NCBI GenBank assembly: GCA_943736015.1
Contig: OX031073.1
Coordinates: forward strand, 30,221,210-30,285,209
Reading direction: 5' to 3'
DNA: 64,000 nt
Source: Tridacna crocea
Taxonomy: Eukaryota > Mollusca > Bivalvia > Cardiida > Cardiidae
Below the pieces are notes generated by a model that was not told where the DNA came from, did not search any database, and saw only the letters and a list, made by a program, of their open reading frames with translations. The position numbers were made by a program, and so were the translations under genes. Of this stretch, positions 1 through 64,000 are shown in pieces. How positions within the stretch are numbered: position 1 is the first letter of the stretch; the number at the start of each line of letters is the position of its first letter.

Positions 1-606
1 GCAATGAATGAACCACTGGGGCCATTTCCCTCGAGGATTATTTATTGTGCCTCATAACTCACAGATGTGGTTTATTGAACGATAAACCACGATAGAAAGA
101 ATATTTCTTCTTAAATAACCAATAGATGGATGGGTGGATGTATGGATGGATGATGAGCGAATTTCAACGTTTCATCATGACGTTCCCGTTTACTTTTACA
201 GGGATAAATATATTAATACGACCTCTGTCGATTGCTGTGCAGATAAATTTTTTGAAACTCATCTTTTGGGTTTCAAAACAAGCATACAGCTAAGATCCAA
301 GAGTTAATTGCTCTTTCTAATCGCAAAACGCGTAGTCTGATCTTAATCTGTGTCGTTTGCAAAAGTCTTTTACGACTCCCTATGGCTCTGACAGTGTAAA
401 ACTTGAATATTTTCTGATTGTTTTCAATTTCCATAGACGTTTTCAACGTTCCTAGCTGCAGGCTTGCTTTAAAATTTCTAAACGACACAGTTTTAGATTA
501 AAATATAATTCATGTCTTTGAGATATTGGAAAACCTTGTGGGAAAAGGAAAAAATGTTTCTTACCAAAAGCTTTTTTCCATAGGCAAGTTGAAACACGGG
601 GTCGTT
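1..606. other. Intergenic or intronic sequence, no gene seen
   Basis: No exon could be supported here. A short imperfect TGGA-rich run lies near 124-153. From about 520 to 606 there is a degenerate piece of the TTAA hairpin family (a GTGGGAAAAGGA-like arm). The earlier exons of the receptor that follows (TM1-TM3) must lie upstream of the window or be unrecognisable here. Confidence 0.5.
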
Positions 607-834
607 TTAACTCTTTCCCAAACAAGCCCTGGTTTTTCCGTGTTTGCAGTAAAAGTCTTTTGAAAACACTGTGGGAAAAGGAGAAATTGCTCGTAACGAG
701 CAATTTCTCCTTTTCCCATGGTGTTTTCTATCCTTATTGAAAACTTTCTGTCATTTTCTCCAAATCTAAATTTGTTGTCTGCAAATTCTTTTGGTTTGGA
801 AGAGTCCAAAATTTATCGTTTGGGAAAGGCTTAA
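607..834. mobile_element. TTAA hairpin MITE, subfamily C
   Basis: A 228 bp fold-back element with TTAA at both ends. It starts TTAACTCTTTCCCAAACA and ends TTTGGGAAAGGCTTAA. The central hairpin (about 661-731) has the subfamily C loop GCTCGTAACGAGC and arms containing GGGAAAAGGAGAAATT. It lies in the intron just upstream of the first visible receptor exon. Confidence 0.85.
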
Positions 835-890
835 AAAAGGTAAATTGGTAACAAAGTATATTTTCTGTACTTTTCTTCTCTATATTCCAG

Positions 891-1044
891 AGAAACGATG
901 TCGATTTCTGGTGATACTGTCTTGGTCATTTGCCGCACTATTTTCATTACCTATCTTGTTTCTATACGAGGAGAAGGAGGTCGATGGAATTCCTCAATGC
1001 TGGATCGAACTGACGGAAACCTGGATGTGGCAGGTTTGAAACAA

Positions 1045-1105
<61 letters not shown>

Positions 1106-4100
1106 TCCGGACAATTATTACGAGATACAGTGCAGCTGCCGGTTCCTTTTAAGATGGAATAAGGACGGTTGTGGTTCATCAAAAATTCAATTTCTAATAT
1201 TTTGTTAAAACTCTGCAGCCATGTAATTGGTTGTGACCTAATGTCAATACATGGTGTTTGCAGTTTATAATTATAGCAACAGTAAGAACGATTGAAGAAT
1301 AGTACCGCCTTTCATAAGATAAGACTTTGATGGGGTGTATCATTCTGTCTCATTGAACAACTTTGTAGTACCGCCTTTCATAAGATAAGACTTTGATGGG
1401 GTGTATCATTCTGTCTCATTGAACAACTTTGTAGTACCGCCTTTCATAAGATAAGACTTTGATGGGGTGTATCATTCTGTCTCATTGAACAACTTTGTAG
1501 TACCGCCTTTCATAAGATAAGACTTTGATGGGGTGTAGCATTCTGTCTCATTGAACGCTACAACTTTGTAGTACCGCCTTTCATAAGATAAGACTTTGAT
1601 GGGGTGTATCATTCTGTCTCATTGAACAACTTTGTAGTACCGCCTTTCATAAGATAAGACTTTGATAGGGTGTAGCATTCTGTGTCATTGAACGCTACAA
1701 CTTTGTAGTACCGCCTTTCATAAGATAAGACTTTGATGGGGTGTATCATTCTGTCTCACTGAACGCTACAACTTTGTAGCGTTCAATGAGACAATGATAC
1801 ACCCCATTAAACTCCTTTCTTATGAAAGGCGGTGTAATGCAGAGAGATGACCCTCCCTTACAAAATGAGCTGGGTCATTTTTCTACGCAGAGAAATGATC
1901 CCAGAAGTCATTTCTCTACGTAGAGGAATGACCCGGGTCATTATTCTCCGTAGAGAAATGACCCGGGAGGGTCATTTCTCTACGTAGAATAATGACCCGG
2001 GCCATTCCTCGGTGTAGGGAAATGACCCATGGGTCATTTTGTAGGGGAGGGTTATTTCTCTGCATTACAGAGGCACTATTCTTCATTGTCTGTAGCCTCC
2101 ATAGTTCACATCTTTTGTGTACATACCATTTCTTGGATAAGTGCAATCCTTTCTAAATTTTCTTACCTAGACTTTATCGTCTGCTGTCAAATATGATAAG
2201 TAATTTTTTTCGGAGTTTTATCATGAAAGTCCAAGAAAGCACCATGTAGCTTGTTTTAATTTACTGTATACGCATAAACCGAGGGATTTTGGGGTGCATA
2301 GCAACAGTAACTAAGGAAGTTGTTTTATCTCGTCGCTACAAAACCATGTATTATTTTTCGAAAAACAAATCTTTTATTCTTTTATTTTCAGCTTTACCTA
2401 ACGTTAATTTCCCTAGCCGTATTCATCATTCCAGCAATTATAATAGCCACCTGTTACATTGTCATTGTGGTGATCATTTGGAGTAAGTCCTCACTCAAGT
2501 TCAGCAGATGTGACGAGAAAACTCAGTGTATCACCCGGAAAGGTAAACATGGAATTCTATGTTGAATTTGACCTTTGTTCTTTCAACACCTAAAGTTACT
2601 TGCAATCAAATACGTTTAGCAAGTTATTTTCAATGTAAAATAAATAAATAAGCTTAACGAAATCGCATGCAAAGATGACTTGAAAAGTATGTTACAGACA
2701 GTACTCAGATGCCTTGCTAGGAATGTATGAAACATCCCAACTTTTTTTCCCCTTTCTTTCTGTCTTTGTTTTCCTCCGGTCCGTATTCACCAACCATTCT
2801 TCAGAACGTTCTTGGTCTCAGTCTCAAGAATATTTTTAAATATGAAAGTAACACAATTTCTGATTGGCTAAATCAAAGGGTTTAGCCAATCAGAGGTTGT
2901 GTTAATTCTAAATTTAAAAAATCTTGAAGAATAAGACTAAGATTATTCTTTAAAATGGTTGGTGAATACGGGCCCAGGAAAATAGAGTTCTAGCATGAAC
3001 ATACATAGAAACAGTTGATTTTCAGTACAAATTCATACACAGAAGCATAATGAATTTTTATAACATGATCTCACACCGAACCGAATGATTATTCTCTTAG
3101 GATCTTACAATGAACAAAAATGCTATCCTTGTAAAAATTAGTAAGCGGATATTCTCACACGATTTCACGACGTAACAGACAATCATCCTAAGAAATCTTA
3201 ACTAAAAATATCAATCTTAAAGCCGCCAAAATTATCATATATAGGTGTTAAGATTTAAATCAATTCATTTAAAAGTATGGAAATTATTGTGAAGATGACA
3301 ATTTGTTACTTTTGGCTGCAGAAAACAACTTGTAATTGTCCAGTCGGTGCAAGTAGTACTCGCTGGCAAAGAAATGATTTTGGAAGTAGGTCAAAAGATG
3401 ACACGTTGCTATGTCTTTTGTTGTCTTTTTATCCGGTTTTAAGTTTTGTGCAAGCGACTTACACTTGCACCGACTGGAAATTCTTTTTTTAAAAGTAAGC
3501 AAGAATTTTGTTTCCTAGGCGCTTGGATTTCTCAAAAATGCCATGGTGAATACTGATCATATATTCGCTGTGCCACAGCAGATATATGGACATTATTCAC
3601 ATCAGTGCTACGCCACACACATTGAAATCAAGGTTACATTATAACTTCTTGATATTGCCAATTCATGTTTTGTCGAAATTATCATTAGTGGATCTATACA
3701 CAAGTTTTAACATCAAGCTGTCTGGAGGCTGGACAATGTTAAACACCAAAACAAACAATTCTTTTCACACGATCTCACATCAAAATCAACGAATTTTTCC
3801 CTCCAATCTAACATCAAATCATTTTTTTCTGTGTTTTCTACGCCAGGTAGACTAACTATTCGTATAGCGGGCTCCACAACACAATCGATGAGTGCCACCA
3901 GTTCTAGGGGCGTGATACCTAAAGCTAAAATCAAAACCATCAAAATGACGTTCGTCATTGTATTGGGCAAGTATCAATCTTTTAACTATCTTTACTCTCT
4001 AGCCAACAATCAGGGTTTTCATCTCGTCCACGGAAACAGCCTTTCGAAAACACTGTTAGAAAAGGGGAGGAAAGTGCTTTTTTTGCCGAAGTTTTTTTCT

Positions 4101-6480
4101 TCATCTTATTATAAGGTTATGGCTAAATTGATTATCATTCATTATCTCCCGCTAGATGGCATTCTATAGATACTCATCTATCTAATTTGGGCATCCTGGG
4201 TACAGAACCGAACCACTTTCCTACGCGACAACCGTTACTTTAAATTTCAAACTAAAATAAACGTTTACTCAATAAAACGCTACCTCGTGCAATTCACTCA
4301 GCTATGATTAGCAGTCTAAAAGAAATCTGGGGCTATAACAGGTTTCATTTATCCTCAAACGTATTGAGAAAAGCTATTTTCTACATTACTACTTTATAGA
4401 GCGTAATATTACAGTCCGCCCGCTTTTGGGCTAGTGATGCATCATATAAGACAGTCGAATCTTCGAAGAATATGACATGCACAGACAACGGATTAACATT
4501 GTAACAAAAGTATCGAAATTTATTTAATGTGTTATCATCTTCATCATCATCGGCATTATTATCATCATTATTATAGTTGTTATCGCTAAATTCAGGTGAC
4601 TTCTAAACATAAATGGTTTCCAGATAAAATTTGGTTAAATGTGTATAGAATAACTCAGCTGTGTAAAGATAGATAAATTACCTACGCCTTAGAAGTAGAA
4701 ATAGTGTGCTCATTTAAAACCAGAAACAACAATATTGATTGCTTTTAAGGCATCCAATACATAAAATGCATTTTCTATCCGCTGTAATCTGTTCAATCTT
4801 TCAGCCATCACCGCCTATAATTTGACATGAGGATACAAGTTATAGTTTTATAAGTTGATATTTCCATGAACATTGGCGAGTTCTGATCGGCTGAATTTTT
4901 TTTTATAGCTCAATGAAAAAAAAACTCACCTTGTATCGGTGTAATGCAGAAATGACCTCCCTACAAAATGACCCATGGGCATTTCACTACGTAAAGGATT
5001 GACCCGGATCGTTATTTTATACGTGGAGAAATGACCCAAGATGGTTATTTCTCTACGTAAAATAATGACCTGGCTCATTCCTCTACGTAGTGAAATGACC
5101 CATTGGTCATTTTGTAGGAGAGGGTCATTTCTCTGCATTAAACCGGAACTACTTTTGCTAAAGGTTACTTATGCGGGTCCTACACACTGCTTTGCTCTTT
5201 TACTTTCGTTCTATTGTTTAATTTTCATCTGAAAACTGCTTCCGTATTGTATTCTTGCGCAGTACAAATATGAGTGGAAGCCGCTTTAGAAACTCCAATG
5301 TTGGATTTAAAGCTAAAGAAAATGAATGTAGTCCGAGTTATTTCCGTGGGTGTATGTTTTCTGTAATATTAGCTTATAAGGAATGAAGAGAATTTTTTTT
5401 TTTTTTTTCATGGAGGTATGAAAAAAAACTAATCACACTTTTGTATGAAGCCATAGTTTCATACAGTGTGATTGGGGTTTTTTTATATCTCCAAGAAAAA
5501 AAAAATTCTCTTTACTCCTTAACCCATTACCACACTATCCCTACTTTTGACGCCCCTGAGAAAGAAACCTTTAGAAAACATTTTGGGAAAATGAGAAAAT
5601 GCTGGTAACCAGCATTTTCTCCTTTTCCCGCAATGTTTCCTACCCTTCACAAAACAAATTTCAAATTTTCAGTCACTTTTATTTTGTCGTCTGCAAATGC
5701 TTTCAATTTGGACATGCCTAAAATAATGTCGTTTGGTAATGAGTTAAATAAAATAAGGATTAGATAGCTCAAAAACTGCCTAAAAACTGCCTGAAAACTG
5801 CCTGAAAACTAGTGAAGATGTATCGTTATTATATACCTAGCAGTGAAATCCTGGAATTTCCCAGTGTAATAAATTTTGATATCATCACTAGTGACGATAT
5901 AAACTTTTACTTTCATTTCCTGCCGTAATTTGGGAACTACTTTTTTTTTTTCGACTACATTTTTTTCGACTTTCAAACGCAAAATTACAAATAATAATGT
6001 TAATAAGGTATATAATAAATAGAATAATCAACTGGTTATTTTTTATATGAAAAATATCTCACTCGGACGCGTCGTAAGGCGTTAAAAAAAACTCGTGCTG
6101 CGCACTCGTTTTTTCAACGCCTAACGACGCATCCTCGTGAGATATTTTTCATATCAAAAACAACCAGTTGATTATCCTCTATGTATTTAATACAGATGAT
6201 TGGGACTGACGGCTTACACTGTTCTTACTTTTTTCTTGCAGCCTTTGTATTCTGCTGGTCGCCCTATTTTATATGGGATCTTCTGTCTGTGTACGGACAC
6301 ATCAACATATCGCCTCAAACAGTCGCTCTCAGCACCTTTATACAAAGTCTAGCCCCGCTCAACTCCGCAGCAAATCCAGTTATTTACACATTATTTAACA
6401 CGGCCATGTGTAGAAGAATCTTCAAGAAACATACGACATATAGTTCGCCAGGAAACTCAACAGCAAATACACATTTGTAA
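891..6480 (+). CDS. Neuropeptide GPCR (CCAP / neuropeptide S / vasopressin receptor-like), 3' part
   Basis: Four coding exons: 891-1033, 2392-2542, 3847-3966 and 6242-6480 (stop TAA). Phases are compatible throughout (entry 1, then 0, 1, 1). The spliced peptide of about 217 residues covers TM4 ([12 protein letters not shown]), ECL2 with PQCWIEL, TM5 ([14 protein letters not shown]), a basic ICL3, TM6 (FVFCWSPYF), TM7 with NSAANPVIY, and a short tail. FCWSPYF together with [15 protein letters not shown] is characteristic of the arthropod/mollusc CCAP receptor, neuropeptide S receptor and vasopressin receptor group, which signal from the plasma membrane through G proteins. The subtype is inference. 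TM1-TM3 and the DRY motif are outside the window. The third intron has a GC donor (G then gcaagt at 3967-3972) and acceptor AG at 6240-6241; the joined codon gives Ala between VIVL and FVFCW, as TM6 requires. A possible AATAAA overlaps the stop (6479-6484). Confidence 0.93.
1048..1103. repeat. (CT)n microsatellite
   Basis: Uninterrupted CT dinucleotide run of about 56 bp. It lies in the receptor intron, 14 bp after the donor of the TM4 exon. Confidence 0.95.
1299..1833. repeat. 66-bp tandem array ending in an inverted copy
   Basis: About seven head-to-tail copies of a 66 bp unit starting TAGTACCGCCTTTCATAAG, some with a 5 bp GCTAC insert before AACTTTG. The last direct copy is followed at about 1774-1833 by its inverted copy ending CTTATGAAAGGCGG. 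The ancestral unit was therefore probably a hairpin with ACCGCCTTTCATAAG ends, of which one arm was tandemly amplified. Confidence 0.9.
1830..2069. mobile_element. Multi-palindrome fold-back element (ATGACCC family)
   Basis: Ends are inverted: GTGTAATGCAGAGAGATGACC on the left and TTATTTCTCTGCATTACA on the right. The interior is a string of short palindromes built from AATGACCCGGGTCATT and CTACGTAGAG. Related copies lie at 4939-5143 and 49494-49747. Confidence 0.85.
2778..2976. mobile_element. Fold-back MITE with CCAATCAGA core
   Basis: About 200 bp with inverted ends (GGTCCGTATTCACCAACCAT on the left, its near-complement ATGGTTGGTGAATACGGGCC on the right) and a central inverted TTAGCCAATCAGA / TCTGATTGGCTAAA pair. 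Related copies are at 7366-7547, 55140-55275 and 55297-55497. It lies in the receptor intron. Confidence 0.88.
3334..3482. repeat. Short inverted-repeat element
   Basis: About 150 bp bounded by inverted arms: AATTGTCCAGTCGGTGCAAG at 3334-3353 and CTTGCACCGACTGGAAATT at 3464-3482. No coding content is recognised. It lies in the receptor intron. Confidence 0.75.
4141..4497. repeat. Dispersed 350-bp repeat, copy 1
   Basis: Begins ATTATCTCCCGCTAGATGGC, passes through GGGCATCCTGGGTACAGAAC and ends near GAATATGACATGCACAGACA. Two further copies are at 15659-15910 (interrupted) and 46878-47232. No coding capacity is seen. Confidence 0.85.
4939..5143. mobile_element. Multi-palindrome fold-back element (ATGACCC family), copy 2
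   Basis: Starts GTGTAATGCAGAAATGACC and ends GGTCATTTCTCTGCATTA. It has the same CTACGTA and AATGACC palindromes as the copy at 1830-2069 but is more diverged. Confidence 0.82.
5388..5518. repeat. Fold-back repeat with poly-T/poly-A arms
   Basis: Inverted arms read AAGAGAATTTTTTTT near the left and AAAAAAAAATTCTCTTTACT at the right. An inner pair is CTAATCACACTTTTGTATGA with TCATACAGTGTGATTGG. The whole folds as a hairpin of about 130 bp. Confidence 0.75.
5519..5747. mobile_element. TTAA hairpin MITE, subfamily A
   Basis: TTAA at both ends. The left terminus is TTAACCCATTACCACACTAT and the right is GTCGTTTGGTAATGAGTTAA. The central hairpin has the loop GCTGGTAACCAGC. It lies in the receptor intron. 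Confidence 0.88.
6024..6178. repeat. 155-bp inverted repeat before the last receptor exon
   Basis: The left arm reads GATAATCAACTGGTTATTTT and the right arm ends AACAACCAGTTGATTATC. Inner arms TGAAAAATATCTCACTCGGA and TCGTGAGATATTTTTCATAT also pair, with a loop containing GTGCTGCGCAC. It lies about 60 bp upstream of the acceptor of the TM7 exon, so it could present a hairpin in the pre-mRNA. Confidence 0.85.
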
Positions 6481-7020
6481 TAAATTCTTGCTCTCAACTC
6501 CGTAGCTAATTGTGGATTAAGGAAGTGGACCCGTAAAACTTCTAATGCAACATGGATTAAAATGTCTTGATAATTGACAAATACGGATTTATACGGATAT
6601 AATAGCTTTGCACATTTTTAACGACCAGAAATTCCTACAATGTCTATCTTGAAATTATTTGTTGATAGTTTGACAAGTTTCCAAAAAAGGGAGGTAATTA
6701 TTATCCCCCTTTGTAATGATTTAGATTTATAAATGATAATTCTTAGAAGGAAAAAGTTGGCTTGGTTAAAGTAGTATAATAATACTCATTTTTAATCATA
6801 GCGAATTTTGCAGGATAATATTATGGTGGAAAAAGCTGTTTTCTATTACGGGACCACTACCTTAAGTCGTTACTTTATACAACCAAGCTCATTGCTCCGC
6901 CGCGGTTTGTGTAACTATACACAGGACTTCATCTTTACAAGAATGTTCAAATAGTATACGTACGTCGCCCTGTAGATCACTTGAAACTTGGACAGCGGAT
7001 TTGTTTTTGTGATAAGACAG

Positions 7021-7350
7021 CTGCTCTCAACTCCAAAGCAAATGGTGGATTTAGTCCTCATTATTAAAGGCTTCACAGCAATTATTTAATATACATGTAC
7101 CTTTTTTAAACAATGTGTCTTTAAAGAATCGTCAAAGAGTACCAATATATGTGTATACAACGTACAGTTCATTTGGAAACTCGTCAGCAACTACACATTT
7201 GTAATATGACTGCCGCTCTTAATTTTGCAGCAAATAATGGATTAAGTCATCAGTTAATACGTATAAGAGCACAACTCCGCAACAATTAGTGTATTAAAAT
7301 TTTACATGTATACTTTATTTAAACTTTGTCATCTTTCAAAGAATTTTCAA
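7021..7350 (+). pseudogene. Degenerate echoes of the receptor's last exon
   Basis: The segment 7021-7206 resembles the end of the TM7 exon: CTCAACTCC..AGCAAAT, then AAGAATCGTCAAAGA, then GGAAACTCGTCAGCAACTAC and ACACATTTGTAATA, the last matching the region around the true stop. A weaker third copy spans about 7227-7350 (AACTCCGCAACAATTAG, CAAAGAATTTTCAAAGA). Neither is open. The true 3' flank (6530-6775) is likewise repeated at about 7884-8145. These look like decayed tandem duplications of the terminal exon and 3' flank. Confidence 0.75.
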
Positions 7351-7365
7351 AGAGTATACGAAGTA

Positions 7366-7547
7366 CAGGGTCCATATTCACAAACCATTCTTAACTTGAA
7401 AATTCTCAGTCTTACCCTCCAAGTTTTTTTTTTTTCCAAACTTAAAAGTATCACAACTTCTGATTGGCTAAAAGTAGAAGATTATTGAGAGTAAGACTGA
7501 GAATGTTCTTAGGAATGGTTGGTGAATACGGACCCAGAATACTTGGA
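7366..7547. mobile_element. Fold-back MITE with CCAATCAGA core, copy 2
   Basis: Left end GGTCCATATTCACAAACCAT and right end AATGGTTGGTGAATACGGAC are inverted copies. TTCTGATTGGCTAAAA lies between. Same family as 2778-2976. Confidence 0.85.
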
Positions 7548-7883
7548 AACTTGACGGGAGTATACAAAGTATTTGTTACATACATTTTCTCTCATCACAT
7601 GGGGTGTTTCATAACACATGAATATATATGTTACACTTTCAAATGTGATGTGCTACAAGAGGAAAAAAAAGGAAAAAAGTAGTTCCTGGGCGGATGAAAG
7701 AAGACGAAGTTTGTGACATGTTTATTTTGTGTGAATAAATGACTGCTTCATACAGATGTTTTTTATTTCATTTCCACCCACCCCCAACACCCCTAAATCC
7801 TAAACTCTCAAATGATATTCAATCACCTTATCCCTTTGGGAGTCCCATTAACCTTTTATCACACAATCCGGACTTTAGGTAGT

Positions 7884-8145
7884 AGACCTGTAACACTTCT
7901 AGTGCATCATCGCCATGATAGCATAAATTTTTTCTTGATAGTTGATAAATACGGATTTATACAGATATAATACTTTTGCACATTTTTAACCGACCAAAAA
8001 TTCCTTTGATCTCGGTCTTGAATTGATTTGTTGATACTTTTGTTAGCTTCCAGAAAAGGGAAGTAATTATTATCTCCCTTTATAATGAGAATAATGTGGT
8101 TTTAGATTTATGAATGACAATTCTAAGAAGGAAATAAAAGGAAAA
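7884..8145. repeat. Duplicate of the receptor 3' flank
   Basis: Shares CAAATACGGATTTATAC-type and GCACATTTTTAAC blocks and the GGGAAGTAATTATTATCTCC block with 6530-6775, in the same order and orientation. It is a diverged direct duplication about 1.35 kb downstream. Confidence 0.8.
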
Positions 8146-8359
8146 AGTGGATCTGTGAAAGTTTCGTGTGAATTCGTAAGCGGTCTGTAAAACGATATTT
8201 CATTGGCTTTTAGAAATATGATGTAAAGGGGAGTAATAACCAGCATCCAATAGAGGGCGCTTCGCAGGAATCTCGACATCGGGCTCAATTAGCCAAGGTA
8301 AGATCCACGTAGTGATCGTAACCTTGGCTCGCGAAGATGTGCCTTAATTGACACTGACG

Positions 8360-8534
8360 AGGAATCGTTATGAAAACATTGGTGGGAAAAGGAGAAAATG
8401 CTGGTAGCCAGGATTTTCTCCCTTTCCCATAATATTTTCTAGCCTTTCAAATATAAATATAACTTTCTATGGCAGTTTTATTACGGCAACTGCAAAAACT
8501 GTGGACAAGTCTAAATTTTTACATAAAGGGTTAA
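8360..8534. mobile_element. TTAA hairpin MITE fragment, subfamily A
   Basis: The right part is present (hairpin with GAAAATGCTGGTAGCCAGGA, and ACATAAAGGGTTAA at the right end). The left terminus is missing. Confidence 0.7.
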
Positions 8535-8607
8535 TCTTTTCAAAAACCATCCAATTTCAATTACTTATTAACCCACAGGGTTCAAAGCGCGACTCACTGA
8601 CCTTCTG

Positions 8608-8672
8608 CGGACAGTGTAGATCAAGATCAGACTGCACAAAACGTGCAGTCTGATCTTGATCTGCACTGTCCG
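8608..8672. repeat. 65-bp palindrome (GATCTTGATCTGCACTGTCC family)
   Basis: A near-perfect hairpin: the left arm is CGGACAGTGTAGATCAAGAT and the right arm ends ATCTTGATCTGCACTGTCCG. A relative lies at 50896-50960. Half-sites (CAGTCTGATCTTG) are scattered near 17632, 25637, 48650 and 60080. Confidence 0.85.
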
Positions 8673-9018
8673 ATAAGGAGATGTTGTTCCCAGAAACATA
8701 GCTTTGAAGTGGCAATATTTGTGCCATTGCCATCGATTTGAATTTTTCAGTTTCTTATTTAGCATGATAAGGGTTAAGAAATATAGGAAACCTTTACGTG
8801 CTGTGCAGTGTCTTGGCCAAGGACACTACATCGAAAAAGAAAAAGAAACAACAGTGCATTCAGTAAGGATCGAAGTCGGTTCCTCAAGGTTACGATTCAT
8901 ACAGTCTTGCCGTTGAACCACGCAGGCCCCCTTGTCTAGTGAAGCGTTAAGGTGTATACAATCGACTATGACAAGTCAGAGTTCCAATGCTCAGCCAATA
9001 GATGTCAGCCATTTCTCA

Positions 9019-9020
<2 letters not shown>

Positions 9021-9052
<32 letters not shown>
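9021..9052. repeat. (GATT)n microsatellite
   Basis: A tetranucleotide ATTG/GATT run of about 32 bp, immediately left of a TTAA hairpin element. Confidence 0.9.
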
Positions 9053-9054
<2 letters not shown>

Positions 9055-9056
9055 GC

Positions 9057-9285
9057 TTAACCCTTTACCAGACAATCCCTGGTTTTTACGGCCCAGAGGA
9101 AGAAGCCTTTTGAAAACATTGTGGGAAAAGCAGAAAATGCTGGTTACCAGCATTTTCTACTTTCCCCACAAAGTTTTCTATTCTTCTAAAATCAGGTTTC
9201 AATTTCTGAGTCGCATTCATTTTGTCGTCTGCAAATGCTTTCAATTTGGACAAGTCTAAGATTTTGTTGTTTGGTAAAGAGTTAA
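9057..9285. mobile_element. TTAA hairpin MITE, subfamily A
   Basis: Complete copy: TTAACCCTTTACCAGACAAT on the left, TTGTTTGGTAAAGAGTTAA on the right. The hairpin is intact with loop GCTGGTTACCAGC. Confidence 0.92.
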
Positions 9286-9289
9286 CGCT

Positions 9290-9535
9290 GTTTTCAGCGT
9301 TATTTCAATTATATCGCAGCGCCAAGCACCTATCCATGCTTTCCTGGAGTTTCTTTTACCGGTACTGTGCACAATTTTCTTTCCAAGCCATTGGCTGCTT
9401 TCCCACATAACCATCGTTGAGACGATGGTGAGCGGTGGGAGAGAAATGGAGCATGTTGCAATGACTATCATCAATCCTCGAAAAGAAATTGGCAGAGCCG
9501 GGGATCGAACACACGATATCATGTTCTCAAGCCTC
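9290..9535 (-). mobile_element. tRNA-derived SINE, reverse orientation
   Basis: On the minus strand, a box B-like block (complement of CGGGGATCGAACACACGATA) at the 5' side is followed by a body that includes the complement of GGCTGCTTTCCCACATAACC. The 3' end is near the complement of TTTTCAGCGTTATTTCAATT. The same body sequence occurs at 10220-10330, 53577-53720 and, forward, at 62284-62575. Confidence 0.75.
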
Positions 9536-9896
9536 ATTACTGAGCATGTTCTTATACTCCCGAAACGTGGTAGGGGGGTGATTTGAGATAAATTGTAAGC
9601 AATAAGGATATTTTTTATGAAACGAGTTCAGAAAAATATCATTCATTACGCAAACCTCCGGGATGCTAAACCCTTTACTGGCCAAACGGTGAAATATTGT
9701 CAGCCCATTTGTTTGGAAACCATGACGACAACTGTTTTCTAAATTGAATGGCGTGCACTTTCTTTGTGTGACAGTTGAAAATGGCGTACACTGAAAGATG
9801 CCAACAGAAATAGTGCAAAGGAGGCAACTCGTATAGAGTTCGGCAATTTTTACACTACAGTTCTTGTTCTTTACCAAAACCCCAGTCGTCCTGTTT

Positions 9897-10125
9897 TTAA
9901 CCCTGTAGCAAACGACAAAATTTTAGACTGGTCCAAATCGGAAGCATTTGCAGACGACACCATAAATGTGACTGAAAAACTGAAACTTGACTTTAGAAAA
10001 GTAGAAAACATTGTGGGAAAAGGAGAAAATGCTGGTTACCAGCATTTTCTCCTTTTCCCACAATGTTTTCAGAGGGCTTCTTCCCCTGGGTCGTAAAAAT
10101 CAGGGACTGTTTCGTTGAGGGTTAA
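9897..10125. mobile_element. TTAA hairpin MITE, subfamily A (reverse)
   Basis: TTAA at both ends, in the orientation that begins with AACGACAAAATTTTAGACTG. The perfect hairpin has loop GCTGGTTACCAGC. Confidence 0.9.
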
Positions 10126-10219
10126 TTTCTTAATGCAAGGGAGGCAACTCGTATTTTGGCCTGCAATTTTTATGCAGCAGTTCTTCTACTTATAGATTTT
10201 TTTCAAAAACTGGAAAGTT

Positions 10220-10790
10220 GGGTTATATCGTGACTGTCAGTACATCTATCCACATGCCCTTGGGGTTTCTTTTATCAGTACGTTGTTCATTATTCTTCCA
10301 GCTACTGGCTGCTTTCCTGCACAACCATAGTAAGTGTTTAGATACGAGTATAAATGATTATTTCATACTTTCCGGAAAAGAACTGTACTGGATTTTAAGA
10401 AAAAGCCAAGTCAGACATTTGCCGTTTTTTCCTAGAAAGGAAAAACATTCGAATATTTATATTTTTGTGTAAACTGTTTTCGATTCTTTTGTATTGGAGT
10501 TTAACACCGTTTTTAACAACTTGGGTCACATCAAGGCGGTCAGTGCCCCTATGCATGTGTTTCTTGGCTTTTGCCACATAAGCACTAACACAACTTTCTC
10601 TGCAACTCAGTGACTACTTTCTCACATGCATTAAAGTTGTTTGATTGTAATGAAGCATAAGACCGTTTTTAACAACTTAGGTCTTATGAACGGCGGTCAG
10701 TGTCCCTATGCGTGTGTTTCTTGGCTTTTGCCACACTAGAATTGACACAAATTTCTTTGCAAGTCAGTGACTACTTTCTCATGTAGAAAT
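10220..10790. repeat. SINE-body fragments and a local direct duplication
   Basis: The part at 10220-10330 matches the SINE body (TATCCACATGCCCTTGGGGT, CAGCTACTGGCTGCTTTCC). The segments 10504-10625 and 10662-10780 are direct duplicates sharing GTTTTTAACAACTTRGGTC, GGCGGTCAGTG and GTGTTTCTTGGCTTTTGCCA. No gene is seen. Confidence 0.65.
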
Positions 10791-10796
10791 GTTTTT

Positions 10797-11025
10797 TTAA
10801 CCCTTTACCCCATAAGGCATTTCTATGGTATCTCTAAATGACCCTTAATAACAGCAAGGATGAAACCGTTTCTTATGTGTATATGGCACCTTTTGATAGC
10901 ATAGAAAACATTGTGACAAAAGGTGAAATTGCTCGTGACGAGCAATTTCGCCTTTTGCCACAATGTTTTCCAAAGGCTCCTACAAGCAATGAGTAGAAAT
11001 GAGTATCTATGGATTAAAGGGTTAA
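10797..11025. mobile_element. TTAA hairpin MITE, subfamily B
   Basis: Left end TTAACCCTTTACCCCATAAG, right end CTATGGATTAAAGGGTTAA. The subfamily B hairpin has arms with TGACAAAAGGTGAAATTG and loop GCTCGTGACGAGC. Body sequence differs from subfamily A, but termini and overall plan match. Confidence 0.9.
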
Positions 11026-11221
11026 GACCATTTTGAAAACTAGGAACGATACATGTAAATCTACTGTTTTTTCTCGGAAGATTTTTTTCTGCATCAACGC
11101 ATGAAAAGTCAATACAAATTATTATTATTAATTTAAGATGATACGGATCGAGAACTGACCGACATGAACACCATTCAATATGACTAAAAGATAAATGAGC
11201 CATTCTCTGTCAAAAGCGGGC

Positions 11222-11450
11222 TTAACTCTTTAGCAAACGACAATATTTTAGGCTTGTCCAAATCGAAAGCATTCGCAGACGACAAAATAAAAATGACTGA
11301 AAATTTGAAATTAGTTTTGTGAAGGGTAGAAAACATTGTGGGAAAAGGAGAAAATGCTGGTAACCAGCATTTTCTCCTTTTCCCACAATGTTTTCAGATG
11401 GCTTCTTTTCCAGGGGCCTCAAAAGTAGGGACTGCGTTGTAATGGATTAA
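11222..11450. mobile_element. TTAA hairpin MITE, subfamily A (reverse)
   Basis: TTAACTCTTTAGCAAACGAC on the left and GTTGTAATGGATTAA on the right. The perfect central hairpin has loop GCTGGTAACCAGC. Confidence 0.9.
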
Positions 11451-11571
11451 TACATCTGCGAAAAGTGTCGACGCATGTCAGCCTCTGTGCTGTCCGCTCA
11501 GGATGAACTGGGCAGAAACTGTTTGCTATCGGTCATTTTTCTGCGCTTCCATGGACCGATCTACCTTATAA

Positions 11572-11800
11572 TTAACTCTTTACCAGACGAAAAAAATGCA
11601 GACTTGTCCAACTTGAAAGCATTTGCAGACGACAAAATAAGAGTGGCTCAAAAATTGAAATTTGTTTTGGGAAGGGCAGAAAACATTGTGAGAAAAGGAG
11701 AAAATAGTGGTAACCAGCATTTTCTCCTTTTCCCACGATGTTTTTTAAAAGCTTCTTTCTCAGGGTCGTTAAAAACATTGATTGTTTTGGAAAGGGTTAA
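11572..11800. mobile_element. TTAA hairpin MITE, subfamily A (reverse)
   Basis: TTAACTCTTTACCAGACGAA on the left, TGTTTTGGAAAGGGTTAA on the right. The hairpin carries a few unpaired changes (GAAAATAGTGGTAACCAGCA), so this copy is decaying. Confidence 0.88.
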
Positions 11801-12109
11801 GTCGATTGTTGAGTTGTATCGGATACCCTGGCTCCATAAGTATAAATCATTATGGCTTAATGCTTGCTACTGTAGATTTCGGCGTAAGCAGTAAGCAGTA
11901 AGCCCCATTTTGGCTATTGCTTCCTTTTCAACATCGCTTCAATGATATGAAAGCCGTCAGTGCACCTATGCAAGTGTTCCTGTTATTTCATCGATCAAGT
12001 TACTGTTACGCACCGTCTTTTTATAATAAAAAAGTGCAGTGGGTGGATAATATTTTGAGTTAAATTAGTTAGAAATGATACTGGTTGTTTCCGTTGATGA
12101 AAACTACTT

Positions 12110-12380
12110 CATCTCTATGTCTGTTTTGATGTCTCTCTGTCTGTGAAGCTTTCGGACTGTGTGCCAGTCTGTCCTTTTGTCACTTTCTCCCCTCAGTTCC
12201 CGTTCTCTCTCTCTTTCTCTCGATCATCTTAGTATTTATGTCTATTTCTCACTGTCTGTCTGTGAGTATCCGTCCGTCCGTCATTCCTTCCGTCCGTCTG
12301 TCTGTTTGCCTGCCTGTTTGTGTTTTGCTGTTTCCTTTTCTCTCTGTGTCTCTGTCTCTCTCTCTCTCTCTCTCTCTGTG

Positions 12381-12419
<39 letters not shown>

Positions 12420-12620
12420 ATATTTGAATCTGTCTGTCTGTCCTTGTGCTCTTCCGTCCGTCCGTCTCTACCTGTGAATCTCTGCCTGTTACACTGTCCC
12501 TGTCTGTCCTTCTGTGTATCTTTTGTTCTTGTTATTGTCCTTTTTTTTTATTCTTCTTCCTTTTTATGTTTTTTGCTATAAGTTTTCGTAAGAATATGGT
12601 TTGTTTGTCTGTCTGTGCAT
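12110..12620. repeat. Pyrimidine-rich CTGT/CT low-complexity tract
   Basis: About 0.5 kb of CTGTCTGTC, CCGTCCGTC and CTCTCTCT runs, densest at 12355-12418. Long open frames here are translations of the repeat (Ser/Leu/Cys-rich) and not a gene. Confidence 0.85.
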
Positions 12621-12769
12621 TTTTGTGTTGGGTTATATGTAGAAGCAATTTTTATTGCATAATACGTATTGGAAAAATCTAAACAAACAAACCCAATCGC
12701 ATTGTATTATGGGTAATGGCCCCAGGGGCTTAAAAAGGTGTGAATATTAAGTTTATATTAATTGACTGA

Positions 12770-12870
12770 GGTGGTCTTTCGCAACATCGAATGTGGTCAA
12801 TTGGTTATGATTAGGGCTTTGTGTCTGAGATTCCGAGGTTCGAATCCGGGGTTGGTCAGTGTAAAAAAAA
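12770..12870 (+). mobile_element. tRNA-like (SINE head) fragment
   Basis: Contains TGGTCAATTGGTTATGATTA (box A-like) and GAGGTTCGAATCCGGGG (box B-like), as in a tRNA-derived SINE head. No convincing full cloverleaf and no complete element end were found. Confidence 0.5.
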
Positions 12871-12998
12871 AATATGGGCGACTATTTCTGAGGTTACTGA
12901 GGCTGGGCGACCACTGCGGACCACTAGCGAGTAATACCGAGGCTGGGCTACCACTGCGGACCACTGGCGATGATGGACCACTGGCGATGATGGACTAC

Positions 12999-13180
12999 GT
13001 GAGTGAGTGAGTGAGTGAGTGAGTGAGTGAGTGAGTGAGTGAGTGAGTGAGTGAGTGAGTGAGTGAGTGAGTGAGTGAGTGAGTGAGTGAGTGAGTGAGT
13101 GAGTGAGTGAGTGAGTGAGTGAGTGAGTGAGTGAGTGAGTGAGTGAGTGAGTGAGTGAGTGAGTGAGTGAGTGAGTGAGT
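12999..13180. repeat. (GAGT)n microsatellite, about 45 units
   Basis: An uninterrupted tetranucleotide array of about 180 bp directly upstream of the Tc1-like transposase remnant. All units are identical, implying recent expansion. Flanking 12895-12990 carries GACCACTGGCGATGATGGA direct repeats. Confidence 0.97.
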
Positions 13181-13289
13181 ATTCCACTAACATTGAGACA
13201 TCGACAGGCAAGGCGCCAGTGGGTTCACAACCATTGTCAATGGACTCGCAGGCAATGGAATGACGTCCTGTTAACAGATGAATCACGCT

Positions 13290-13517
13290 TTAACCCTTTC
13301 CCAACAATCCCTGGTTTTTACGGGTCAGGAATAGAAGCCTTTTGAAAACATTGTGGGAAAAGGAGAAAATGCTGGTAACCAGCATTTTCTCCTTTTCCCA
13401 CAATGTTTTCTACCTTATCATATAGAAAAATCATCTTTTTAGCAACTGTCAATTTGTCATCTGCAAAGTGCTTTCAATTTGGTCTGATCCAAAATTTGCC
13501 GTTTGGGAGAGGGTTAA
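13290..13517. mobile_element. TTAA hairpin MITE inserted in the Tc1 relic
   Basis: TTAA at both ends; TTAACCCTTTCCCAACAATC on the left and GCCGTTTGGGAGAGGGTTAA on the right. The perfect hairpin has loop GCTGGTAACCAGC. It separates the TDESRF segment from the rest of the transposase, giving a direct view of target choice. Confidence 0.93.
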
Positions 13518-13833
13518 CGTGTCTTTTGTCGACGGTAGGGTTTGTGATCGGCGAAGAAGAGGCGAAAGGCTCAATAACGTCATCCAGAGAGACCGTTACG
13601 GTTAGGGCAGCATCATGGTTTGGGCTGGAATTTACCATGATGGTAAAACAGACCTTGTTACAGTTGCTGGTAACCTTACATCACAAAGGTATTGCAATGA
13701 AATTGTCCAGCCTGTTGTTGTGCCTTTCATGCAACAGCATAACATAGGGATTTTTTCAGCATGGTAATGCCCGCCCTCATACTGCACGGCACACGCAGAA
13801 TGTTTTACGCCTCAACAACGTGCGCGTGCTTCC

Positions 13834-14061
13834 TTGGCCTGCAAGATCCCCCGACCTGTCACCAGTGAACAACATCTTTGGGACCACTTAGGTCGGCAGG
13901 TAAGAGAAAACCATGACGTCCACAACGTGCGTGACCTTGAACGTGTCCTTCAGTATGAATGGGGCAGAATTCCTCTTCTTGTTATCAGGAAGCTTCTTTG
14001 CAGCATGACACGGCGTTGTATGGCTGTCCTGGCCGCTAATGGTGGGCATACGCGATACTGA
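13834..14061 (+). pseudogene. C-terminal part of the Tc1-like transposase
   Basis: The longest remaining open stretch of the relic, ending with a Tc1-like C-terminus (LAANGGHTRY). It is a piece of the pseudogene at 13187-14061, not a separate gene. Confidence 0.8.
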
Positions 14062-14287
14062 TTTTCACTCAATTTTTCACACCTGACCCTATGCCATTTA
14101 ACGCTAGAGAGTAAATTAACCCCGCAGAGTTATGGAATGAATTTTACTGGTACGAACAGCATTTTGAATGCTTAATCAAAATGGCTACTTCATTTTAGGC
14201 TTTTGCATGTACTTTTTCTTCGAGGTTCAATCTTTTTCGAACTTGCTAAACTTTTTTTCCAATAGTATATCTATCTATCTATTTCTG

Positions 14288-14288
<1 letters not shown>

Positions 14289-14338
<50 letters not shown>
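14289..14338. repeat. (CT)n microsatellite
   Basis: CT run of about 50 bp, abutting the left end of the double-hairpin element at 14340. Confidence 0.95.
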
Positions 14339-14339
<1 letters not shown>

Positions 14340-14608
14340 TTGGTTTGCAACACGCGAAAAGGGGCATTCGGACATTTGCGTAAAGTGTCGTCTCGGATCA
14401 GCCTACGCAGTCCGCGCAGGCTGATCCGAGACGGCACTTCACGTCTTCATTACATTTTGTCCTTCAGTAGGCTTCTGCAAAACAGAAAAAAATCATATAA
14501 ACGTAAAGTGCCGTCTCGGATTAGCCTGCGCGGACTGCGCAGGCTGATCCGAGAAGACACTTTACGCAGATGTCCGAATGCCCCTTTTCGCGTGTTGCAA
14601 GCCATTTG
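14340..14608. mobile_element. Double-hairpin fold-back element (CACGCGAAAAGGGGCATTC family)
   Basis: Inverted ends: GGTTTGCAACACGCGAAAAG on the left and CTTTTCGCGTGTTGCAAGCC on the right. Inside each end is its own GC-rich hairpin (GGATCAGCCTACGCAGTCCG pairing with GCGCAGGCTGATCCGAGA, and GCCTGCGCGGACTGCGCAGG). A linker containing TTTTGTCCTTCAGTAGGCTT lies between them. Relatives are at 14888-15152, 20585-20822, 23905-24150 and 51968-52075. Confidence 0.92.
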
Positions 14609-14887
14609 CGAAAGAATCATTCTCTGTGACAAGTGGGCCCGCTGCATCTGCAAAAGATGTCGACAGAGGTCGGCCTGCGCAGTCCGCCCAGGCTGAATGG
14701 ATCGAAACGTTTTGTAAATGGTCAAAAAAAAAATTTACATGTCAACAGACAAGTGCAACTGATGATTTAGTCTCTTGTCCTACAAAATGAACATTATGGG
14801 TCTGTAACCATACAATGACTTGCTTGTTATCATGCCTCACATAGATGCATTAGGCTGCTTTCTGACAGAGTATGGTTCATTAGTAAA

Positions 14888-15152
14888 ATTGGTCTGCAAC
14901 ACGCGAAAAGGGATATTTGGATATTTGCGTGAACTGTCGTTTCTGATCAGCTTGCATACTGCGCGCAGACTAATCCAAAGTGACAACTTCCGTTTTTCTA
15001 TCATTTTCTGTTTTGCGCAAGTCCACTGTTGGACAAAATCTAGTGCAGTCGTAAAGTGCCGTCTCGGATTAGCCTGCGCGGACTGCGCAGGCTGATCCGA
15101 GACGACACTTTACGCGAATGTCCGAACGCCCCTTTTCGCATATTGTAAGCCA
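14888..15152. mobile_element. Double-hairpin fold-back element, copy 2
   Basis: Same family as 14340-14608. The left hairpin has decayed (GATCAGCTTGCATACTGCGC). The right hairpin is intact (GCCTGCGCGGACTGCGCAGG). It ends GCCCCTTTTCGCATATTGTA. Confidence 0.9.
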
Positions 15153-15658
15153 TATTAGCATTCTCGATAAAAAAAAAGTCGTCAGAACCTAGTTTGTACA
15201 GCTTCAACGGCCTCATGGCAACCACACCCCACCCCTCCTGCTACGAACCAAAATATGTACACGTGACATGAGGGAGAAACATTGAAAGGAAAAGAGAATA
15301 AAGTTCTATGTTAAAAGACACCGAAAAGGTTCCGAGAAAAGGAGCAACTGCTGGTAACTAGACACTGTTCCTTTTCCCACCATGAGTCATAAAAGATCAC
15401 TTTCAGGTGGTATAAAAGGTCTTACAATTTTTTATATAAATATCAGTTTATACTGTAACCGAAAAGGGGTCAAAAATAAATATACTAATATCGTCTAAAC
15501 TCGCCAATCAATTTGCTGTAGTGCCTTAAAAGTGCTTAATGCATTGAAGTTACAGTCAACCTGTACCCTAACATTACTGTTCAAAGGCTCTGATCACTAG
15601 AGAGAGTGTTCTTTTGCAAACCAAGTAGCATTGCCCACTCCTTTAGCTTTTAAGGATC

Positions 15659-15910
15659 ATTATCTCCCGCTAGATGGCATTCTATAAATACTCATCTAGC
15701 TAATTCGGGCATCCTGGGTACAGAACCGAACCACTTTCCTGCACGGCAAACCGTTACTTTGAATTTCAAACTAAAATGAACCTTAACTCGATAAAACGCT
15801 ACCTCTTGCAATTCACTCAGATATGATCAGCAGTTTAGAGAAATCTGAAGCTAGTGATGCGTCATATAAGGCAGCCGAATCTTTGAAGAATATGACATGG
15901 CAGACGAATG
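15659..15910. repeat. Dispersed 350-bp repeat, copy 2 (interrupted)
   Basis: Matches 4141-4497 and 46878-47232 from TATCTCCCGCTAGATGGCAT to GAATATGACATG. It is then broken by the element at 15911-18392 and resumes with GCAGACAACG at 18393. Confidence 0.88.
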
Positions 15911-18392
15911 TCAAAAGATTCGGACCCAAGAAGATTCGACCCAGGGCCTTCCAGCGATTTTCGAGAAGATTCGGCCCTGAGGGTGGGAAGATTCGGCCCA
16001 GGTTGTATTATACTATTTTTATCAATAAAATTACCTGATTGGACTAATTATTCTTAAACATTATAGTAATCTTAATCGCCCATATTGTTTTGCAGAACGT
16101 TACGATTAAATATTACCGTGATCTGCTAACGCCATTATTAGGTGATGTACTTCTCATCCCCTTTTTAGACAAAATTCGGCCCAATCCTTGAGAAATACAG
16201 AGAACTCGGACCAATTTTCATATTTTCTTCTTGTATTATTGGCTGTATGTTTTGTTTGATTTAATAATTTAGGAGCGTAATTGTCTCTTTGCTCTGGAAC
16301 GTTTATACTGAGACATTGAAAAAAAGATCGGTTTTTAACTTTATTTGCATTTTATTTGGCCTTGGCGAAAGTACTCTTGTCTTGACATTCCTGTTATTGA
16401 GTAATACATGCATTGAGTTTACATACGTCTACACTGAAACGAACTTCTAAACGGCCACTTTTGTTTCTCCTATAAATTGGAGCAAGTGAAAGAAGTGTTA
16501 GTAAAAACGAATTGTGACGTACATATGGACGTTAAGCATTCTATTGTGATGAAAAGATTCTCGATTTTGTCAACAGAAGGAGTCTTTTTTTAAAAAATAA
16601 GGCAAAGTAGTTGTTTGCGCATGCGTGGTGTCTACTAGCCAACACAGTATGAAAAGAGATGCATAAAATACTGAACTTTTGCTAATAAGAGAAAAACATG
16701 ACATTTCTTTTCTATGAAAAAAACGTAATCCAAAAAAATAAGCATGAAGTTTTGAAAAACTTGATTTTTCAGTTTACATTGTTGAGTGAATGAACGACAA
16801 ATACTTTCTCCCGCGATAAAAACTGAATACATTTTCCTCAGATTTTGGCTCAGGTACGTTTTCGGACCAGTCAATTATTCTGCAAAAAGAAAAAGAGTCC
16901 AAATACGCTGTCCCTTTTATAGGCAGCGGACGCGAGAAAAGGTCTATGGGAAATTGCAGCTTAAAAGTGGCCGTTTAGAAGTTCGTTTCAGTATATTACT
17001 TCTTCAAATGAAAACTGTGGACAGGAGAAAGATGTGAACTTGTCAATTTCAAAACATTTTGAGTCCACAATTTAATATGGCTCAAAACTTGACTGTTAAA
17101 ATTATGAGATATGAAGAAAACAACAAAAAAAGAATTTTAAGATAATTTAAGAAACATGTTGGCCACCAGCAAATTCTCTCCATTTATGATGTTATGCACA
17201 TTAAGATATCGGACATAAATTTACTTTTTTACAACTTGGAAAATGTAGACTTGTAAAAAAAAATGCAATGGAGAAATTGAATCTGGACCATATGGTTGGG
17301 ATTCTTTTGAACGGATATAAAACAATTTGGAAAATGGAGAACACGTTGGCTGCCAGCAATCTCTCCATAATTGGCATAGTTATACAAACGTTAAAAAGCC
17401 GAAAGATAACTTTTTCTGAGAAAAAAACAAAACTATACAAATACGATAACATAATTATAGACCTTCTCCAAGTCAATCAACATTAACACTTCACAAAGTG
17501 ATAACGCGTGTCTGACTGTAATAGGATTAAACCCTGCACCCCATTTTACTCGCCTTTGCGAAGAGTGTACTTGAACAACATCATGATACACAGAATTACA
17601 ATCTGTCTTTAAGATCGAATCGTAACTTACTGCAGTCTGATCTTGCACCACACTCTCTACAATATGTAATTAACCAAAAAAAGGACCTAGATTAGAAGAT
17701 TTTCTAACAAACCAAGCAGTAATACACAGACATAAAAATTAATATAGCGGCACATCCAGTTAATCATTTTTTTTTTTTTTTCTGTGTTATCTGATCACGA
17801 TCTCCAGGTCATATAGTAATAATGAATCTGATGCACATTCATTATACAATACTAACCATCAAATTTATCTACCCTTTCATATGGATAAAAAAGGACAATA
17901 TCAACAATTGGTAAACCAAGACATACCATTCATACAATTACAAATCGCTTATCAATGACAAGTCCTGCAAAAACATCTTCAAACTGTGAAAATTGCAATT
18001 TCATTCATCATCAAACTGTGAAAAAAAATTGTATTCCATACTTTCAACTATCTTCACAGTGTAATGTAGCGTATAATAATTTACAAATACTTAAAATTGT
18101 TCTTGTCATCTTTTTATGTATGCAAACATACATCACGTAACAATAAAGTGGGAAAAAACTGTATCAAAGTAACCCTAAAATTGGGCATTCTCCTTTACGT
18201 AATTAAAGTAAACTGTATAATTGCAAGATATGGAAATCGCCTTTACTATACCGTTCTAAATAATAGGGCCGAATCTTCTTATACCATGGGCCGAATCTTC
18301 TCGTAGGTGTTCCGAATCTTCTTGGGTCCGAATCTTCTCAAGATTTCGTGTTGGGCCGAATCTTCTTGGGTCCGAATCTTCCTCCATCCTGC
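15911..18392. mobile_element. 2.5-kb element with inverted AGATTCGG-rich ends
   Basis: The left end carries several AGATTCGGACCC / AGATTCGGCCC motifs (15917-16005). The right end carries the same motifs inverted (CCGAATCTTCTTGGGTCCGA, 18265-18385). An inner inverted pair (ACGAACTTCTAAACGGCCAC at about 16438, complement at 16967-16987) encloses about 500 bp. The insertion splits a dispersed repeat, leaving GCAGACGAATG on the left and GCAGACAACG on the right as an imperfect 9-10 bp target duplication, as Mutator-like or fold-back elements produce. No transposase is recognised, so it is probably non-autonomous. Confidence 0.78.
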
Positions 18393-19180
18393 GCAGACAA
18401 CGTTTAATGATGCAAAAAACTTAGCAGGTGTACGTTTGAACTGGCCACCGTTGTATACCGTGTATACCTATACACGTAGTAGTATCAGGGGCGGTAACCA
18501 GTCTAGTGTACGTTCTGAAATAAGATGCCGCGTACATGAAACTGAATGTTGATGAAAACAAAGTAAAACATAACTCAAAAGAAAACAATTTTATTTTTTG
18601 TAACCGGGTATGAAACGACAAAAAATGTCAAAAGTCAGTGAGGCGAAACAACTAAAAACGAAATGCGGTAGCTTGTCATTCCTAAGAAAAGGTTAAGTTT
18701 GTAATTTTTTCAGAATAACAAAACTTTGCTATATTTGTTGGAAAGAAATTGTTTCTTTTTATTATTTTATTTATTTCAGTGACTCTATGCTGACATGTTA
18801 AATTCGGGACAAAGGTAACTGGTCAACTCGTACCTAAGTCAACACGTACCTAAGTCAACTCGTACCTATTTTGGTCAACTCGAACCGGAGTCAACTCGTA
18901 CCCTAGTCAACTCGTACCTAAGTACGGGACAAATGTGTCGAAACGTTAGGCGAATTCGAGTACTTCGGTGCGAATTCTTAATGGAACAAATTCCCCCACA
19001 CCGTACTTCCAATTACCCCTTAATCGAACACACCCATATTGTACTTACTTACTTTATTTAACATTACAGAAGATGTTCCGGGGTAAGAATGTTATTCTTG
19101 TTGTAATTATCCATGATTAGATGAAAGTACCTGTTTGTCTCGAATAATCTATGCTTTATATTTCTTCTCTCATTTTTTTT
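18393..19180. other. Unassigned sequence with short tandem repeat
   Basis: No exon is supported. The only structure seen is the AGTCAACTCGTACCT array at 18815-18930. The end of the interrupted dispersed repeat lies at 18393-18402. Confidence 0.5.
18815..18930. repeat. Short tandem repeat of AGTCAACTCGTACCT
   Basis: Six to seven irregularly spaced copies of a 15 bp unit (variants GTCAACACGTACCTA and GTCAACTCGAACCGG). Confidence 0.85.
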
Positions 19181-19189
19181 TGTTCCAAA

Positions 19190-19376
19190 GGTACTCGTAC
19201 TCTCTGCAAGGCGTGAAGGTCATGTTTTCTTGCGCAATATCTCTGCGCGCCGTGCAGTAAGGTTTGGTTTGGACATTGCCTAGATTTACTCTCCAATCTT
19301 TCTTTTTTCAATGTTTCCTGGTCTTGCGAGTTTAAATCTTCGGCTACAAAACTGACACGTTGCAATCAATGAATAT
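19190..19376. repeat. 187-bp segment duplicated at 22399-22585
   Basis: Runs from GGTACTCGTACTCTCTG to TTGCAATCAATGAATA. The copy at 22399-22585 is about 97% identical by eye over the full length. It contains an ATG followed by a short open stretch (MFSCAISLRAVQ) and a good donor, gtaagg at 19257. Confidence 0.9.
19222..19256 (+). CDS. Candidate first exon of mitochondrial EF-Ts (tentative)
   Basis: ATG plus 11 codons (MFSCAISLRAV, then CA) followed by donor gtaagg. The peptide is acidic-free with Arg and Ser, as a mitochondrial presequence would be. It joins in frame only if the next exon starts at 19838, after the weaker GAG acceptor, rather than at 19831 after TTTTACAG. The real first exon may lie elsewhere. 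Confidence 0.25.
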
Positions 19377-19830
19377 TTGTAAACTAAAATTGTTGTCTGG
19401 AGAAATTGTATATTGGAGAAGTCGGACCTGGGCTACATCGTACGCAAGGGGTCTGTGACTCCTGTTGGTCGTTATAACACGGATTTGTGTGGTAAAGGGT
19501 TAATAAATTTTAGGTTTAATGGACTCAAAGTCACACTGTACAAATTTTGCAGTCTTTATCATCCCATATGTGATACATACTTCAACAACTTTAACTGCAG
19601 TGGAAAACAAAGACGGCGAACGGTTGAATTTAACTAGTGACCAGCTCTGTGTGTATTTGAAAATTTAGAATACATCATTTCAAATGGTAAAATTGTTTTC
19701 TTTCAGCTCAGGTTGGTTATTAGTTTTTTTCTAATGAATTTGCAGTGAGTATGTTTTCAATACGCCCCCTTTTCAGGATCCCAGAAACGGAGAATTGTTT
19801 CGTAAAGGGTTCAATGTTCTTGTTTTACAG

Positions 19831-21073
19831 CCGTGAGACAGTTTGTTTGCATACAGCAACCAAAGGTACAGCTTGTCCGCCACTTCTGTGTTCAACAAGT
19901 ATCTGTTGACAAGGCTGCATTAAGTAAACTGCGCAAGAAAACAGGATTTCAGCTCATCAAATGTAAACAAGCCTTAGTGCAGTTTAACAATGACATAAAA
20001 CAGGTATGGTGAGAGAGGTAGAGAGAGGCATGGAGGAATGGATGGAGGGAGGGAAATGAGGGATAACTCACTAAGTCTAGCCAAATTGGAATTTTCTACA
20101 ACTAGAGTACAATTTTGTTTGAAGCAGTATTCATTGGACGAGAGAAAGATCACTTAATTATATCAGAATATTGTTTAAACTAGTGATAGACATAATTATA
20201 TTAAGCATGTGAGTTTTATTTCATTCAAGTATATTGCCACTAGAATTCATTTGAATATCAAAGTATAAAAACTGAAATGACTTGACTGAATGAAATGAAA
20301 TATACAGAGACTTGACAAGAGTTGTCTACACTTATTGTTAATTCTCAATCACACACAAGTTTTCGATAAATCTAATTTGAATGGAACTGTAGACCACAAA
20401 TAAGGTGTAGCTCAAGTGATGGGTTTTGTCTTTGGATTCAAGACATTGTGGGAAAAGGAGAAAATGCTAGCAACCAGCATTGTCTCTTCATCCCAAAATG
20501 TTTTCAAAAAGACTCCCTCTGCAGGTTTGTTAAAACCATGCTTTATGTGGTAAAGGGTTAAGCAGTATATCTTTACTTCTGATATGACTTGCAACACACG
20601 AAAAGGGGCATTTTGACATTTGCATGCAGACTAATAAGAGATAGCACTTTTTGACTACATTAGATTTTGTCCGACACTAGACTTGAGTTAAACAGAAAAT
20701 TACATAAAAACTGAAAATGTTGTTTCGGATAAGCCTGCGCGGACCTGTACCTGCAGATCCAAAATGACACTTTATGCAAATGTCTGAATGCCCCAGGCCT
20801 TATCACGTGTTGCAGGCCATATAATTCATAAGTGCAAGTGTTTAATCTTTCCAGCTGTCTGAGGCTTTCTGTTCCATTTTGTGATCATTTGCATGCATTG
20901 CATTGTTTTGGTAGGCTGAGGTATGGATGAGAGAACAGGCCCAAGCAGAAGGTTGGGTGAAAGCAGGAAAACTAGCAGAGAGGCCAATGTCACAGGGTCT
21001 GGTTGGACTTATTGAGGATGGGAATAGTGCAACAATTGTTGAGGTATACAGACAGATACCCCCCCCTCCCTCC

Positions 21074-21164
<91 letters not shown>

Positions 21165-24100
21165 CTCTTTCTTTGTCTCTCTGGCTGAGAGACCTATATT
21201 ACAGCATCGTGTCTGTCTAACTGAGGATGTGCACAGTTGTACAATTGGTGAGGTAAACAAAATCTTTGCTGTTGTCTTTCTCTCTGTCTCTCACTCTTTC
21301 TCCGTAGAGAATTAAGTGAAACATGTCAATTTCAATAGCTGTGATTATTTATGAGTAAGAAATGGATGAGGCTGAGTAAAATATCAGTCATGTACTTGTC
21401 CTGCAGGACAAGTGGTGAAAAGGAGATAGTAAAACAAGCTTTTGCGATGAATATTTAACTTACAGGAGCCAAAACGGCCATTCACTTATTGAATAAGCAA
21501 ATTAAGGGTATTCAGGAAATCACATTTTGAAACAGAACATAAAACATGCTGGTCCCTGCCCCAAATAAAGACCGGTTTCAAGTCAGCCTAATGCTATAAC
21601 CTGGGACCTTTCATTACAAACAGAAATCTCGTAATACGCTTCGGGTGGACCTAATTCAACATGAGCGACTTTGCTAAATGCTAAATATTGAAATGAAAGA
21701 TATTGTCATTAATGCAAATACATGTACTTACCCAATACCAGCTCAAAAACCTGTGTTGTTTTGGCTTTAATACATATACTTTCTGTAACTTGACTGCATA
21801 ACTGATACCAGTTTTTAGACCTGGTTTTTAAGTTTTATTGTAACGTTCGGTTTCATCTGAAAAAAAACTTTAGAGTCCAATTTTGAGAGGGTTGTTTCGT
21901 CGGACGAGTGAGGATCAAAGCTGGGCAACTAATTTTTCAAAGTCACATTTTCTACAGGGCAAGTGCCTTACCTAGAAATTTTTGGACCCTGATGCATCTT
22001 TAGGTATATTTGTTGTTTGGTGAACTTCCAGGTGAACTGTGAAACAGACTTTGTTGGGAAGACAGAACAGTTCCAGAAGTTGGTACAGAAGATTGCCCAA
22101 ACATGCCATTCCAGTTTCTCGGAGAAAGATGACATGAAAGTAAATACCGGTTGTTGATTTATTGATTGTATAGTGTTTTTCATAGCTTTCAACATTACTC
22201 AAGTCATATCATTTGGATTTTTAACCCTTAACTGAACAACAAGATTTTAGACTGGTCCAAATCGAAAGCACTTGCAAATGACAAAATAAATGTAATTCAA
22301 AAATTGAAATTTGTTTCTAGCAGGGTAGAAAACAGTGTGGGAAAAGGAGAAAATGCTGGTTACCAGCATTTTCTCCTTTTCCTACAATGTTTTCAAAAGG
22401 TACTCATACTCTCTGTAAGGCGTGAAGGTCATGTTTTCTTGCGCAATATCTCTGCGCGCCGTGCAGTAAGGTTTGGTTTGGACATTGCCTAGATTTACTC
22501 TCCAATCTGTCTTTTTTCAATGTTTCCTGGTTTTACGAGTTTAAATCTTCGGCTACAAAACTGACACGTTGCAATCAATGAATACTCAGGGTCGTAAAAA
22601 TTAGGTAAAGGTCTTATGAACAATGTCCGTAACAAAGAAACAAATGAACAAATGCATGGCAGAAATGAGGGACCTGGCAGGAGTCGAACCCTATAATACA
22701 TACTTGGATAAAAGGCTAATACCTAAACGACTGAGCCAGAGAGATGTAGTAGTCAGGTATTGTATTTAAATCGGGACGAAGTCATGCATGAAGGAGTGGT
22801 TAAGTGCAAATCTTTAAAATGTCATTTAACTCTTTACCAAACAACAAAATTTGAGACTGGTCCAAATTGAAAGCACTTGCAGACGGCAAAATTAACGTAA
22901 ATCGAAAATTGAAATTCTTTTCCAGCAGGACAGAAAACATTGTGGGAAAAGGAGAAAATGCTGGTTACCAGCATTTTCTCCTTTTCCCACAATGTTTTCA
23001 AAAGGCTTCTATCTCAGGGTTGTAAAAACCTGGGATTGTTTGGTAGAGGCTTAACATAATTAGCAGGTTAAAATTTAAGAAACCATTCATACATTCTCTG
23101 TATTGTAGTTCAAAGAAGATAATAGCTACAATCATAGAGATTGTGTTTTGGGGTTATAGCATAAAAAGACTTGAACAGACAGGCAGTTTTGAGCCTCTTG
23201 TAATATTTTTTTTTAGATTTTGTTGGGAAAAGAAGCCAATGAGCTGAAATCAGAGGGAGAAGATAAGACTTTGGGAGACCATGTAGCCTTGCTAGTGGGA
23301 AATATTGGAGAGAACATGTTATTAAGGAGAGCTGTCAACTTGAAGAAAGAGCAGGGCACCATCCTGAAAACTTATACCCATGATTCAGGTGGGTGGGGGT
23401 CTACTGTCATCCAGTAGTCTGTTACTTAACTCTTTACCAAACAACAAAATTATAGACTGGTCTTATTTGTGACTGAAAGATCGAAAAAAGGTTTGAGAAG
23501 GGTAGAAAATATTGTGGAAAAGGACAAAATGCAGATTACCAGCATTTCCACCTTTTCCCACAATGATTTCAAATGTTTCTATCTCAGGGTCACAAAAATG
23601 GGGATTACTTTGTTTAAACTCTTTACCATATGACAGTATTCTCAAATCATTTGCAGATGGCCATAAAATGTGGCTCAAATTATGGACTTTGTAGTCAAAA
23701 GACTAGAAAGCACTGTTGGAAACGAAGAAAATGCTTGTAGCCATCATTTTCTGGATTTTTTTTTCCCTACTATGTTGTGACAGCCTTCTACCCAAAGCCT
23801 ATTAAACATAGGAATTTTTGGTAAAGGTTCAAATTGTGACTTCTTGAGGATGAATTTTGTCTTGTACTTGCACTTTTTGCGGACACATGTTTTTATAACC
23901 TATACGGCCTGTAATCAGACATCTGCGTAAAGTGTTGTTTCGGATAAGCCTGCACGATTGGCTCATGCTAGTCTGAGGTGGCACCTCACATCTACATTTC
24001 ATTTTGTTCTTCAGTGGACTTGCATAAAACAGAAAGTTATATGAAAACGGAAAGTGTCGTTTCAGATTATCCCGTGCGGTCGGTATTGGCTGATAAGAGA

Positions 24101-25116
24101 TGACACGTTAAATGTCAAAAATGCCCCTTTTCGCATGTTGCAAGATATATATTTCTCTGTTATCATCTTTTTTTTTTAAGTGCCAAAAAATTACACCGTA
24201 GGTACATCAACTTCATGGTCTCAATGTAGCAATACGGGGCAGACATTGCAGAAATTTTCTGTTTAGTCTGATCTTGATCTCTGTTACACTCAATAAGTTC
24301 CTTATATTTTCCATGAACATAACAGTTTAACTTTTTCTAGGGCAGCAAAATTTGAGACTTTTCAAGATTGAAATCATTCCAGACAACAACTATAATATAC
24401 ACCACATTGTGAGACTTACGTTTGATAGGATTGAAATTTTTTTGGGAGAAGGAGAAATGCTAAGTACGAGCTTATTCTCCAGGGTGGTTAAAATTCAAGT
24501 TGATTTGATAGAATCATAAACCATTACCAAACGGTCCCTGCTTATTATGACCCTAACATAGCCTTTTGAAAACATTGTGGGAAAAGGAGAAAATGCTGGT
24601 AACCAGCATTTTCTCCTTTTCCCACAATGTTTTCTACCCTGCCAGAAACAAATTTCAATTTTTAAGTTATATTTTAATTTCTCGTCTGTAAGTGGTTTCA
24701 ATTTGGACCAGACTAAAATTTTGTTGTTGGTAAAGAGTTCAATATCTTTTTCCTTTGCAGGACCAAAACTTGAACTAGACAATTGCAAATTTGGCAAATT
24801 TGCTGCCATTGTGAAAATTGAAGTCCCGGATGTAGACATGATTGCGGCAGACATCTGCCAGCATGTACTGGGTATGAATCCGAAAGCTATTGGAGAATGG
24901 GAGGTACCAAAGGAAGAGACAGGAAAAAAGAAGAAAAAGCAAAGTGAGGGTAAAGAGGAGAAAGTAGCAAGCAAAAAAGAAGAGGAAGATATATTACTAA
25001 AGCAGGAGTTTTTGTTAGACCCACAAAAGACTGTGAAAGAATATCTACAAGACAGTGGCCCTAGAGTTGTTGATTTTGTGAGATTGCAATGTGGGGAAGA
25101 ACTAGATGAAGACTAA
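19831..25116 (+). CDS. TSFM: Elongation factor Ts, mitochondrial
   Basis: Exons 19831-20003, 20915-21043, 22032-22139, 23217-23388 and 24761-25116 (stop TAA), all with GT-AG borders and consistent phases; about 311 residues without the first exon. EF-Ts is the guanine-nucleotide exchange factor that regenerates mitochondrial EF-Tu-GTP in matrix translation. The N-terminal UBA-like domain carries the family signature LRKKTGFQLIKCKQAL. The second exon continues WMREQAQAEGW and GLVGLIEDGNSATIVE. The third exon opens with the core signature VNCETDFVGK. The last exon holds a Lys/Glu-rich insert (KKKKKQSEGKEEK) and ends with LLDPQKTVKEYL and VVDFVRLQCGE, as in vertebrate mitochondrial EF-Ts. The presequence exon is not firmly identified. 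Introns contain many TTAA hairpin elements. Confidence 0.95.
20441..20561. mobile_element. TTAA hairpin MITE fragment, subfamily A
   Basis: Hairpin (GAAAATGCTAGCAACCAGCA, imperfect) plus the right end TGTGGTAAAGGGTTAA. The left part is missing. It lies in EF-Ts intron 1. Confidence 0.78.
20585..20822. mobile_element. Double-hairpin fold-back element, copy 3 (decayed)
   Basis: Ends are CTTGCAACACACGAAAAGGG and CACGTGTTGCAGGCC. The internal hairpins are degraded (AAGCCTGCGCGGACCTGTAC). Confidence 0.8.
21074..21161. repeat. (CT)n microsatellite
   Basis: CT run of about 85 bp with one TTT interruption, 30 bp after the EF-Ts exon donor at 21044. Confidence 0.95.
22221..22612. mobile_element. TTAA hairpin MITE carrying a 187-bp insertion
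   Basis: Starts TTAACCCTTAACTGAACAAC. The hairpin is intact with loop GCTGGTTACCAGC. After TTTTCAAAAG it is interrupted by the segment 22399-22585, then resumes CTCAGGGTCGTAAAAATTAG and ends in a decayed right terminus. It lies in EF-Ts intron 3. Confidence 0.85.
22399..22585. repeat. Second copy of the 187-bp segment
   Basis: Same orientation as 19190-19376, offset by 3209 bp, with only a handful of differences. It keeps the MFSCAISLRAVQ stretch (ATG at 22431) and the gtaagg donor. It replaces about 8 bp of the host MITE between its hairpin and right half. Confidence 0.9.
22665..22745 (-). mobile_element. tRNA-like sequence, probably a SINE head
   Basis: On the minus strand a box A-like CTGGCTCAGTCGTTTAGG is followed by GGGTTCGACTCCTGCCAGG (box B-like) about 40 bp later. 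The acceptor stem does not close convincingly, so a functional tRNA is doubtful. Confidence 0.45.
22826..23054. mobile_element. TTAA hairpin MITE, subfamily A (reverse)
   Basis: TTAACTCTTTACCAAACAAC on the left, TTGTTTGGTAGAGGCTTAA on the right. Perfect hairpin with loop GCTGGTTACCAGC. EF-Ts intron 3. Confidence 0.92.
23426..23617. mobile_element. TTAA hairpin MITE, shortened
   Basis: Left end TTAACTCTTTACCAAACAAC. About 35 bp is missing between it and the hairpin, which is decayed (AAAATGCAGATTACCAGCAT). It ends at a TTAA shared with the next element. Confidence 0.8.
23614..23829. mobile_element. Degenerate TTAA hairpin MITE sharing a TTAA
   Basis: Begins at the TTAA that closes the previous copy (TTAAACTCTTTACCATATGA). 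It has a decayed hairpin (GAAAATGCTTGTAGCCATCA) and ends near TTTTTGGTAAAGGTTC. Confidence 0.65.
23905..24150. mobile_element. Double-hairpin fold-back element, copy 4 (decayed)
   Basis: Contains AAAGTGTTGTTTCGGATAAG, the linker ATTTTGTTCTTCAGTGGACT and the end GCCCCTTTTCGCATGTTGCA. Hairpins are eroded. Confidence 0.75.
24523..24749. mobile_element. TTAA hairpin MITE, subfamily A
   Basis: Terminal TTAA copies are mutated (ACCATTACCAAACGGTCCCT on the left, GTTGGTAAAGAGTTCAA on the right) but the hairpin is perfect. It ends about 12 bp upstream of the last EF-Ts exon, so it occupies the branch-point and polypyrimidine region of that intron. Confidence 0.88.
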
Positions 25117-26089
25117 AGCTTTATCACCGTATGAAAATTCCAGGGTCATCAGTGTGAAGAGTAATTGTAGACAACAGGTTCGATTTGGTGGAGATGATAA
25201 CATTTGTCTTAAAAAGAATTGAAAATGTTGTGGGTAAATGAGAAAATACTGATTTCAAGTTATTCAAAACAACGGAAAAAACTGCTGGAAACCAGCGTTT
25301 TCTCCTTTTTCCTAGTACATTTTCAGAAGTCCTCTGGAGAAAGATTTCAAGAGGTATCTGCAGGAAAAATGTGGCTGACAGCTTAACCCTTTACCCCATA
25401 AGGCATTTTTATTGTATCTCTAATTGACCCTAAATAACACCAAGAATGAAGCCGTTTCTTATGTGTATATGACACCTTTTGATAGCATAGAAAACATGAC
25501 AAAAGGTGAAATTAATCGTCACTAGCAATTTCACCTTTTGCCACAATGTTTTCCAAAGGCTCCTACAAGCAATGCATAGAAATGAGTATCTATGGAGTAA
25601 AGGGTTAAGTTATAATACAAGCAAGTGTTTTTGACAGACCTTGCAGTCTGATCTTAGATGTACACTGTTTGTTGATGTGTGTCTTTGAGAGAATAGACAA
25701 CATTGTGTGAAAAGGAAAAAATGTTTGAAATCGGTGATTTTTTTCTCAAAACCCCTTTTGCAGGAGACTTCAAAAGGCATCTTGAAAAAGGATAGTACTA
25801 ACACCCTAAATTATGGCTCATTCCTTGCAGTTGACAGAGCATGAAAGTCTGATCTTGATTTGCTCTGTCCACTGTTTTGTTCAAATGCTTGTGTAAAATC
25901 ACCCTTGTAGAATAAGATTTTTTTTTCTGCCTGATTGAGAAAGCCCATTGAATGTATTTAGGCTGTTAAGACCTGAAACACTATTCTTCCAGACAAAGTA
26001 CTATAGTACATGAAAACCAAATGATGAATAAAAACTATGATAATAATTTAAATTAAATTGGTCTTATTAATTATAATGGTTATGAAAAT
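25117..26089. other. EF-Ts 3' region
   Basis: Probable 3' UTR or flank. It holds degenerate hairpin pieces (25205-25345), a complete subfamily B MITE (25383-25608) and a possible AATAAA at 26027-26032. No other gene was seen. Confidence 0.5.
25383..25608. mobile_element. TTAA hairpin MITE, subfamily B
   Basis: TTAACCCTTTACCCCATAAG on the left, CTATGGAGTAAAGGGTTAA on the right. The B hairpin is slightly imperfect (AAATTAATCGTCACTAGCAA). Confidence 0.9.
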
Positions 26090-29000
26090 CCATGCAACCT
26101 ATTGTTGCAACAAAGACCAAGACACAAACAATTTGTTGGCTTCATAGCTTAGGTATCTATCGTTACATAAATACAAGCTACATATCATCTTTGGTGACTG
26201 CAAAGGTTAGCCATTATAGGCAACTCAAACGAATGGCAAAAAAAAAATGGAACATTGCTGCAGAGATTAAATAAAAAAACGTCCTTTTGACTTGGTTGCG
26301 AAACTTAGGAAATTAAGGACACAAACGAATCAGTGTATTTGATAACTGCTAAGCTTATGTTAGACAACACCATGGTAAAACAAAAACAAAAGAGCCATAT
26401 TTAGGCAAAAGGTGTTTTTGATGAATCTCATTGATGCATTTTACCAAGGCTGAAGTTTGAGGTGGAATGGTCCTGAACATGTAGAAAAGTTACCAAAAGC
26501 AAAAAGGTTCATCTAAGATAGGACTGCGCAGACTGAACCAAGTCATTACATTTTGCAGATGCTTTAAACCCTGTTTTCACAACACATGGCTCAAATTGTT
26601 GTTTCTCAGGATGTTGAAACTTGGCCATAATGGCCTCTCAAAATACTCTAGTAATTCATTTTCCTTATGCGATCAAAGAGTAGCCATTTTAAGCAACACC
26701 AAGAGACACACGAATCTTTATTTGATGATGGTAGTCATATGTCTAAGTCCTTATTTTAATATGTTGATACTGATCCATTCTAGGCAGCATAAAACACATA
26801 TCATTACCTTTCATGAATGCAAAATATACATATTCATTACAGCACAAAGACAAACAAATAACCATTTCTTTTGATATGAATCATAGCTATTGTAGGCAAA
26901 ACAAACAAGTTATAAGATTTAATAGCAGTATCTAGTAGCCAGTTCTTGCCAATAATAATATTAGTATATGGAGACACAAACAGGTCATTACACGTATACA
27001 TCTTTAACAGCACAGCTAACGATCAAAGACAACAGAATGATTCGAAAAAGTCATAAATGAATAACAGAAAAGCTTATGCCATGATAATTTATGACTGCAA
27101 AGCTTAGCAATTTTTGGCAACACCCAGACATAAACAAGTAGGCATATTTGATGATTGCCTCAGTAAACCATTTTAGGTAACACCGAGACATAAGCAAGTC
27201 ACCATGTTTGATGACTGATGGTAAACCATTTTAGGCAATGCTGAGACATAAACAAGTCACTTTATTTGATGACTGCAAAGGTAAACCATTTTAGTCAACA
27301 CTGAGACATAAACCAGTCACTTTATTTGATGACTGCGAAGGTAAACATTTTAGGCAATACCAAGACACAAACAAGTCAACATGTTTGATGACTGCGAAGG
27401 TAAACATTTTAGGCAATACCAAGTCATAAGTCGCTTTATTTGATGACTGCGAAGGTAAACATTTTAGGCAACACCAAGACATAAACAAGTCACTATAATT
27501 ATTTGAACACTTCCAAGGTAAACCATTTTAGGCAACACCGAGACATAAACAAGTCACCATATTTGATGACTTCCAAGGTAAACCATTTTAGGCATTACCA
27601 AGACATAAACAAGTCACTTTATGTGATGACTGCGAGAGTAAATCATTTCAGGTATTACCAAGACATAAACAAGTCACTTTATTCGCTGACTGTGAAGGTA
27701 AACCATTTTAGGCAACACGGAGACATAAACAAATCACCTTATTCGTTTACTGCAAAAATAAACCATTTTGGGCAACACCGAGACATATACAAGTCACATT
27801 ATTTCATGACTTCGAAGGTAAACAGTTGTAGGCAACATCGATACATAAACAAGTCATATTTGATGACTGTGAAGGCAAACCATTTTAGGCAACATTGAGG
27901 CATAAACAAGTCACTTTATTTGATGGCTGCTACAGTTAACCATTTCAGGCAACACAGAGACATAAACAAGTCACTATATTTTATGACTGCGAAGATAAAC
28001 CATTTTAGGCAACACCGAGACATAAATGAGTCACTTTATTTGATGACTGCAAAGGTAAACCATTTTAGACAACACTGAGACATAAATGAGTCACCATATT
28101 TGATGACAGCTACAGTAAACCTTTTAGGCAATACCAAGACATAAATGAGTCATTTTATTTGATGACTGCGAAGATAAACATTTTAGGCAACACCCAGACG
28201 TGAGTCACCATTTTTGATGACTGCGAAGGTAAACATTTTAGGCAAAACTGAGACATAAACGAGCCACCATTTCGGATGACTGCAAAGGTAAACATTTTAG
28301 GCAACACAGAGATATAAACGAGTCACCATATTTGATGACTGTGAAGGTGGATCTTTTAGGCGATACCGAGACATAAATGAGTCGCCATATTTGATGACTG
28401 TGAAGGTGGATCATTTTAGGCAATACCCAAACATAAATGAGTCGCCATATTTGATGATTGTGAAGGTAGACTATTTTGGGTAATAACTAGACATAAACAA
28501 GTCACCATATTTGATGACTGGAAAGGTTATCATTTTAGGCATTACCAAAACATAAACAAGTCACTTAATTTGTTGGCCAGCCTGGGTGGCTCAGTGGTGT
28601 GTCGAACTCACGACCTAGTGGTTGTGAGTTTGATACCCGGTTGAGATGTACTTTCTTTCCGGCATATTTTCGCCTCTCACCTCTGCTGAAGCATGTGAGA
28701 AAAGTAGTCGGTGGCTTTGGAAAGAAAGTTGTGTTAGTACCGGTGTAAGAAAGCCAGGAATGACCTTAGCTGTTAAAATGGCGTTAAACCCCAATATAAC
28801 TAACAAACACTTTATTTGTTGACTGCCAAGGTAAACCATTTAAGGCAATACCAAAACATAAACGAGTCACCATGTTTGATGACTGCGACAGTAAACTATT
28901 TTGGCAACAACGAGGCATAAACAGGTCACCATATTTGATGACTCGGCAGGTAAATCATTTTAGGCATCACCGAGACATAAAAAAAGTAACCATGTTTGAT

Positions 29001-32000
29001 GACTGCAAAAATAAACCATTTTAGGCAACACCGAGACACAAACAAGTCACCGTATTTGATGACTTCGTAGGTAAACCACTTTGGGCATTACTGAGACATA
29101 AACAAGTCATTTTATTAAATGACTGTGACAGTAAACAGTTTAAGGCAACACTGAGATATAAATAAGTCACAGTATTTGATGACAGGGAAGGTAAACTATT
29201 TTTGGAAACACCAAGACATACCTTTAAACAAGTCATTTTATTTGATGACTGCGACGGTTTACCATTTTAGGCAGCACCAAGACATAAACAGGTCACCATA
29301 TTTGATGACTGTGAAAGTAATTTTACGGAAACAATGAGACATAGACAAGTCACTTTATTTGATGACTGCGGAGGTGAACTATTTTGGGCAACTCTGAGAC
29401 ATAAACAAGTCACCATATTTGAGGACTTGCAAGGTTAGACATTTAAGGCAACACTGAGACATTACCAAATCACCATATTTGATGACTGCAATGGTAAATC
29501 ATTGTAGGCAACACAAAGACATAAACAAGTCACCATATGTGATTAGTGCGAAGGTAAACCATTTTAGGCAACACTGAGACATAAATGAGTCAATTTATTT
29601 GATGACTGCGAATGTAAACCTTTTAAGGCAACACTGAGACATAAACAAGTCATCTTATTTGATGACTGCGAATGTAAACCATTATAGGCAACGCCGAAAT
29701 ATAAACAAGTCACATCATTTGATGACTGCCACAGCAAAAAATTTACGTCATATCCCAGACATTAACAACTAAGTTTATTTGATGACTGTTAAGGTAAACT
29801 ATTATGGGCAACTCTGAGACATAAACAAGTCATCGTATTTGATGACTGTGACTGTAAACCATTATAGGCAACACGAAATATAAACAAGTCACATTATTTG
29901 ATGACTGCCACGGTAAAAAATTTACGTCATCACCCACACATTAACAAGTAAGTTTATTTGATGACTGTGAAGGTAAACTATTTTGGGCAACTCTGAGACA
30001 TAAACAAGTCATTTTATTTGATGACTTGCAAGGTTAGACATTTAAGGCAACACTGAGACATTAACAAATCACCATATTTGATGACTGCAATGGTAAATCA
30101 TCGTAGGCAACACAGAGACATAAACAAGTCACCATATTTCATTAGTGCTAAGGTAAACCATTTTAGGCAACACCGAGAAATAAATGAGTCAATTTATTTG
30201 ATGACTGCGAATGTAAACCTTTTTAGGCAACACTGAGACATATACAAAGTCATCGTATTTGATGACTGCGACTATAAACCATTATAGGCAACACCGAAAT
30301 ATAAACTAGTCACATCATTTGATGACTGCCACGGTAAAAAATTTACATCATCACCAAGACATAAACAAGTAAGTTTATTTGATGACTGTGAAGGTAAACT
30401 ATTTTGGGCAACTCTGAGACATAAACAAGTCATTTTATTTGATGATTTGCAAGGTTAGACATTGAAGGCAACACTGAGACATTAACAAATCACCATATTT
30501 AATGACTGCAATGGTAAATCATTGTAGGCAACACAAAGACGTAAATGAGTCACTATATTTGATTAGTGCGAAGGTAAACCATTTTAGGCAACACCGAGAC
30601 ATCAATGAGTCAATTTATTTGATGACTGCGAATATAAACCTTTTCTGGCAACACTGAGACAAAAACAAGTCACTTTATTTGATGACTGCGAATATGAACC
30701 TTTTCTGGCAGCACTGAGACAAAAACAAGTCATCGTATTTGATGACTGCGACGGTAAACCATTGTAGGAAACGCGGAAATATAAACAAGTCACATTATTT
30801 GATGACTGCCATGGTAAACAATTTACGTCATACGCAAGACATTAACAAAAAAGTTTATTTGATGACAATGTAGGTAAACTATTTTGGGCAACTCTGAGAC
30901 ATAAACAAGTCATTTTATATGATTACTTGCAAGGTTAGACATTTAAGGCAACACTGAGACATTAACAAATCACCATATTTGATGATTGCAATGGTAAATC
31001 ATTGTAGGCAACACAGAGACATAAACAAATCACCATATTTGATTAGTGCAAAGGTAAACCATTTTAGGCAACACTGAGACATAAATGAGTCACTTTATTT
31101 GATGACTGCGAATGTAAACCTTTTTAGGCAACACTGAGACATAAACAAGTCACCGTATTCGATGACTGTGACTGTAAACCATTATAGGCAACACTGAAAT
31201 ATAAACAAGTCACATTATTTGATGACTGTCTCGGTAAAAAATTTACGTCATCACCCAGACATTAACAAGTAAGTTTATTTGATGACTGTGAAGCCAAACT
31301 ATTTTGGGCAACTCTGAGACATAAACAAGTCATTTTATTTGATGACTTGCAAGGTTAGACATTTAAGGCAACACTTAGACATTAACAAATCACCATATTT
31401 GATGACTGCAATGGTAAATCATTGTAGGCAACATAGAGACATAAACAAGTCACCATATTTGATTAGTGCGAAGGTAAACCATTTTAGGCAACACCGATAC
31501 ATAAATGAGTCACCTTATTTGATGACTGCGAATGTAAACCTTTTTAGGTAACACTGAGACAAACGAGTCATCTTATTTGATGACTGCGAATGTAAACCTT
31601 GTTAGGCAACACTGAAATATAAACAAGTCACATTATTTGATGACTGCCACGGTAAAAAATTCACGTCATCACCCAGACATAAACAAGTAAGTTTATTTGA
31701 TAACTGTGAAGGTAAACTATTTTGGGCAACTCTGAGACATAAACAAGTCATTTTATTTGATGACTTGCAGGGTTAGACATTGAAGGCAACACTGAGACAT
31801 GAACAAATCACCATATTTAATGACTGCAATGGTAAATCATTGTAGGCAACACAGAGACATAAACGAGTCACCATATTTGATTAATGCAAAGGTAAGCCAT
31901 TTTAGGCAACACCGAGACATAAATGAGTCACTTCATTTGATGACTGCAAATCTAAACCATTTTAGGCAACACCGAGACATAAATGAGTCACTTTATTTGA

Positions 32001-35000
32001 TGACTGCAAATGTAAACCATTTTAGGCAACACTGGGACGAAAACAAATCATAGTATTTGATGACTGCGACTGTAAACCATTATTAGCAATACCGAAATAT
32101 TAACAAGTCACATTATTTCATGACTGCCACAATAAACAATTTACGGCATCTCCCAGACATAAACAAGTAAGTTTATTTGATGACTGTGAAGAAAAACTAT
32201 TTTGGGCAACTCTGAGACATAAACAAGTCATTTTAAATGATGACTTGCAAGGTTAGACATTTAAGGCAACACTTAGACATTAACAATTCACCATATTTGA
32301 TGACTGCAATGGTAAATCATTGTAGGCAACACAGAGACGTTATAAACAAGTCACCATATTTGATGACTGCGAAGGTAAACCATTTTAGGCAACACCGAGA
32401 CATAAATGAATCGCTTTATTTGATGACTGCGAATATAAACCTTTTCTGGCAACACTGAGACAAAAACAAGTCACTTTATTTGATGACTGCGAATATGAAC
32501 CTTTTCTGGCAACACTGAGACAAAAACAAGTCATCGTATTTGATGACTGCAACGGTAAACCATTGTAGGAAACGCCGAAATATAAACAAGTCACATTATT
32601 TGATGACTGCCATGGTAAACAATTTATGTCATCACCAAGACATAAACAAAAAAGTTTATTTGATGACTGTGAAGGTAAACTATTTTGGGCAACTCTGAGA
32701 CATAAACAAGTCATTTTATATGATGACTTGCAAGGTTAGACATTTAAGGCAACACTGAGACATTAACAAATCACCATATTTAATGACTGCAATGGTAAAT
32801 CATTGTAGGCAACACAGAGACATAAACAAATCACCATATTTGATTATTGCGAAGGTAAACCATTTTAGGCAACACTGAGACATAAATGAGTCACTTTATT
32901 TGATGATTGCAAATGTAAACCATTTAGGCAACACTGAGACATGAACAAGTCATTTTATATGATGACTTGCAAGGTTAGACATTTAAGGCAACACTGAGAC
33001 ATTAACAAATCACCATATTTGATGACTGCAATGGTAAATCATTGTAGGCAACACAGAGACATAAACAAATCACCATATTTGATTATTGCGAAGGTAAACC
33101 ATTTTAGGCAACACTGAGACATAAATGAGTCACTTTATTTGATGATTGCGAATGTAAACCATTTAGGCAACACTGAGACATAACCGAGTCACCATATTTA
33201 ATGACTGCCAAGGTAAACCATTTTAGGCAATACTGAGACATGATTGAGTCACCATATTTGATGACTGCGAAGGTTAACATTTTAGGCAAAACCGAGACAT
33301 AAACAAGTCTCCATATTTCATGGAACAAATCATCATATTTGATGACTGCAATGGTATATCATTGTAGGCAACACAAAGACATAAACAAGTCACCATATTT
33401 GATTAGTGCGAAGGCAAACCATTTTAGGCAACACCAAGACATAAATGAGTCACTTTATTTGATGACTGCGAATATAAACCACTTTAGGCATCAACAAGAC
33501 ATAAACAAGTCACCACATTTGATGACTTTGACGGTAAACCATTATCGGCAACACCGAAGTATAAACAAGTCATATATTTGATGACTGCCACGATAAACAA
33601 TTTATGGCATCTTCCAGCCATAGACAAGTCACTTTATTTGATGACTGCGTAGGTATACTATTCTGGGCAACTCTGAGACATAAACAAGTCATTTTATTTG
33701 ATGACTTGCAAGGTTAGACATTTAAGGCAACACTTAGACATGAACAAATCATATTTGATGACTGCAATGGTATATCATTGTAGGCAACACAAATGCATAA
33801 AAGAGTCACCATATTTGATTAGTGCGAAGGTAAACCATTTTAGGCAACACCAAGACATAAATGAGTCACTTCATTTGATGACTGCGAATATAAACCATTT
33901 TAGGCAACAACAAGACATAAACAAGTCACCATATTTGATGACTTTGACGGTAAACCATTATTGGCAACACCAAAGTATAGACAAGTCACTTTATTTGATG
34001 ACTGCGTAGGTATACTATTTTGGGCAACTCTGAGACATAAACAAGTCATTTTATTTGATGACTTGAAAGGTTAGACATTGAAGGCAACACTGAGACATGA
34101 ACAAATCACCATATTTGATGACTGCAAAGGTAAACCATTTTAGGCAACACTGAGACATAAATGAGTCAATTTATTTGATGATTGCGAATGTAAACCTTTT
34201 CTGGCAACTCTGAGACATAAACAAGTCATTTTATTTGATGACTTGCAAGGTTAGACATTTAAGGCAACACTTAGACATTAACAAATCACCATATTTGATG
34301 ACTGCAATGGTAAATCATTGTGGGCAACACAAAGACATAAACAAGTCACCATATTTGATTATTGCGAAGGTAAACCACTTTAGGCAACACCGAGACATAA
34401 ATGAGTCACTTTATTTGATGATTGCAAATGTAAACCATTTAGGCAACACTGAGACAAAACCGAGTCACCATATTTAATGACTGCCAAGGTAAACCATTTT
34501 AGGCAATACTGAAGCATGATTGAGTCACCATATTTGATGACTGTGAAGGTTAACATTTTAGGCAAAACCGAGACATAAACAAGTCTCCATATTTGATGAC
34601 TGCAATGGTAAATATTTTGGGCAACACTGAGACATAAACAAGTTATCTTATTTGATGACTGCGAATGTAAACCTTTTCAGGCAACACCGAAATATAAACA
34701 AGTCACATTATTTGATGACTGCCACGGTACGAAATTTACGTCATCACCCAGACATAAACAAGTAAGTTTATTTGATGACTGTGAAGGTAAACTATTTTGG
34801 ACAACTCTGAGACATAAACAAGTCATTTTATTTGATGACTTGCAAGGTTAGACATTTAAGGCAACACTTAGACATTAACAAATCACCATATTTAATGACT
34901 GCAATGGTAAATCATTGTAGGCAACACAAGGACATAAACAAGTTACCATATTTGATTAGTGCGAAGGTAAACCATTTTAGGCAACACCGAGACATAAATG

Positions 35001-37370
35001 AGTCACTTTATTTGATGATTGCAAATGTAAACCATTTAGGCAACACTGAGACATAACTGAGTCACCATATTTAATGACTGCCAAGGTAAACCATTTTAGG
35101 CAGTACTGAGACATGATTGAGTCACCATATTTGATGACTGCGAAGGTTAACATTTTAGGCAAAACCGAGACATAAACAAGTCTCCATATTTCATGACTGC
35201 AATGGTAAATATTTTGGGCAACAACTAGACATAAATAAGTCACTTTATATGATGACTGCCAAACTTTACCATTTTAGGCTATACAGCGACATAAACAAGT
35301 CGCCATGTTTGATAACTGCCATGGTAAATCATTTTAGGCAACACTGAGACATAAGCAAGTCACCATGTTTAATAACTGCGAAGGTAAACATTTTAGGCAA
35401 TACCGAGATATAAACAAGTCACTGTATTCACTGGCTGCGCATGTAAACCATTTTAGGTAATACCATGACATAAAAGAGTCACTATATTTGATGACTGCAA
35501 AGGTAAACATTTTTTGCAACAAGGAGACATAAACAAGTAACTTTATTTGATGACTGGCAAGCTTAGCCATTTTAGGCTATACAGAGACATAAACGAGTCG
35601 CCATGTTTGATGACTGCGAGGGTTAAGAATTTAAGGTAAATCTGAGACATAAATGAGTCACCATATTTGATTACTGCGACGGTAAACAATTTATGGCAAC
35701 ACTGAGACATAAACAAGTCACCGTATTTGATGACAGCAAAGGTAAATCATTTTAGGCAACACTGAGACATAAACAAGTCATTTTATTTGATGACAGCAAA
35801 GGTAAACTATTTTAATGAACACCGAGACGTAAACAAGTCACCATGTTTGGTGACTGCAAAGGTTAACACTTTAGGCAATACCGAGACATAAACAAGTCAC
35901 TTTATTTGATGACTGCAAAGGTAAAGCATTTTAAGCAATACCGAGACATAAACGAGTCACTATATTTGATGACTGCGAGTGTAAACATTCCATGCAAAAC
36001 CAAGTCATAAACAAGTCACTTTATTTGATGACTGCAAAGGTAAACCAATCTAGGCTATACAGAGACATAAATGCGTCGCCATGTTTGATGACTGGGACAG
36101 TAAACAATTTAAGGCAGCACCGAGACATAAACAAGTCAACGTATTTGATGACAGCGAAGGTAAACCATTTGAGGCAACACCGAGACATAAACAATTTACT
36201 TTATTTGATGACTGTGAAAGTAAACCATTTTAGGCAACACCGAGACATACATAAACAAGTCACTTTATTTGATGACTGCCAAGGTAAACCATTTTAGACA
36301 ACACCGAGACATAAACAAGTCACTTTATTTGATGACTGGGAAAGTAAACAATTTTTGGTAACAATAAGACATACTAGTGAACATGTCACCATATTTGATG
36401 ACTGCGAAGGTAAACCATTTTATGCAAAACTGAGACAAAAACAAGTCACCATGTTTAATTACTGCGACGGTAAACAATTTTAGGCAACACCGGGACATAA
36501 ACAAGTCACCGTATTTGATGACTGAGACGGTAAACTATTTTTAGCAACACTGAGATATAAACAAGTCACTTTATTCGATGACTGCCACGGTAAACAACTT
36601 TCGGCAACACCGAGACATAAACAAGTAAGTTTATTTGATGACTGCGAAGGTAAACTTTTTTGGGCAACTCTGAGACATAAACAAGTCACTATATTTGATG
36701 ACTGCGAATTTAAACCATTTTAGGCAACACGGAGACTTAAACGAGTCACCATATTTGATGACTGCAAAGGTAAACATTTTAAGCAACACCAAGACATAAA
36801 CGAGTCTCCATATTTGATGATGCGAAAGTAAACATTTTTAGGCAATATCGAGACATAAACGAGTCACTTTATTTAATGAATGGCAAGCTTTACCTTTTTC
36901 GGCAATTCTGAGACATAAGCGAGTCATTTTATATGATGACTGGCAAGCTTAGCCCACCGAGACAAAAATGAATCACTTTATTTGATGACTGCGAAGGTAA
37001 ACATTTTAGGCATCTCTGAGAAATAAACGAGTTACCATATTTGATGACTGCGAAGGTAAACATTTTAGGGAACACCGAGACATAAGCGAGTCACCATATT
37101 TGATGACTGCGAAGGTAACCATTTTAGGTAACACCGAGACATACACTAGTCGCTTTTTTTTATGACTGCGAATGTTTGTCATTGTAGGCAACAGGAAAAC
37201 ACATGCAAGAATACAAGACAGAAAATTTGATTATTCTGAAGTGCAGTTATTCGAAGCAAAACAAAGGCACAAATACAGTAAGTTATTATTTCCGATGAGT
37301 GTGAAGCTTGTAAACCTATTTCAGGCACTACGGAAAATACAAGTGGTTAGATAGAATACAAGTGTTTAGA
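26090..37370. repeat. 11-kb satellite of about 60-bp monomers with higher-order repeat
   Basis: Monomer consensus features: TTTGATGACTGCGAAGGTAA, then ACCATTTTAGGCAACACYG, then AGACATAAACAAGTCACY. Edge monomers (26090-27100 and 37150-37370) are decayed and central ones are more uniform, as expected for unequal exchange. Between about 29.4 and 35.0 kb distinct monomer types recur in fixed order (GGTTAGACATTTAAGG; AATGGTAAATCATTGTAGG; GATTAGTGCGAAGG; GCGAATGTAAACC; GCGACTGTAAACCATTA; CCACGGTAAAAAATTTACG; AACTATTTTGGGCAACTC), giving 420 and 480 bp periods. Because 60 is a multiple of three, open frames up to about 130 codons appear on both strands; they share no start logic or bias and are not called genes. 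Confidence 0.95.
28571..28812 (+). mobile_element. tRNA-derived SINE inserted in the satellite
   Basis: Head with GGTGGCTCAGTGGTGTGTCG (box A-like) and GTGGTTGTGAGTTTGATACC (box B-like). Tail AATGGCGTTAAACCCCAATA followed by TAACTAACAAAC. The satellite is duplicated on both sides (CACTTAATTTGTTG before, CACTTTATTTGTTG after), a target duplication of about 14 bp typical of LINE-mobilised SINEs. Confidence 0.88.
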
Positions 37371-37742
37371 TAGATGACTTGGACACATCGGCCACGCTAG
37401 AAGACTAAAAGACATAAATCTTAAGATACTCAAAAGCCCTAACTAGTGGTGGAGAAATGCATAACATACATGGGTATGAGTACTCTGACTGAAATAGTGT
37501 TGAAAATGGCGTAAAGCATCACTCAATGAATAAGACAAGAAAAGTTCCTATGGTGGCATAGATATTCTGAATCTGACTTGCTTCTTTCAATGGATGTTAT
37601 AGTGCCACTTGAACACTCCTGTTAGAAACTCGGTCGAAAGTGTAGTTGCAATTCTCTTACGGCCCATAATGTCCAATTAGAGATAGATAATGTCACGTGA
37701 CCGTACTCTTTTGTAGGTGCCAAGTTAGGAAAGCGACTCGAC

Positions 37743-38233
37743 ATGATTTCAAGGACGAATATTTATCTTTCAGTGTTGGGGCTATTTTTTGTCCTAGGTT
37801 TGTTTTTCTTTCTTTCTTATATGAAACTCGGTTATATTTCGATTCTCTTTGGGATAAAAAAAAAATGTTTTTAAATGCTTCTTTAATCCGTTATCAAACA
37901 GTTCCATGCTTTTACGAGGAATGAAGTTTTTTGAAATTAACCAGCATTTTCCGACTTTCCAACAAAATTGTCTATCCGTTCAACAATTAAAAAAGGTTCA
38001 TGTGAGCCACGTTTTAATTTTTCGTTTGCAAATGGTTTGTCTTACGAAAATGAAGCAAATAGTAAAGGAATGTAAAGAAAACTGAACAAAAACAGCATGA
38101 AGTGATTTTGGTTGACGGCACTATAAAATCCTCTCGGACATTATTGAACCTTACACGAAATGCATTCACTGTGTTCCGTTGATGCATTTTAAATAACTTA
38201 AAAAGTAATTCCTCCAAGTACATAATTATGTTA

Positions 38234-38272
<39 letters not shown>

Positions 38273-41200
38273 GGCCCTTCGCATGGCTCATTGGTGAATG
38301 TTGAGGATTTATAACCTAGTGGTCCAAAGTTCGACCGTCACTGAAGGCCCTCATTATTTCATGACCACGGGTGTCCGTAGCCAGGCCATTTCAGAGCATA
38401 TAAGCTATTACTGATGAAACCCCGTACAATTATGGTTAAGTAAGCCGTCTTGGAGATATAATTTAAATAATGTTTAAAGCGACGTAAAACATTAATAAAT
38501 CTCCATCCACCTCTCTCTCTCTCTCTCTCTCTAAGTTTTAAAAAAGAGCCGGACCAGACATGATATCCAGTATAAATTGTTCAATTTAGAAACATTTCTT
38601 TCCTTTTTGTACAGGATACGTGGAAAGTACGGACTGTCCTGATTTTTGGACAAGTTTTGAAGGTTCCTGTTACTTATTTCCAGACCACCATAAATCTACC
38701 TTTACCGAGGCAGAGGTATGCTTCTTTATTGTAATAACAGTCGCAATAGTGGTGGTAGTAGAAATTAGCCATGCTGGGGTTTAATGCATGTGCAAAAAGT
38801 ATCGATTCAGATCAGAGGGTCGCGGGTCCGATTCCCAAGCTGGTTCATTTCTTTCCTAGGATTAATGATGGCACTTGCGAAGGACTTCATTCCTTTCTCG
38901 GCGTTGAATATTGATCTGGCGATGTCAAGGAGGTGGGACAGCAGCTGAGTGTACCCTCCTCCCTTCCCTAGGCATGGATATGTGCACTAGTCGCCCTGGT
39001 GAAACTGAAATGCTATTGAAAACGGCGTAAATCCCCATACAATCAAACAAGAAACATGACTCATGCTCTGACAAAAAGAGGACTCCATGTATTTCTGTGA
39101 TGCATTATATCAAGAAAGTCATTAGATATGCTCTAGAAAAATAAAATCCATTTCGTGTTACAATTGACTGAATCTGATGGTAGAATAGGCCTTGGGTATG
39201 CAGAAAATTTAGAAAAAAGAAAAGCAAAAAAAAAAGCTCGATCTATGTCAGCCTGCACGGATTGCTCAGACTGACATGGATCGATTCTTCTTTTTGCAGA
39301 TGTATTTAACCCCCTTTTCACAGAGCATACATGTAAGTCACATATTTTCTTTACAGAACTATTGTCGACAACATCATAACTCGCATCTGGTACACATCGA
39401 CAACGAGGCAGAGAATACATTCGTGAAAAATTATCTACTGAAGTTTAAAGGTAAGACTAATTGGAAATGCAAACTTGCCAAAGGACAGACTGGCATACAT
39501 TAAACATACCCACAGGTAGACTGACAAATAAACGCCAGAGGACTGACAAACAGACTACTAACAAGTACAGACTGAAAGACACATCCATGTATATAAATAA
39601 AGGCAGACTGACAGATATACATCCGAGGACTAACGTAAAAACTGAAAGAGAGATAGATATCCAAAGGCAGACTGATAGATGTACAACCTAGAACTGAGAT
39701 AAACGGAATACTACCAAACATCGGTTGAAGGACAGATATACAGACTGACAGATATATCTGAGGACTAACATATATACTGACAGATGTATATCCGAGGACT
39801 GACATACTGACTGACAGATATATATCTGAGGACTGACATACAGACTAACAGATTTATATCCGAGGACTGACATACAGATTTACAGATATATACCCGAGGA
39901 CTGTCATACAGATTGACAGATTTATATCCGAGGACTGACGTACAGATTGACAGATTTATATCCGAAGACTGACATACAGATTTACATATATAGACCCGAG
40001 GACTGTCATACAGATTGACAGATTTATATCCGAGGACTGACATAAAGACTGACAGATATATATCCGAGAACTGACATACAGAGTGACAGATTTATATCCG
40101 AGAACTGACATACAGATTGACAGATATATACCCGTGGACTGACATACAGATTGACAGATATATATCCGAGGACTGACATACAGATTGACAGATATATTCT
40201 GGCACTGACATACAGACTAACAGATATATACCCGGGGACTGAAATACAGAATCACAGATATATATCTAAGGGCTACCGTACAGATTGAGAGATTTATCTG
40301 AGGACTAACATGCAGACTGACAGATATATATCCGACAACTGACATATAAATTGACAGGTATATATCTAAGGACTGACACACAGACTGACAGATATATCCG
40401 AGAACTTACATGCAGATTGACAAATATATTCGAGAACTGATATACAGATTGACAGATAAACATCCGAGGACTGACATACAGAATGACAGATATATATCCG
40501 AGGGCTAACGTACAGATTTAGAGATATATCTGAGGACATGCAGACCGACAGATATATATCCGAGAACTGACATATAAATTGACAGGTATATATCCGAGGA
40601 CTGCCATACAGACTGACAAATATATCCGAGGACTGACATATAGATTGACAGATATCTCCGAGGACTGACATATAGATTGACAGATATATATCCGAGGACT
40701 GACAAACAGACTGACAAATATATCCGAGGACTGACATATAGATTGACAGATATATCCGAGGACTAACATATAGATTGACAGATTTATATCCCAGGACCGA
40801 CATACAGACTGACGGTTTAATATCCGAGGACCAATATACAGACTGACGGATATATATCCGAGGACTGACAAACAGATTGACAGATTTATATCCGAGGACT
40901 GACATACAGACAAGTATATATCCGAGGACTGCAAACAGACTGACAGATATATCCGAGGACTGACATACAGATTGACAGATATACATTTGAGGACTAATAT
41001 ACAGACTGACAGATATCCATCCGAGGTCTGACGTACTGACTGACAGATATATATCCAAGGACTGACATACAGACTGACAGATTCATATCCGAGGACTGAC
41101 ATACCAACTGACAGATTTATATCCGAGGACTGACATAAAGACTGACAGATATATATCTGGGACTGACATACAGACTGACAGATATACATCCGAACACTGA

Positions 41201-44200
41201 CATGCAGGCTGACATATATACGTCCGAGGACTGAGACACAGACTGACAGATTTATATCCGAGGACTGACATAAAGACTGACAGATATATATCTGGGACTG
41301 ACATACAGACTGACAGATATACATCCGAACACTGATATGCAGACTGACATATATACGTCCGAGGACTGAGACACAGACGGACAGATTATATCCAACGACT
41401 GACATACAGAAGCCTGACATGCAGACTGACAGATATATATCCGAGGACTGACATACAGATTTACGAGGGTTGTTCTTTTATATTCATAGACTTTTCCTCC
41501 TGTGCTTTTATTTCTCACTGAATGCAATATTGAATGTGAAAAAATTAAACAGTCATGTCTTCTTGTTTTAACAATGGTACATTTTTAATGATTTTTATCA
41601 TAACGTGCATAAAAATGGTCTCCATAGCAACCTGTGTTGCACTACCCGGGGCACGCCATATTTTGAAATATCGTGAAGTCACAAGGGTTTGAAAGACAAG
41701 CTTACAGTTACCGTAATACAGATCAGAATTGGCGCGAAATCACACAACGTCGTTGTGACGTAATAATGTCATCTCCGTTAAAATTTTAGAACGTAACGTT
41801 GAAAACTTTCTAAGTTACATATAAACTAGTATTGTGCATCATATTTTGTTTTACGGAAAAATGACGTCGGAACCAGGGTAGAGCTCAAGAACAAGGCCAA
41901 AATGCAGTCATGCCCTAATGCCTACTCACCCGATTTAGCCCCCATGGATTTCATGGTATTTCCTGAACTCAAACGCCAGCTTCGAGGATTAAAATTTGAT
42001 GCAGTAGAAGACTTAGTGAAAAGTACCCAGAGAATTGTGTCCTCATTTTCTGAAGATTACTACAGGAGCATATACGACAAGTGGGTCTTCCGTCACGAGA
42101 AGTGTGTAAAATTGAACAGCAGATATGTTGAAAAAGAATAAAATGTGCCGTGCAGATGAGTCAAAGTTAGTTGTGACATGATTTCTGTTGACGCTGTTTT
42201 GACGTAACTGTTGTTATTTGGAAACTATTAGCTGTAAAATTTTGTTTAAAAGATCATCTGAATAAAAAAAAAATACACTAAATCTTTCTAGTGATGTGAA
42301 TTTCATTTATCTGAAAAGAATATTGGAATTGTTATAAAGAAAGTTTACGAATATAAAAAACAGCCCTCGTATATCCGAGGACCGACATACAGACTGACCG
42401 ATTTATATCCGAGGACCGACATACAGGCTGACAGATTTATATCCGAGGACCGACATACAGATTGACAGATATATTCGAGGACCGATATACAGACTGACAG
42501 ATTTATATCCGAGGACCGACATACAGGCTGACAGATTTATATCCGAGGACCGTCATACACGCTGACAGATTTATATCCGAGGACCGTCATACAGGCTGAC
42601 AGATATATATCCGAGGACCGACATACAGGCTGACAGATTTATATCCGAGGACTAAAATACAGACTTACAGATATATATCCAAGGACTGACATACAGACAG
42701 ACAGATTTATATCCGATGACTGACATACAGACTGACAGAATCATGTGTATATCCGAGGACTGACATACAGACTGACAGATTTTTATCCGAGGACTGACAT
42801 ACAGACTGACAGATTTTTATCCGAGGACTGACATACCGACTGACAGATATATCCGAGGACTGATATACAGACTGACAGATATATCCGAGGACTGATATAC
42901 AGACTGACAGATATCTATCCGAGGACTGACATACCGACTGACAGATATATCCGAGGACTGATATACAGACTAACAGCTATATATCCGAGGACTAACATAT
43001 AGACTGACAGACAGATAGACACCCCTTGACTCACAGATTTACACCTCTTGAGTGATAGATAGATTACTACCTGGTACAGACTTACAGACAGATATATATC
43101 CAATTACAGACAGACAGGTGTATATTCAAAGACAGACAGACTTACTTAGAGATATACATGTATATTCAGGGGTAGACAGACGTACAGGTATACATCCAAG
43201 AACTGACTGATATACATATATACACCAAAGGTAAGACAGACAATACAGATATACGTCCAAGACCAGACCGATATACAGATATGAACTCAAGGTAACACAG
43301 ATATACAGATGTAGCAAGGACAGACCAATCATAGATGTACACTCAAGAACATATTGACATTCAGATATATGATCACAGGTTGATAGACATACTGATTGTA
43401 TATCCAAGGACATACTGACATGTAGGTAATACATCTTAAGACAGTCTGACATTCATAAGCAGTGGCGGATAGACCTTCATGTATACATATAAACCCATGG
43501 ATACACTGACATTCAGTTATCTGACCAAGGGCGAACAGACATACAGATTATACACTCAAGGGCAGACAGACAGACAAATATACAACACAGGACAAATATA
43601 CATATTAATCAAGGACATACAGATACACAGCCAAGCACAAACAGATCGATAAACACTCAAGAACATACACAACGAAAGAAATATACGATAAAATACAGAC
43701 TGACGTAGATATACACATGTATTCGAATGTTTGCTTAAGTCACAATCTACCTTTTAGTCACATTTTATTTGTCATTTCCCATGCAATGAGTGGAATTTTG
43801 TCGAGGTGACATGAAAGTGATGCAAAATCAGTTATTATTTTAATTTTACAGATGAACCACATTGGATGGGGCTATCTGACGAAGACATCGAAGGTATATA
43901 TAAATGGTTTGACACTGATACCAGCCTCGGGTTTACAGACTGGGCACCGGGACAACCTGACAGTGCTATCGGTGGAAATGAAGACTGTGTGATATTTTAT
44001 GACGATGACAACTACAGCTGGCATGACGCTCCATGCACACACAAACACGAACCAGTCTGTGAGTTAAGGCAAGTAAATCTTAGAGCCTTAAAGTGGTATA
44101 TAGTGTAATTTCGTCCCGGATTTTCCCCTTAATGTGTATATGAAAGTCGGCATCTCTGTTCACCAGCGAAGATCACTGTAAAGCGAAAACAGGTGAGCAT

Positions 44201-44979
44201 GAGGGCCTACAAAATATAAGAATTGTCCCATGTTTTAATTTTTTTGTATAATATTTCTAATTCCTTTTATAAGAGGCAATCTGTAATGCATAACGTGGGC
44301 TAGATATATGTTATACACGAGTGAAGTGAAGTTTTGCGAACAGCAGTCGTTAGTGTCACAAGAACAAAATTTTGACTTGTATCAAAGCGATTGCAAATTT
44401 ATAATTTTAGTGGTATTTTATGTGCCCCCATCACCTTCGACAGCTAATCAATCACGCCCTAAATATTTTCCCCACGAAAAATACATAAAGGATATTTGTT
44501 TTATTCGGTGAAAGATCGAAATTTATCTCCGCGAATGAAAATATTACCGATGGTGTTCACGAGATGAAATAAATTTCGATCTTTCACCGAAAGAAACAAA
44601 TATTCTATTTATTTCATGCTTATTATAACCCTTTCTGGGAGGAACTTTATCAAAATTCAGTACAGTTCGTTCTTGTTAGTTATTCCCCGTGGCGTATCCC
44701 TCCCGCATAGCAACGCATTACAATATTACGTCAAGCGCCAGAAATGTAAGGTAAATGACGTCATATTTCCATCTGGCTGTGAGTCACGCACATTTTACCT
44801 AAGTAACTAGAATAATTATGAAAAATCGGTATCTACACTGGTCGTGCCCGTGGAATATCGGAAAATATTTTCATCGCTATTTCTCGATATCCTACCGGAA
44901 AGCATGAAATAACATTGAATTAATTGTGTTTTACAGGGAAGAGATAGCGACTGGTGGTTTAGAAATAATAGGAAAGTAA
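37743..44979 (+). CDS. Secreted C-type lectin A
   Basis: Exons 37743-37797 (signal peptide MISRTNIYLSVLGLFFVLG; weak donor gtttgt), 38615-38715, 39357-39450, 43852-44068 and 44937-44979; 169 residues. The single CTLD has six cysteines (long form), WTSFEGSCYLFPD at its start, LVHIDNEAENTFV in helix 2, the QPD motif (APGQPD) and WHD in the Ca-binding loop. QPD usually predicts galactose-type sugar binding; the secreted, innate-recognition role is inference. Exons 2-5 have exactly the same lengths (101, 94, 217, 43) as lectin B. Exon 4 ends at a GC donor (AAG then gcaagt, 44069). The alternative GT donor 3 bp on would frameshift into a stop in the last exon, whereas GC splicing gives a C-terminus LEIIGK like the IELIG of lectin B. 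AATAAA lies 50 bp past the stop. Intron 3 holds a 4 kb minisatellite. Confidence 0.9.
38236..38532 (+). mobile_element. tRNA-derived SINE inside a (CT)n run
   Basis: A CT microsatellite at 38236-38270 is followed by a SINE at about 38272-38505 with GTGGTCCAAAGTTCGACC (box B-like) and the tail AAGCGACGTAAAACATTAAT. CT repeat resumes at 38512-38532. The SINE is thus flanked by duplicated CT target. Lectin A intron 1. Confidence 0.75.
38765..39052 (+). mobile_element. tRNA-derived SINE
   Basis: Head with GAGGGTCGCGGGTCCGATTC (box B-like), a body ATTAATGATGGCACTTGCGA shared with the SINE at 62284-62575, and the tail GAAAACGGCGTAAATCCCCA plus AT-rich end. Lectin A intron 2. Confidence 0.82.
41464..42369 (+). 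mobile_element. Internally deleted mariner-like element
   Basis: A 906 bp insertion in the minisatellite with TA on both sides (41462-41463 and 42370-42371) and inverted ends CGAGGGTTGTTCTTTTATAT and GAATATAAAAAACAGCCCTC. Only the C-terminal part of a transposase remains (41902-42141), so the element cannot be autonomous. Confidence 0.92.
41902..42141 (+). pseudogene. Mariner transposase C-terminal fragment
   Basis: About 80 codons from AYSPDLAPMDFMVFPELK, which contains the last Asp of the DD34D triad in the YSPDLAPxDF motif, through HEKCVKLNSRYVEKE, the usual mariner C-terminus. The DNA-binding domain and first two catalytic aspartates are absent upstream. It is a relic of the element at 41464-42369. 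Confidence 0.9.
44503..44592. repeat. 90-bp inverted repeat
   Basis: Arms TTCGGTGAAAGATCGAAATT and AATTTCGATCTTTCACCGAA around a short loop. It lies in the last intron of lectin A. Confidence 0.88.
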
Positions 44980-45028
44980 CAACCTAACTTGATGTGTTCC
45001 GCATTTAGGTGTTTTATGTAATTCGAGA

Positions 45029-45034
45029 AATAAA
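45029..45034 (+). promoter_or_regulatory. Poly(A) signal of lectin A
   Basis: AATAAA 50 bp after the lectin A stop codon. Lectin B has AATAAA at the same spacing, which supports both last exons. Confidence 0.75.
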
Positions 45035-45091
45035 CGAATGTTATTGGAAAAATTCTGTTTGTTTGTTTGTTTGTTTGTTTTTTTTTTTGTG

Positions 45092-45207
45092 GGCGTGTGT
45101 TTATATGTTCGTTCTTATTTCATTTCGATGTCAATTGCTTGAGGAATTAGGCGTGTGTTTATATGTTCGTTCTTATTTCATTTCGATGTCAATTGCTTGA
45201 GGAATTA
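45092..45207. repeat. 58-bp direct duplication
   Basis: Two perfect tandem copies of a unit beginning GGCGTGTGTTTATATGTTCG and ending TTGAGGAATTA. They are preceded by a GTTT run (45057-45080). Confidence 0.9.
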
Positions 45208-45209
45208 AG

Positions 45210-46870
45210 CCACATACTGTGACGATGGGGCTTAATGCATCTGTAATGAATATCGACCCAAGTCAGCCTGCATAGTCCGTGCAACCTCGCCTAAATCGAA
45301 CCTTATCACTATAGGTAAATTTTCGGCATGTTAAAGGACCAGACTAACCCATGATTGAATTATCCGGTCATTGATAGAATGGTTTAATGAATCATAATTA
45401 TGGTATAAATTCTCTGATATAATCACCAGTAGGAAACTTCATATTCAGAGCCAATGGGTCTGACAAGATCAAAGCGTTGAGAACGCTGAAGTGGTAATTG
45501 TCAAGGAGACCCATTGTGTGGAATTAATAGTTAGAAAGAAAAAAGACATATTGTTCAAATATTGGCTTAATAGTCAACTCACTAAGCAAATGAATACCTT
45601 ATCGGTTGAAGGGAGAGTACTCATGTACCTTGAAACTATAATTTTGAAATATCTTTAGCCTTTTACATTTAATTTCCAATATTACAATCAATTACTTCGA
45701 TCTATCAATATTCATGAGCAATCAAATGGAGTAGCGCGCAATCATAGGACGAACAAGCCATGGAAAGAATTGCTTTTGGAACGAAAAAGCCCAGGGTCAG
45801 TTGGCAAATTTGTATTATTGCACCAATAAAAGGCTATGAGCGAGAGAAGCTATTTTCAATCAAAAATAAGTATCTCAACGATCGATGGCTTTGCCCAATG
45901 TATTCTGATATGCCATTTCAAATTGCATATCCGAGTGCCACCGAAAAACTCATTTGCCTGAGAAAGAATGAGTTTAACTCGGTTTATTTCCTTCGGCTTT
46001 GCACAAAATAAGATACATGGTTATCAAAATTCAATCTTGAACTCATAGTGGTATTGTCTTCGACAAATACTACAAAAACTGTTGCGTTGGTCCTCCGGTT
46101 CCAAAAATATCGGCTGAAAAGCTCTTGTCTGTCAGTGTATTATCTGTACCACGGAAAGTTGTTGAACATGTAGTACAGTGTTGTCTGACTCAAATCGTTG
46201 ATTTACTTCAAAAACCTCGTAACTACAGCTTACAACAAGCTGTAGTTACAAGGTTGTCGAAGTAAACCGACGATATGGGGCGTGGGTTAACTGTAGTCGA
46301 AATAATACTTCAAGGACCTCATTTCAGACTGATATAGCTATTATGGGCAGAATAATTGTGAATACAGGAAACAGTGGTATGGTCGTCATGTTTGTTAATG
46401 CCGTCTTCCATTGCTTCTCCAGTAATATTGTGGCGACCAATACACCTATATTTGCTTTCCTGAAATTTATGTTATCGGCTGCTTTCCTACATTACTATCT
46501 TTGAAACAATGCACAGCTGTTAGAGAAGAATATATTCCGTCGTAATGACTATCATCATTCATTCAAAAAGAATTCTGCAGACCTGTGTGTTCGAACCAGC
46601 GACCCCAAGTGTCAAGTCCTGTACGTTTACAACAAAGCAACCTAAACTACCTCGGTATACATGTACATATGTGACGATAGCGTATAGATCTACTCCCCCT
46701 CCCCAATTTACCAAGGGTCAAACACAGACCATTTTTACCGCACGTGACTTATCTCTAGACCAAACTTTCTGGCATTGAGTAATGCATTGAACTGTGTAGT
46801 TAACCTTGGATACAACATTTTACCCTTGTCCAAACGAAACCGACATTGAATGAATATAACAGAGAGTAAA
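45210..46870. other. Intergenic stretch between the two lectins
   Basis: No exon is supported. Seen here: an 80 bp palindrome at 46194-46275 and a SINE-like minus-strand piece near 46430-46625 (GTGTTCGAACCAGCGACCCC). The 83-codon open frame at 45760-46011 shows no recognisable domain and is not called. Confidence 0.5.
46194..46275. repeat. 80-bp palindrome (TCGTCGGTTTACTTC family), copy 1
   Basis: Hairpin with ATCGTTGATTTACTTC / GAAGTAAACCGACGAT ends and core CTACAGCTTACAACAAGCTG. Other copies are at 49265-49344, 49889-49958 and 54028-54101; all lie within or beside lectin B. Confidence 0.9.
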
Positions 46871-46877
46871 AAAATAT

Positions 46878-47232
46878 ATTATCTGCCGCTAGATGGCAAT
46901 ACACATCTATCTAATTTGGGCATCCTGGGTACAGAAACGGACTACTTTACTACGCGACAACTGTTACTTTGAATTTCAAACTAAAGTAAACGTTTACTCA
47001 AAAAATGCTACCTGGTGCGATTCATTCGTCTATGATCAGCATCTATGATCAGCAGTTTAGAGAATCTGGAGCTGACACAGGCCTTACTTCTCCTCAAACG
47101 TATTGATAAAAACCATTTTCTCCATTGCTACTTTTCAGCTCGTATAACTACAATCCCCCCCCCCAATAATGGGGGAAGTGATGCGTCATATCAAACAGGT
47201 CGAATCTTCGAAGAATATGACATGCGCAGACA
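46878..47232. repeat. Dispersed 350-bp repeat, copy 3
   Basis: Matches 4141-4497: TTATCTGCCGCTAGATGGCA through GAATATGACATGCGCAGACA. It shows the uninterrupted form of the site split at 15910/18393. Confidence 0.88.
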
Positions 47233-47534
47233 ACGAAAATAAAGAGGAGGAACCACATGCTTGAATTCTACTGTTCGCATGTTTGGTATTCTGCGCATTT
47301 TTTAACACTATTTCTGCCATCCAGTCTGTCCATTTGATATTGAAGTTTATTTCACTTTTTCTTCCGTTCTTTGCACCTCATTACAGCGAAAATTTATTTC
47401 CACAGAAAAAAGTTGACACGATGACAAATAAATAAATTGTAAAACATGTATTGAAGGAGTTCAGGAGGTGTGTCCTTTTACAGCCCTACTAGTCCATGAC
47501 TATTTGAGGCTGTGTATCATAAGACTGGTAGCAC

Positions 47535-47769
47535 TTAAACCTTTACCAGACGATAAAATTTTAGCTCTGTATAAATTGAAAGCATTTACAGACGACAATT
47601 TCAGTGTGGCTCAAATGGTGCAATTGTTAATTAATTATGTAGAAAACATTGTGGGAAAAGGAGAAAATGCTGTTAACCAGCATTTTCTCCTTTTCCCACA
47701 ATGTTTTCAAAAAGGCTTCTTTTCCAGGAGCGTCAAAAGTAGGGATTGACTGATATGATAATGGGTTAA
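47535..47769. mobile_element. TTAA hairpin MITE, subfamily A (reverse)
   Basis: TTAAACCTTTACCAGACGAT on the left and ATGATAATGGGTTAA on the right. The hairpin has one mismatch (GAAAATGCTGTTAACCAGCA). Confidence 0.88.
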
Positions 47770-48476
47770 TATAGTGAACAAGGCAAGTGACTCAATGAAA
47801 GTGTGTTGTGCCACCAGAACTGTATCCCCTGTTTACAGGTCTATCGTTGCCATGGCTGAAATTAACTACTGTTGTTTTCAAGTGGTTGTGCATCTCCTGA
47901 TCTCGCCCCATCAGACTTTCATCAACGTCCTGCTTTGCAAAACCCAAATTCTGGTACTCACTTTCGGTAAGATAATGACGTCATGTAATGTTACATGCAG
48001 CGGAGGACTTTCTTAATTACCTGTAACCTATTTCCTTTTTGGATACAGGCACAAAATACTTCCTAAAATAGCAACTTGCTCTGTTTCTACAGGAATCATC
48101 AAGTAAACACCAGAAGCACATTTTAGACCTATCCTTCCATTTTGTCTAATAAAACAATATGCCAGAAGTGTTTGCTCCCAGATTTTCAAAGGGGACTACT
48201 TTTTATTTCAATAACCCGTAAGGAGTTCGCAGGTGTGAGATACCAAGTTCAGTTACAGAATCGGCCAAGACGTGACGAGTGTATTTCGACAATATCGAGC
48301 CAACAAAACGAAGAAAGTTTGTGGAGTAGTCTCGTTGAAGATCTATTTTCCCAGTGCCGCGTCTAAAATTGTACAGAGCCTATCTGGTATTGTACAATAT
48401 TTTGACCCTTCTGTTGACCAAATTATCAGGCATTGAAAATTCTCTGTGATTATCGACTGTTAAACGCGAGACTGAA

Positions 48477-51400
48477 ATGGGACCCATGAATGTAGTAATT
48501 TTACTACTGTTGCAGGCTCTTCTGGGTAAGCCCTTATAAATATTATTTCTGTTCTATTTGCTATTCAATTTTTTCCCTATTCATTGCAAAAAGCAATGGA
48601 TGTAAAAGTTGCAGAGGGCGTATATCGAGATCAAACTGCACAGAACGTGCTGTCTGATCTTCAATCTGCATCATCCACTTTTATCATATAAGCTTTGACA
48701 AATATGGATCTTTATTTCCAATTGACCTCTATCTGAAGGCTTAAAATGTGGGGATTTATTAATTCGAAATAAATTTATTCCTGTATTAAGTAGGTCATAA
48801 TGGATAAGGAAGCAACAATTTATACGGTGTTCCCCAAAAGGGAACATCCGATGACATGTACCTGAAGTAAGCAAACACCTGCCTTAGGCAAGCATAATAT
48901 GATCGTCCCATGGGTGGTTGCTTAACAAGGATTGGTCTGAAAGGTTATCGATAAAGTTCAGGGAGTAGATAAGGTTTAACTCGTTGACCAAATTTTGGTA
49001 GTAGTATTTCACACGCAATTGGGTCAGAAAGGGAAGAGGTGCACTTTGCAAGGACAGAAATTTTAGTCCTACAATTTAAGTATATGGGCATCGCCAAAAT
49101 CGCACGGATTCGACTAGTACTCGGGAAAATTCGTAAACGATGGATGTATAGAGTCTTAGATGAATTCACATAGTGCGTTTTATCGGCAATGAAAGGCAAT
49201 GTTATTAGATACCCATTTTGGTATCTCTATCCTTAATACTTTTTGCATGTGGTTTATAAACGAATCGTCGGTTTACTTCAAAAACCTCGTAACTACAGCT
49301 TGTTTCAAGCTGTAGTTACGAAGTTTTTCAAGTAAACCGACGAAATACTGTCAATTTTTATAGAACTGAAATATTGTAAAAGATGCGGTATTTTCTGTAT
49401 GGTGCAAATGATTTTATTTTCATTTTACAAAATAATCAATTGTTAAGCACGAAATATATTTCCATTACCTGCAGACAAACGGGACGGCATTTTATGCCGG
49501 TGTAATGCAGAGAAATAACCCACCCCTACAAAATGACCCATGGGTCATTTAAATACGTAGAGAAATGACCCGTGGACCATTTCTCTACGTAGAGGAATGA
49601 CCCGGGTCATTATTCTACATGAAGAAATAACCCTCTGGGATCATTTCTCTACGCAGCATTATAACAAAGGCCATTCCTCTATATAGTGAAATGACCCATG
49701 GGTCATTTTGTAGGGTAGGGCCATTTCTCTGCATTACACCGGCATAGAAAGGACATAATGAGGAAAGAACATGACAATAAATCGTGGCCACGACCCACGA
49801 CTTGACTACTGGATAACTTGTGACCAAATCGCGGCCATGGGGTAATTATCTGGCAGGAACATGAATTTCACTGAGTGTCTGAGACACTTCGTCGGTTTGC
49901 TTCAAAAACCTCTTGAAACAAGCTGTAGTTACGAGGTTTGTGAAGCAACCCTACGATATTCTTATTGGATAGTTCCTTTTATCTCATGGCAAAAATATCA
50001 TTTCTCGTGACAGCGAGATAATTATCTCATGACAATGTTTATTAAGACGTGTCCACGAGAGAATTATGTCAAGGATATGAGGTAAATAAATCGTTGCAAT
50101 GAGATAACTAACTCGTTTCCATGTTTACTGAGTCATGACCAAGAGATAATATCGAGTCATGGCCACAAGAAAATGAAGTCGTTTCCACGAGATAATTAGA
50201 ACGTGGCCATGTCTTATTAAATCTTGGCTACGTGGCTGAGATAGAAGTTTGCAATTTACAGTTTCGGCGTGTATACATGTACAGCACGGTTATCATTGCC
50301 ATATTGAAGTTACATACCCTGTAGGTGCCATTACGCACAGCACTTATCCAGAAAAGTCTTCAAAGAACATGCGGTCTTCACAGAACATGCAGCTTGATCC
50401 GAACTCTTAGAAATCATTTTCAGGATCCTGCTTATGTTTGTGTTACAGATTTCTTCTCGTCCATTTGGAAGGAAAGCCTTCGACTACGAGATGGAAAATG
50501 GAAAAAACAGTGGCTGTCGAATGCAAGAACAATGTCATAATAATGTTAGACCGGAGGAATCTTCTACCCTTATAGTGCTTGTTTAACTCTTTACCACAGA
50601 ATCCCCGGTTTTTACGACCCTGAGATTGATGCCTTTTGAAAATATTGTTGGGAAAGGAGAAAATGCTGGTAACCAGCATTTTCTCCTTTTCCCACAATGT
50701 TTTGTACTCTGCTGAAATTCACATTTCAGTTTTTGAGTTACATTTATTTTGTCGTTTGCAAGTCCTTATCAATATAAACCTGTCTAAAATTTTGTCGTTT
50801 GGTAAAGAGTTAAAACTTGGGACAATTTTAATCTAGAAATGAAACCCATATAACTGCAATTTTAAGGCTTTTAACCAAAACATCCCAGGAAAGCGGACAG
50901 AATATATCAAAGATCAGACTGCATATATGTACAGTCTGATCTTGATCTACACTGTCCGCAAAGGCAACTATGGTCCTCTGAAAGGCACTTTAAAGGTGAA
51001 TTCTATCGGTACAGTTTTACAAGACAGCAAACCTTTCGTTCTGGTATTTTTTCGTTTTCCTGTATCTTTCCATTATAGGTACTGTCCGTACAACTGAGTG
51101 TCCGGACTACTGGACAAGTTTTGATGGATCATGCTACCTGTTTCCCGACCATCATCAAATGCCATTTGCAGACGCAGAGGTAAGTTGTTACTTGAACCAG
51201 ATAACCCACATTGTTGTTCCATCATTGGAAAATATGTGGATTTATCGTCAACAAGTTTTCTGCCCAGATAAATGCATAGCATGCGGGTGAACTCAGTCAT
51301 GATGAGGAAAAACTTTCATATGCTGTGATGACATCATTCGGCATACCGGTACGGAATCGGCCGAGTTGTAACGATTGGTAATGACCTAACCCGCTGATGT

Positions 51401-53813
51401 ACTACTTTGAGCTTGGTTTCCGATTTGATTGGTCAAAAATATTACGTCATAATATCTATTCGCCATTCATAACAAGAAATTATTATTTGCTAAACAAACG
51501 TTTAAACTTAATTTCAAACCGTTAAAAGAGACACATTGTCAATGATTTCAATATTTTCATCTTGAAAATTGTAGGTTTTAGTTTGAAAAAAAAATATTGT
51601 AATTTAGCAGTTTTCCTTATCATTGCATATTGCTGTGTGAGAAAATTTACACTTTGAACTTCGGTCTTACGGGATATCGAACTTTCATATGCAGCTTCAC
51701 GCAAATAGTAGCACCAGGAAAAATCCTCAAATATCTAGAGCAAAAAGATAGAAAGTGGATAGTGTTTTATTTTTTTTAATTTTCTATCTTTACCTTTTTA
51801 CAGGAATTTTGTCAAAACAACCACATGTCCAATCTAGTACATATCGATAATGCGGCGGAAAACTCCTTTATAAAAACCTACCTACAGAAAATGAAAGGTA
51901 CCCTTCATTTGTTGTCTTTCTCATTGCTTTGCTTCCCGTAGTCTGACTTACTATCAGCTTAGGGTGGCTTGCAACACGCAAAAAGGGGCATCCGGACTAT
52001 TGCATAAAGTGTTGTCCCGGATCAGCCTGCGCACTCCGTGCAGGCTAATCCGAGACGGCACTTTACGACTACATTAGATTTACAGGAGTTACATGGATAG
52101 ATGCAATGGCTGCCCCGATAACCAAGTATCATACAAACAACCCTCTTACCTCCAGAAAGAACTGTGCGGCAGAAATCTCGACATTTTCATTACAAAATTA
52201 GCAATCAACACTAATGAGCGTTTGCCACATGAATACAGTAAACGTGAAGTAAAGAGACGATTTCACTTGATAAAAATGTTATTAGTCGTATGGGGGGAAG
52301 GCGAGGGGGCGACATGATTCACCACAGCCGTTAACATGTATCAAAGACGTCTGCCACTTGACCGTACAACGAATTTATCATACTGCAAGGTTTTACCATT
52401 CCAACGTTTGTTAAGCGAATTTCACCTTGCTTTTTGTTATTGTTTAAAAAATTAGTACGCTGACGAAGTAGAATTTCCCTTCTGAGTGCCCCAATTCAAT
52501 GAAAACTGACGTCACTGGGAACTGACGTCACTAAAACCCTAGTACTAGTAATGCTTGAGCGTGTGCATCTTGGCGCATAATCTCGATGTTAATCTTGATC
52601 GACGCCGCCAGTTTTGATGTTGTATTGATGGTCTAATCATGTACACGGGGCTCCCGAAAGGGAAACTGCTTTTACATTGGTTTTGACAGTGTACATGATG
52701 TATATGTTCGGGGCATATTATCCAATCAGATCCCGAGAAATGTCTTTGCAGTATGATAATATATAATTTCTTTGCACGATCGTTAGAAGCGGAGATTGTG
52801 GGGTAAAGGGTTAATGGTGTTTTCAAAAACGTTGTTGTAACGACCATTTCTCTCACAGATGAACCACATTGGATGGACCTGACGGACCAGGACCACGAGG
52901 GTGAATACTTATGGAATGACACGGGTTCCCCTATCGAGTTTACAGACTGGGCCCCGGGACAGCCGGATAATTATATTGGTGGGGACGAGGACTGTATACT
53001 GTTCTATGACGATGATAATTACCTGTGGCACGATGCACCCTGTGAACATTCCCACGAACCCATCTGTGAGAAAAAGTATGATTTAACTTACAACAACCAA
53101 ATGAAGAAATTTGAATGTTCTTTTCCAAGGGTCTGTATTCAAGAACCAGCATTTTTCTCCATTTCTCGTGGAGATGCGTGATCAAATATACTGGTTGTAA
53201 ACACCAATGAGGGTTTGATTTGTCAGTACTAAAACACCATGACAAAAGTACTAGCAATTTGACCATTTGCCATCATCTTTTCAAACGTGGTTTGCTGCTA
53301 GACACTTGCTGTCTCTTGGAGGGAATGTTTACTCTTTACTTAACGGTAAAATGATCGATTTGTCCAAATCAAAAGCATTTGCATATCACAAAATAGATGT
53401 TACTCAAAAAATCAAATTTGTTCATTGGGGAGAAAATGCTGGTAACCAGCATTTTCTCCTTTTCCCTCGAACTTTTCAAAAGCTTTCTTCATCAAGGTTA
53501 TTAAAGCTTGGGATTGTGTGGAAAAGCGTCAAGTTGGATGGATTGATTGTATGGTGTATAACGCCATTTTCAATGTTATTTCAGTTATATCACGGCGGCC
53601 AGTGTACCTATCCATGCTTTCCTTGTGGTTCCTTTTACCAGTACTCCGCACAATATTCTTTCCAAGCACTGGCTGCTTTCCCACATGACCAATCTTCGAA
53701 ACAATGATCAGCGGTGAAAGAGGAATGAAGGCAAAGCAATTTGACTTTTTTTTTGTTTTTTACTTAACAGAGCTGGCGACTTCGGTACTGACAACATTGA
53801 GCTGATTGGTTAA
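48477..53813 (+). CDS. Secreted C-type lectin B
   Basis: Exons 48477-48525 (signal peptide MGPMNVVILLLLQALLG), 51079-51179, 51804-51897, 52859-53075 and 53771-53813 (stop TAA); 167 residues, all GT-AG, phases 1, 0, 1, 2. Single long-form CTLD with six cysteines: CPDYWTSFDGSCYLFPD, then NLVHIDNAAENSF, DEPHWMDLTDQD, the sugar-specificity motif QPD in APGQPDNYIGGDEDC, and WHDAPC. It is a close tandem paralogue of lectin A; exons 2-5 are identical in length. Role as a secreted Ca-dependent sugar-binding protein, likely galactose-type, is inferred from QPD. Reading through the exon 4 donor would add an unrelated tail ending at 53181; the short exon at 53771 is preferred because it matches lectin A's last exon in length, phase and C-terminus, and AATAAA follows at 53862. 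Confidence 0.93.
49265..49344. repeat. 80-bp palindrome, copy 2
   Basis: TCGTCGGTTTACTTCAAAAA and its inverted partner TTTTTCAAGTAAACCGACGA around GCTTGTTTCAAGC. Nearly perfect hairpin in lectin B intron 1. Confidence 0.93.
49494..49747. mobile_element. Multi-palindrome fold-back element (ATGACCC family), copy 3
   Basis: The best-preserved ends in the window: ATGCCGGTGTAATGCAGAGA on the left, TCTCTGCATTACACCGGCAT on the right. Inside are CCATGGGTCATT and CTACGTAGAG palindromes. Lectin B intron 1. Confidence 0.9.
49889..49958. repeat. 80-bp palindrome, copy 3 (shortened)
   Basis: TTCGTCGGTTTGCTTCAAAA on the left. About 10 bp of the left arm is missing before TTGAAACAAGCTGTAGTTAC. Right arm GAAGCAACCCTACGA. 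Confidence 0.82.
49965..50300. repeat. Imperfect GAGATAATT-rich repeat tract
   Basis: Irregular repetition of blocks such as CCACGAGATAATTA, CATGGCCACAAGA and TATCTCATGAC over about 300 bp. No coding content. Confidence 0.55.
50583..50813. mobile_element. TTAA hairpin MITE, subfamily A
   Basis: TTAACTCTTTACCACAGAAT on the left and GTCGTTTGGTAAAGAGTTAA on the right. Hairpin with loop GCTGGTAACCAGC. Lectin B intron 1. Confidence 0.92.
50896..50960. repeat. 65-bp palindrome (GATCTTGATCTGCACTGTCC family), copy 2
   Basis: Arms GCGGACAGAATATATCAAAG and CTTGATCTACACTGTCCGC around TGCATATATGTACA. Relative of 8608-8672. Confidence 0.8.
51968..52075. mobile_element. Double-hairpin element, left half only
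   Basis: GCTTGCAACACGCAAAAAGG followed by one hairpin (GGATCAGCCTGCGCACTCCG and GTGCAGGCTAATCCGAGACG). It stops near TACATTAGATTT. Lectin B intron 3. Confidence 0.85.
52345..52665. repeat. 300-bp inverted repeat, left copy (flanks lectin B exons 4-5)
   Basis: Contains CTGACGAAGTAGAATTTCCC, GAAAACTGACGTCACTGGGA and TTGGCGCATAATCTCGATGT. The reverse complement is at 54101-54400. The two copies bracket the last two exons of lectin B. Confidence 0.88.
53560..53735 (-). mobile_element. SINE fragment, reverse orientation
   Basis: Matches the SINE body at 9290-9535 (TTTTCAATGTTATTTCAGTT, CTATCCATGCTTTCCTTGTG, TGGCTGCTTTCCCACATGAC). The tRNA-like head is missing. It ends just before the polypyrimidine tract of the last lectin B exon. 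Confidence 0.75.
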
Positions 53814-53861
53814 TATTGATGGCCACGTGATTATTTGTAAATAGTAAATTGTTACTATTAA

Positions 53862-53867
53862 AATAAA
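53862..53867 (+). promoter_or_regulatory. Poly(A) signal of lectin B
   Basis: AATAAA 49 bp after the stop at 53811-53813, the same arrangement as in lectin A. Confidence 0.75.
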
Positions 53868-54027
53868 TGTGTTAACCTCCATGTTATTACCTTTTTTTTT
53901 CGTAACGGGGATATAGTGCATCTAAGTGGCCCGTTATGCCAAGCTAGTTATCATTTAATTTTAATACACTAAAAAGACATTTCTCGTGATCTGATTGAAT
54001 AATATTCCCCGATCATATACATGTACG

Positions 54028-54101
54028 TCGTCGGTTTACTTCAAAAACCTCGTAACTACAGCTTGTAACACGCCGTAGATACGAGATTTTTTAAGTAAAC
54101 C
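54028..54101. repeat. 80-bp palindrome, copy 4
   Basis: CGTCGGTTTACTTCAAAAAC on the left, TTTTTTAAGTAAACC on the right, around GCTTGTAACACGCCGTAG. Right end eroded. Confidence 0.85.
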
Positions 54102-54400
54102 TTTCGGGAGAACCATATACAAGACACAACATCCAAAATGGCGACGTCCATCGAGATTAAACATCAAGATTATGCGCCAAGCTACACGTTTTAGCACGTA
54201 TTACCAAGTTTCAGTGATGTCAGTTCCCAGTGACGTCAGTTTTCATTGAACTGGAGCACTCAGAAGGGAAATTCTACTTCGTCATCGTACTCAATTTTTT
54301 AAACCAGGAAAACCGGTAACATTTGCTAAAGTAAAGTTGGAAGGTAAGACTTTGCAGTATAGTAATTTCGTTGTAGGGTCAGGTGGCAGGGGACTTGGAA
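54101..54400. repeat. 300-bp inverted repeat, right copy
   Basis: Reverse complement of 52345-52665: GATTATGCGCCAAGCTACAC, CCAGTGACGTCAGTTTTCAT, GGGAAATTCTACTTCGTCAT. Many substitutions but the same block order. Confidence 0.88.
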
Positions 54401-54716
54401 ACTTGTCGCATCGACATGATTCACCACAGCCGTGAACAAGTTTCCAAGTCCTACATATAAATATAGTATCCTTAAAATCCTGTTTGTTTTACTACAGGCT
54501 GAATCAGAATGTAGAAATGTCCTTTGACAAGCATAACTGAATTTATCAATATTAGGTCTCGACTCAGGTCAGCCTGCGCAGAGTGAACGTTTCTCCTTTT
54601 CTCATAATAACTTCAAAAGACTCTTTTCTCAGCGTTGTTAAAACTTGAAATTGTTTTGTAACCACAAGACGAAAGTGTTGACTTTCAATTTGAGATAAAT
54701 TCCCGACAACATATCA

Positions 54717-54935
54717 ACCCTTTCCCACACGACAAATAGGAGTGTTGCAAATTGAGAGCATCTGCAGGCAAGAAACTTAAAGGGGATACAAATTACCTGC
54801 TTTTTTGACAGTAGAAAACATGGTGGGAAAGGGAGAAAAATGCTGGTTACCAGCATTTTCTCCTTTTCCCACAATGTTTTCAAAAGGCATCTTTCTCCAG
54901 GTCATGAAAACAAGGGATTGTTTGGTAAAGGTTTC
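54717..54935. mobile_element. TTAA hairpin MITE, subfamily A, and partial copy to 55080
   Basis: CAACCCTTTCCCACACGACA on the left (TTAA mutated), perfect hairpin, right end TTGTTTGGTAAAGGTTTCAA. A second decayed hairpin (GGAGAGTATCCTGGTTACTA) follows at 54985-55055. Confidence 0.85.
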
Positions 54936-55139
54936 AATACGACTTGATTTATGGGATATGCCCTTGAAAGGGCTGAAACCATTTTTGGAAAAGGAGAGTA
55001 TCCTGGTTACTAGCATTTTATCCCTTTCCCACAACATTTTCAAAAACCTTTTGAGTCTTCTGCCAAGGACTGTTGAGAAAGGTGACAATGGTTCCACGGC
55101 CATGATGGGGACTTCAGATTGCAAGTTCACAATTTAGTC

Positions 55140-55275
55140 TAATATTGCAGATTTTATATATAAACGTTAACACAACTTCTGATTGGATAAACCATTTGCT
55201 TTAGCCAATCGAAATTTGTCTTTCTTTCAAATTTTGAAACGTCTGGAGAATGGTTGGCGAATATGGACCCAGAGA
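55140..55275. mobile_element. Fold-back MITE with CCAATCAGA core, partial
   Basis: Contains AACTTCTGATTGGATAAACC, TTTAGCCAATCGAAATTTG and GGTTGGCGAATATGGACCCA. The left end is lost. Confidence 0.78.
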
Positions 55276-55296
55276 TGCTTAAACTTGGGATCGTTC

Positions 55297-55497
55297 AGGG
55301 TCTGTATTTACCAACCGTTCATAAGATCATTCTTAGTCTTATTCTTCAGAATTCCTCGGTGTGAAAGTAACAGAACTTCTGATTGGTTAAACCACATGCT
55401 TTAGCCAATCAGAAGTTCTGTTACTTTCACAGTCAGAAAATCTTGAAGATTAAGACAAAGGTTGTTCTTAAGAATGGTTGGTGAATACAGACCCAGA
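55297..55497. mobile_element. Fold-back MITE with CCAATCAGA core, copy 4
   Basis: GGGTCTGTATTTACCAACCG on the left, TGGTTGGTGAATACAGACCC on the right. Central near-perfect hairpin around ACCACATGCTTTAGCCAATC. Best-preserved copy, near the 3' end of eS26. Confidence 0.9.
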
Positions 55498-55540
55498 ACA
55501 GTCAATTTTATGTTTGTTAAGGGCCATTAAATCTTCGGGG

Positions 55541-55546
55541 TTTAAT
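55541..55546 (-). promoter_or_regulatory. Possible poly(A) signal of eS26
   Basis: ATTAAA on the minus strand about 105 bp past the stop codon. A variant hexamer, and no other canonical signal was seen nearby. Confidence 0.4.
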
Positions 55547-55650
55547 TTGTAAAAGATAAACACAACACAAAGAACATTGTTCCAGGATCCTGTAATTTAT
55601 CATCCCGTCAAAAATGTACAAGACATTAACAATCTACAATCCATCTTCAT

Positions 55651-58600
55651 TTAACGTGTTGGAGCCTGGCCTGGTCTGGGGGCATTACCCTCTTGCTGTA
55701 AAAAGAGACGGAAAACAAAGTTTACCTTTTTTAACTCTTTACCAAACAACAAAATTTTAGACAGGTCCAAAATGAAAGTTCTTGCAGACGACAAATTAAA
55801 CTTAAAAGTTGAAATTTGTTTTGTGAAGGGTTGAAAACGTTGTGGGAAAAGGAGAAAATGCTGGTTACCAGCTTTTTCTCCTTTTCCTACAATGTTTTCA
55901 AAAGGCTTCTATCTCAGGGTCGTAAAAACCAGGGATTGTTTGGGAAAGGGTTAATCAAGTATAGCTGATATGATGACGGCTATCTTTGAAAAGGATAGAA
56001 AGCATTGTGGGAAAAGGAAGAAAATGCTGATAAGCAGCATTTTCTCCTTCTCCCACAATGCTTTCAAAAACCTTTTTTTCCAAGGTTATTAGAAGCCATG
56101 ATTGTCTGGTAGAAGTTTGGTAGCAGTCAACAACTCGTGTACTATAAAAGTAGACCTGTAAATTTCAGTTGTAACAAAATTAATAAAAGTATGGTTATCC
56201 CAAGTCTGCCGACCTGTAACATCACAGTTAATCAAGGATCCAGCCACTGGCCGAACCAGCATTTTCTTCTTTTCCAACAATGTTTTCAAAAGGCTTCCTT
56301 CCAAGGGTCGTTAAAAGTCAGGATTGTGTGGTAAAGAGTTAAAGATTAAGGAACACCTGTCCTGAAAGTTAAGGCATTGAGCCCTACTATTTACACTTAC
56401 CCTGATGGGCCTGAACCTGATTGGTGGGGTTCTGTCTCTACGGGCTTCTCTGGATCGGTTTCTCACTACTTTGGAGTGAATAGCGCAAGACACGCAGTAA
56501 AATAACTTAGCATACAGTTTAGGAAGGGCGTACACTGAAAGTAAAAAAATACGATCAATTGAGCCATGCTCTGTGAAAAGGGGACTTAATGTATTTGCAA
56601 ATAGTATGAATCCCTGTCAGCCTGCGCATCATGCGCAGGCTGAAAGGGGTCCATACTGTTTGCGATTTGTAAATTTTCTGCAGTCCCAACCAGTAGTGTG
56701 TTTGGCCGAAAGGATTTTATGTAACATAATCATGTTACAAACTCTCACTGCATGATGCATCACAGAAATGCATTAAGCTCTCTTTTGCCAGAGCATGGTT
56801 CATTTAATTCTAATAGACATCATTTTGGAGATAACAATTTGATCATGGTGCAGATGATAAAATTTGTCGTTGAAAACATAACGAAACACTGTTGAAAAAA
56901 AGACAGAATGCTAGTCAACTGCATTTTCCTTTTCTTCCCCCTGAAGTATTTTCAACTTCTTCTTTCATAGAGAAAGCAAAAAATGTCGAGTACAAATTAA
57001 CCATTGTAAAAACAATGGAATTCATAATTGATAAGGCACAAAACCCTTGTGCTAGTTACCAGCACTCTCATTTTCTCGAAATGTTTTCAAATGCCTAGCA
57101 GTTCCATAAACAAAATTTTCTTACAACATTAAATGTCGATAGTTTCCTGCCAAGGTAGGATTTCTGGGACATTACACTTTTGAATTGGGAAAGTGTTCTA
57201 AGCATACATTGCTTGACTATGTGCCTTTCAAATTCATTTGAGAATTGACTCAACTATTTAAGAAAAATGTAAGTCTTGTTCAAATTGAAAGCATTTCCGA
57301 CTCAAATGGTGAAATTGGTCTTTGATAGGATAGAAAACAATGTAGGAAAAGGAGAAAATTCTGTTTTCAAACTTGTCCAAGTTGAATGCATTTGTGGCTC
57401 GAATGCTGAAATTTGTTTTTGATGGGATAGAATACACTGTGGAAAGGAAAAAAATGCTGTTTACCAGCATTTTCTGTTTTTCCAATGTTTTCAAAAGGCT
57501 TCTTCCTTGGGATGGTTGAAAGTCAGCATTGTATGTTAATGGATCAAATTTTCAATGAATCTGTCACATTTCATTTTGGGGAAAAAAAAAGAGCCATATT
57601 TCTGCAAGTTAATGAACCATATGTACCTCTTTATGAATAATTCCTTGGCAGAACACTGTACCAGATTTGTCTGATTTAGTGATTTTTACTATTTATATGG
57701 CTTTCAGTTTTAATTTCATCATCATAGCAACAGCTCACTCTTTTCTCTGTTTCCTTGGATTCCCAGTTTATCAATGCAGTGCCTTGCTCAAGGACACTCC
57801 CACCTGAAATGGGCTACAAGATATAACAAGCAGGATTTCAAACCAAACATCAACCTACCATCATAGACACTAGCATCAGAGATATCTCTTACGGCAGCTG
57901 CTTCCACAATGTTTCTGATCACAAATTTTTTAATGGCTTTGTCTTTAGGTACACATCGTGCACAATTGGTACATCTGACAAATCCAACATGACCACGCCC
58001 CTTCTTAGCCCGTCCGTTATTACGCCTTTTTGAAGTCTAAAATGATGCATGAAAAAAGGAAGATTGAAATATTTTCTTTATACATCTACCACAAGGTTGC
58101 ATTTGTTTGTTTGTGCAGCTTTCAATATTATTTCAGTCATATCATGGTGATAGCTCACACATTCATGTTCTCCTGGGTTTAAACAGTACTAGGCTGGACT
58201 CTGAAGTCTCAGGGTCGCAATGTAAATAAAGCCTACAAATATGTAGGGAGAACCATATTACAAAATGGGATATATCCTTTATTAAACAGTCCCCAGTTTT
58301 TAACAGCCCCCTCCCCCCCTTCAAGGAAAAGCAGTTCTGAAAGCATTTTGCGAAAAAGAGAAAATGCTGGACACCAGCATTTTCTCCTATTCTCATGTTT
58401 TCTGCCCTATCTTGGGTAAACTTTGAACTTTTGAACCACCTACAAATTGTCGTCTGCAAATGCTTTCAATTTCGACCAGTCTAAAGTTATTTGGTAAAGC
58501 GTTAATGCCACTTCTATCTTTTGCATATTTATCTAAAACTTATTATAAGTCATAGATTTGTTTCTTTTGAAGATCATCTGTTAGACACCAAACCTTGTCA

Positions 58601-59511
58601 TGTGACCATATTGCAAGCATTTGAAAACAACTAAATTTATGAACAATGGAATTTGCCTTGTCTTTGTACAGGTGGAAAAGGAAAGGAGATTTTCCTTGTA
58701 GCAGGTACTCTTTTTACCTAAGTGTTTGCAAAAACTTTCCTCCTCAGAACTGCAAACTCAAGGGTTTGACTCGTAAACAGATTACTCCTTTATTCATACA
58801 ACTTTTCGACATCAAATTCAAAGCAATGTCAGATCTCAACAATTTAAATGCATGGACGTTATGGTTGAAAGAAAGAAAACCTAGTATGAAAAGGAAAAAA
58901 TGTGAGTAAATAGCATTCTTCTCATGATCTGTTCTTCAAGTTTTATTTGTCCGAGTTGTTAAACTTTAGATTGTATGGTTGCACTTTAGTCTTTCAGCGT
59001 GGTTTTTGCAGCTAATGGACTCATGAAACACTGCTTGCATCTATAAATCTAAACTTCTTGTTCTACAGTCCAACATTATCATTCAAACCCAATAAGTGTG
59101 ACATCGCCGCGATATCACCTTGATACCGAGGAAACTGACACGCGAAAACTCATTACAATGCACGGCGTTTCATGAATGTAGTCATTTCAGAACGTCTGAA
59201 TCTAATATCAAAACATTTACGTGTTTACTATTCATTCGAAGTTTACTTATTGACTTAAACGAACAAAAAATGTTATTTTTCAAACAAGAGCGATTCCGTC
59301 CAAAAACAAAAATTGTCAACGATCATCGTCCCACGTGGGGGAATTTAAGCTGTAAAATCGGACATTAACAGGACATCAGTACTGGAGTTAAGCATTTCAT
59401 GTATTAACTTTACTCAATATTGAAAAGTTCAACACTTTTTTAAGAGAGAAGGTCTTTGGATATGCTCATAAAAGGGAAATCAATGCGAGACACTGATATG
59501 GGTCTCACCAT
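55651..59511 (-). CDS. RPS26: 40S ribosomal protein S26 (eS26)
   Basis: Minus-strand exons 59509-59511 (ATG only, donor gtgaga), 57859-58036, 56401-56534 and 55651-55695 (stop TAA); 119 residues, all GT-AG with matching phases. The protein starts [17 protein letters not shown] after Met and contains [55 protein letters not shown] and [14 protein letters not shown], essentially the animal eS26 sequence; family length is about 115. The two CxxC motifs (CTNC, CVSC) form its zinc site. eS26 sits at the mRNA exit channel of the small subunit. The C-terminus ([14 protein letters not shown]) is the usual variable Pro-rich tail. An ATG-only first exon plus a pyrimidine-rich start (CCTTCCTCGGCCTTTTCC on the minus strand, about 59543-59526) fits a 5'TOP ribosomal-protein gene. 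A TTAA MITE lies 36 bp upstream of the last acceptor. Confidence 0.96.
55731..55954. mobile_element. TTAA hairpin MITE, subfamily A (reverse), in eS26 intron 3
   Basis: TTAACTCTTTACCAAACAAC on the left, TTGTTTGGGAAAGGGTTAA on the right. Hairpin with one mismatch (CAGCTTTTTCTCC). Further decayed hairpins follow at 55985-56070 and 56250-56341. Confidence 0.9.
57250..57545. mobile_element. Two merged, decayed TTAA hairpin copies
   Basis: Left-end-like CTCAACTATTTAAGAAAAAT, a half hairpin (TAGGAAAAGGAGAAAATTCT), then a second body with GTTTACCAGCATTTTCTG and a right end decayed. eS26 intron 2. Confidence 0.65.
58282..58505. mobile_element. TTAA hairpin MITE, subfamily A, in eS26 intron 1
   Basis: TTAAACAGTCCCCAGTTTTT on the left, TTATTTGGTAAAGCGTTAA on the right. 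The hairpin loop is GCTGGACACCAGC and one arm is shortened. Confidence 0.82.
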
Positions 59512-59525
59512 TATGACTATCAACC

Positions 59526-59545
59526 GGAAAAGGCCGAGGAAGGAT
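59526..59545 (-). promoter_or_regulatory. Inferred 5'TOP transcription start of eS26
   Basis: The minus strand reads CCTTCCTCGGCCTTTTCCGG about 15-35 bp upstream of the ATG-only exon, a terminal oligopyrimidine tract typical of translation-apparatus mRNAs. The exact start base is not determined. Confidence 0.6.
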
Positions 59546-59559
59546 ACTTTATCAATAAT

Positions 59560-60100
59560 CCAACCAGAGAACTACTTTAATTTTACACTGGAAAACAAGG
59601 TAACCATGTTAAGCATATATTGCTTGAAATGGCTAATTTCGATTTATTCATATCGTAGTACCCTAACTTCGCAACAAAGAGTGTTTACTAATTTTATTTG
59701 GGCATTATTCTGCCGAGCACTATTTTTTCTTGGTAGCTGTGAAAAGTCCGTTAAATACAAGGGAGACAACTAATTACTACTTATTAAAATAGTATTGTAA
59801 GACTTGTTTCCCTTAGATTGAGCTACCGATAACGGCCACCGACCTTTTTGTCCTCGAATTTTCCTATAGTAAGTGCAGGTTTCAAATACATTTCCTGTTT
59901 TAAACCATATTTATTAACCCCTTCATTGTCCTCAAGAAAAATGGGATCTTCCTCGTGAAGTAGGGCTAAAGAAAGAATAAATTAATTCTCTCTTTGCTAA
60001 AGGACTAAATTTCAGAATCAAACAAATTCAGTGGTTGTTGGCAACAAAAATAAAATGTGGCTCATTTGATGCAATTTGCAGTCTGATCTTGGATCTACAG
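59560..60100. other. Flank of eS26, no gene seen
   Basis: Upstream side of eS26. No exon or well-formed repeat is recognised, apart from a half-site of the CAGTCTGATCTTG palindrome near 60080. Confidence 0.5.
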
Positions 60101-60109
60101 TCTGCTCTC

Positions 60110-60338
60110 TTAACTCTTTACCACACAATCCTGACTTTTAACGACCCTGAGAAAGAAAGCCTTTGAAAACAATGTAGGAAAAGGAGAAAATGCTGGTAAC
60201 CAGCATTTTCTCCTTTTCCCACAATGTTTTCTACCCTTTCCAAATCAAATTTCAATTTTTAATTCACATTTATTATGTCGTCTGCAAATGCTTTCAATTT
60301 GGACTAATCCAAAATTTTGTCATTTGGGAAAGAGTTAA
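60110..60338. mobile_element. TTAA hairpin MITE, subfamily A (tandem member 1)
   Basis: TTAACTCTTTACCACACAAT on the left; right end CATTTGGGAAAGAGTTAA. Perfect hairpin with loop GCTGGTAACCAGC. Its right TTAA (60335-60338) is the left TTAA of the next element. Confidence 0.93.
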
Positions 60339-60561
60339 CCCTTTCCCAAACAAGCCCTGGTTTTTACCTGTCTGCAGTAAAAGTCTTTCGAAAACACTTT
60401 GGGAAAAGGAGAAATTGCTCGTAACGAGCAATTTCTCCTTTTCCCACAGTGTTTTTACCTTTTTTGAGAACTTTCTGCCATTTTCTCAAAGTCTAAAATT
60501 GTCGTCTGCAACCTCTCTCAGTTTGGAAGAGTCCAAAATTTGTCGTTTAGGAAAGGGTTAA
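60335..60561. mobile_element. TTAA hairpin MITE, subfamily C (tandem member 2)
   Basis: TTAACCCTTTCCCAAACAAG on the left, GTCGTTTAGGAAAGGGTTAA on the right. Hairpin loop GCTCGTAACGAGC. Shares TTAA with its neighbours on both sides. Confidence 0.93.
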
Positions 60562-60787
60562 ATCTTTACAATCCCTGGTTCACGAACCCACAGGAAGAAG
60601 CCTTCTGAAAGCAATGTGGGAAAAGGAGTAAATTCTGGTTACCAGCATTTTCTCCTTTTCCCACAATGTTTTCTACTCTTCCAAAGTAAAGTTTCAATGT
60701 TTGAATCACATTTATATGGTCATCTCATTGCAAATTTATGCTTTCAATTCGGACTGGTCTAGGATTTTGTTGTTTGGTTAGGAGTTA
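60558..60787. mobile_element. TTAA hairpin MITE, subfamily A (tandem member 3)
   Basis: TTAAATCTTTACAATCCCTG on the left; right end TTGTTTGGTTAGGAGTTACC (TTAA mutated). Hairpin with GTAAATTCTGGTTACCAGCA mismatches. Confidence 0.88.
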
Positions 60788-60967
60788 CCTACCACAATGG
60801 AGCTTACATTGTAGTTATCTCCTTGGGTTCCAGAGGACTGCACTTTCAGTCCTCAAAAGAGCTGAAAGAACTAGGCAAAAGGACTCTCCCAAAGAAATCT
60901 ACTACCTAAATGATCCTACGTCAAACAGGGGAAGAGGGGAGGAGGAAGGAGGGGGGGGGGGGATAGT

Positions 60968-61198
60968 CAACCTTTTACCAAACAATCCCTGGTCTTTACA
61001 ACCCTGAAACAGAAGCCTTTTGTAATGAAGGTGCATTTTTGTCAGACAACAAAAATTGGAATTTGGTTCCAACAAGGTAGAACACATTGTGGGAAACAGA
61101 GTAATTGCTGGTTACCAGCATTTTCTCCTTTTCTCATACTGTTTTCAAAAGGCTTCTATCTCAGGGTTGTATAAACTAGGGATTGTTTGGTAAAGGGC
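60968..61198. mobile_element. Decayed TTAA hairpin MITE pieces
   Basis: CAACCTTTTACCAAACAATC opens as a left end. A join then occurs near 61030, followed by the reverse-orientation hairpin (TGGTTACCAGCATTTTCTCC) and TTTGGTAAAGGGCTA. It looks like two truncated copies fused. A G-run lies at 60950-60961. Confidence 0.7.
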
Positions 61199-61524
61199 TA
61201 CTCACAAAGGACTCATGGAAATCTGTAGAACAGATTCTGACAAAAACTTTTTTCAAAGATCGTTACAGATCTGGGTAGCTGGAAACCTTTTTTTTTTTTG
61301 GCATAAATAATGTACTGGAACAGTAAATGAAAAGTAAGAATAACGAAATCTAATGTCTGATAAAGACATTTATTAATTTAAACATTTTTTTTTTCTTCCA
61401 TTTTTATTATTTAATGTTTAACCCAAATATAAGCTTTAACATCAAAAGCAACTAGTACATATATTTATGAAAACAGAACATTTACTCTATGTTCTTTTTC
61501 TATCATAGGAAGCTTAAAATCATA

Positions 61525-61754
61525 TTAACCCTTTCCCTAAAAACCCTAGTTTTCACAACCCTGAACAAGGAGCCTCCTGAAAACATTGTGGGAAAAGGAT
61601 AAAATGCTGGTAACCAGCATTTTCTCCTTTTCCAACCATGTTTTCTACCCTTCACAAAACAAAAATTTAAATTTTCAGTCACTTTTGTTTTATCATCTCC
61701 AAATGCTTTCAATTTGGGCAAACCTAAAATTTTGTTGTTTGGTAATGAGTAAAA
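61525..61754. mobile_element. TTAA hairpin MITE, subfamily A
   Basis: TTAACCCTTTCCCTAAAAAC on the left, TTGTTTGGTAATGAGTAAAA on the right. Hairpin near perfect (GGATAAAATGCTGGTAACCA). Confidence 0.9.
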
Positions 61755-61942
61755 CGTGATTTGCCAAAGCAGCCTAGACACATTGCACTTAACATGTAAA
61801 GCATGATAATCAAAGACCATTAAAACTGTTTCAACCTTTTCTTTGAAAACATTATTTATTTCACCTTGACCAGCATAGCTTGATTATAGTTATGTTTTAC
61901 TTGTTTGTTTGTGTCTACCACCTTTCAAACTTTTCAGACACA

Positions 61943-62177
61943 TTAACCCTTTACCCCATAAGACATTTCTAAGGTACCAGTATCTCTAATTGACTCTAAA
62001 TAACAGCAAAGATGAAGCCGTTTCTCATGTGTATATGACACCTTTAGATAGCATAGAAAACATTGTGACAAAATGTGAAATTGCTCGTCACAAGCAATTT
62101 CACCTTTTGCCACAATGTTTTCCAAAGGCTCCTACAAGCAATGCGTAGAAATGAGTATCTGAGGAGTAAAGGGTTAA
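61943..62177. mobile_element. TTAA hairpin MITE, subfamily B
   Basis: TTAACCCTTTACCCCATAAG on the left, TGAGGAGTAAAGGGTTAA on the right. B hairpin with loop GCTCGTCACAAGC. Confidence 0.92.
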
Positions 62178-62283
62178 GTACTGCAGCCAATACATCTACT
62201 GAATACTTTCCCATCCCAGAGTGTTTTACAAATATTCCTACAGCACTCTTTCCAAGCTCCTGGCTCCCTTCCCACATAAACAT

Positions 62284-62575
62284 GCGGAGCCCCAGTAGCT
62301 CAGTCTGTAGACTTGAGAACAGGGAGTTGTGGGTTCTATCCCTGGCTTGGTCAATTTCTTTTCCACGGATTAATGATAGCCATTGCAACAGAATTCATTC
62401 CTCTCCCAGTCCTGACCATCGTCTCAATATTGGTTATTTGGGAAAGTAGCCAGTGGCTTGGAAATAAAACTGCGCAGAGTACCAGCAAAAGAGATTCCAG
62501 GAAAGGATGTATAGGTACACTGGCTATCAACATATGATTGAAATAATGTTGAAAACAGCGTAAACCCAAACAATA
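62284..62575 (+). mobile_element. tRNA-derived SINE, near full length
   Basis: tRNA-like head GGAGCCCCAGTAGCTCAGTC (box A TAGCTCAGTCTGTAGA) and GTGGGTTCTATCCCTGGC (box B). Body with ATTAATGATAGCCATTGCAA. Tail GAAAACAGCGTAAACCCAAA then AATAATTCATTCA. Best copy of the family in the window. Confidence 0.88.
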
Positions 62576-62686
62576 ATTCATTCAATCCCACATCCACGTA
62601 TGGGAAAAACTGATGATTTTATGGCAACTTGTGCTTTTTCCATAATGTCTGTTTGCATTTCAAAGACAAAATTATTTCTGAGCTTG

Positions 62687-62913
62687 GTACAACCATTTTC
62701 TAGCAATCCCTGGTTTTCACGGTCTTGAAAAAGAAGCCTTTTGAAAAAATTGTGAGAAAAGGACAAAATGCTGGAAACCAGCATTTTCTCCTTTTCCCAC
62801 ATTGTTTTCTATCCTCCTAGAACAAATTTCAATATTTGAATTAACTGAATTTTGTCGTCTGCAAATGCTTTAAATTCGGTCCAGTCTAAAATTTTGTCGT
62901 TTGGTAGAGTTAA
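62687..62913. mobile_element. TTAA hairpin MITE, subfamily A
   Basis: Left end mutated (ACAACCATTTTCTAGCAATC). Right GTCGTTTGGTAGAGTTAA. Hairpin with loop GCTGGAAACCAGC. Confidence 0.87.
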
Positions 62914-62932
62914 TTTGTCATCAGGTAAAGCT

Positions 62933-63159
62933 TTAACCCTTTACTCCATAGATACTCATTTCTACACATTGCTTCTAGGAGCCTTTGGAAAACATTGTGG
63001 CAAAAGGTGAAATTGCTCATCATTAATTTCACTTTTTGCCACAGTGTTTTCTACACTATCAAAAGGTGTCATAAACACATAAGAAACGGCTTCATCCTTT
63101 GCTGTTATTTAGGGTCAATTAGAGATACCGTAAAAATGCCTTATGGGGTAAAAGGTTAA
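62933..63159. mobile_element. TTAA hairpin MITE, subfamily B (reverse)
   Basis: TTAACCCTTTACTCCATAGA on the left, TTATGGGGTAAAAGGTTAA on the right. B hairpin with a shortened loop. Shares TTAA 63156-63159 with the next element. Confidence 0.92.
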
Positions 63160-63387
63160 CTCATTACCAAACGACAAAATTTTAGGTTTTTCCAAATTGA
63201 AAGCATTTGCAGACGACGAAGTAAAAGTGACTGAAAATTTGAAATTTGTTTTGTGAAGGGTAGAAAACATTGTGAGAAAAAGAGAAAATACTGGTTACCA
63301 ACATTTTCTCCTTTTCTCACAATGTTTTCTAAAGGCTTCTTTCTCAGGGGCATCAAAAGTAGGGATTGTGTGGTGGTAATGGGTTAA
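63156..63387. mobile_element. TTAA hairpin MITE, subfamily A (reverse)
   Basis: TTAACTCATTACCAAACGAC on the left, GTGGTGGTAATGGGTTAA on the right. Hairpin AGAAAATACTGGTTACCAAC, slightly mismatched. Confidence 0.9.
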
Positions 63388-63483
63388 ATCTGAAAAATAT
63401 CAGTGGCCTGTCTTGTTGTTTCCTGTGTTGCCTTTGGTTTCTAAAATACAGACTTTACATACAAATTCGCATTTCAGTCTGGT

Positions 63484-63689
63484 TTAACCCAATACCCCAT
63501 AATGTATTTCTATGGTATCTCTAATTGACCCTAAATAACAGCAAGGATGACACCTTTTGATAGTATAGAAAACATTATGGCAAAAGGTGAAATTGCTCGT
63601 CATGAGCAATTTCACCTTTTACTACAATGTTTTCCAAAGGCTCCTACAAGCAATGCGTAGAAATGAGTATCTATGGAGTAAAAGGTTAA
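63484..63689. mobile_element. TTAA hairpin MITE, subfamily B
   Basis: TTAACCCAATACCCCATAAT on the left, CTATGGAGTAAAAGGTTAA on the right. Intact B hairpin with loop GCTCGTCATGAGC. About 25 bp is missing in the left body. Its right TTAA overlaps the stop codon of the zinc-finger frame. Confidence 0.92.
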
Positions 63690-64000
63690 CTCTTTACCAA
63701 AGGATTTAGAGGCTGCATATTAACATCATTTTCTAATAAATCATTTTGCGCTTGTCTAGATAAAGAGTTATCCGCCCCAATGCTAGTCTTGTGAGGGCAA
63801 TGCTTTTTCATATGAGCAATTAAACCTCGTCTAGTTGTAAACTTGCCACCACACTCTCTGGAACAACTTAACGTCTTCTCAGCCATCTTTTTAACACGTC
63901 GCTTTCCTCTCGATGCTTGTCCGGCAGATTCCGCATCTTTAATGTCCCTCTCATGTCTCTTATAATGCCGTAACATTGACATTTTGGTCGTGAATTCTTG
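63686..64000 (-). CDS. C2H2 zinc-finger protein, 3' end (partial)
   Basis: An open minus-strand frame of 104 codons runs off the window edge and ends at TAA 63688-63686. The edge shows the second half of a C2H2 finger (EFTTKMSMLRHYKRHE: F-x5-L-x2-H-x3-H). After a basic linker (GKRRVKKMAEK) comes a complete finger, CSRECGGKFTTRRGLIAHM then KKHC, with C-x3-C-x12-H-x3-H spacing. A nucleic-acid-binding or transcription-factor role follows from the fold; no specific orthologue is recognised. The last codons (TTG GTA AAG AGT TAA) match the terminus of the TTAA hairpin family, so the C-terminus seems captured from a mobile element. An internal ATG at 63982 is not taken as the start because the frame and finger continue upstream. 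Whether the gene is host or element-borne is open. Confidence 0.75.
   Translation of the reverse strand, partial: QEFTTKMSMLRHYKRHERDIKDAESAGQASRGKRRVKKMAEKTLSCSRECGGKFTTRRGLIAHMKKHCPHKTSIGADNSLSRQAQNDLLENDVNMQPLNPLVKS

Follow-up and report, generated by a model that had tools for sequence, protein, structure and literature searches.

An abundant TTAA-flanked MITE family of Tridacna crocea with an internal hairpin that probably matters for its own spread

We observed that the hairpin inside a TTAA-flanked MITE of Tridacna crocea evolves in two phases. Inherited changes are rare in its arms and mostly paired, while the arms of inserted copies decay nearly like the flanks. We give a probability of roughly 0.55 to the reading that this is a piggyBac-type MITE, moved in trans, whose efficient amplification depends on the internal hairpin as a cis-acting DNA module.

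Materials and methods

The window is a stretch of 64,000 nt of T. crocea DNA (GCA_943736015.1, contig OX031073.1, positions 30,221,210-30,285,209 of the forward strand). Copies were detected with one 229-column profile, which captures both A-type and B-type copies. The first set, composed of the window and loci L001-L027, gave 106 full-length rows. Loci L028-L118 were picked on chromosome C1 for starting with the terminus TTAACCCTTTACC and are therefore biased to intact ends; density was estimated from L009-L026 and L119-L126 only. Identical alignment rows, which came from loci that overlap and from a tandem duplicate in L015, were merged, from 106 to 99, 151 to 144 and 319 to 300.

Hairpin pairs were counted over the 219 copies with both flanks. 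Flank-tree tests used only rows with sufficient flank columns (193 in one analysis, 244 in the analysis of inherited and scattered variants). Tests of private changes used only clusters of at least four copies (29, 53 or 88 of 144 rows). Genome-wide counts of T, G and C at the hairpin centre cover only copies with a perfect left arm.

Results

Abundance of the family

The window contained 52 non-overlapping copies or fragments of the 229-bp TTAA-flanked element, 27 of them full length, and these covered 9,583 bases, or 15.0% (Table 1). The first-pass annotation had recognised a real family, but its estimate of about 30 copies or fragments was too low. The copies belong to one family with at least three subfamilies. 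Their length was 199-238 bp in the 106 rows; the narrower range reported earlier, 225-235 bp, described 85 of them.

The family accounted for 14.5% of 220 kb in 26 unbiased regions. The terminus TTAACCCTTTACC occurred 66,634 + 66,849 times in the genome, compared with 28 + 20 times for the reversed control. When 91 of its sites were fetched, 87 carried the family (69 full, 18 partial) and four gave no family match at the site. The family, as these counts and sites indicate, extends past the window and throughout the genome; by extrapolation, there are some 10^5 to 10^6 copies. One family at about 14.5% of the sampled sequence would be a major genome component.

Table 1. Members of the MITE family in the window, identified with the profile ("fold": also with a predicted fold), and one member of a second family
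Positions	Strand	Feature	Pairs of 33
477..569	-	fragment	
607..834	+	full-length, subfamily core TTGCTCG	31
3993..4078	+	fragment	
5519..5747	+	full-length, A-type	29
8344..8534	+	partial (model 28-229)	
9057..9285	+	full-length, A-type; site empty in related repeats elsewhere	30
9897..10125	-	full-length, A-type, perfect hairpin 10004-10070; fold	33
10797..11025	-	full-length, B-type, hairpin 10904-10970; fold	31
11222..11450	-	full-length, A-type, within another repeat; most other copies of that repeat carry one TTAA at this site	33
11572..11800	-	full-length	28
13290..13517	+	full-length, hairpin 13344-13410	33
15314..15388	-	hairpin fragment	
17246..17367	-	fragment	
19750..19811	-	fragment	
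20351..20561	-	near full (model 1-216)	24
22221..22426	-	partial (model 29-229)	
22826..23054	-	full-length	33
23426..23609	-	partial (model 15-229)	
23617..23831	-	full-length, diverged	21
24327..24480	-	fragment	
24517..24739	+	full-length, overlapping an open frame with an EF-Ts exon at its end	33
25133..25259	-	fragment	
25275..25336	-	fragment	
25383..25608	-	full-length, B-type	26
25671..25784	-	fragment	
37883..38047	+	fragment	
47535..47769	-	full-length	32
50583..50813	+	full-length	29
53329..53531	-	full-length, diverged	16
54590..54661	-	fragment	
54716..54934	-	full-length	31
54937..55079	-	partial (model 10-160)	
55731..55954	-	full-length	30
55958..56115	-	partial (model 6-161)	
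56255..56342	-	fragment (model 1-88)	
56808..56974	-	fragment	
56966..57096	-	fragment	
57265..57368	-	fragment	
57365..57546	-	partial (model 2-205)	
58275..58505	+	full-length	25
58589..58777	-	fragment	
58803..58978	-	fragment	
60110..60338	+	full-length; right TTAA common to 60335..60561	31
60335..60561	+	full-length, subfamily core TTGCTCG	31
60568..60787	+	partial (model 16-228)	
60969..61199	-	full-length	25
61525..61752	+	full-length	30
61943..62177	-	full-length, B-type	30
62692..62911	+	full-length	28
62933..63159	+	full-length, B-type; right TTAA common to 63156..63387	26
63156..63387	-	full-length, A-type	30
63484..63689	-	full-length, B-type	29
8568..8777	+	family C member, outside the 52; different hairpin in similar place	

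Architecture of the hairpin

The hairpin is present, but its size is 67 nt and not 64 nt as first described. It consists of two 33-bp arms and one centre base (columns 56-122 of 229). Its geometry is kept, with a median of 55 bp to the left and 107 bp to the right (140 rows). We did not find the arms to be usually perfectly complementary, as had been claimed: all 33 pairs were formed in 5 of 28 window copies and in 21 of the 219 copies with both flanks (median 30), and at least 30 pairs in 16 and 118 copies, respectively. Seven of the 219 missed at least 20 of the 66 arm columns, possibly through later deletions.

Searching viral contigs with an exact arm 21-mer gave no matches. Another TTAA-flanked family, C, has a hairpin of its own that differs from this one but is similarly placed. 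In further hairpin families (D, E and F) the oriented copies were too few or too mixed for a loop test.

Insertion and ends

The element inserts at TTAA and duplicates this target site. At the insertion 11222-11450, 7 of 11 matching related repeats had a single TTAA at the site, so the empty sites look as the first-pass annotation had expected. Among 106 full-length rows, 70 had TTAA directly at both ends or only a few bases away, 26 at one end and 10 at neither. At the left end, columns 5-7 were C in 87, 88 and 102 of the 106 rows. Column 8 was T in 73 and A in 32 rows, and therefore some copies have CCCA.

The ends read CCC...GGG and show the CC[C/T]T (5'-YY...RR-3') motif of piggyBac-type MITEs, as given in PMC2872659. 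By eye, the A-type consensus ends match over about 10 bp after TTAA, compared with terminal inverted repeats of about 12-19 bp in piggyBac-type MITEs; in the predicted fold of one B-type copy, pairing of the ends extends further. The element is short, uniform and apparently non-coding: among four window ORFs tested, three of them overlapping copies, the single Pfam match was an EF-Ts exon lying outside the copy.

The genome gave at least 118 matches to DDE_Tnp_1_7 (PF13843), of which 26 were stop-free across the domain. Together with the single-TTAA empty sites and the CCC...GGG termini, these domains agree with the earlier proposal of piggyBac-type mobilisation, and we infer that piggyBac is the mover of the MITE. 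The window holds no visible autonomous partner, as noted before. Beyond it, a search for transposases with the same termini recovered the domains but not the matching ends, with the 5' side read at three piggyBac loci and the 3' side at one. Counting TTAA, two candidate left ends had only 11 and 8 bases in common with the end of the MITE (TTAACCCTTTA and TTAACCCT), and no matching end was seen on the one 3' side. Locus L116 is a TTAACCCTTTACC site of another sequence, and its surrounding 6 kb carries further copies of the family; around and beyond it (6 kb) no transposase was recognised by eye in the two frames of at least 100 residues.

Arms and flanks between subfamilies

Inherited-like variants were sixfold rarer in arms (8 in 66 sites, 0.12 per site) than in flanks (103 in 135 sites, 0.76 per site). 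Scattered variants numbered 63 in the same arm sites (0.95 per site), mostly unpaired, and 191 in the flank sites (1.41 per site; Fisher p = 4.6e-5 for inherited vs scattered, arm vs flank; p = 4.7e-7 if counted as four pairs). The compensatory changes that the annotation had suggested looking for were found: the eight inherited arm variants are both sides of four complementary pairs (69/109, 76/102, 81/97 and 86/92; both sides were altered in 36, 35, 43 and 38 copies, respectively), whereas the partner of a scattered arm variant was changed in 109 of 717 cases. One further subfamily change, C>T at column 110 of the B consensus, is inherited yet unpaired and leaves this consensus with 32 of 33 pairs; the classification rule put it among scattered variants (26 changes for 41 copies). 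The four pairs represent few independent events, because inherited arm changes sit on only two or three deep splits of a poorly resolved flank tree.

Subfamilies differed by 0-0.14 in the arms vs 0.11-0.63 in the flanks. Between A and B the inner flanks were 40% identical (shuffled 27%) and the arms 86%. Short age of most copies had been offered as an explanation, by which arms look good since little time has elapsed. Arm and flank divergence are indeed similar in closely related copies (flank 0.038, arm 0.049 in 10 pairs; 0.080 and 0.069 in 174 pairs), but paired changes between subfamilies cannot arise in this way and the A/B contrast speaks against it. We rejected young age alone on that contrast, and consider recency with chance very improbable as the overall account.

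All four inherited pair changes were flips, G-C to C-G or A-T to T-A. This bears on a possible RNA function, in which transcripts of the copies would form a hairpin for processing or binding, for example as a microRNA-like or dsRNA precursor. Coupled arm changes would suit such a role, as would the strong predicted RNA fold of two copies (9897..10125, z = -8.4; 10797..11025, z = -9.9) and the precedent of MADE1/miR-548 (PMC1784062). However, none of the four flips could pass through a G-U intermediate (a variant at 63/115 could), and a function at single loci would not account for a constraint restricted to source elements. In a mollusc small-RNA survey, evidence for a dedicated endogenous siRNA pathway is reported to be lacking (PMC12479628). 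The RNA reading thus appears improbable to us. A known RNA family was rejected, as the window had no Rfam match at gathering score.

Inserted copies

Distant copy pairs diverged by 0.571 in flanks and 0.197 in arms (1,901 pairs), and the arm/flank ratio of tree length was 0.52 for terminal branches but 0.19 for internal ones. Private changes were 22-27% rarer in arms than in flanks (ratios at three cluster cut-offs, with intervals: 0.78, 0.48-1.09; 0.75, 0.52-1.01; 0.73, 0.57-0.92), which leaves room for slow correction in place or unseen subfamilies. The earlier idea that pairing is better preserved than the rest is therefore borne out between subfamilies and not clearly for inserted copies. 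Since inherited arm changes are rare and mostly paired and scattered ones nearly flank-like, the constraint seems to act on source elements and not on inserted copies.

The arms could also be matched by homogenisation, i.e. template switching or gene conversion, with function not needed; near-perfect inverted repeats becoming perfect is a known outcome of template switching (PMC7954356). In 167 A-type rows there were 63 paired two-sided changes vs 18.3 expected, some of them unclustered by flanks (e.g. 75/103 in seven copies), but shifted controls were also in excess (28 to 48 vs 25.5 to 29.6 expected). Within clusters, two-sided changes exceeded independence at all four cut-offs (5 vs 1.7, 9 vs 2.9, 17 vs 6.8 and 24 vs 14.5). 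A reversed loop was seen in 2 of 25 oriented family C copies, one exact and one with a change. On the other hand, in 88 clustered copies 186 changed pairs were one-sided, 15 two-sided and paired (eight of them the variant 63/115) and nine two-sided and unpaired, and a median of 3 of 33 positions per copy was unpaired. Homogenisation alone would make arms alike but should not slow their change sixfold relative to flanks. Arm-to-arm conversion, already named by the annotation, is thus retained as a side process that may explain centre inversion and some of the two-sided excess; it does not keep arms matched in single copies. We consider it an unlikely main explanation, and whole-arm homogenisation as main keeper was rejected on the dominance of one-sided changes, the median of 30 pairs and the slow inherited arm change.

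The centre base

The centre base was biased to its complement. It was A in 186, T in 47, G in 14 and C in 6 A-type copies, and G in 30, C in 4, T in 2 and A in 1 B-type copies; the corresponding arm rates were 2.1% for A>T and 0.8% for G>C. Genome-wide we counted 1,727 T, 614 G and 234 C, while about 407 T would be expected from the arm spectrum by simple arithmetic (G count times arm-rate ratio, 614 x 0.0209/0.0315). On the flank tree, copies with a flipped centre were dispersed: the 41 copies required 37 changes, compared with a mean of 38 after shuffling. Change to the complement far above the arm-spectrum prediction suggests DNA exchange between the hairpin arms, and also favours homogenisation to that extent. 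The bias may provide a natural record from which inversions of DNA hairpins in an animal germline could be counted, with one event per copy.

Discussion

As the arms mostly changed together at the origin of subfamilies and inserted copies decay much like ordinary DNA, the hairpin is probably important for the spread of the element itself. We infer that it is required for amplification and acts as DNA and not as RNA. In the mechanism we propose, transposase from piggyBac elements of the genome would mobilise the MITE in trans, and the hairpin would be needed in cis, as DNA, for efficient amplification. Selection would act only on elements giving rise to new copies, so that arms would seldom change, mostly both together, with pairing kept. 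An inserted copy would be released from selection and its arms would decay nearly like its flanks. The arms may come into physical contact at the DNA level, through cruciform extrusion or replication template switching, and the centre base would thereby be inverted.

The hairpin might instead be a palindromic site bound by a transposase or host factor, with half-sites tracking the protein. Symmetric co-change and change slower than in the flanks fit such a site, but an uninterrupted arm of 33 bp is long for the binding site of a dimer. This explanation, which we regard as possible but doubtful, is partly a version of a hairpin module needed for amplification; it is inseparable from it here and the odds of the two overlap.

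Only tentatively do we extend the reading of a hairpin module to an evolvable DNA part of TTAA MITEs in general, required for amplification, folded through coupled changes in source elements, inverted at its centre by arm exchange and of parallel origin in at least one other TTAA family (family C). If true, TTAA and the ends would be joined by a third cis requirement in piggyBac-type MITEs, and the module would have helped one family to make up about a seventh of a genome of gigabase size. Why a few MITEs attain copy numbers in the hundreds of thousands has long been asked. In this family, very many copies distinguish features kept during mobility from those that decay after insertion, and they point to the hairpin as one testable part.

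Among the literature matches listed, we recognised no description of this element or of paired hairpin evolution in a TTAA MITE in titles and abstract openings. The CMITEs of Acropora (about 100 bp; A. millepora is estimated to have 1,600 copies) are alike in TTAA target duplication, CCCTTT-type ends, the link to piggyBac and ends that are less conserved between families than the internal region (PMC2872659); here too the internal region is more conserved between subfamilies than the rest. Their authors also propose a role of the internal region in transposition, as for other MITEs (PMC2872659). CMITEs differ from the 229-bp element and its extrapolated 10^5 to 10^6 copies in length and number. 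By a word search, the main text of PMC2872659 does not contain "palindrom", "stem" or "secondary structure", whereas the present family, compared by description and not by sequence, has a 67-nt palindrome, paired changes and a complement-biased centre.

MADE1/hsa-mir-548 is likewise a short MITE whose RNA forms a near-perfect hairpin, but its two 37-bp terminal repeats and the 6 bp between them are the whole element (PMC1784062). Unlike it, the hairpin described here is internal, between 55-bp and 107-bp flanks and TTAA ends, and does not make the whole element a palindrome. Kolobok and KolobokP, the latter common in molluscs, also have TTAA target duplications (PMC9587614). Kolobok ends are 5'-RR...YY-3' (PMC9587614) vs 5'-CCC...GGG-3' here, and Kolobok identity was rejected for this reason. 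Short-range template switching, or quasipalindrome correction, likewise acts at the level of DNA and turns near-perfect into perfect inverted repeats, but is described as a mutation process at single loci and not within a mobile family (PMC7954356). We propose that inversion of the centre between arms may be regarded as an extension of this template-switch model.

Abundance of the family and insertion at TTAA

The window lies on contig C18 (30,221,210-30,285,209) of an assembly of 1.049 Gb in 31 contigs, in which C1 to C18 are 40-77 Mb each and C19 is 57 kb. Seeds taken from the MITE copies of the window converged on one model of 229 columns. Profile search detected 52 non-overlapping copies or fragments in the window, 27 of them full length, covering 15.0% of bases. 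Coverage was 12.6% in 18 regions of 10 kb, taken at the 5.00 Mb point of each chromosome, and 23.2% in 8 regions of 5 kb; the pooled sets contained 31,947 MITE bases in 220,000, in 175 copies or fragments. By simple extrapolation we estimate approximately 0.8 million copies or fragments in the genome (bootstrap range 0.47-1.04 million, first 18 regions only). The exact terminus TTAACCCTTTACC occurred 133,483 times in the genome, compared with 48 for the reversed control. Two copies approximately 850 bp apart in one sampled locus (L015, 6370-6598 and 7224-7452) had identical alignment rows and probably represent a local tandem duplication.

Among 106 full-length rows of the first set, TTAA was present at or near both ends in 70, at one end in 26 and at neither in 10. 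The flanks of single MITE copies were joined at one TTAA and matched against other sequence; the counts that follow are for the 25 of 40 matches listed. The copy at 11222-11450 is inserted within another repeat, and among the listed matches its joined flanks hit 11 other places of this host repeat; seven had a single TTAA (see the table) and four differed at the site. TTAA was kept at the site in 3 of 6 matches for the copy at 9057-9285 and in 0 of 3 for a copy in locus L026. Neighbouring copies had one TTAA in common at two places (60110-60338/60335-60561 and 62933-63159/63156-63387), a layout that insertion of one copy into the TTAA of its neighbour would produce.

Two phases of change in the hairpin arms

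Columns 56-88 of the profile pair with columns 122-90, leaving a single base at column 89. The median flanks in 140 rows starting with TT and ending with AA were 55 bases on the left and 107 on the right (10th-90th percentile 55-56 and 105-108, respectively). A median of 30 of the 33 positions were paired (219 copies), and RNA folds of two copies were far under those of shuffles (z = -8.4 and -9.9).

We compared arms and flanks pairwise in 144 copies. Arm distance was 0.049 at a flank distance of 0.038 in close pairs (10 pairs), 0.069 at 0.080 (174 pairs), and only 0.197 at 0.571 in distant pairs (1,901 pairs). On a tree built from flanks, the arm/flank length ratio was 0.52 for terminal and 0.19 for internal branches. 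For private changes the arm/flank frequency ratio was 0.73-0.78 (upper limits 0.92-1.09, CpG excluded). Subfamily consensuses differed by 0.11-0.63 in flanks and by 0-0.14 in arms, and 3 of 3, 4 of 5 and 3 of 4 changed pairs were two-sided and paired in both. The exception was column 110, C in the A-type and T in the B-type consensus, which gives one mismatch in B.

The contrast was clearest when variants found in at least 6 copies were divided by their fit to the flank tree (244 rows): those with tree changes not exceeding half the copies were classed as inherited-like and the others as scattered. There were 103 inherited-like and 191 scattered variants in flanks (135 sites), and 8 and 63, respectively, in arms (66 sites; Fisher p = 4.6e-5, which overstates the case since few deep branches carry the changes and sites are treated as independent). 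This split is the pattern expected if constraint acts only on source elements. The 8 inherited-like arm variants are both sides of four pairs. All four pair changes are flips (double transversions), and passage through G-U is impossible for each. Of 717 cases of scattered arm variants, only 109 came with the complementary partner, and 38 of those 109 were at 63/115. The 63/115 variant is near the limit of the rule, and the flank neighbours of its copies are nearer than for random copies, so this variant may also have been inherited. By the same rule, the unpaired variant at column 110 was classed as scattered (26 changes for 41 copies).

In 167 A-type rows, 63 paired two-sided changes were detected vs 18.3 expected; 17 were the 63/115 variant and 13 the flips at 81/97 and 86/92. 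Shifted controls in these rows were also above expectation, up to 1.8 times, probably due to the differing age of copies. The residual excess includes A-T at 75/103 in 7 copies whose flanks do not group them together. When paired and unpaired two-sided changes within clusters were pooled, they numbered 5, 9, 17 and 24 at four cut-offs vs 1.7, 2.9, 6.8 and 14.5 expected. Slow correction of the arms is possible, yet most copies are uncorrected.

Probable inversion at the hairpin centre

Among flank-oriented A-type copies, 186 had A at the centre, 47 T, 14 G and 6 C, with 8 gaps; the corresponding B-type counts were 30 G, 4 C, 2 T and 1 A, with 2 gaps. The complement counts (47/253, p = 6e-30; 4/37, p = 2e-4, respectively) exceed the arm rates of 2.1% for A>T and 0.8% for G>C; complement frequency in the arms peaks at 6.6%. 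The centre ranked 13th of 221 columns tested, and the 12 higher columns, all in flanks, are presumably subfamily variants. T- or C-centred copies required 37 changes for 41 copies on the flank tree (shuffled mean 38) and, being so scattered, look like independent events. Genome-wide, in copies with a perfect left arm only, the centre was T in 1,727, G in 614 and C in 234; G/C was thus 2.6, near the 2.4 seen in the arms, and the T count was approximately four times the arm-spectrum prediction from G. In family C, a second TTAA-flanked family, 2 of 25 oriented copies had the reverse-complement loop, one exact and one with a change.

We read the complement-biased centre and the reversed family C loops as inversion between arms, by either cruciform resolution or template switching. 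Possible alternatives are exchange with an inverted copy at another locus and an old minority lineage carrying T. The 68/110 mark was unswapped in all four C-centred B-type copies, so any inversion between their arms was short of the 21st pair; these four could be one subgroup.

piggyBac elements and other features

The genome contains at least 118 sequences matching the piggyBac DDE domain (PF13843; 196 candidates, 116 scored), against none in 14 control genomes, and 26 of them are domain-spanning without internal stop. Clusters of partial or broken piggyBac transposase matches were seen on C13 near 4.48-4.61 Mb and on C8 near 50.41-50.44 and 56.71-56.76 Mb. We read the sequence beside three of the 26 stop-free domains. 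At the first locus, TTAACCCTTTATATACGAG preceded the domain match by 633 bp, a MITE fragment lay just outside it, and no matching end was present within the 600 bp read on the 3' side. At the second, TTAACCCTAGTCATGCGGG was found, again with a MITE copy just outside. The third piece had no visible end and another MITE copy. These sequences suggest that there are piggyBac elements whose ends are of a similar type, but the three loci read yielded none with the end of the MITE itself.

Family C has a short left and a long right flank, both apparently far more diverged than the hairpin, and its loop agaac was also seen inverted. The GCGCAGGCTGATCCGAGACG family is a near-palindrome across approximately 265 bp, with + strand loops agtcc and ggact. 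Long minus-strand open frames occur in the first 34-bp-unit array. The elongation factor Ts gene is split, which together with the genome size marks the source as a eukaryote; its repeats suggest an invertebrate, probably a mollusc. A MITE copy (24517-24739) overlaps the open frame of the elongation factor Ts exon, immediately upstream.

Features of the window and sampled loci (L numbers), and paired changes by MITE profile column
Feature	Location	Details
Single-TTAA empty sites for 11222-11450	56557-56623; L011, L012 (twice), L016, L020, L025	
Inherited pair change	columns 69/109	G-C to C-G
Inherited pair change	columns 76/102	A-T to T-A
Inherited pair change	columns 81/97	A-T to T-A
Inherited pair change	columns 86/92	G-C to C-G
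Family C	8568-8777; L011, L012, L014, L016, L018, L021, L025, L027	hairpin core GATCAAGATCAGACTGCAC
Hairpin family GCGCAGGCTGATCCGAGACG...	14341-14604, 14890-15152; L014, L016, L025, L026	
Hairpin repeat CTTCAAAAACCTCGTAACTACAGCTTG	46231, 49302, 54066; L011	8 places in 4 loci
Overlapping-palindrome repeat based on ACGTAGAGAAATGACCC	1863-2039, 4977-5100, 49490-49749; L016, L027	
10-kb tandem array	27087-37193	unit 60 bp, higher order 180 bp
34-bp-unit tandem arrays	39729-41410, 42370-43011	span 39729-43011
Elongation factor Ts exon	24793-25098	+ strand; PF00889, E 1e-13

Comparison with known elements

In its TTAA and its size the MITE conforms to the piggyBac type; most of its copies, though not all, also carry the CCCT motif. 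Its internal part is better conserved than the rest, similarly to coral CMITEs (PMC2872659). Three features appear new within the literature searched: a palindrome whose inherited changes are coupled, the complement bias of its centre, and the abundance of the family.
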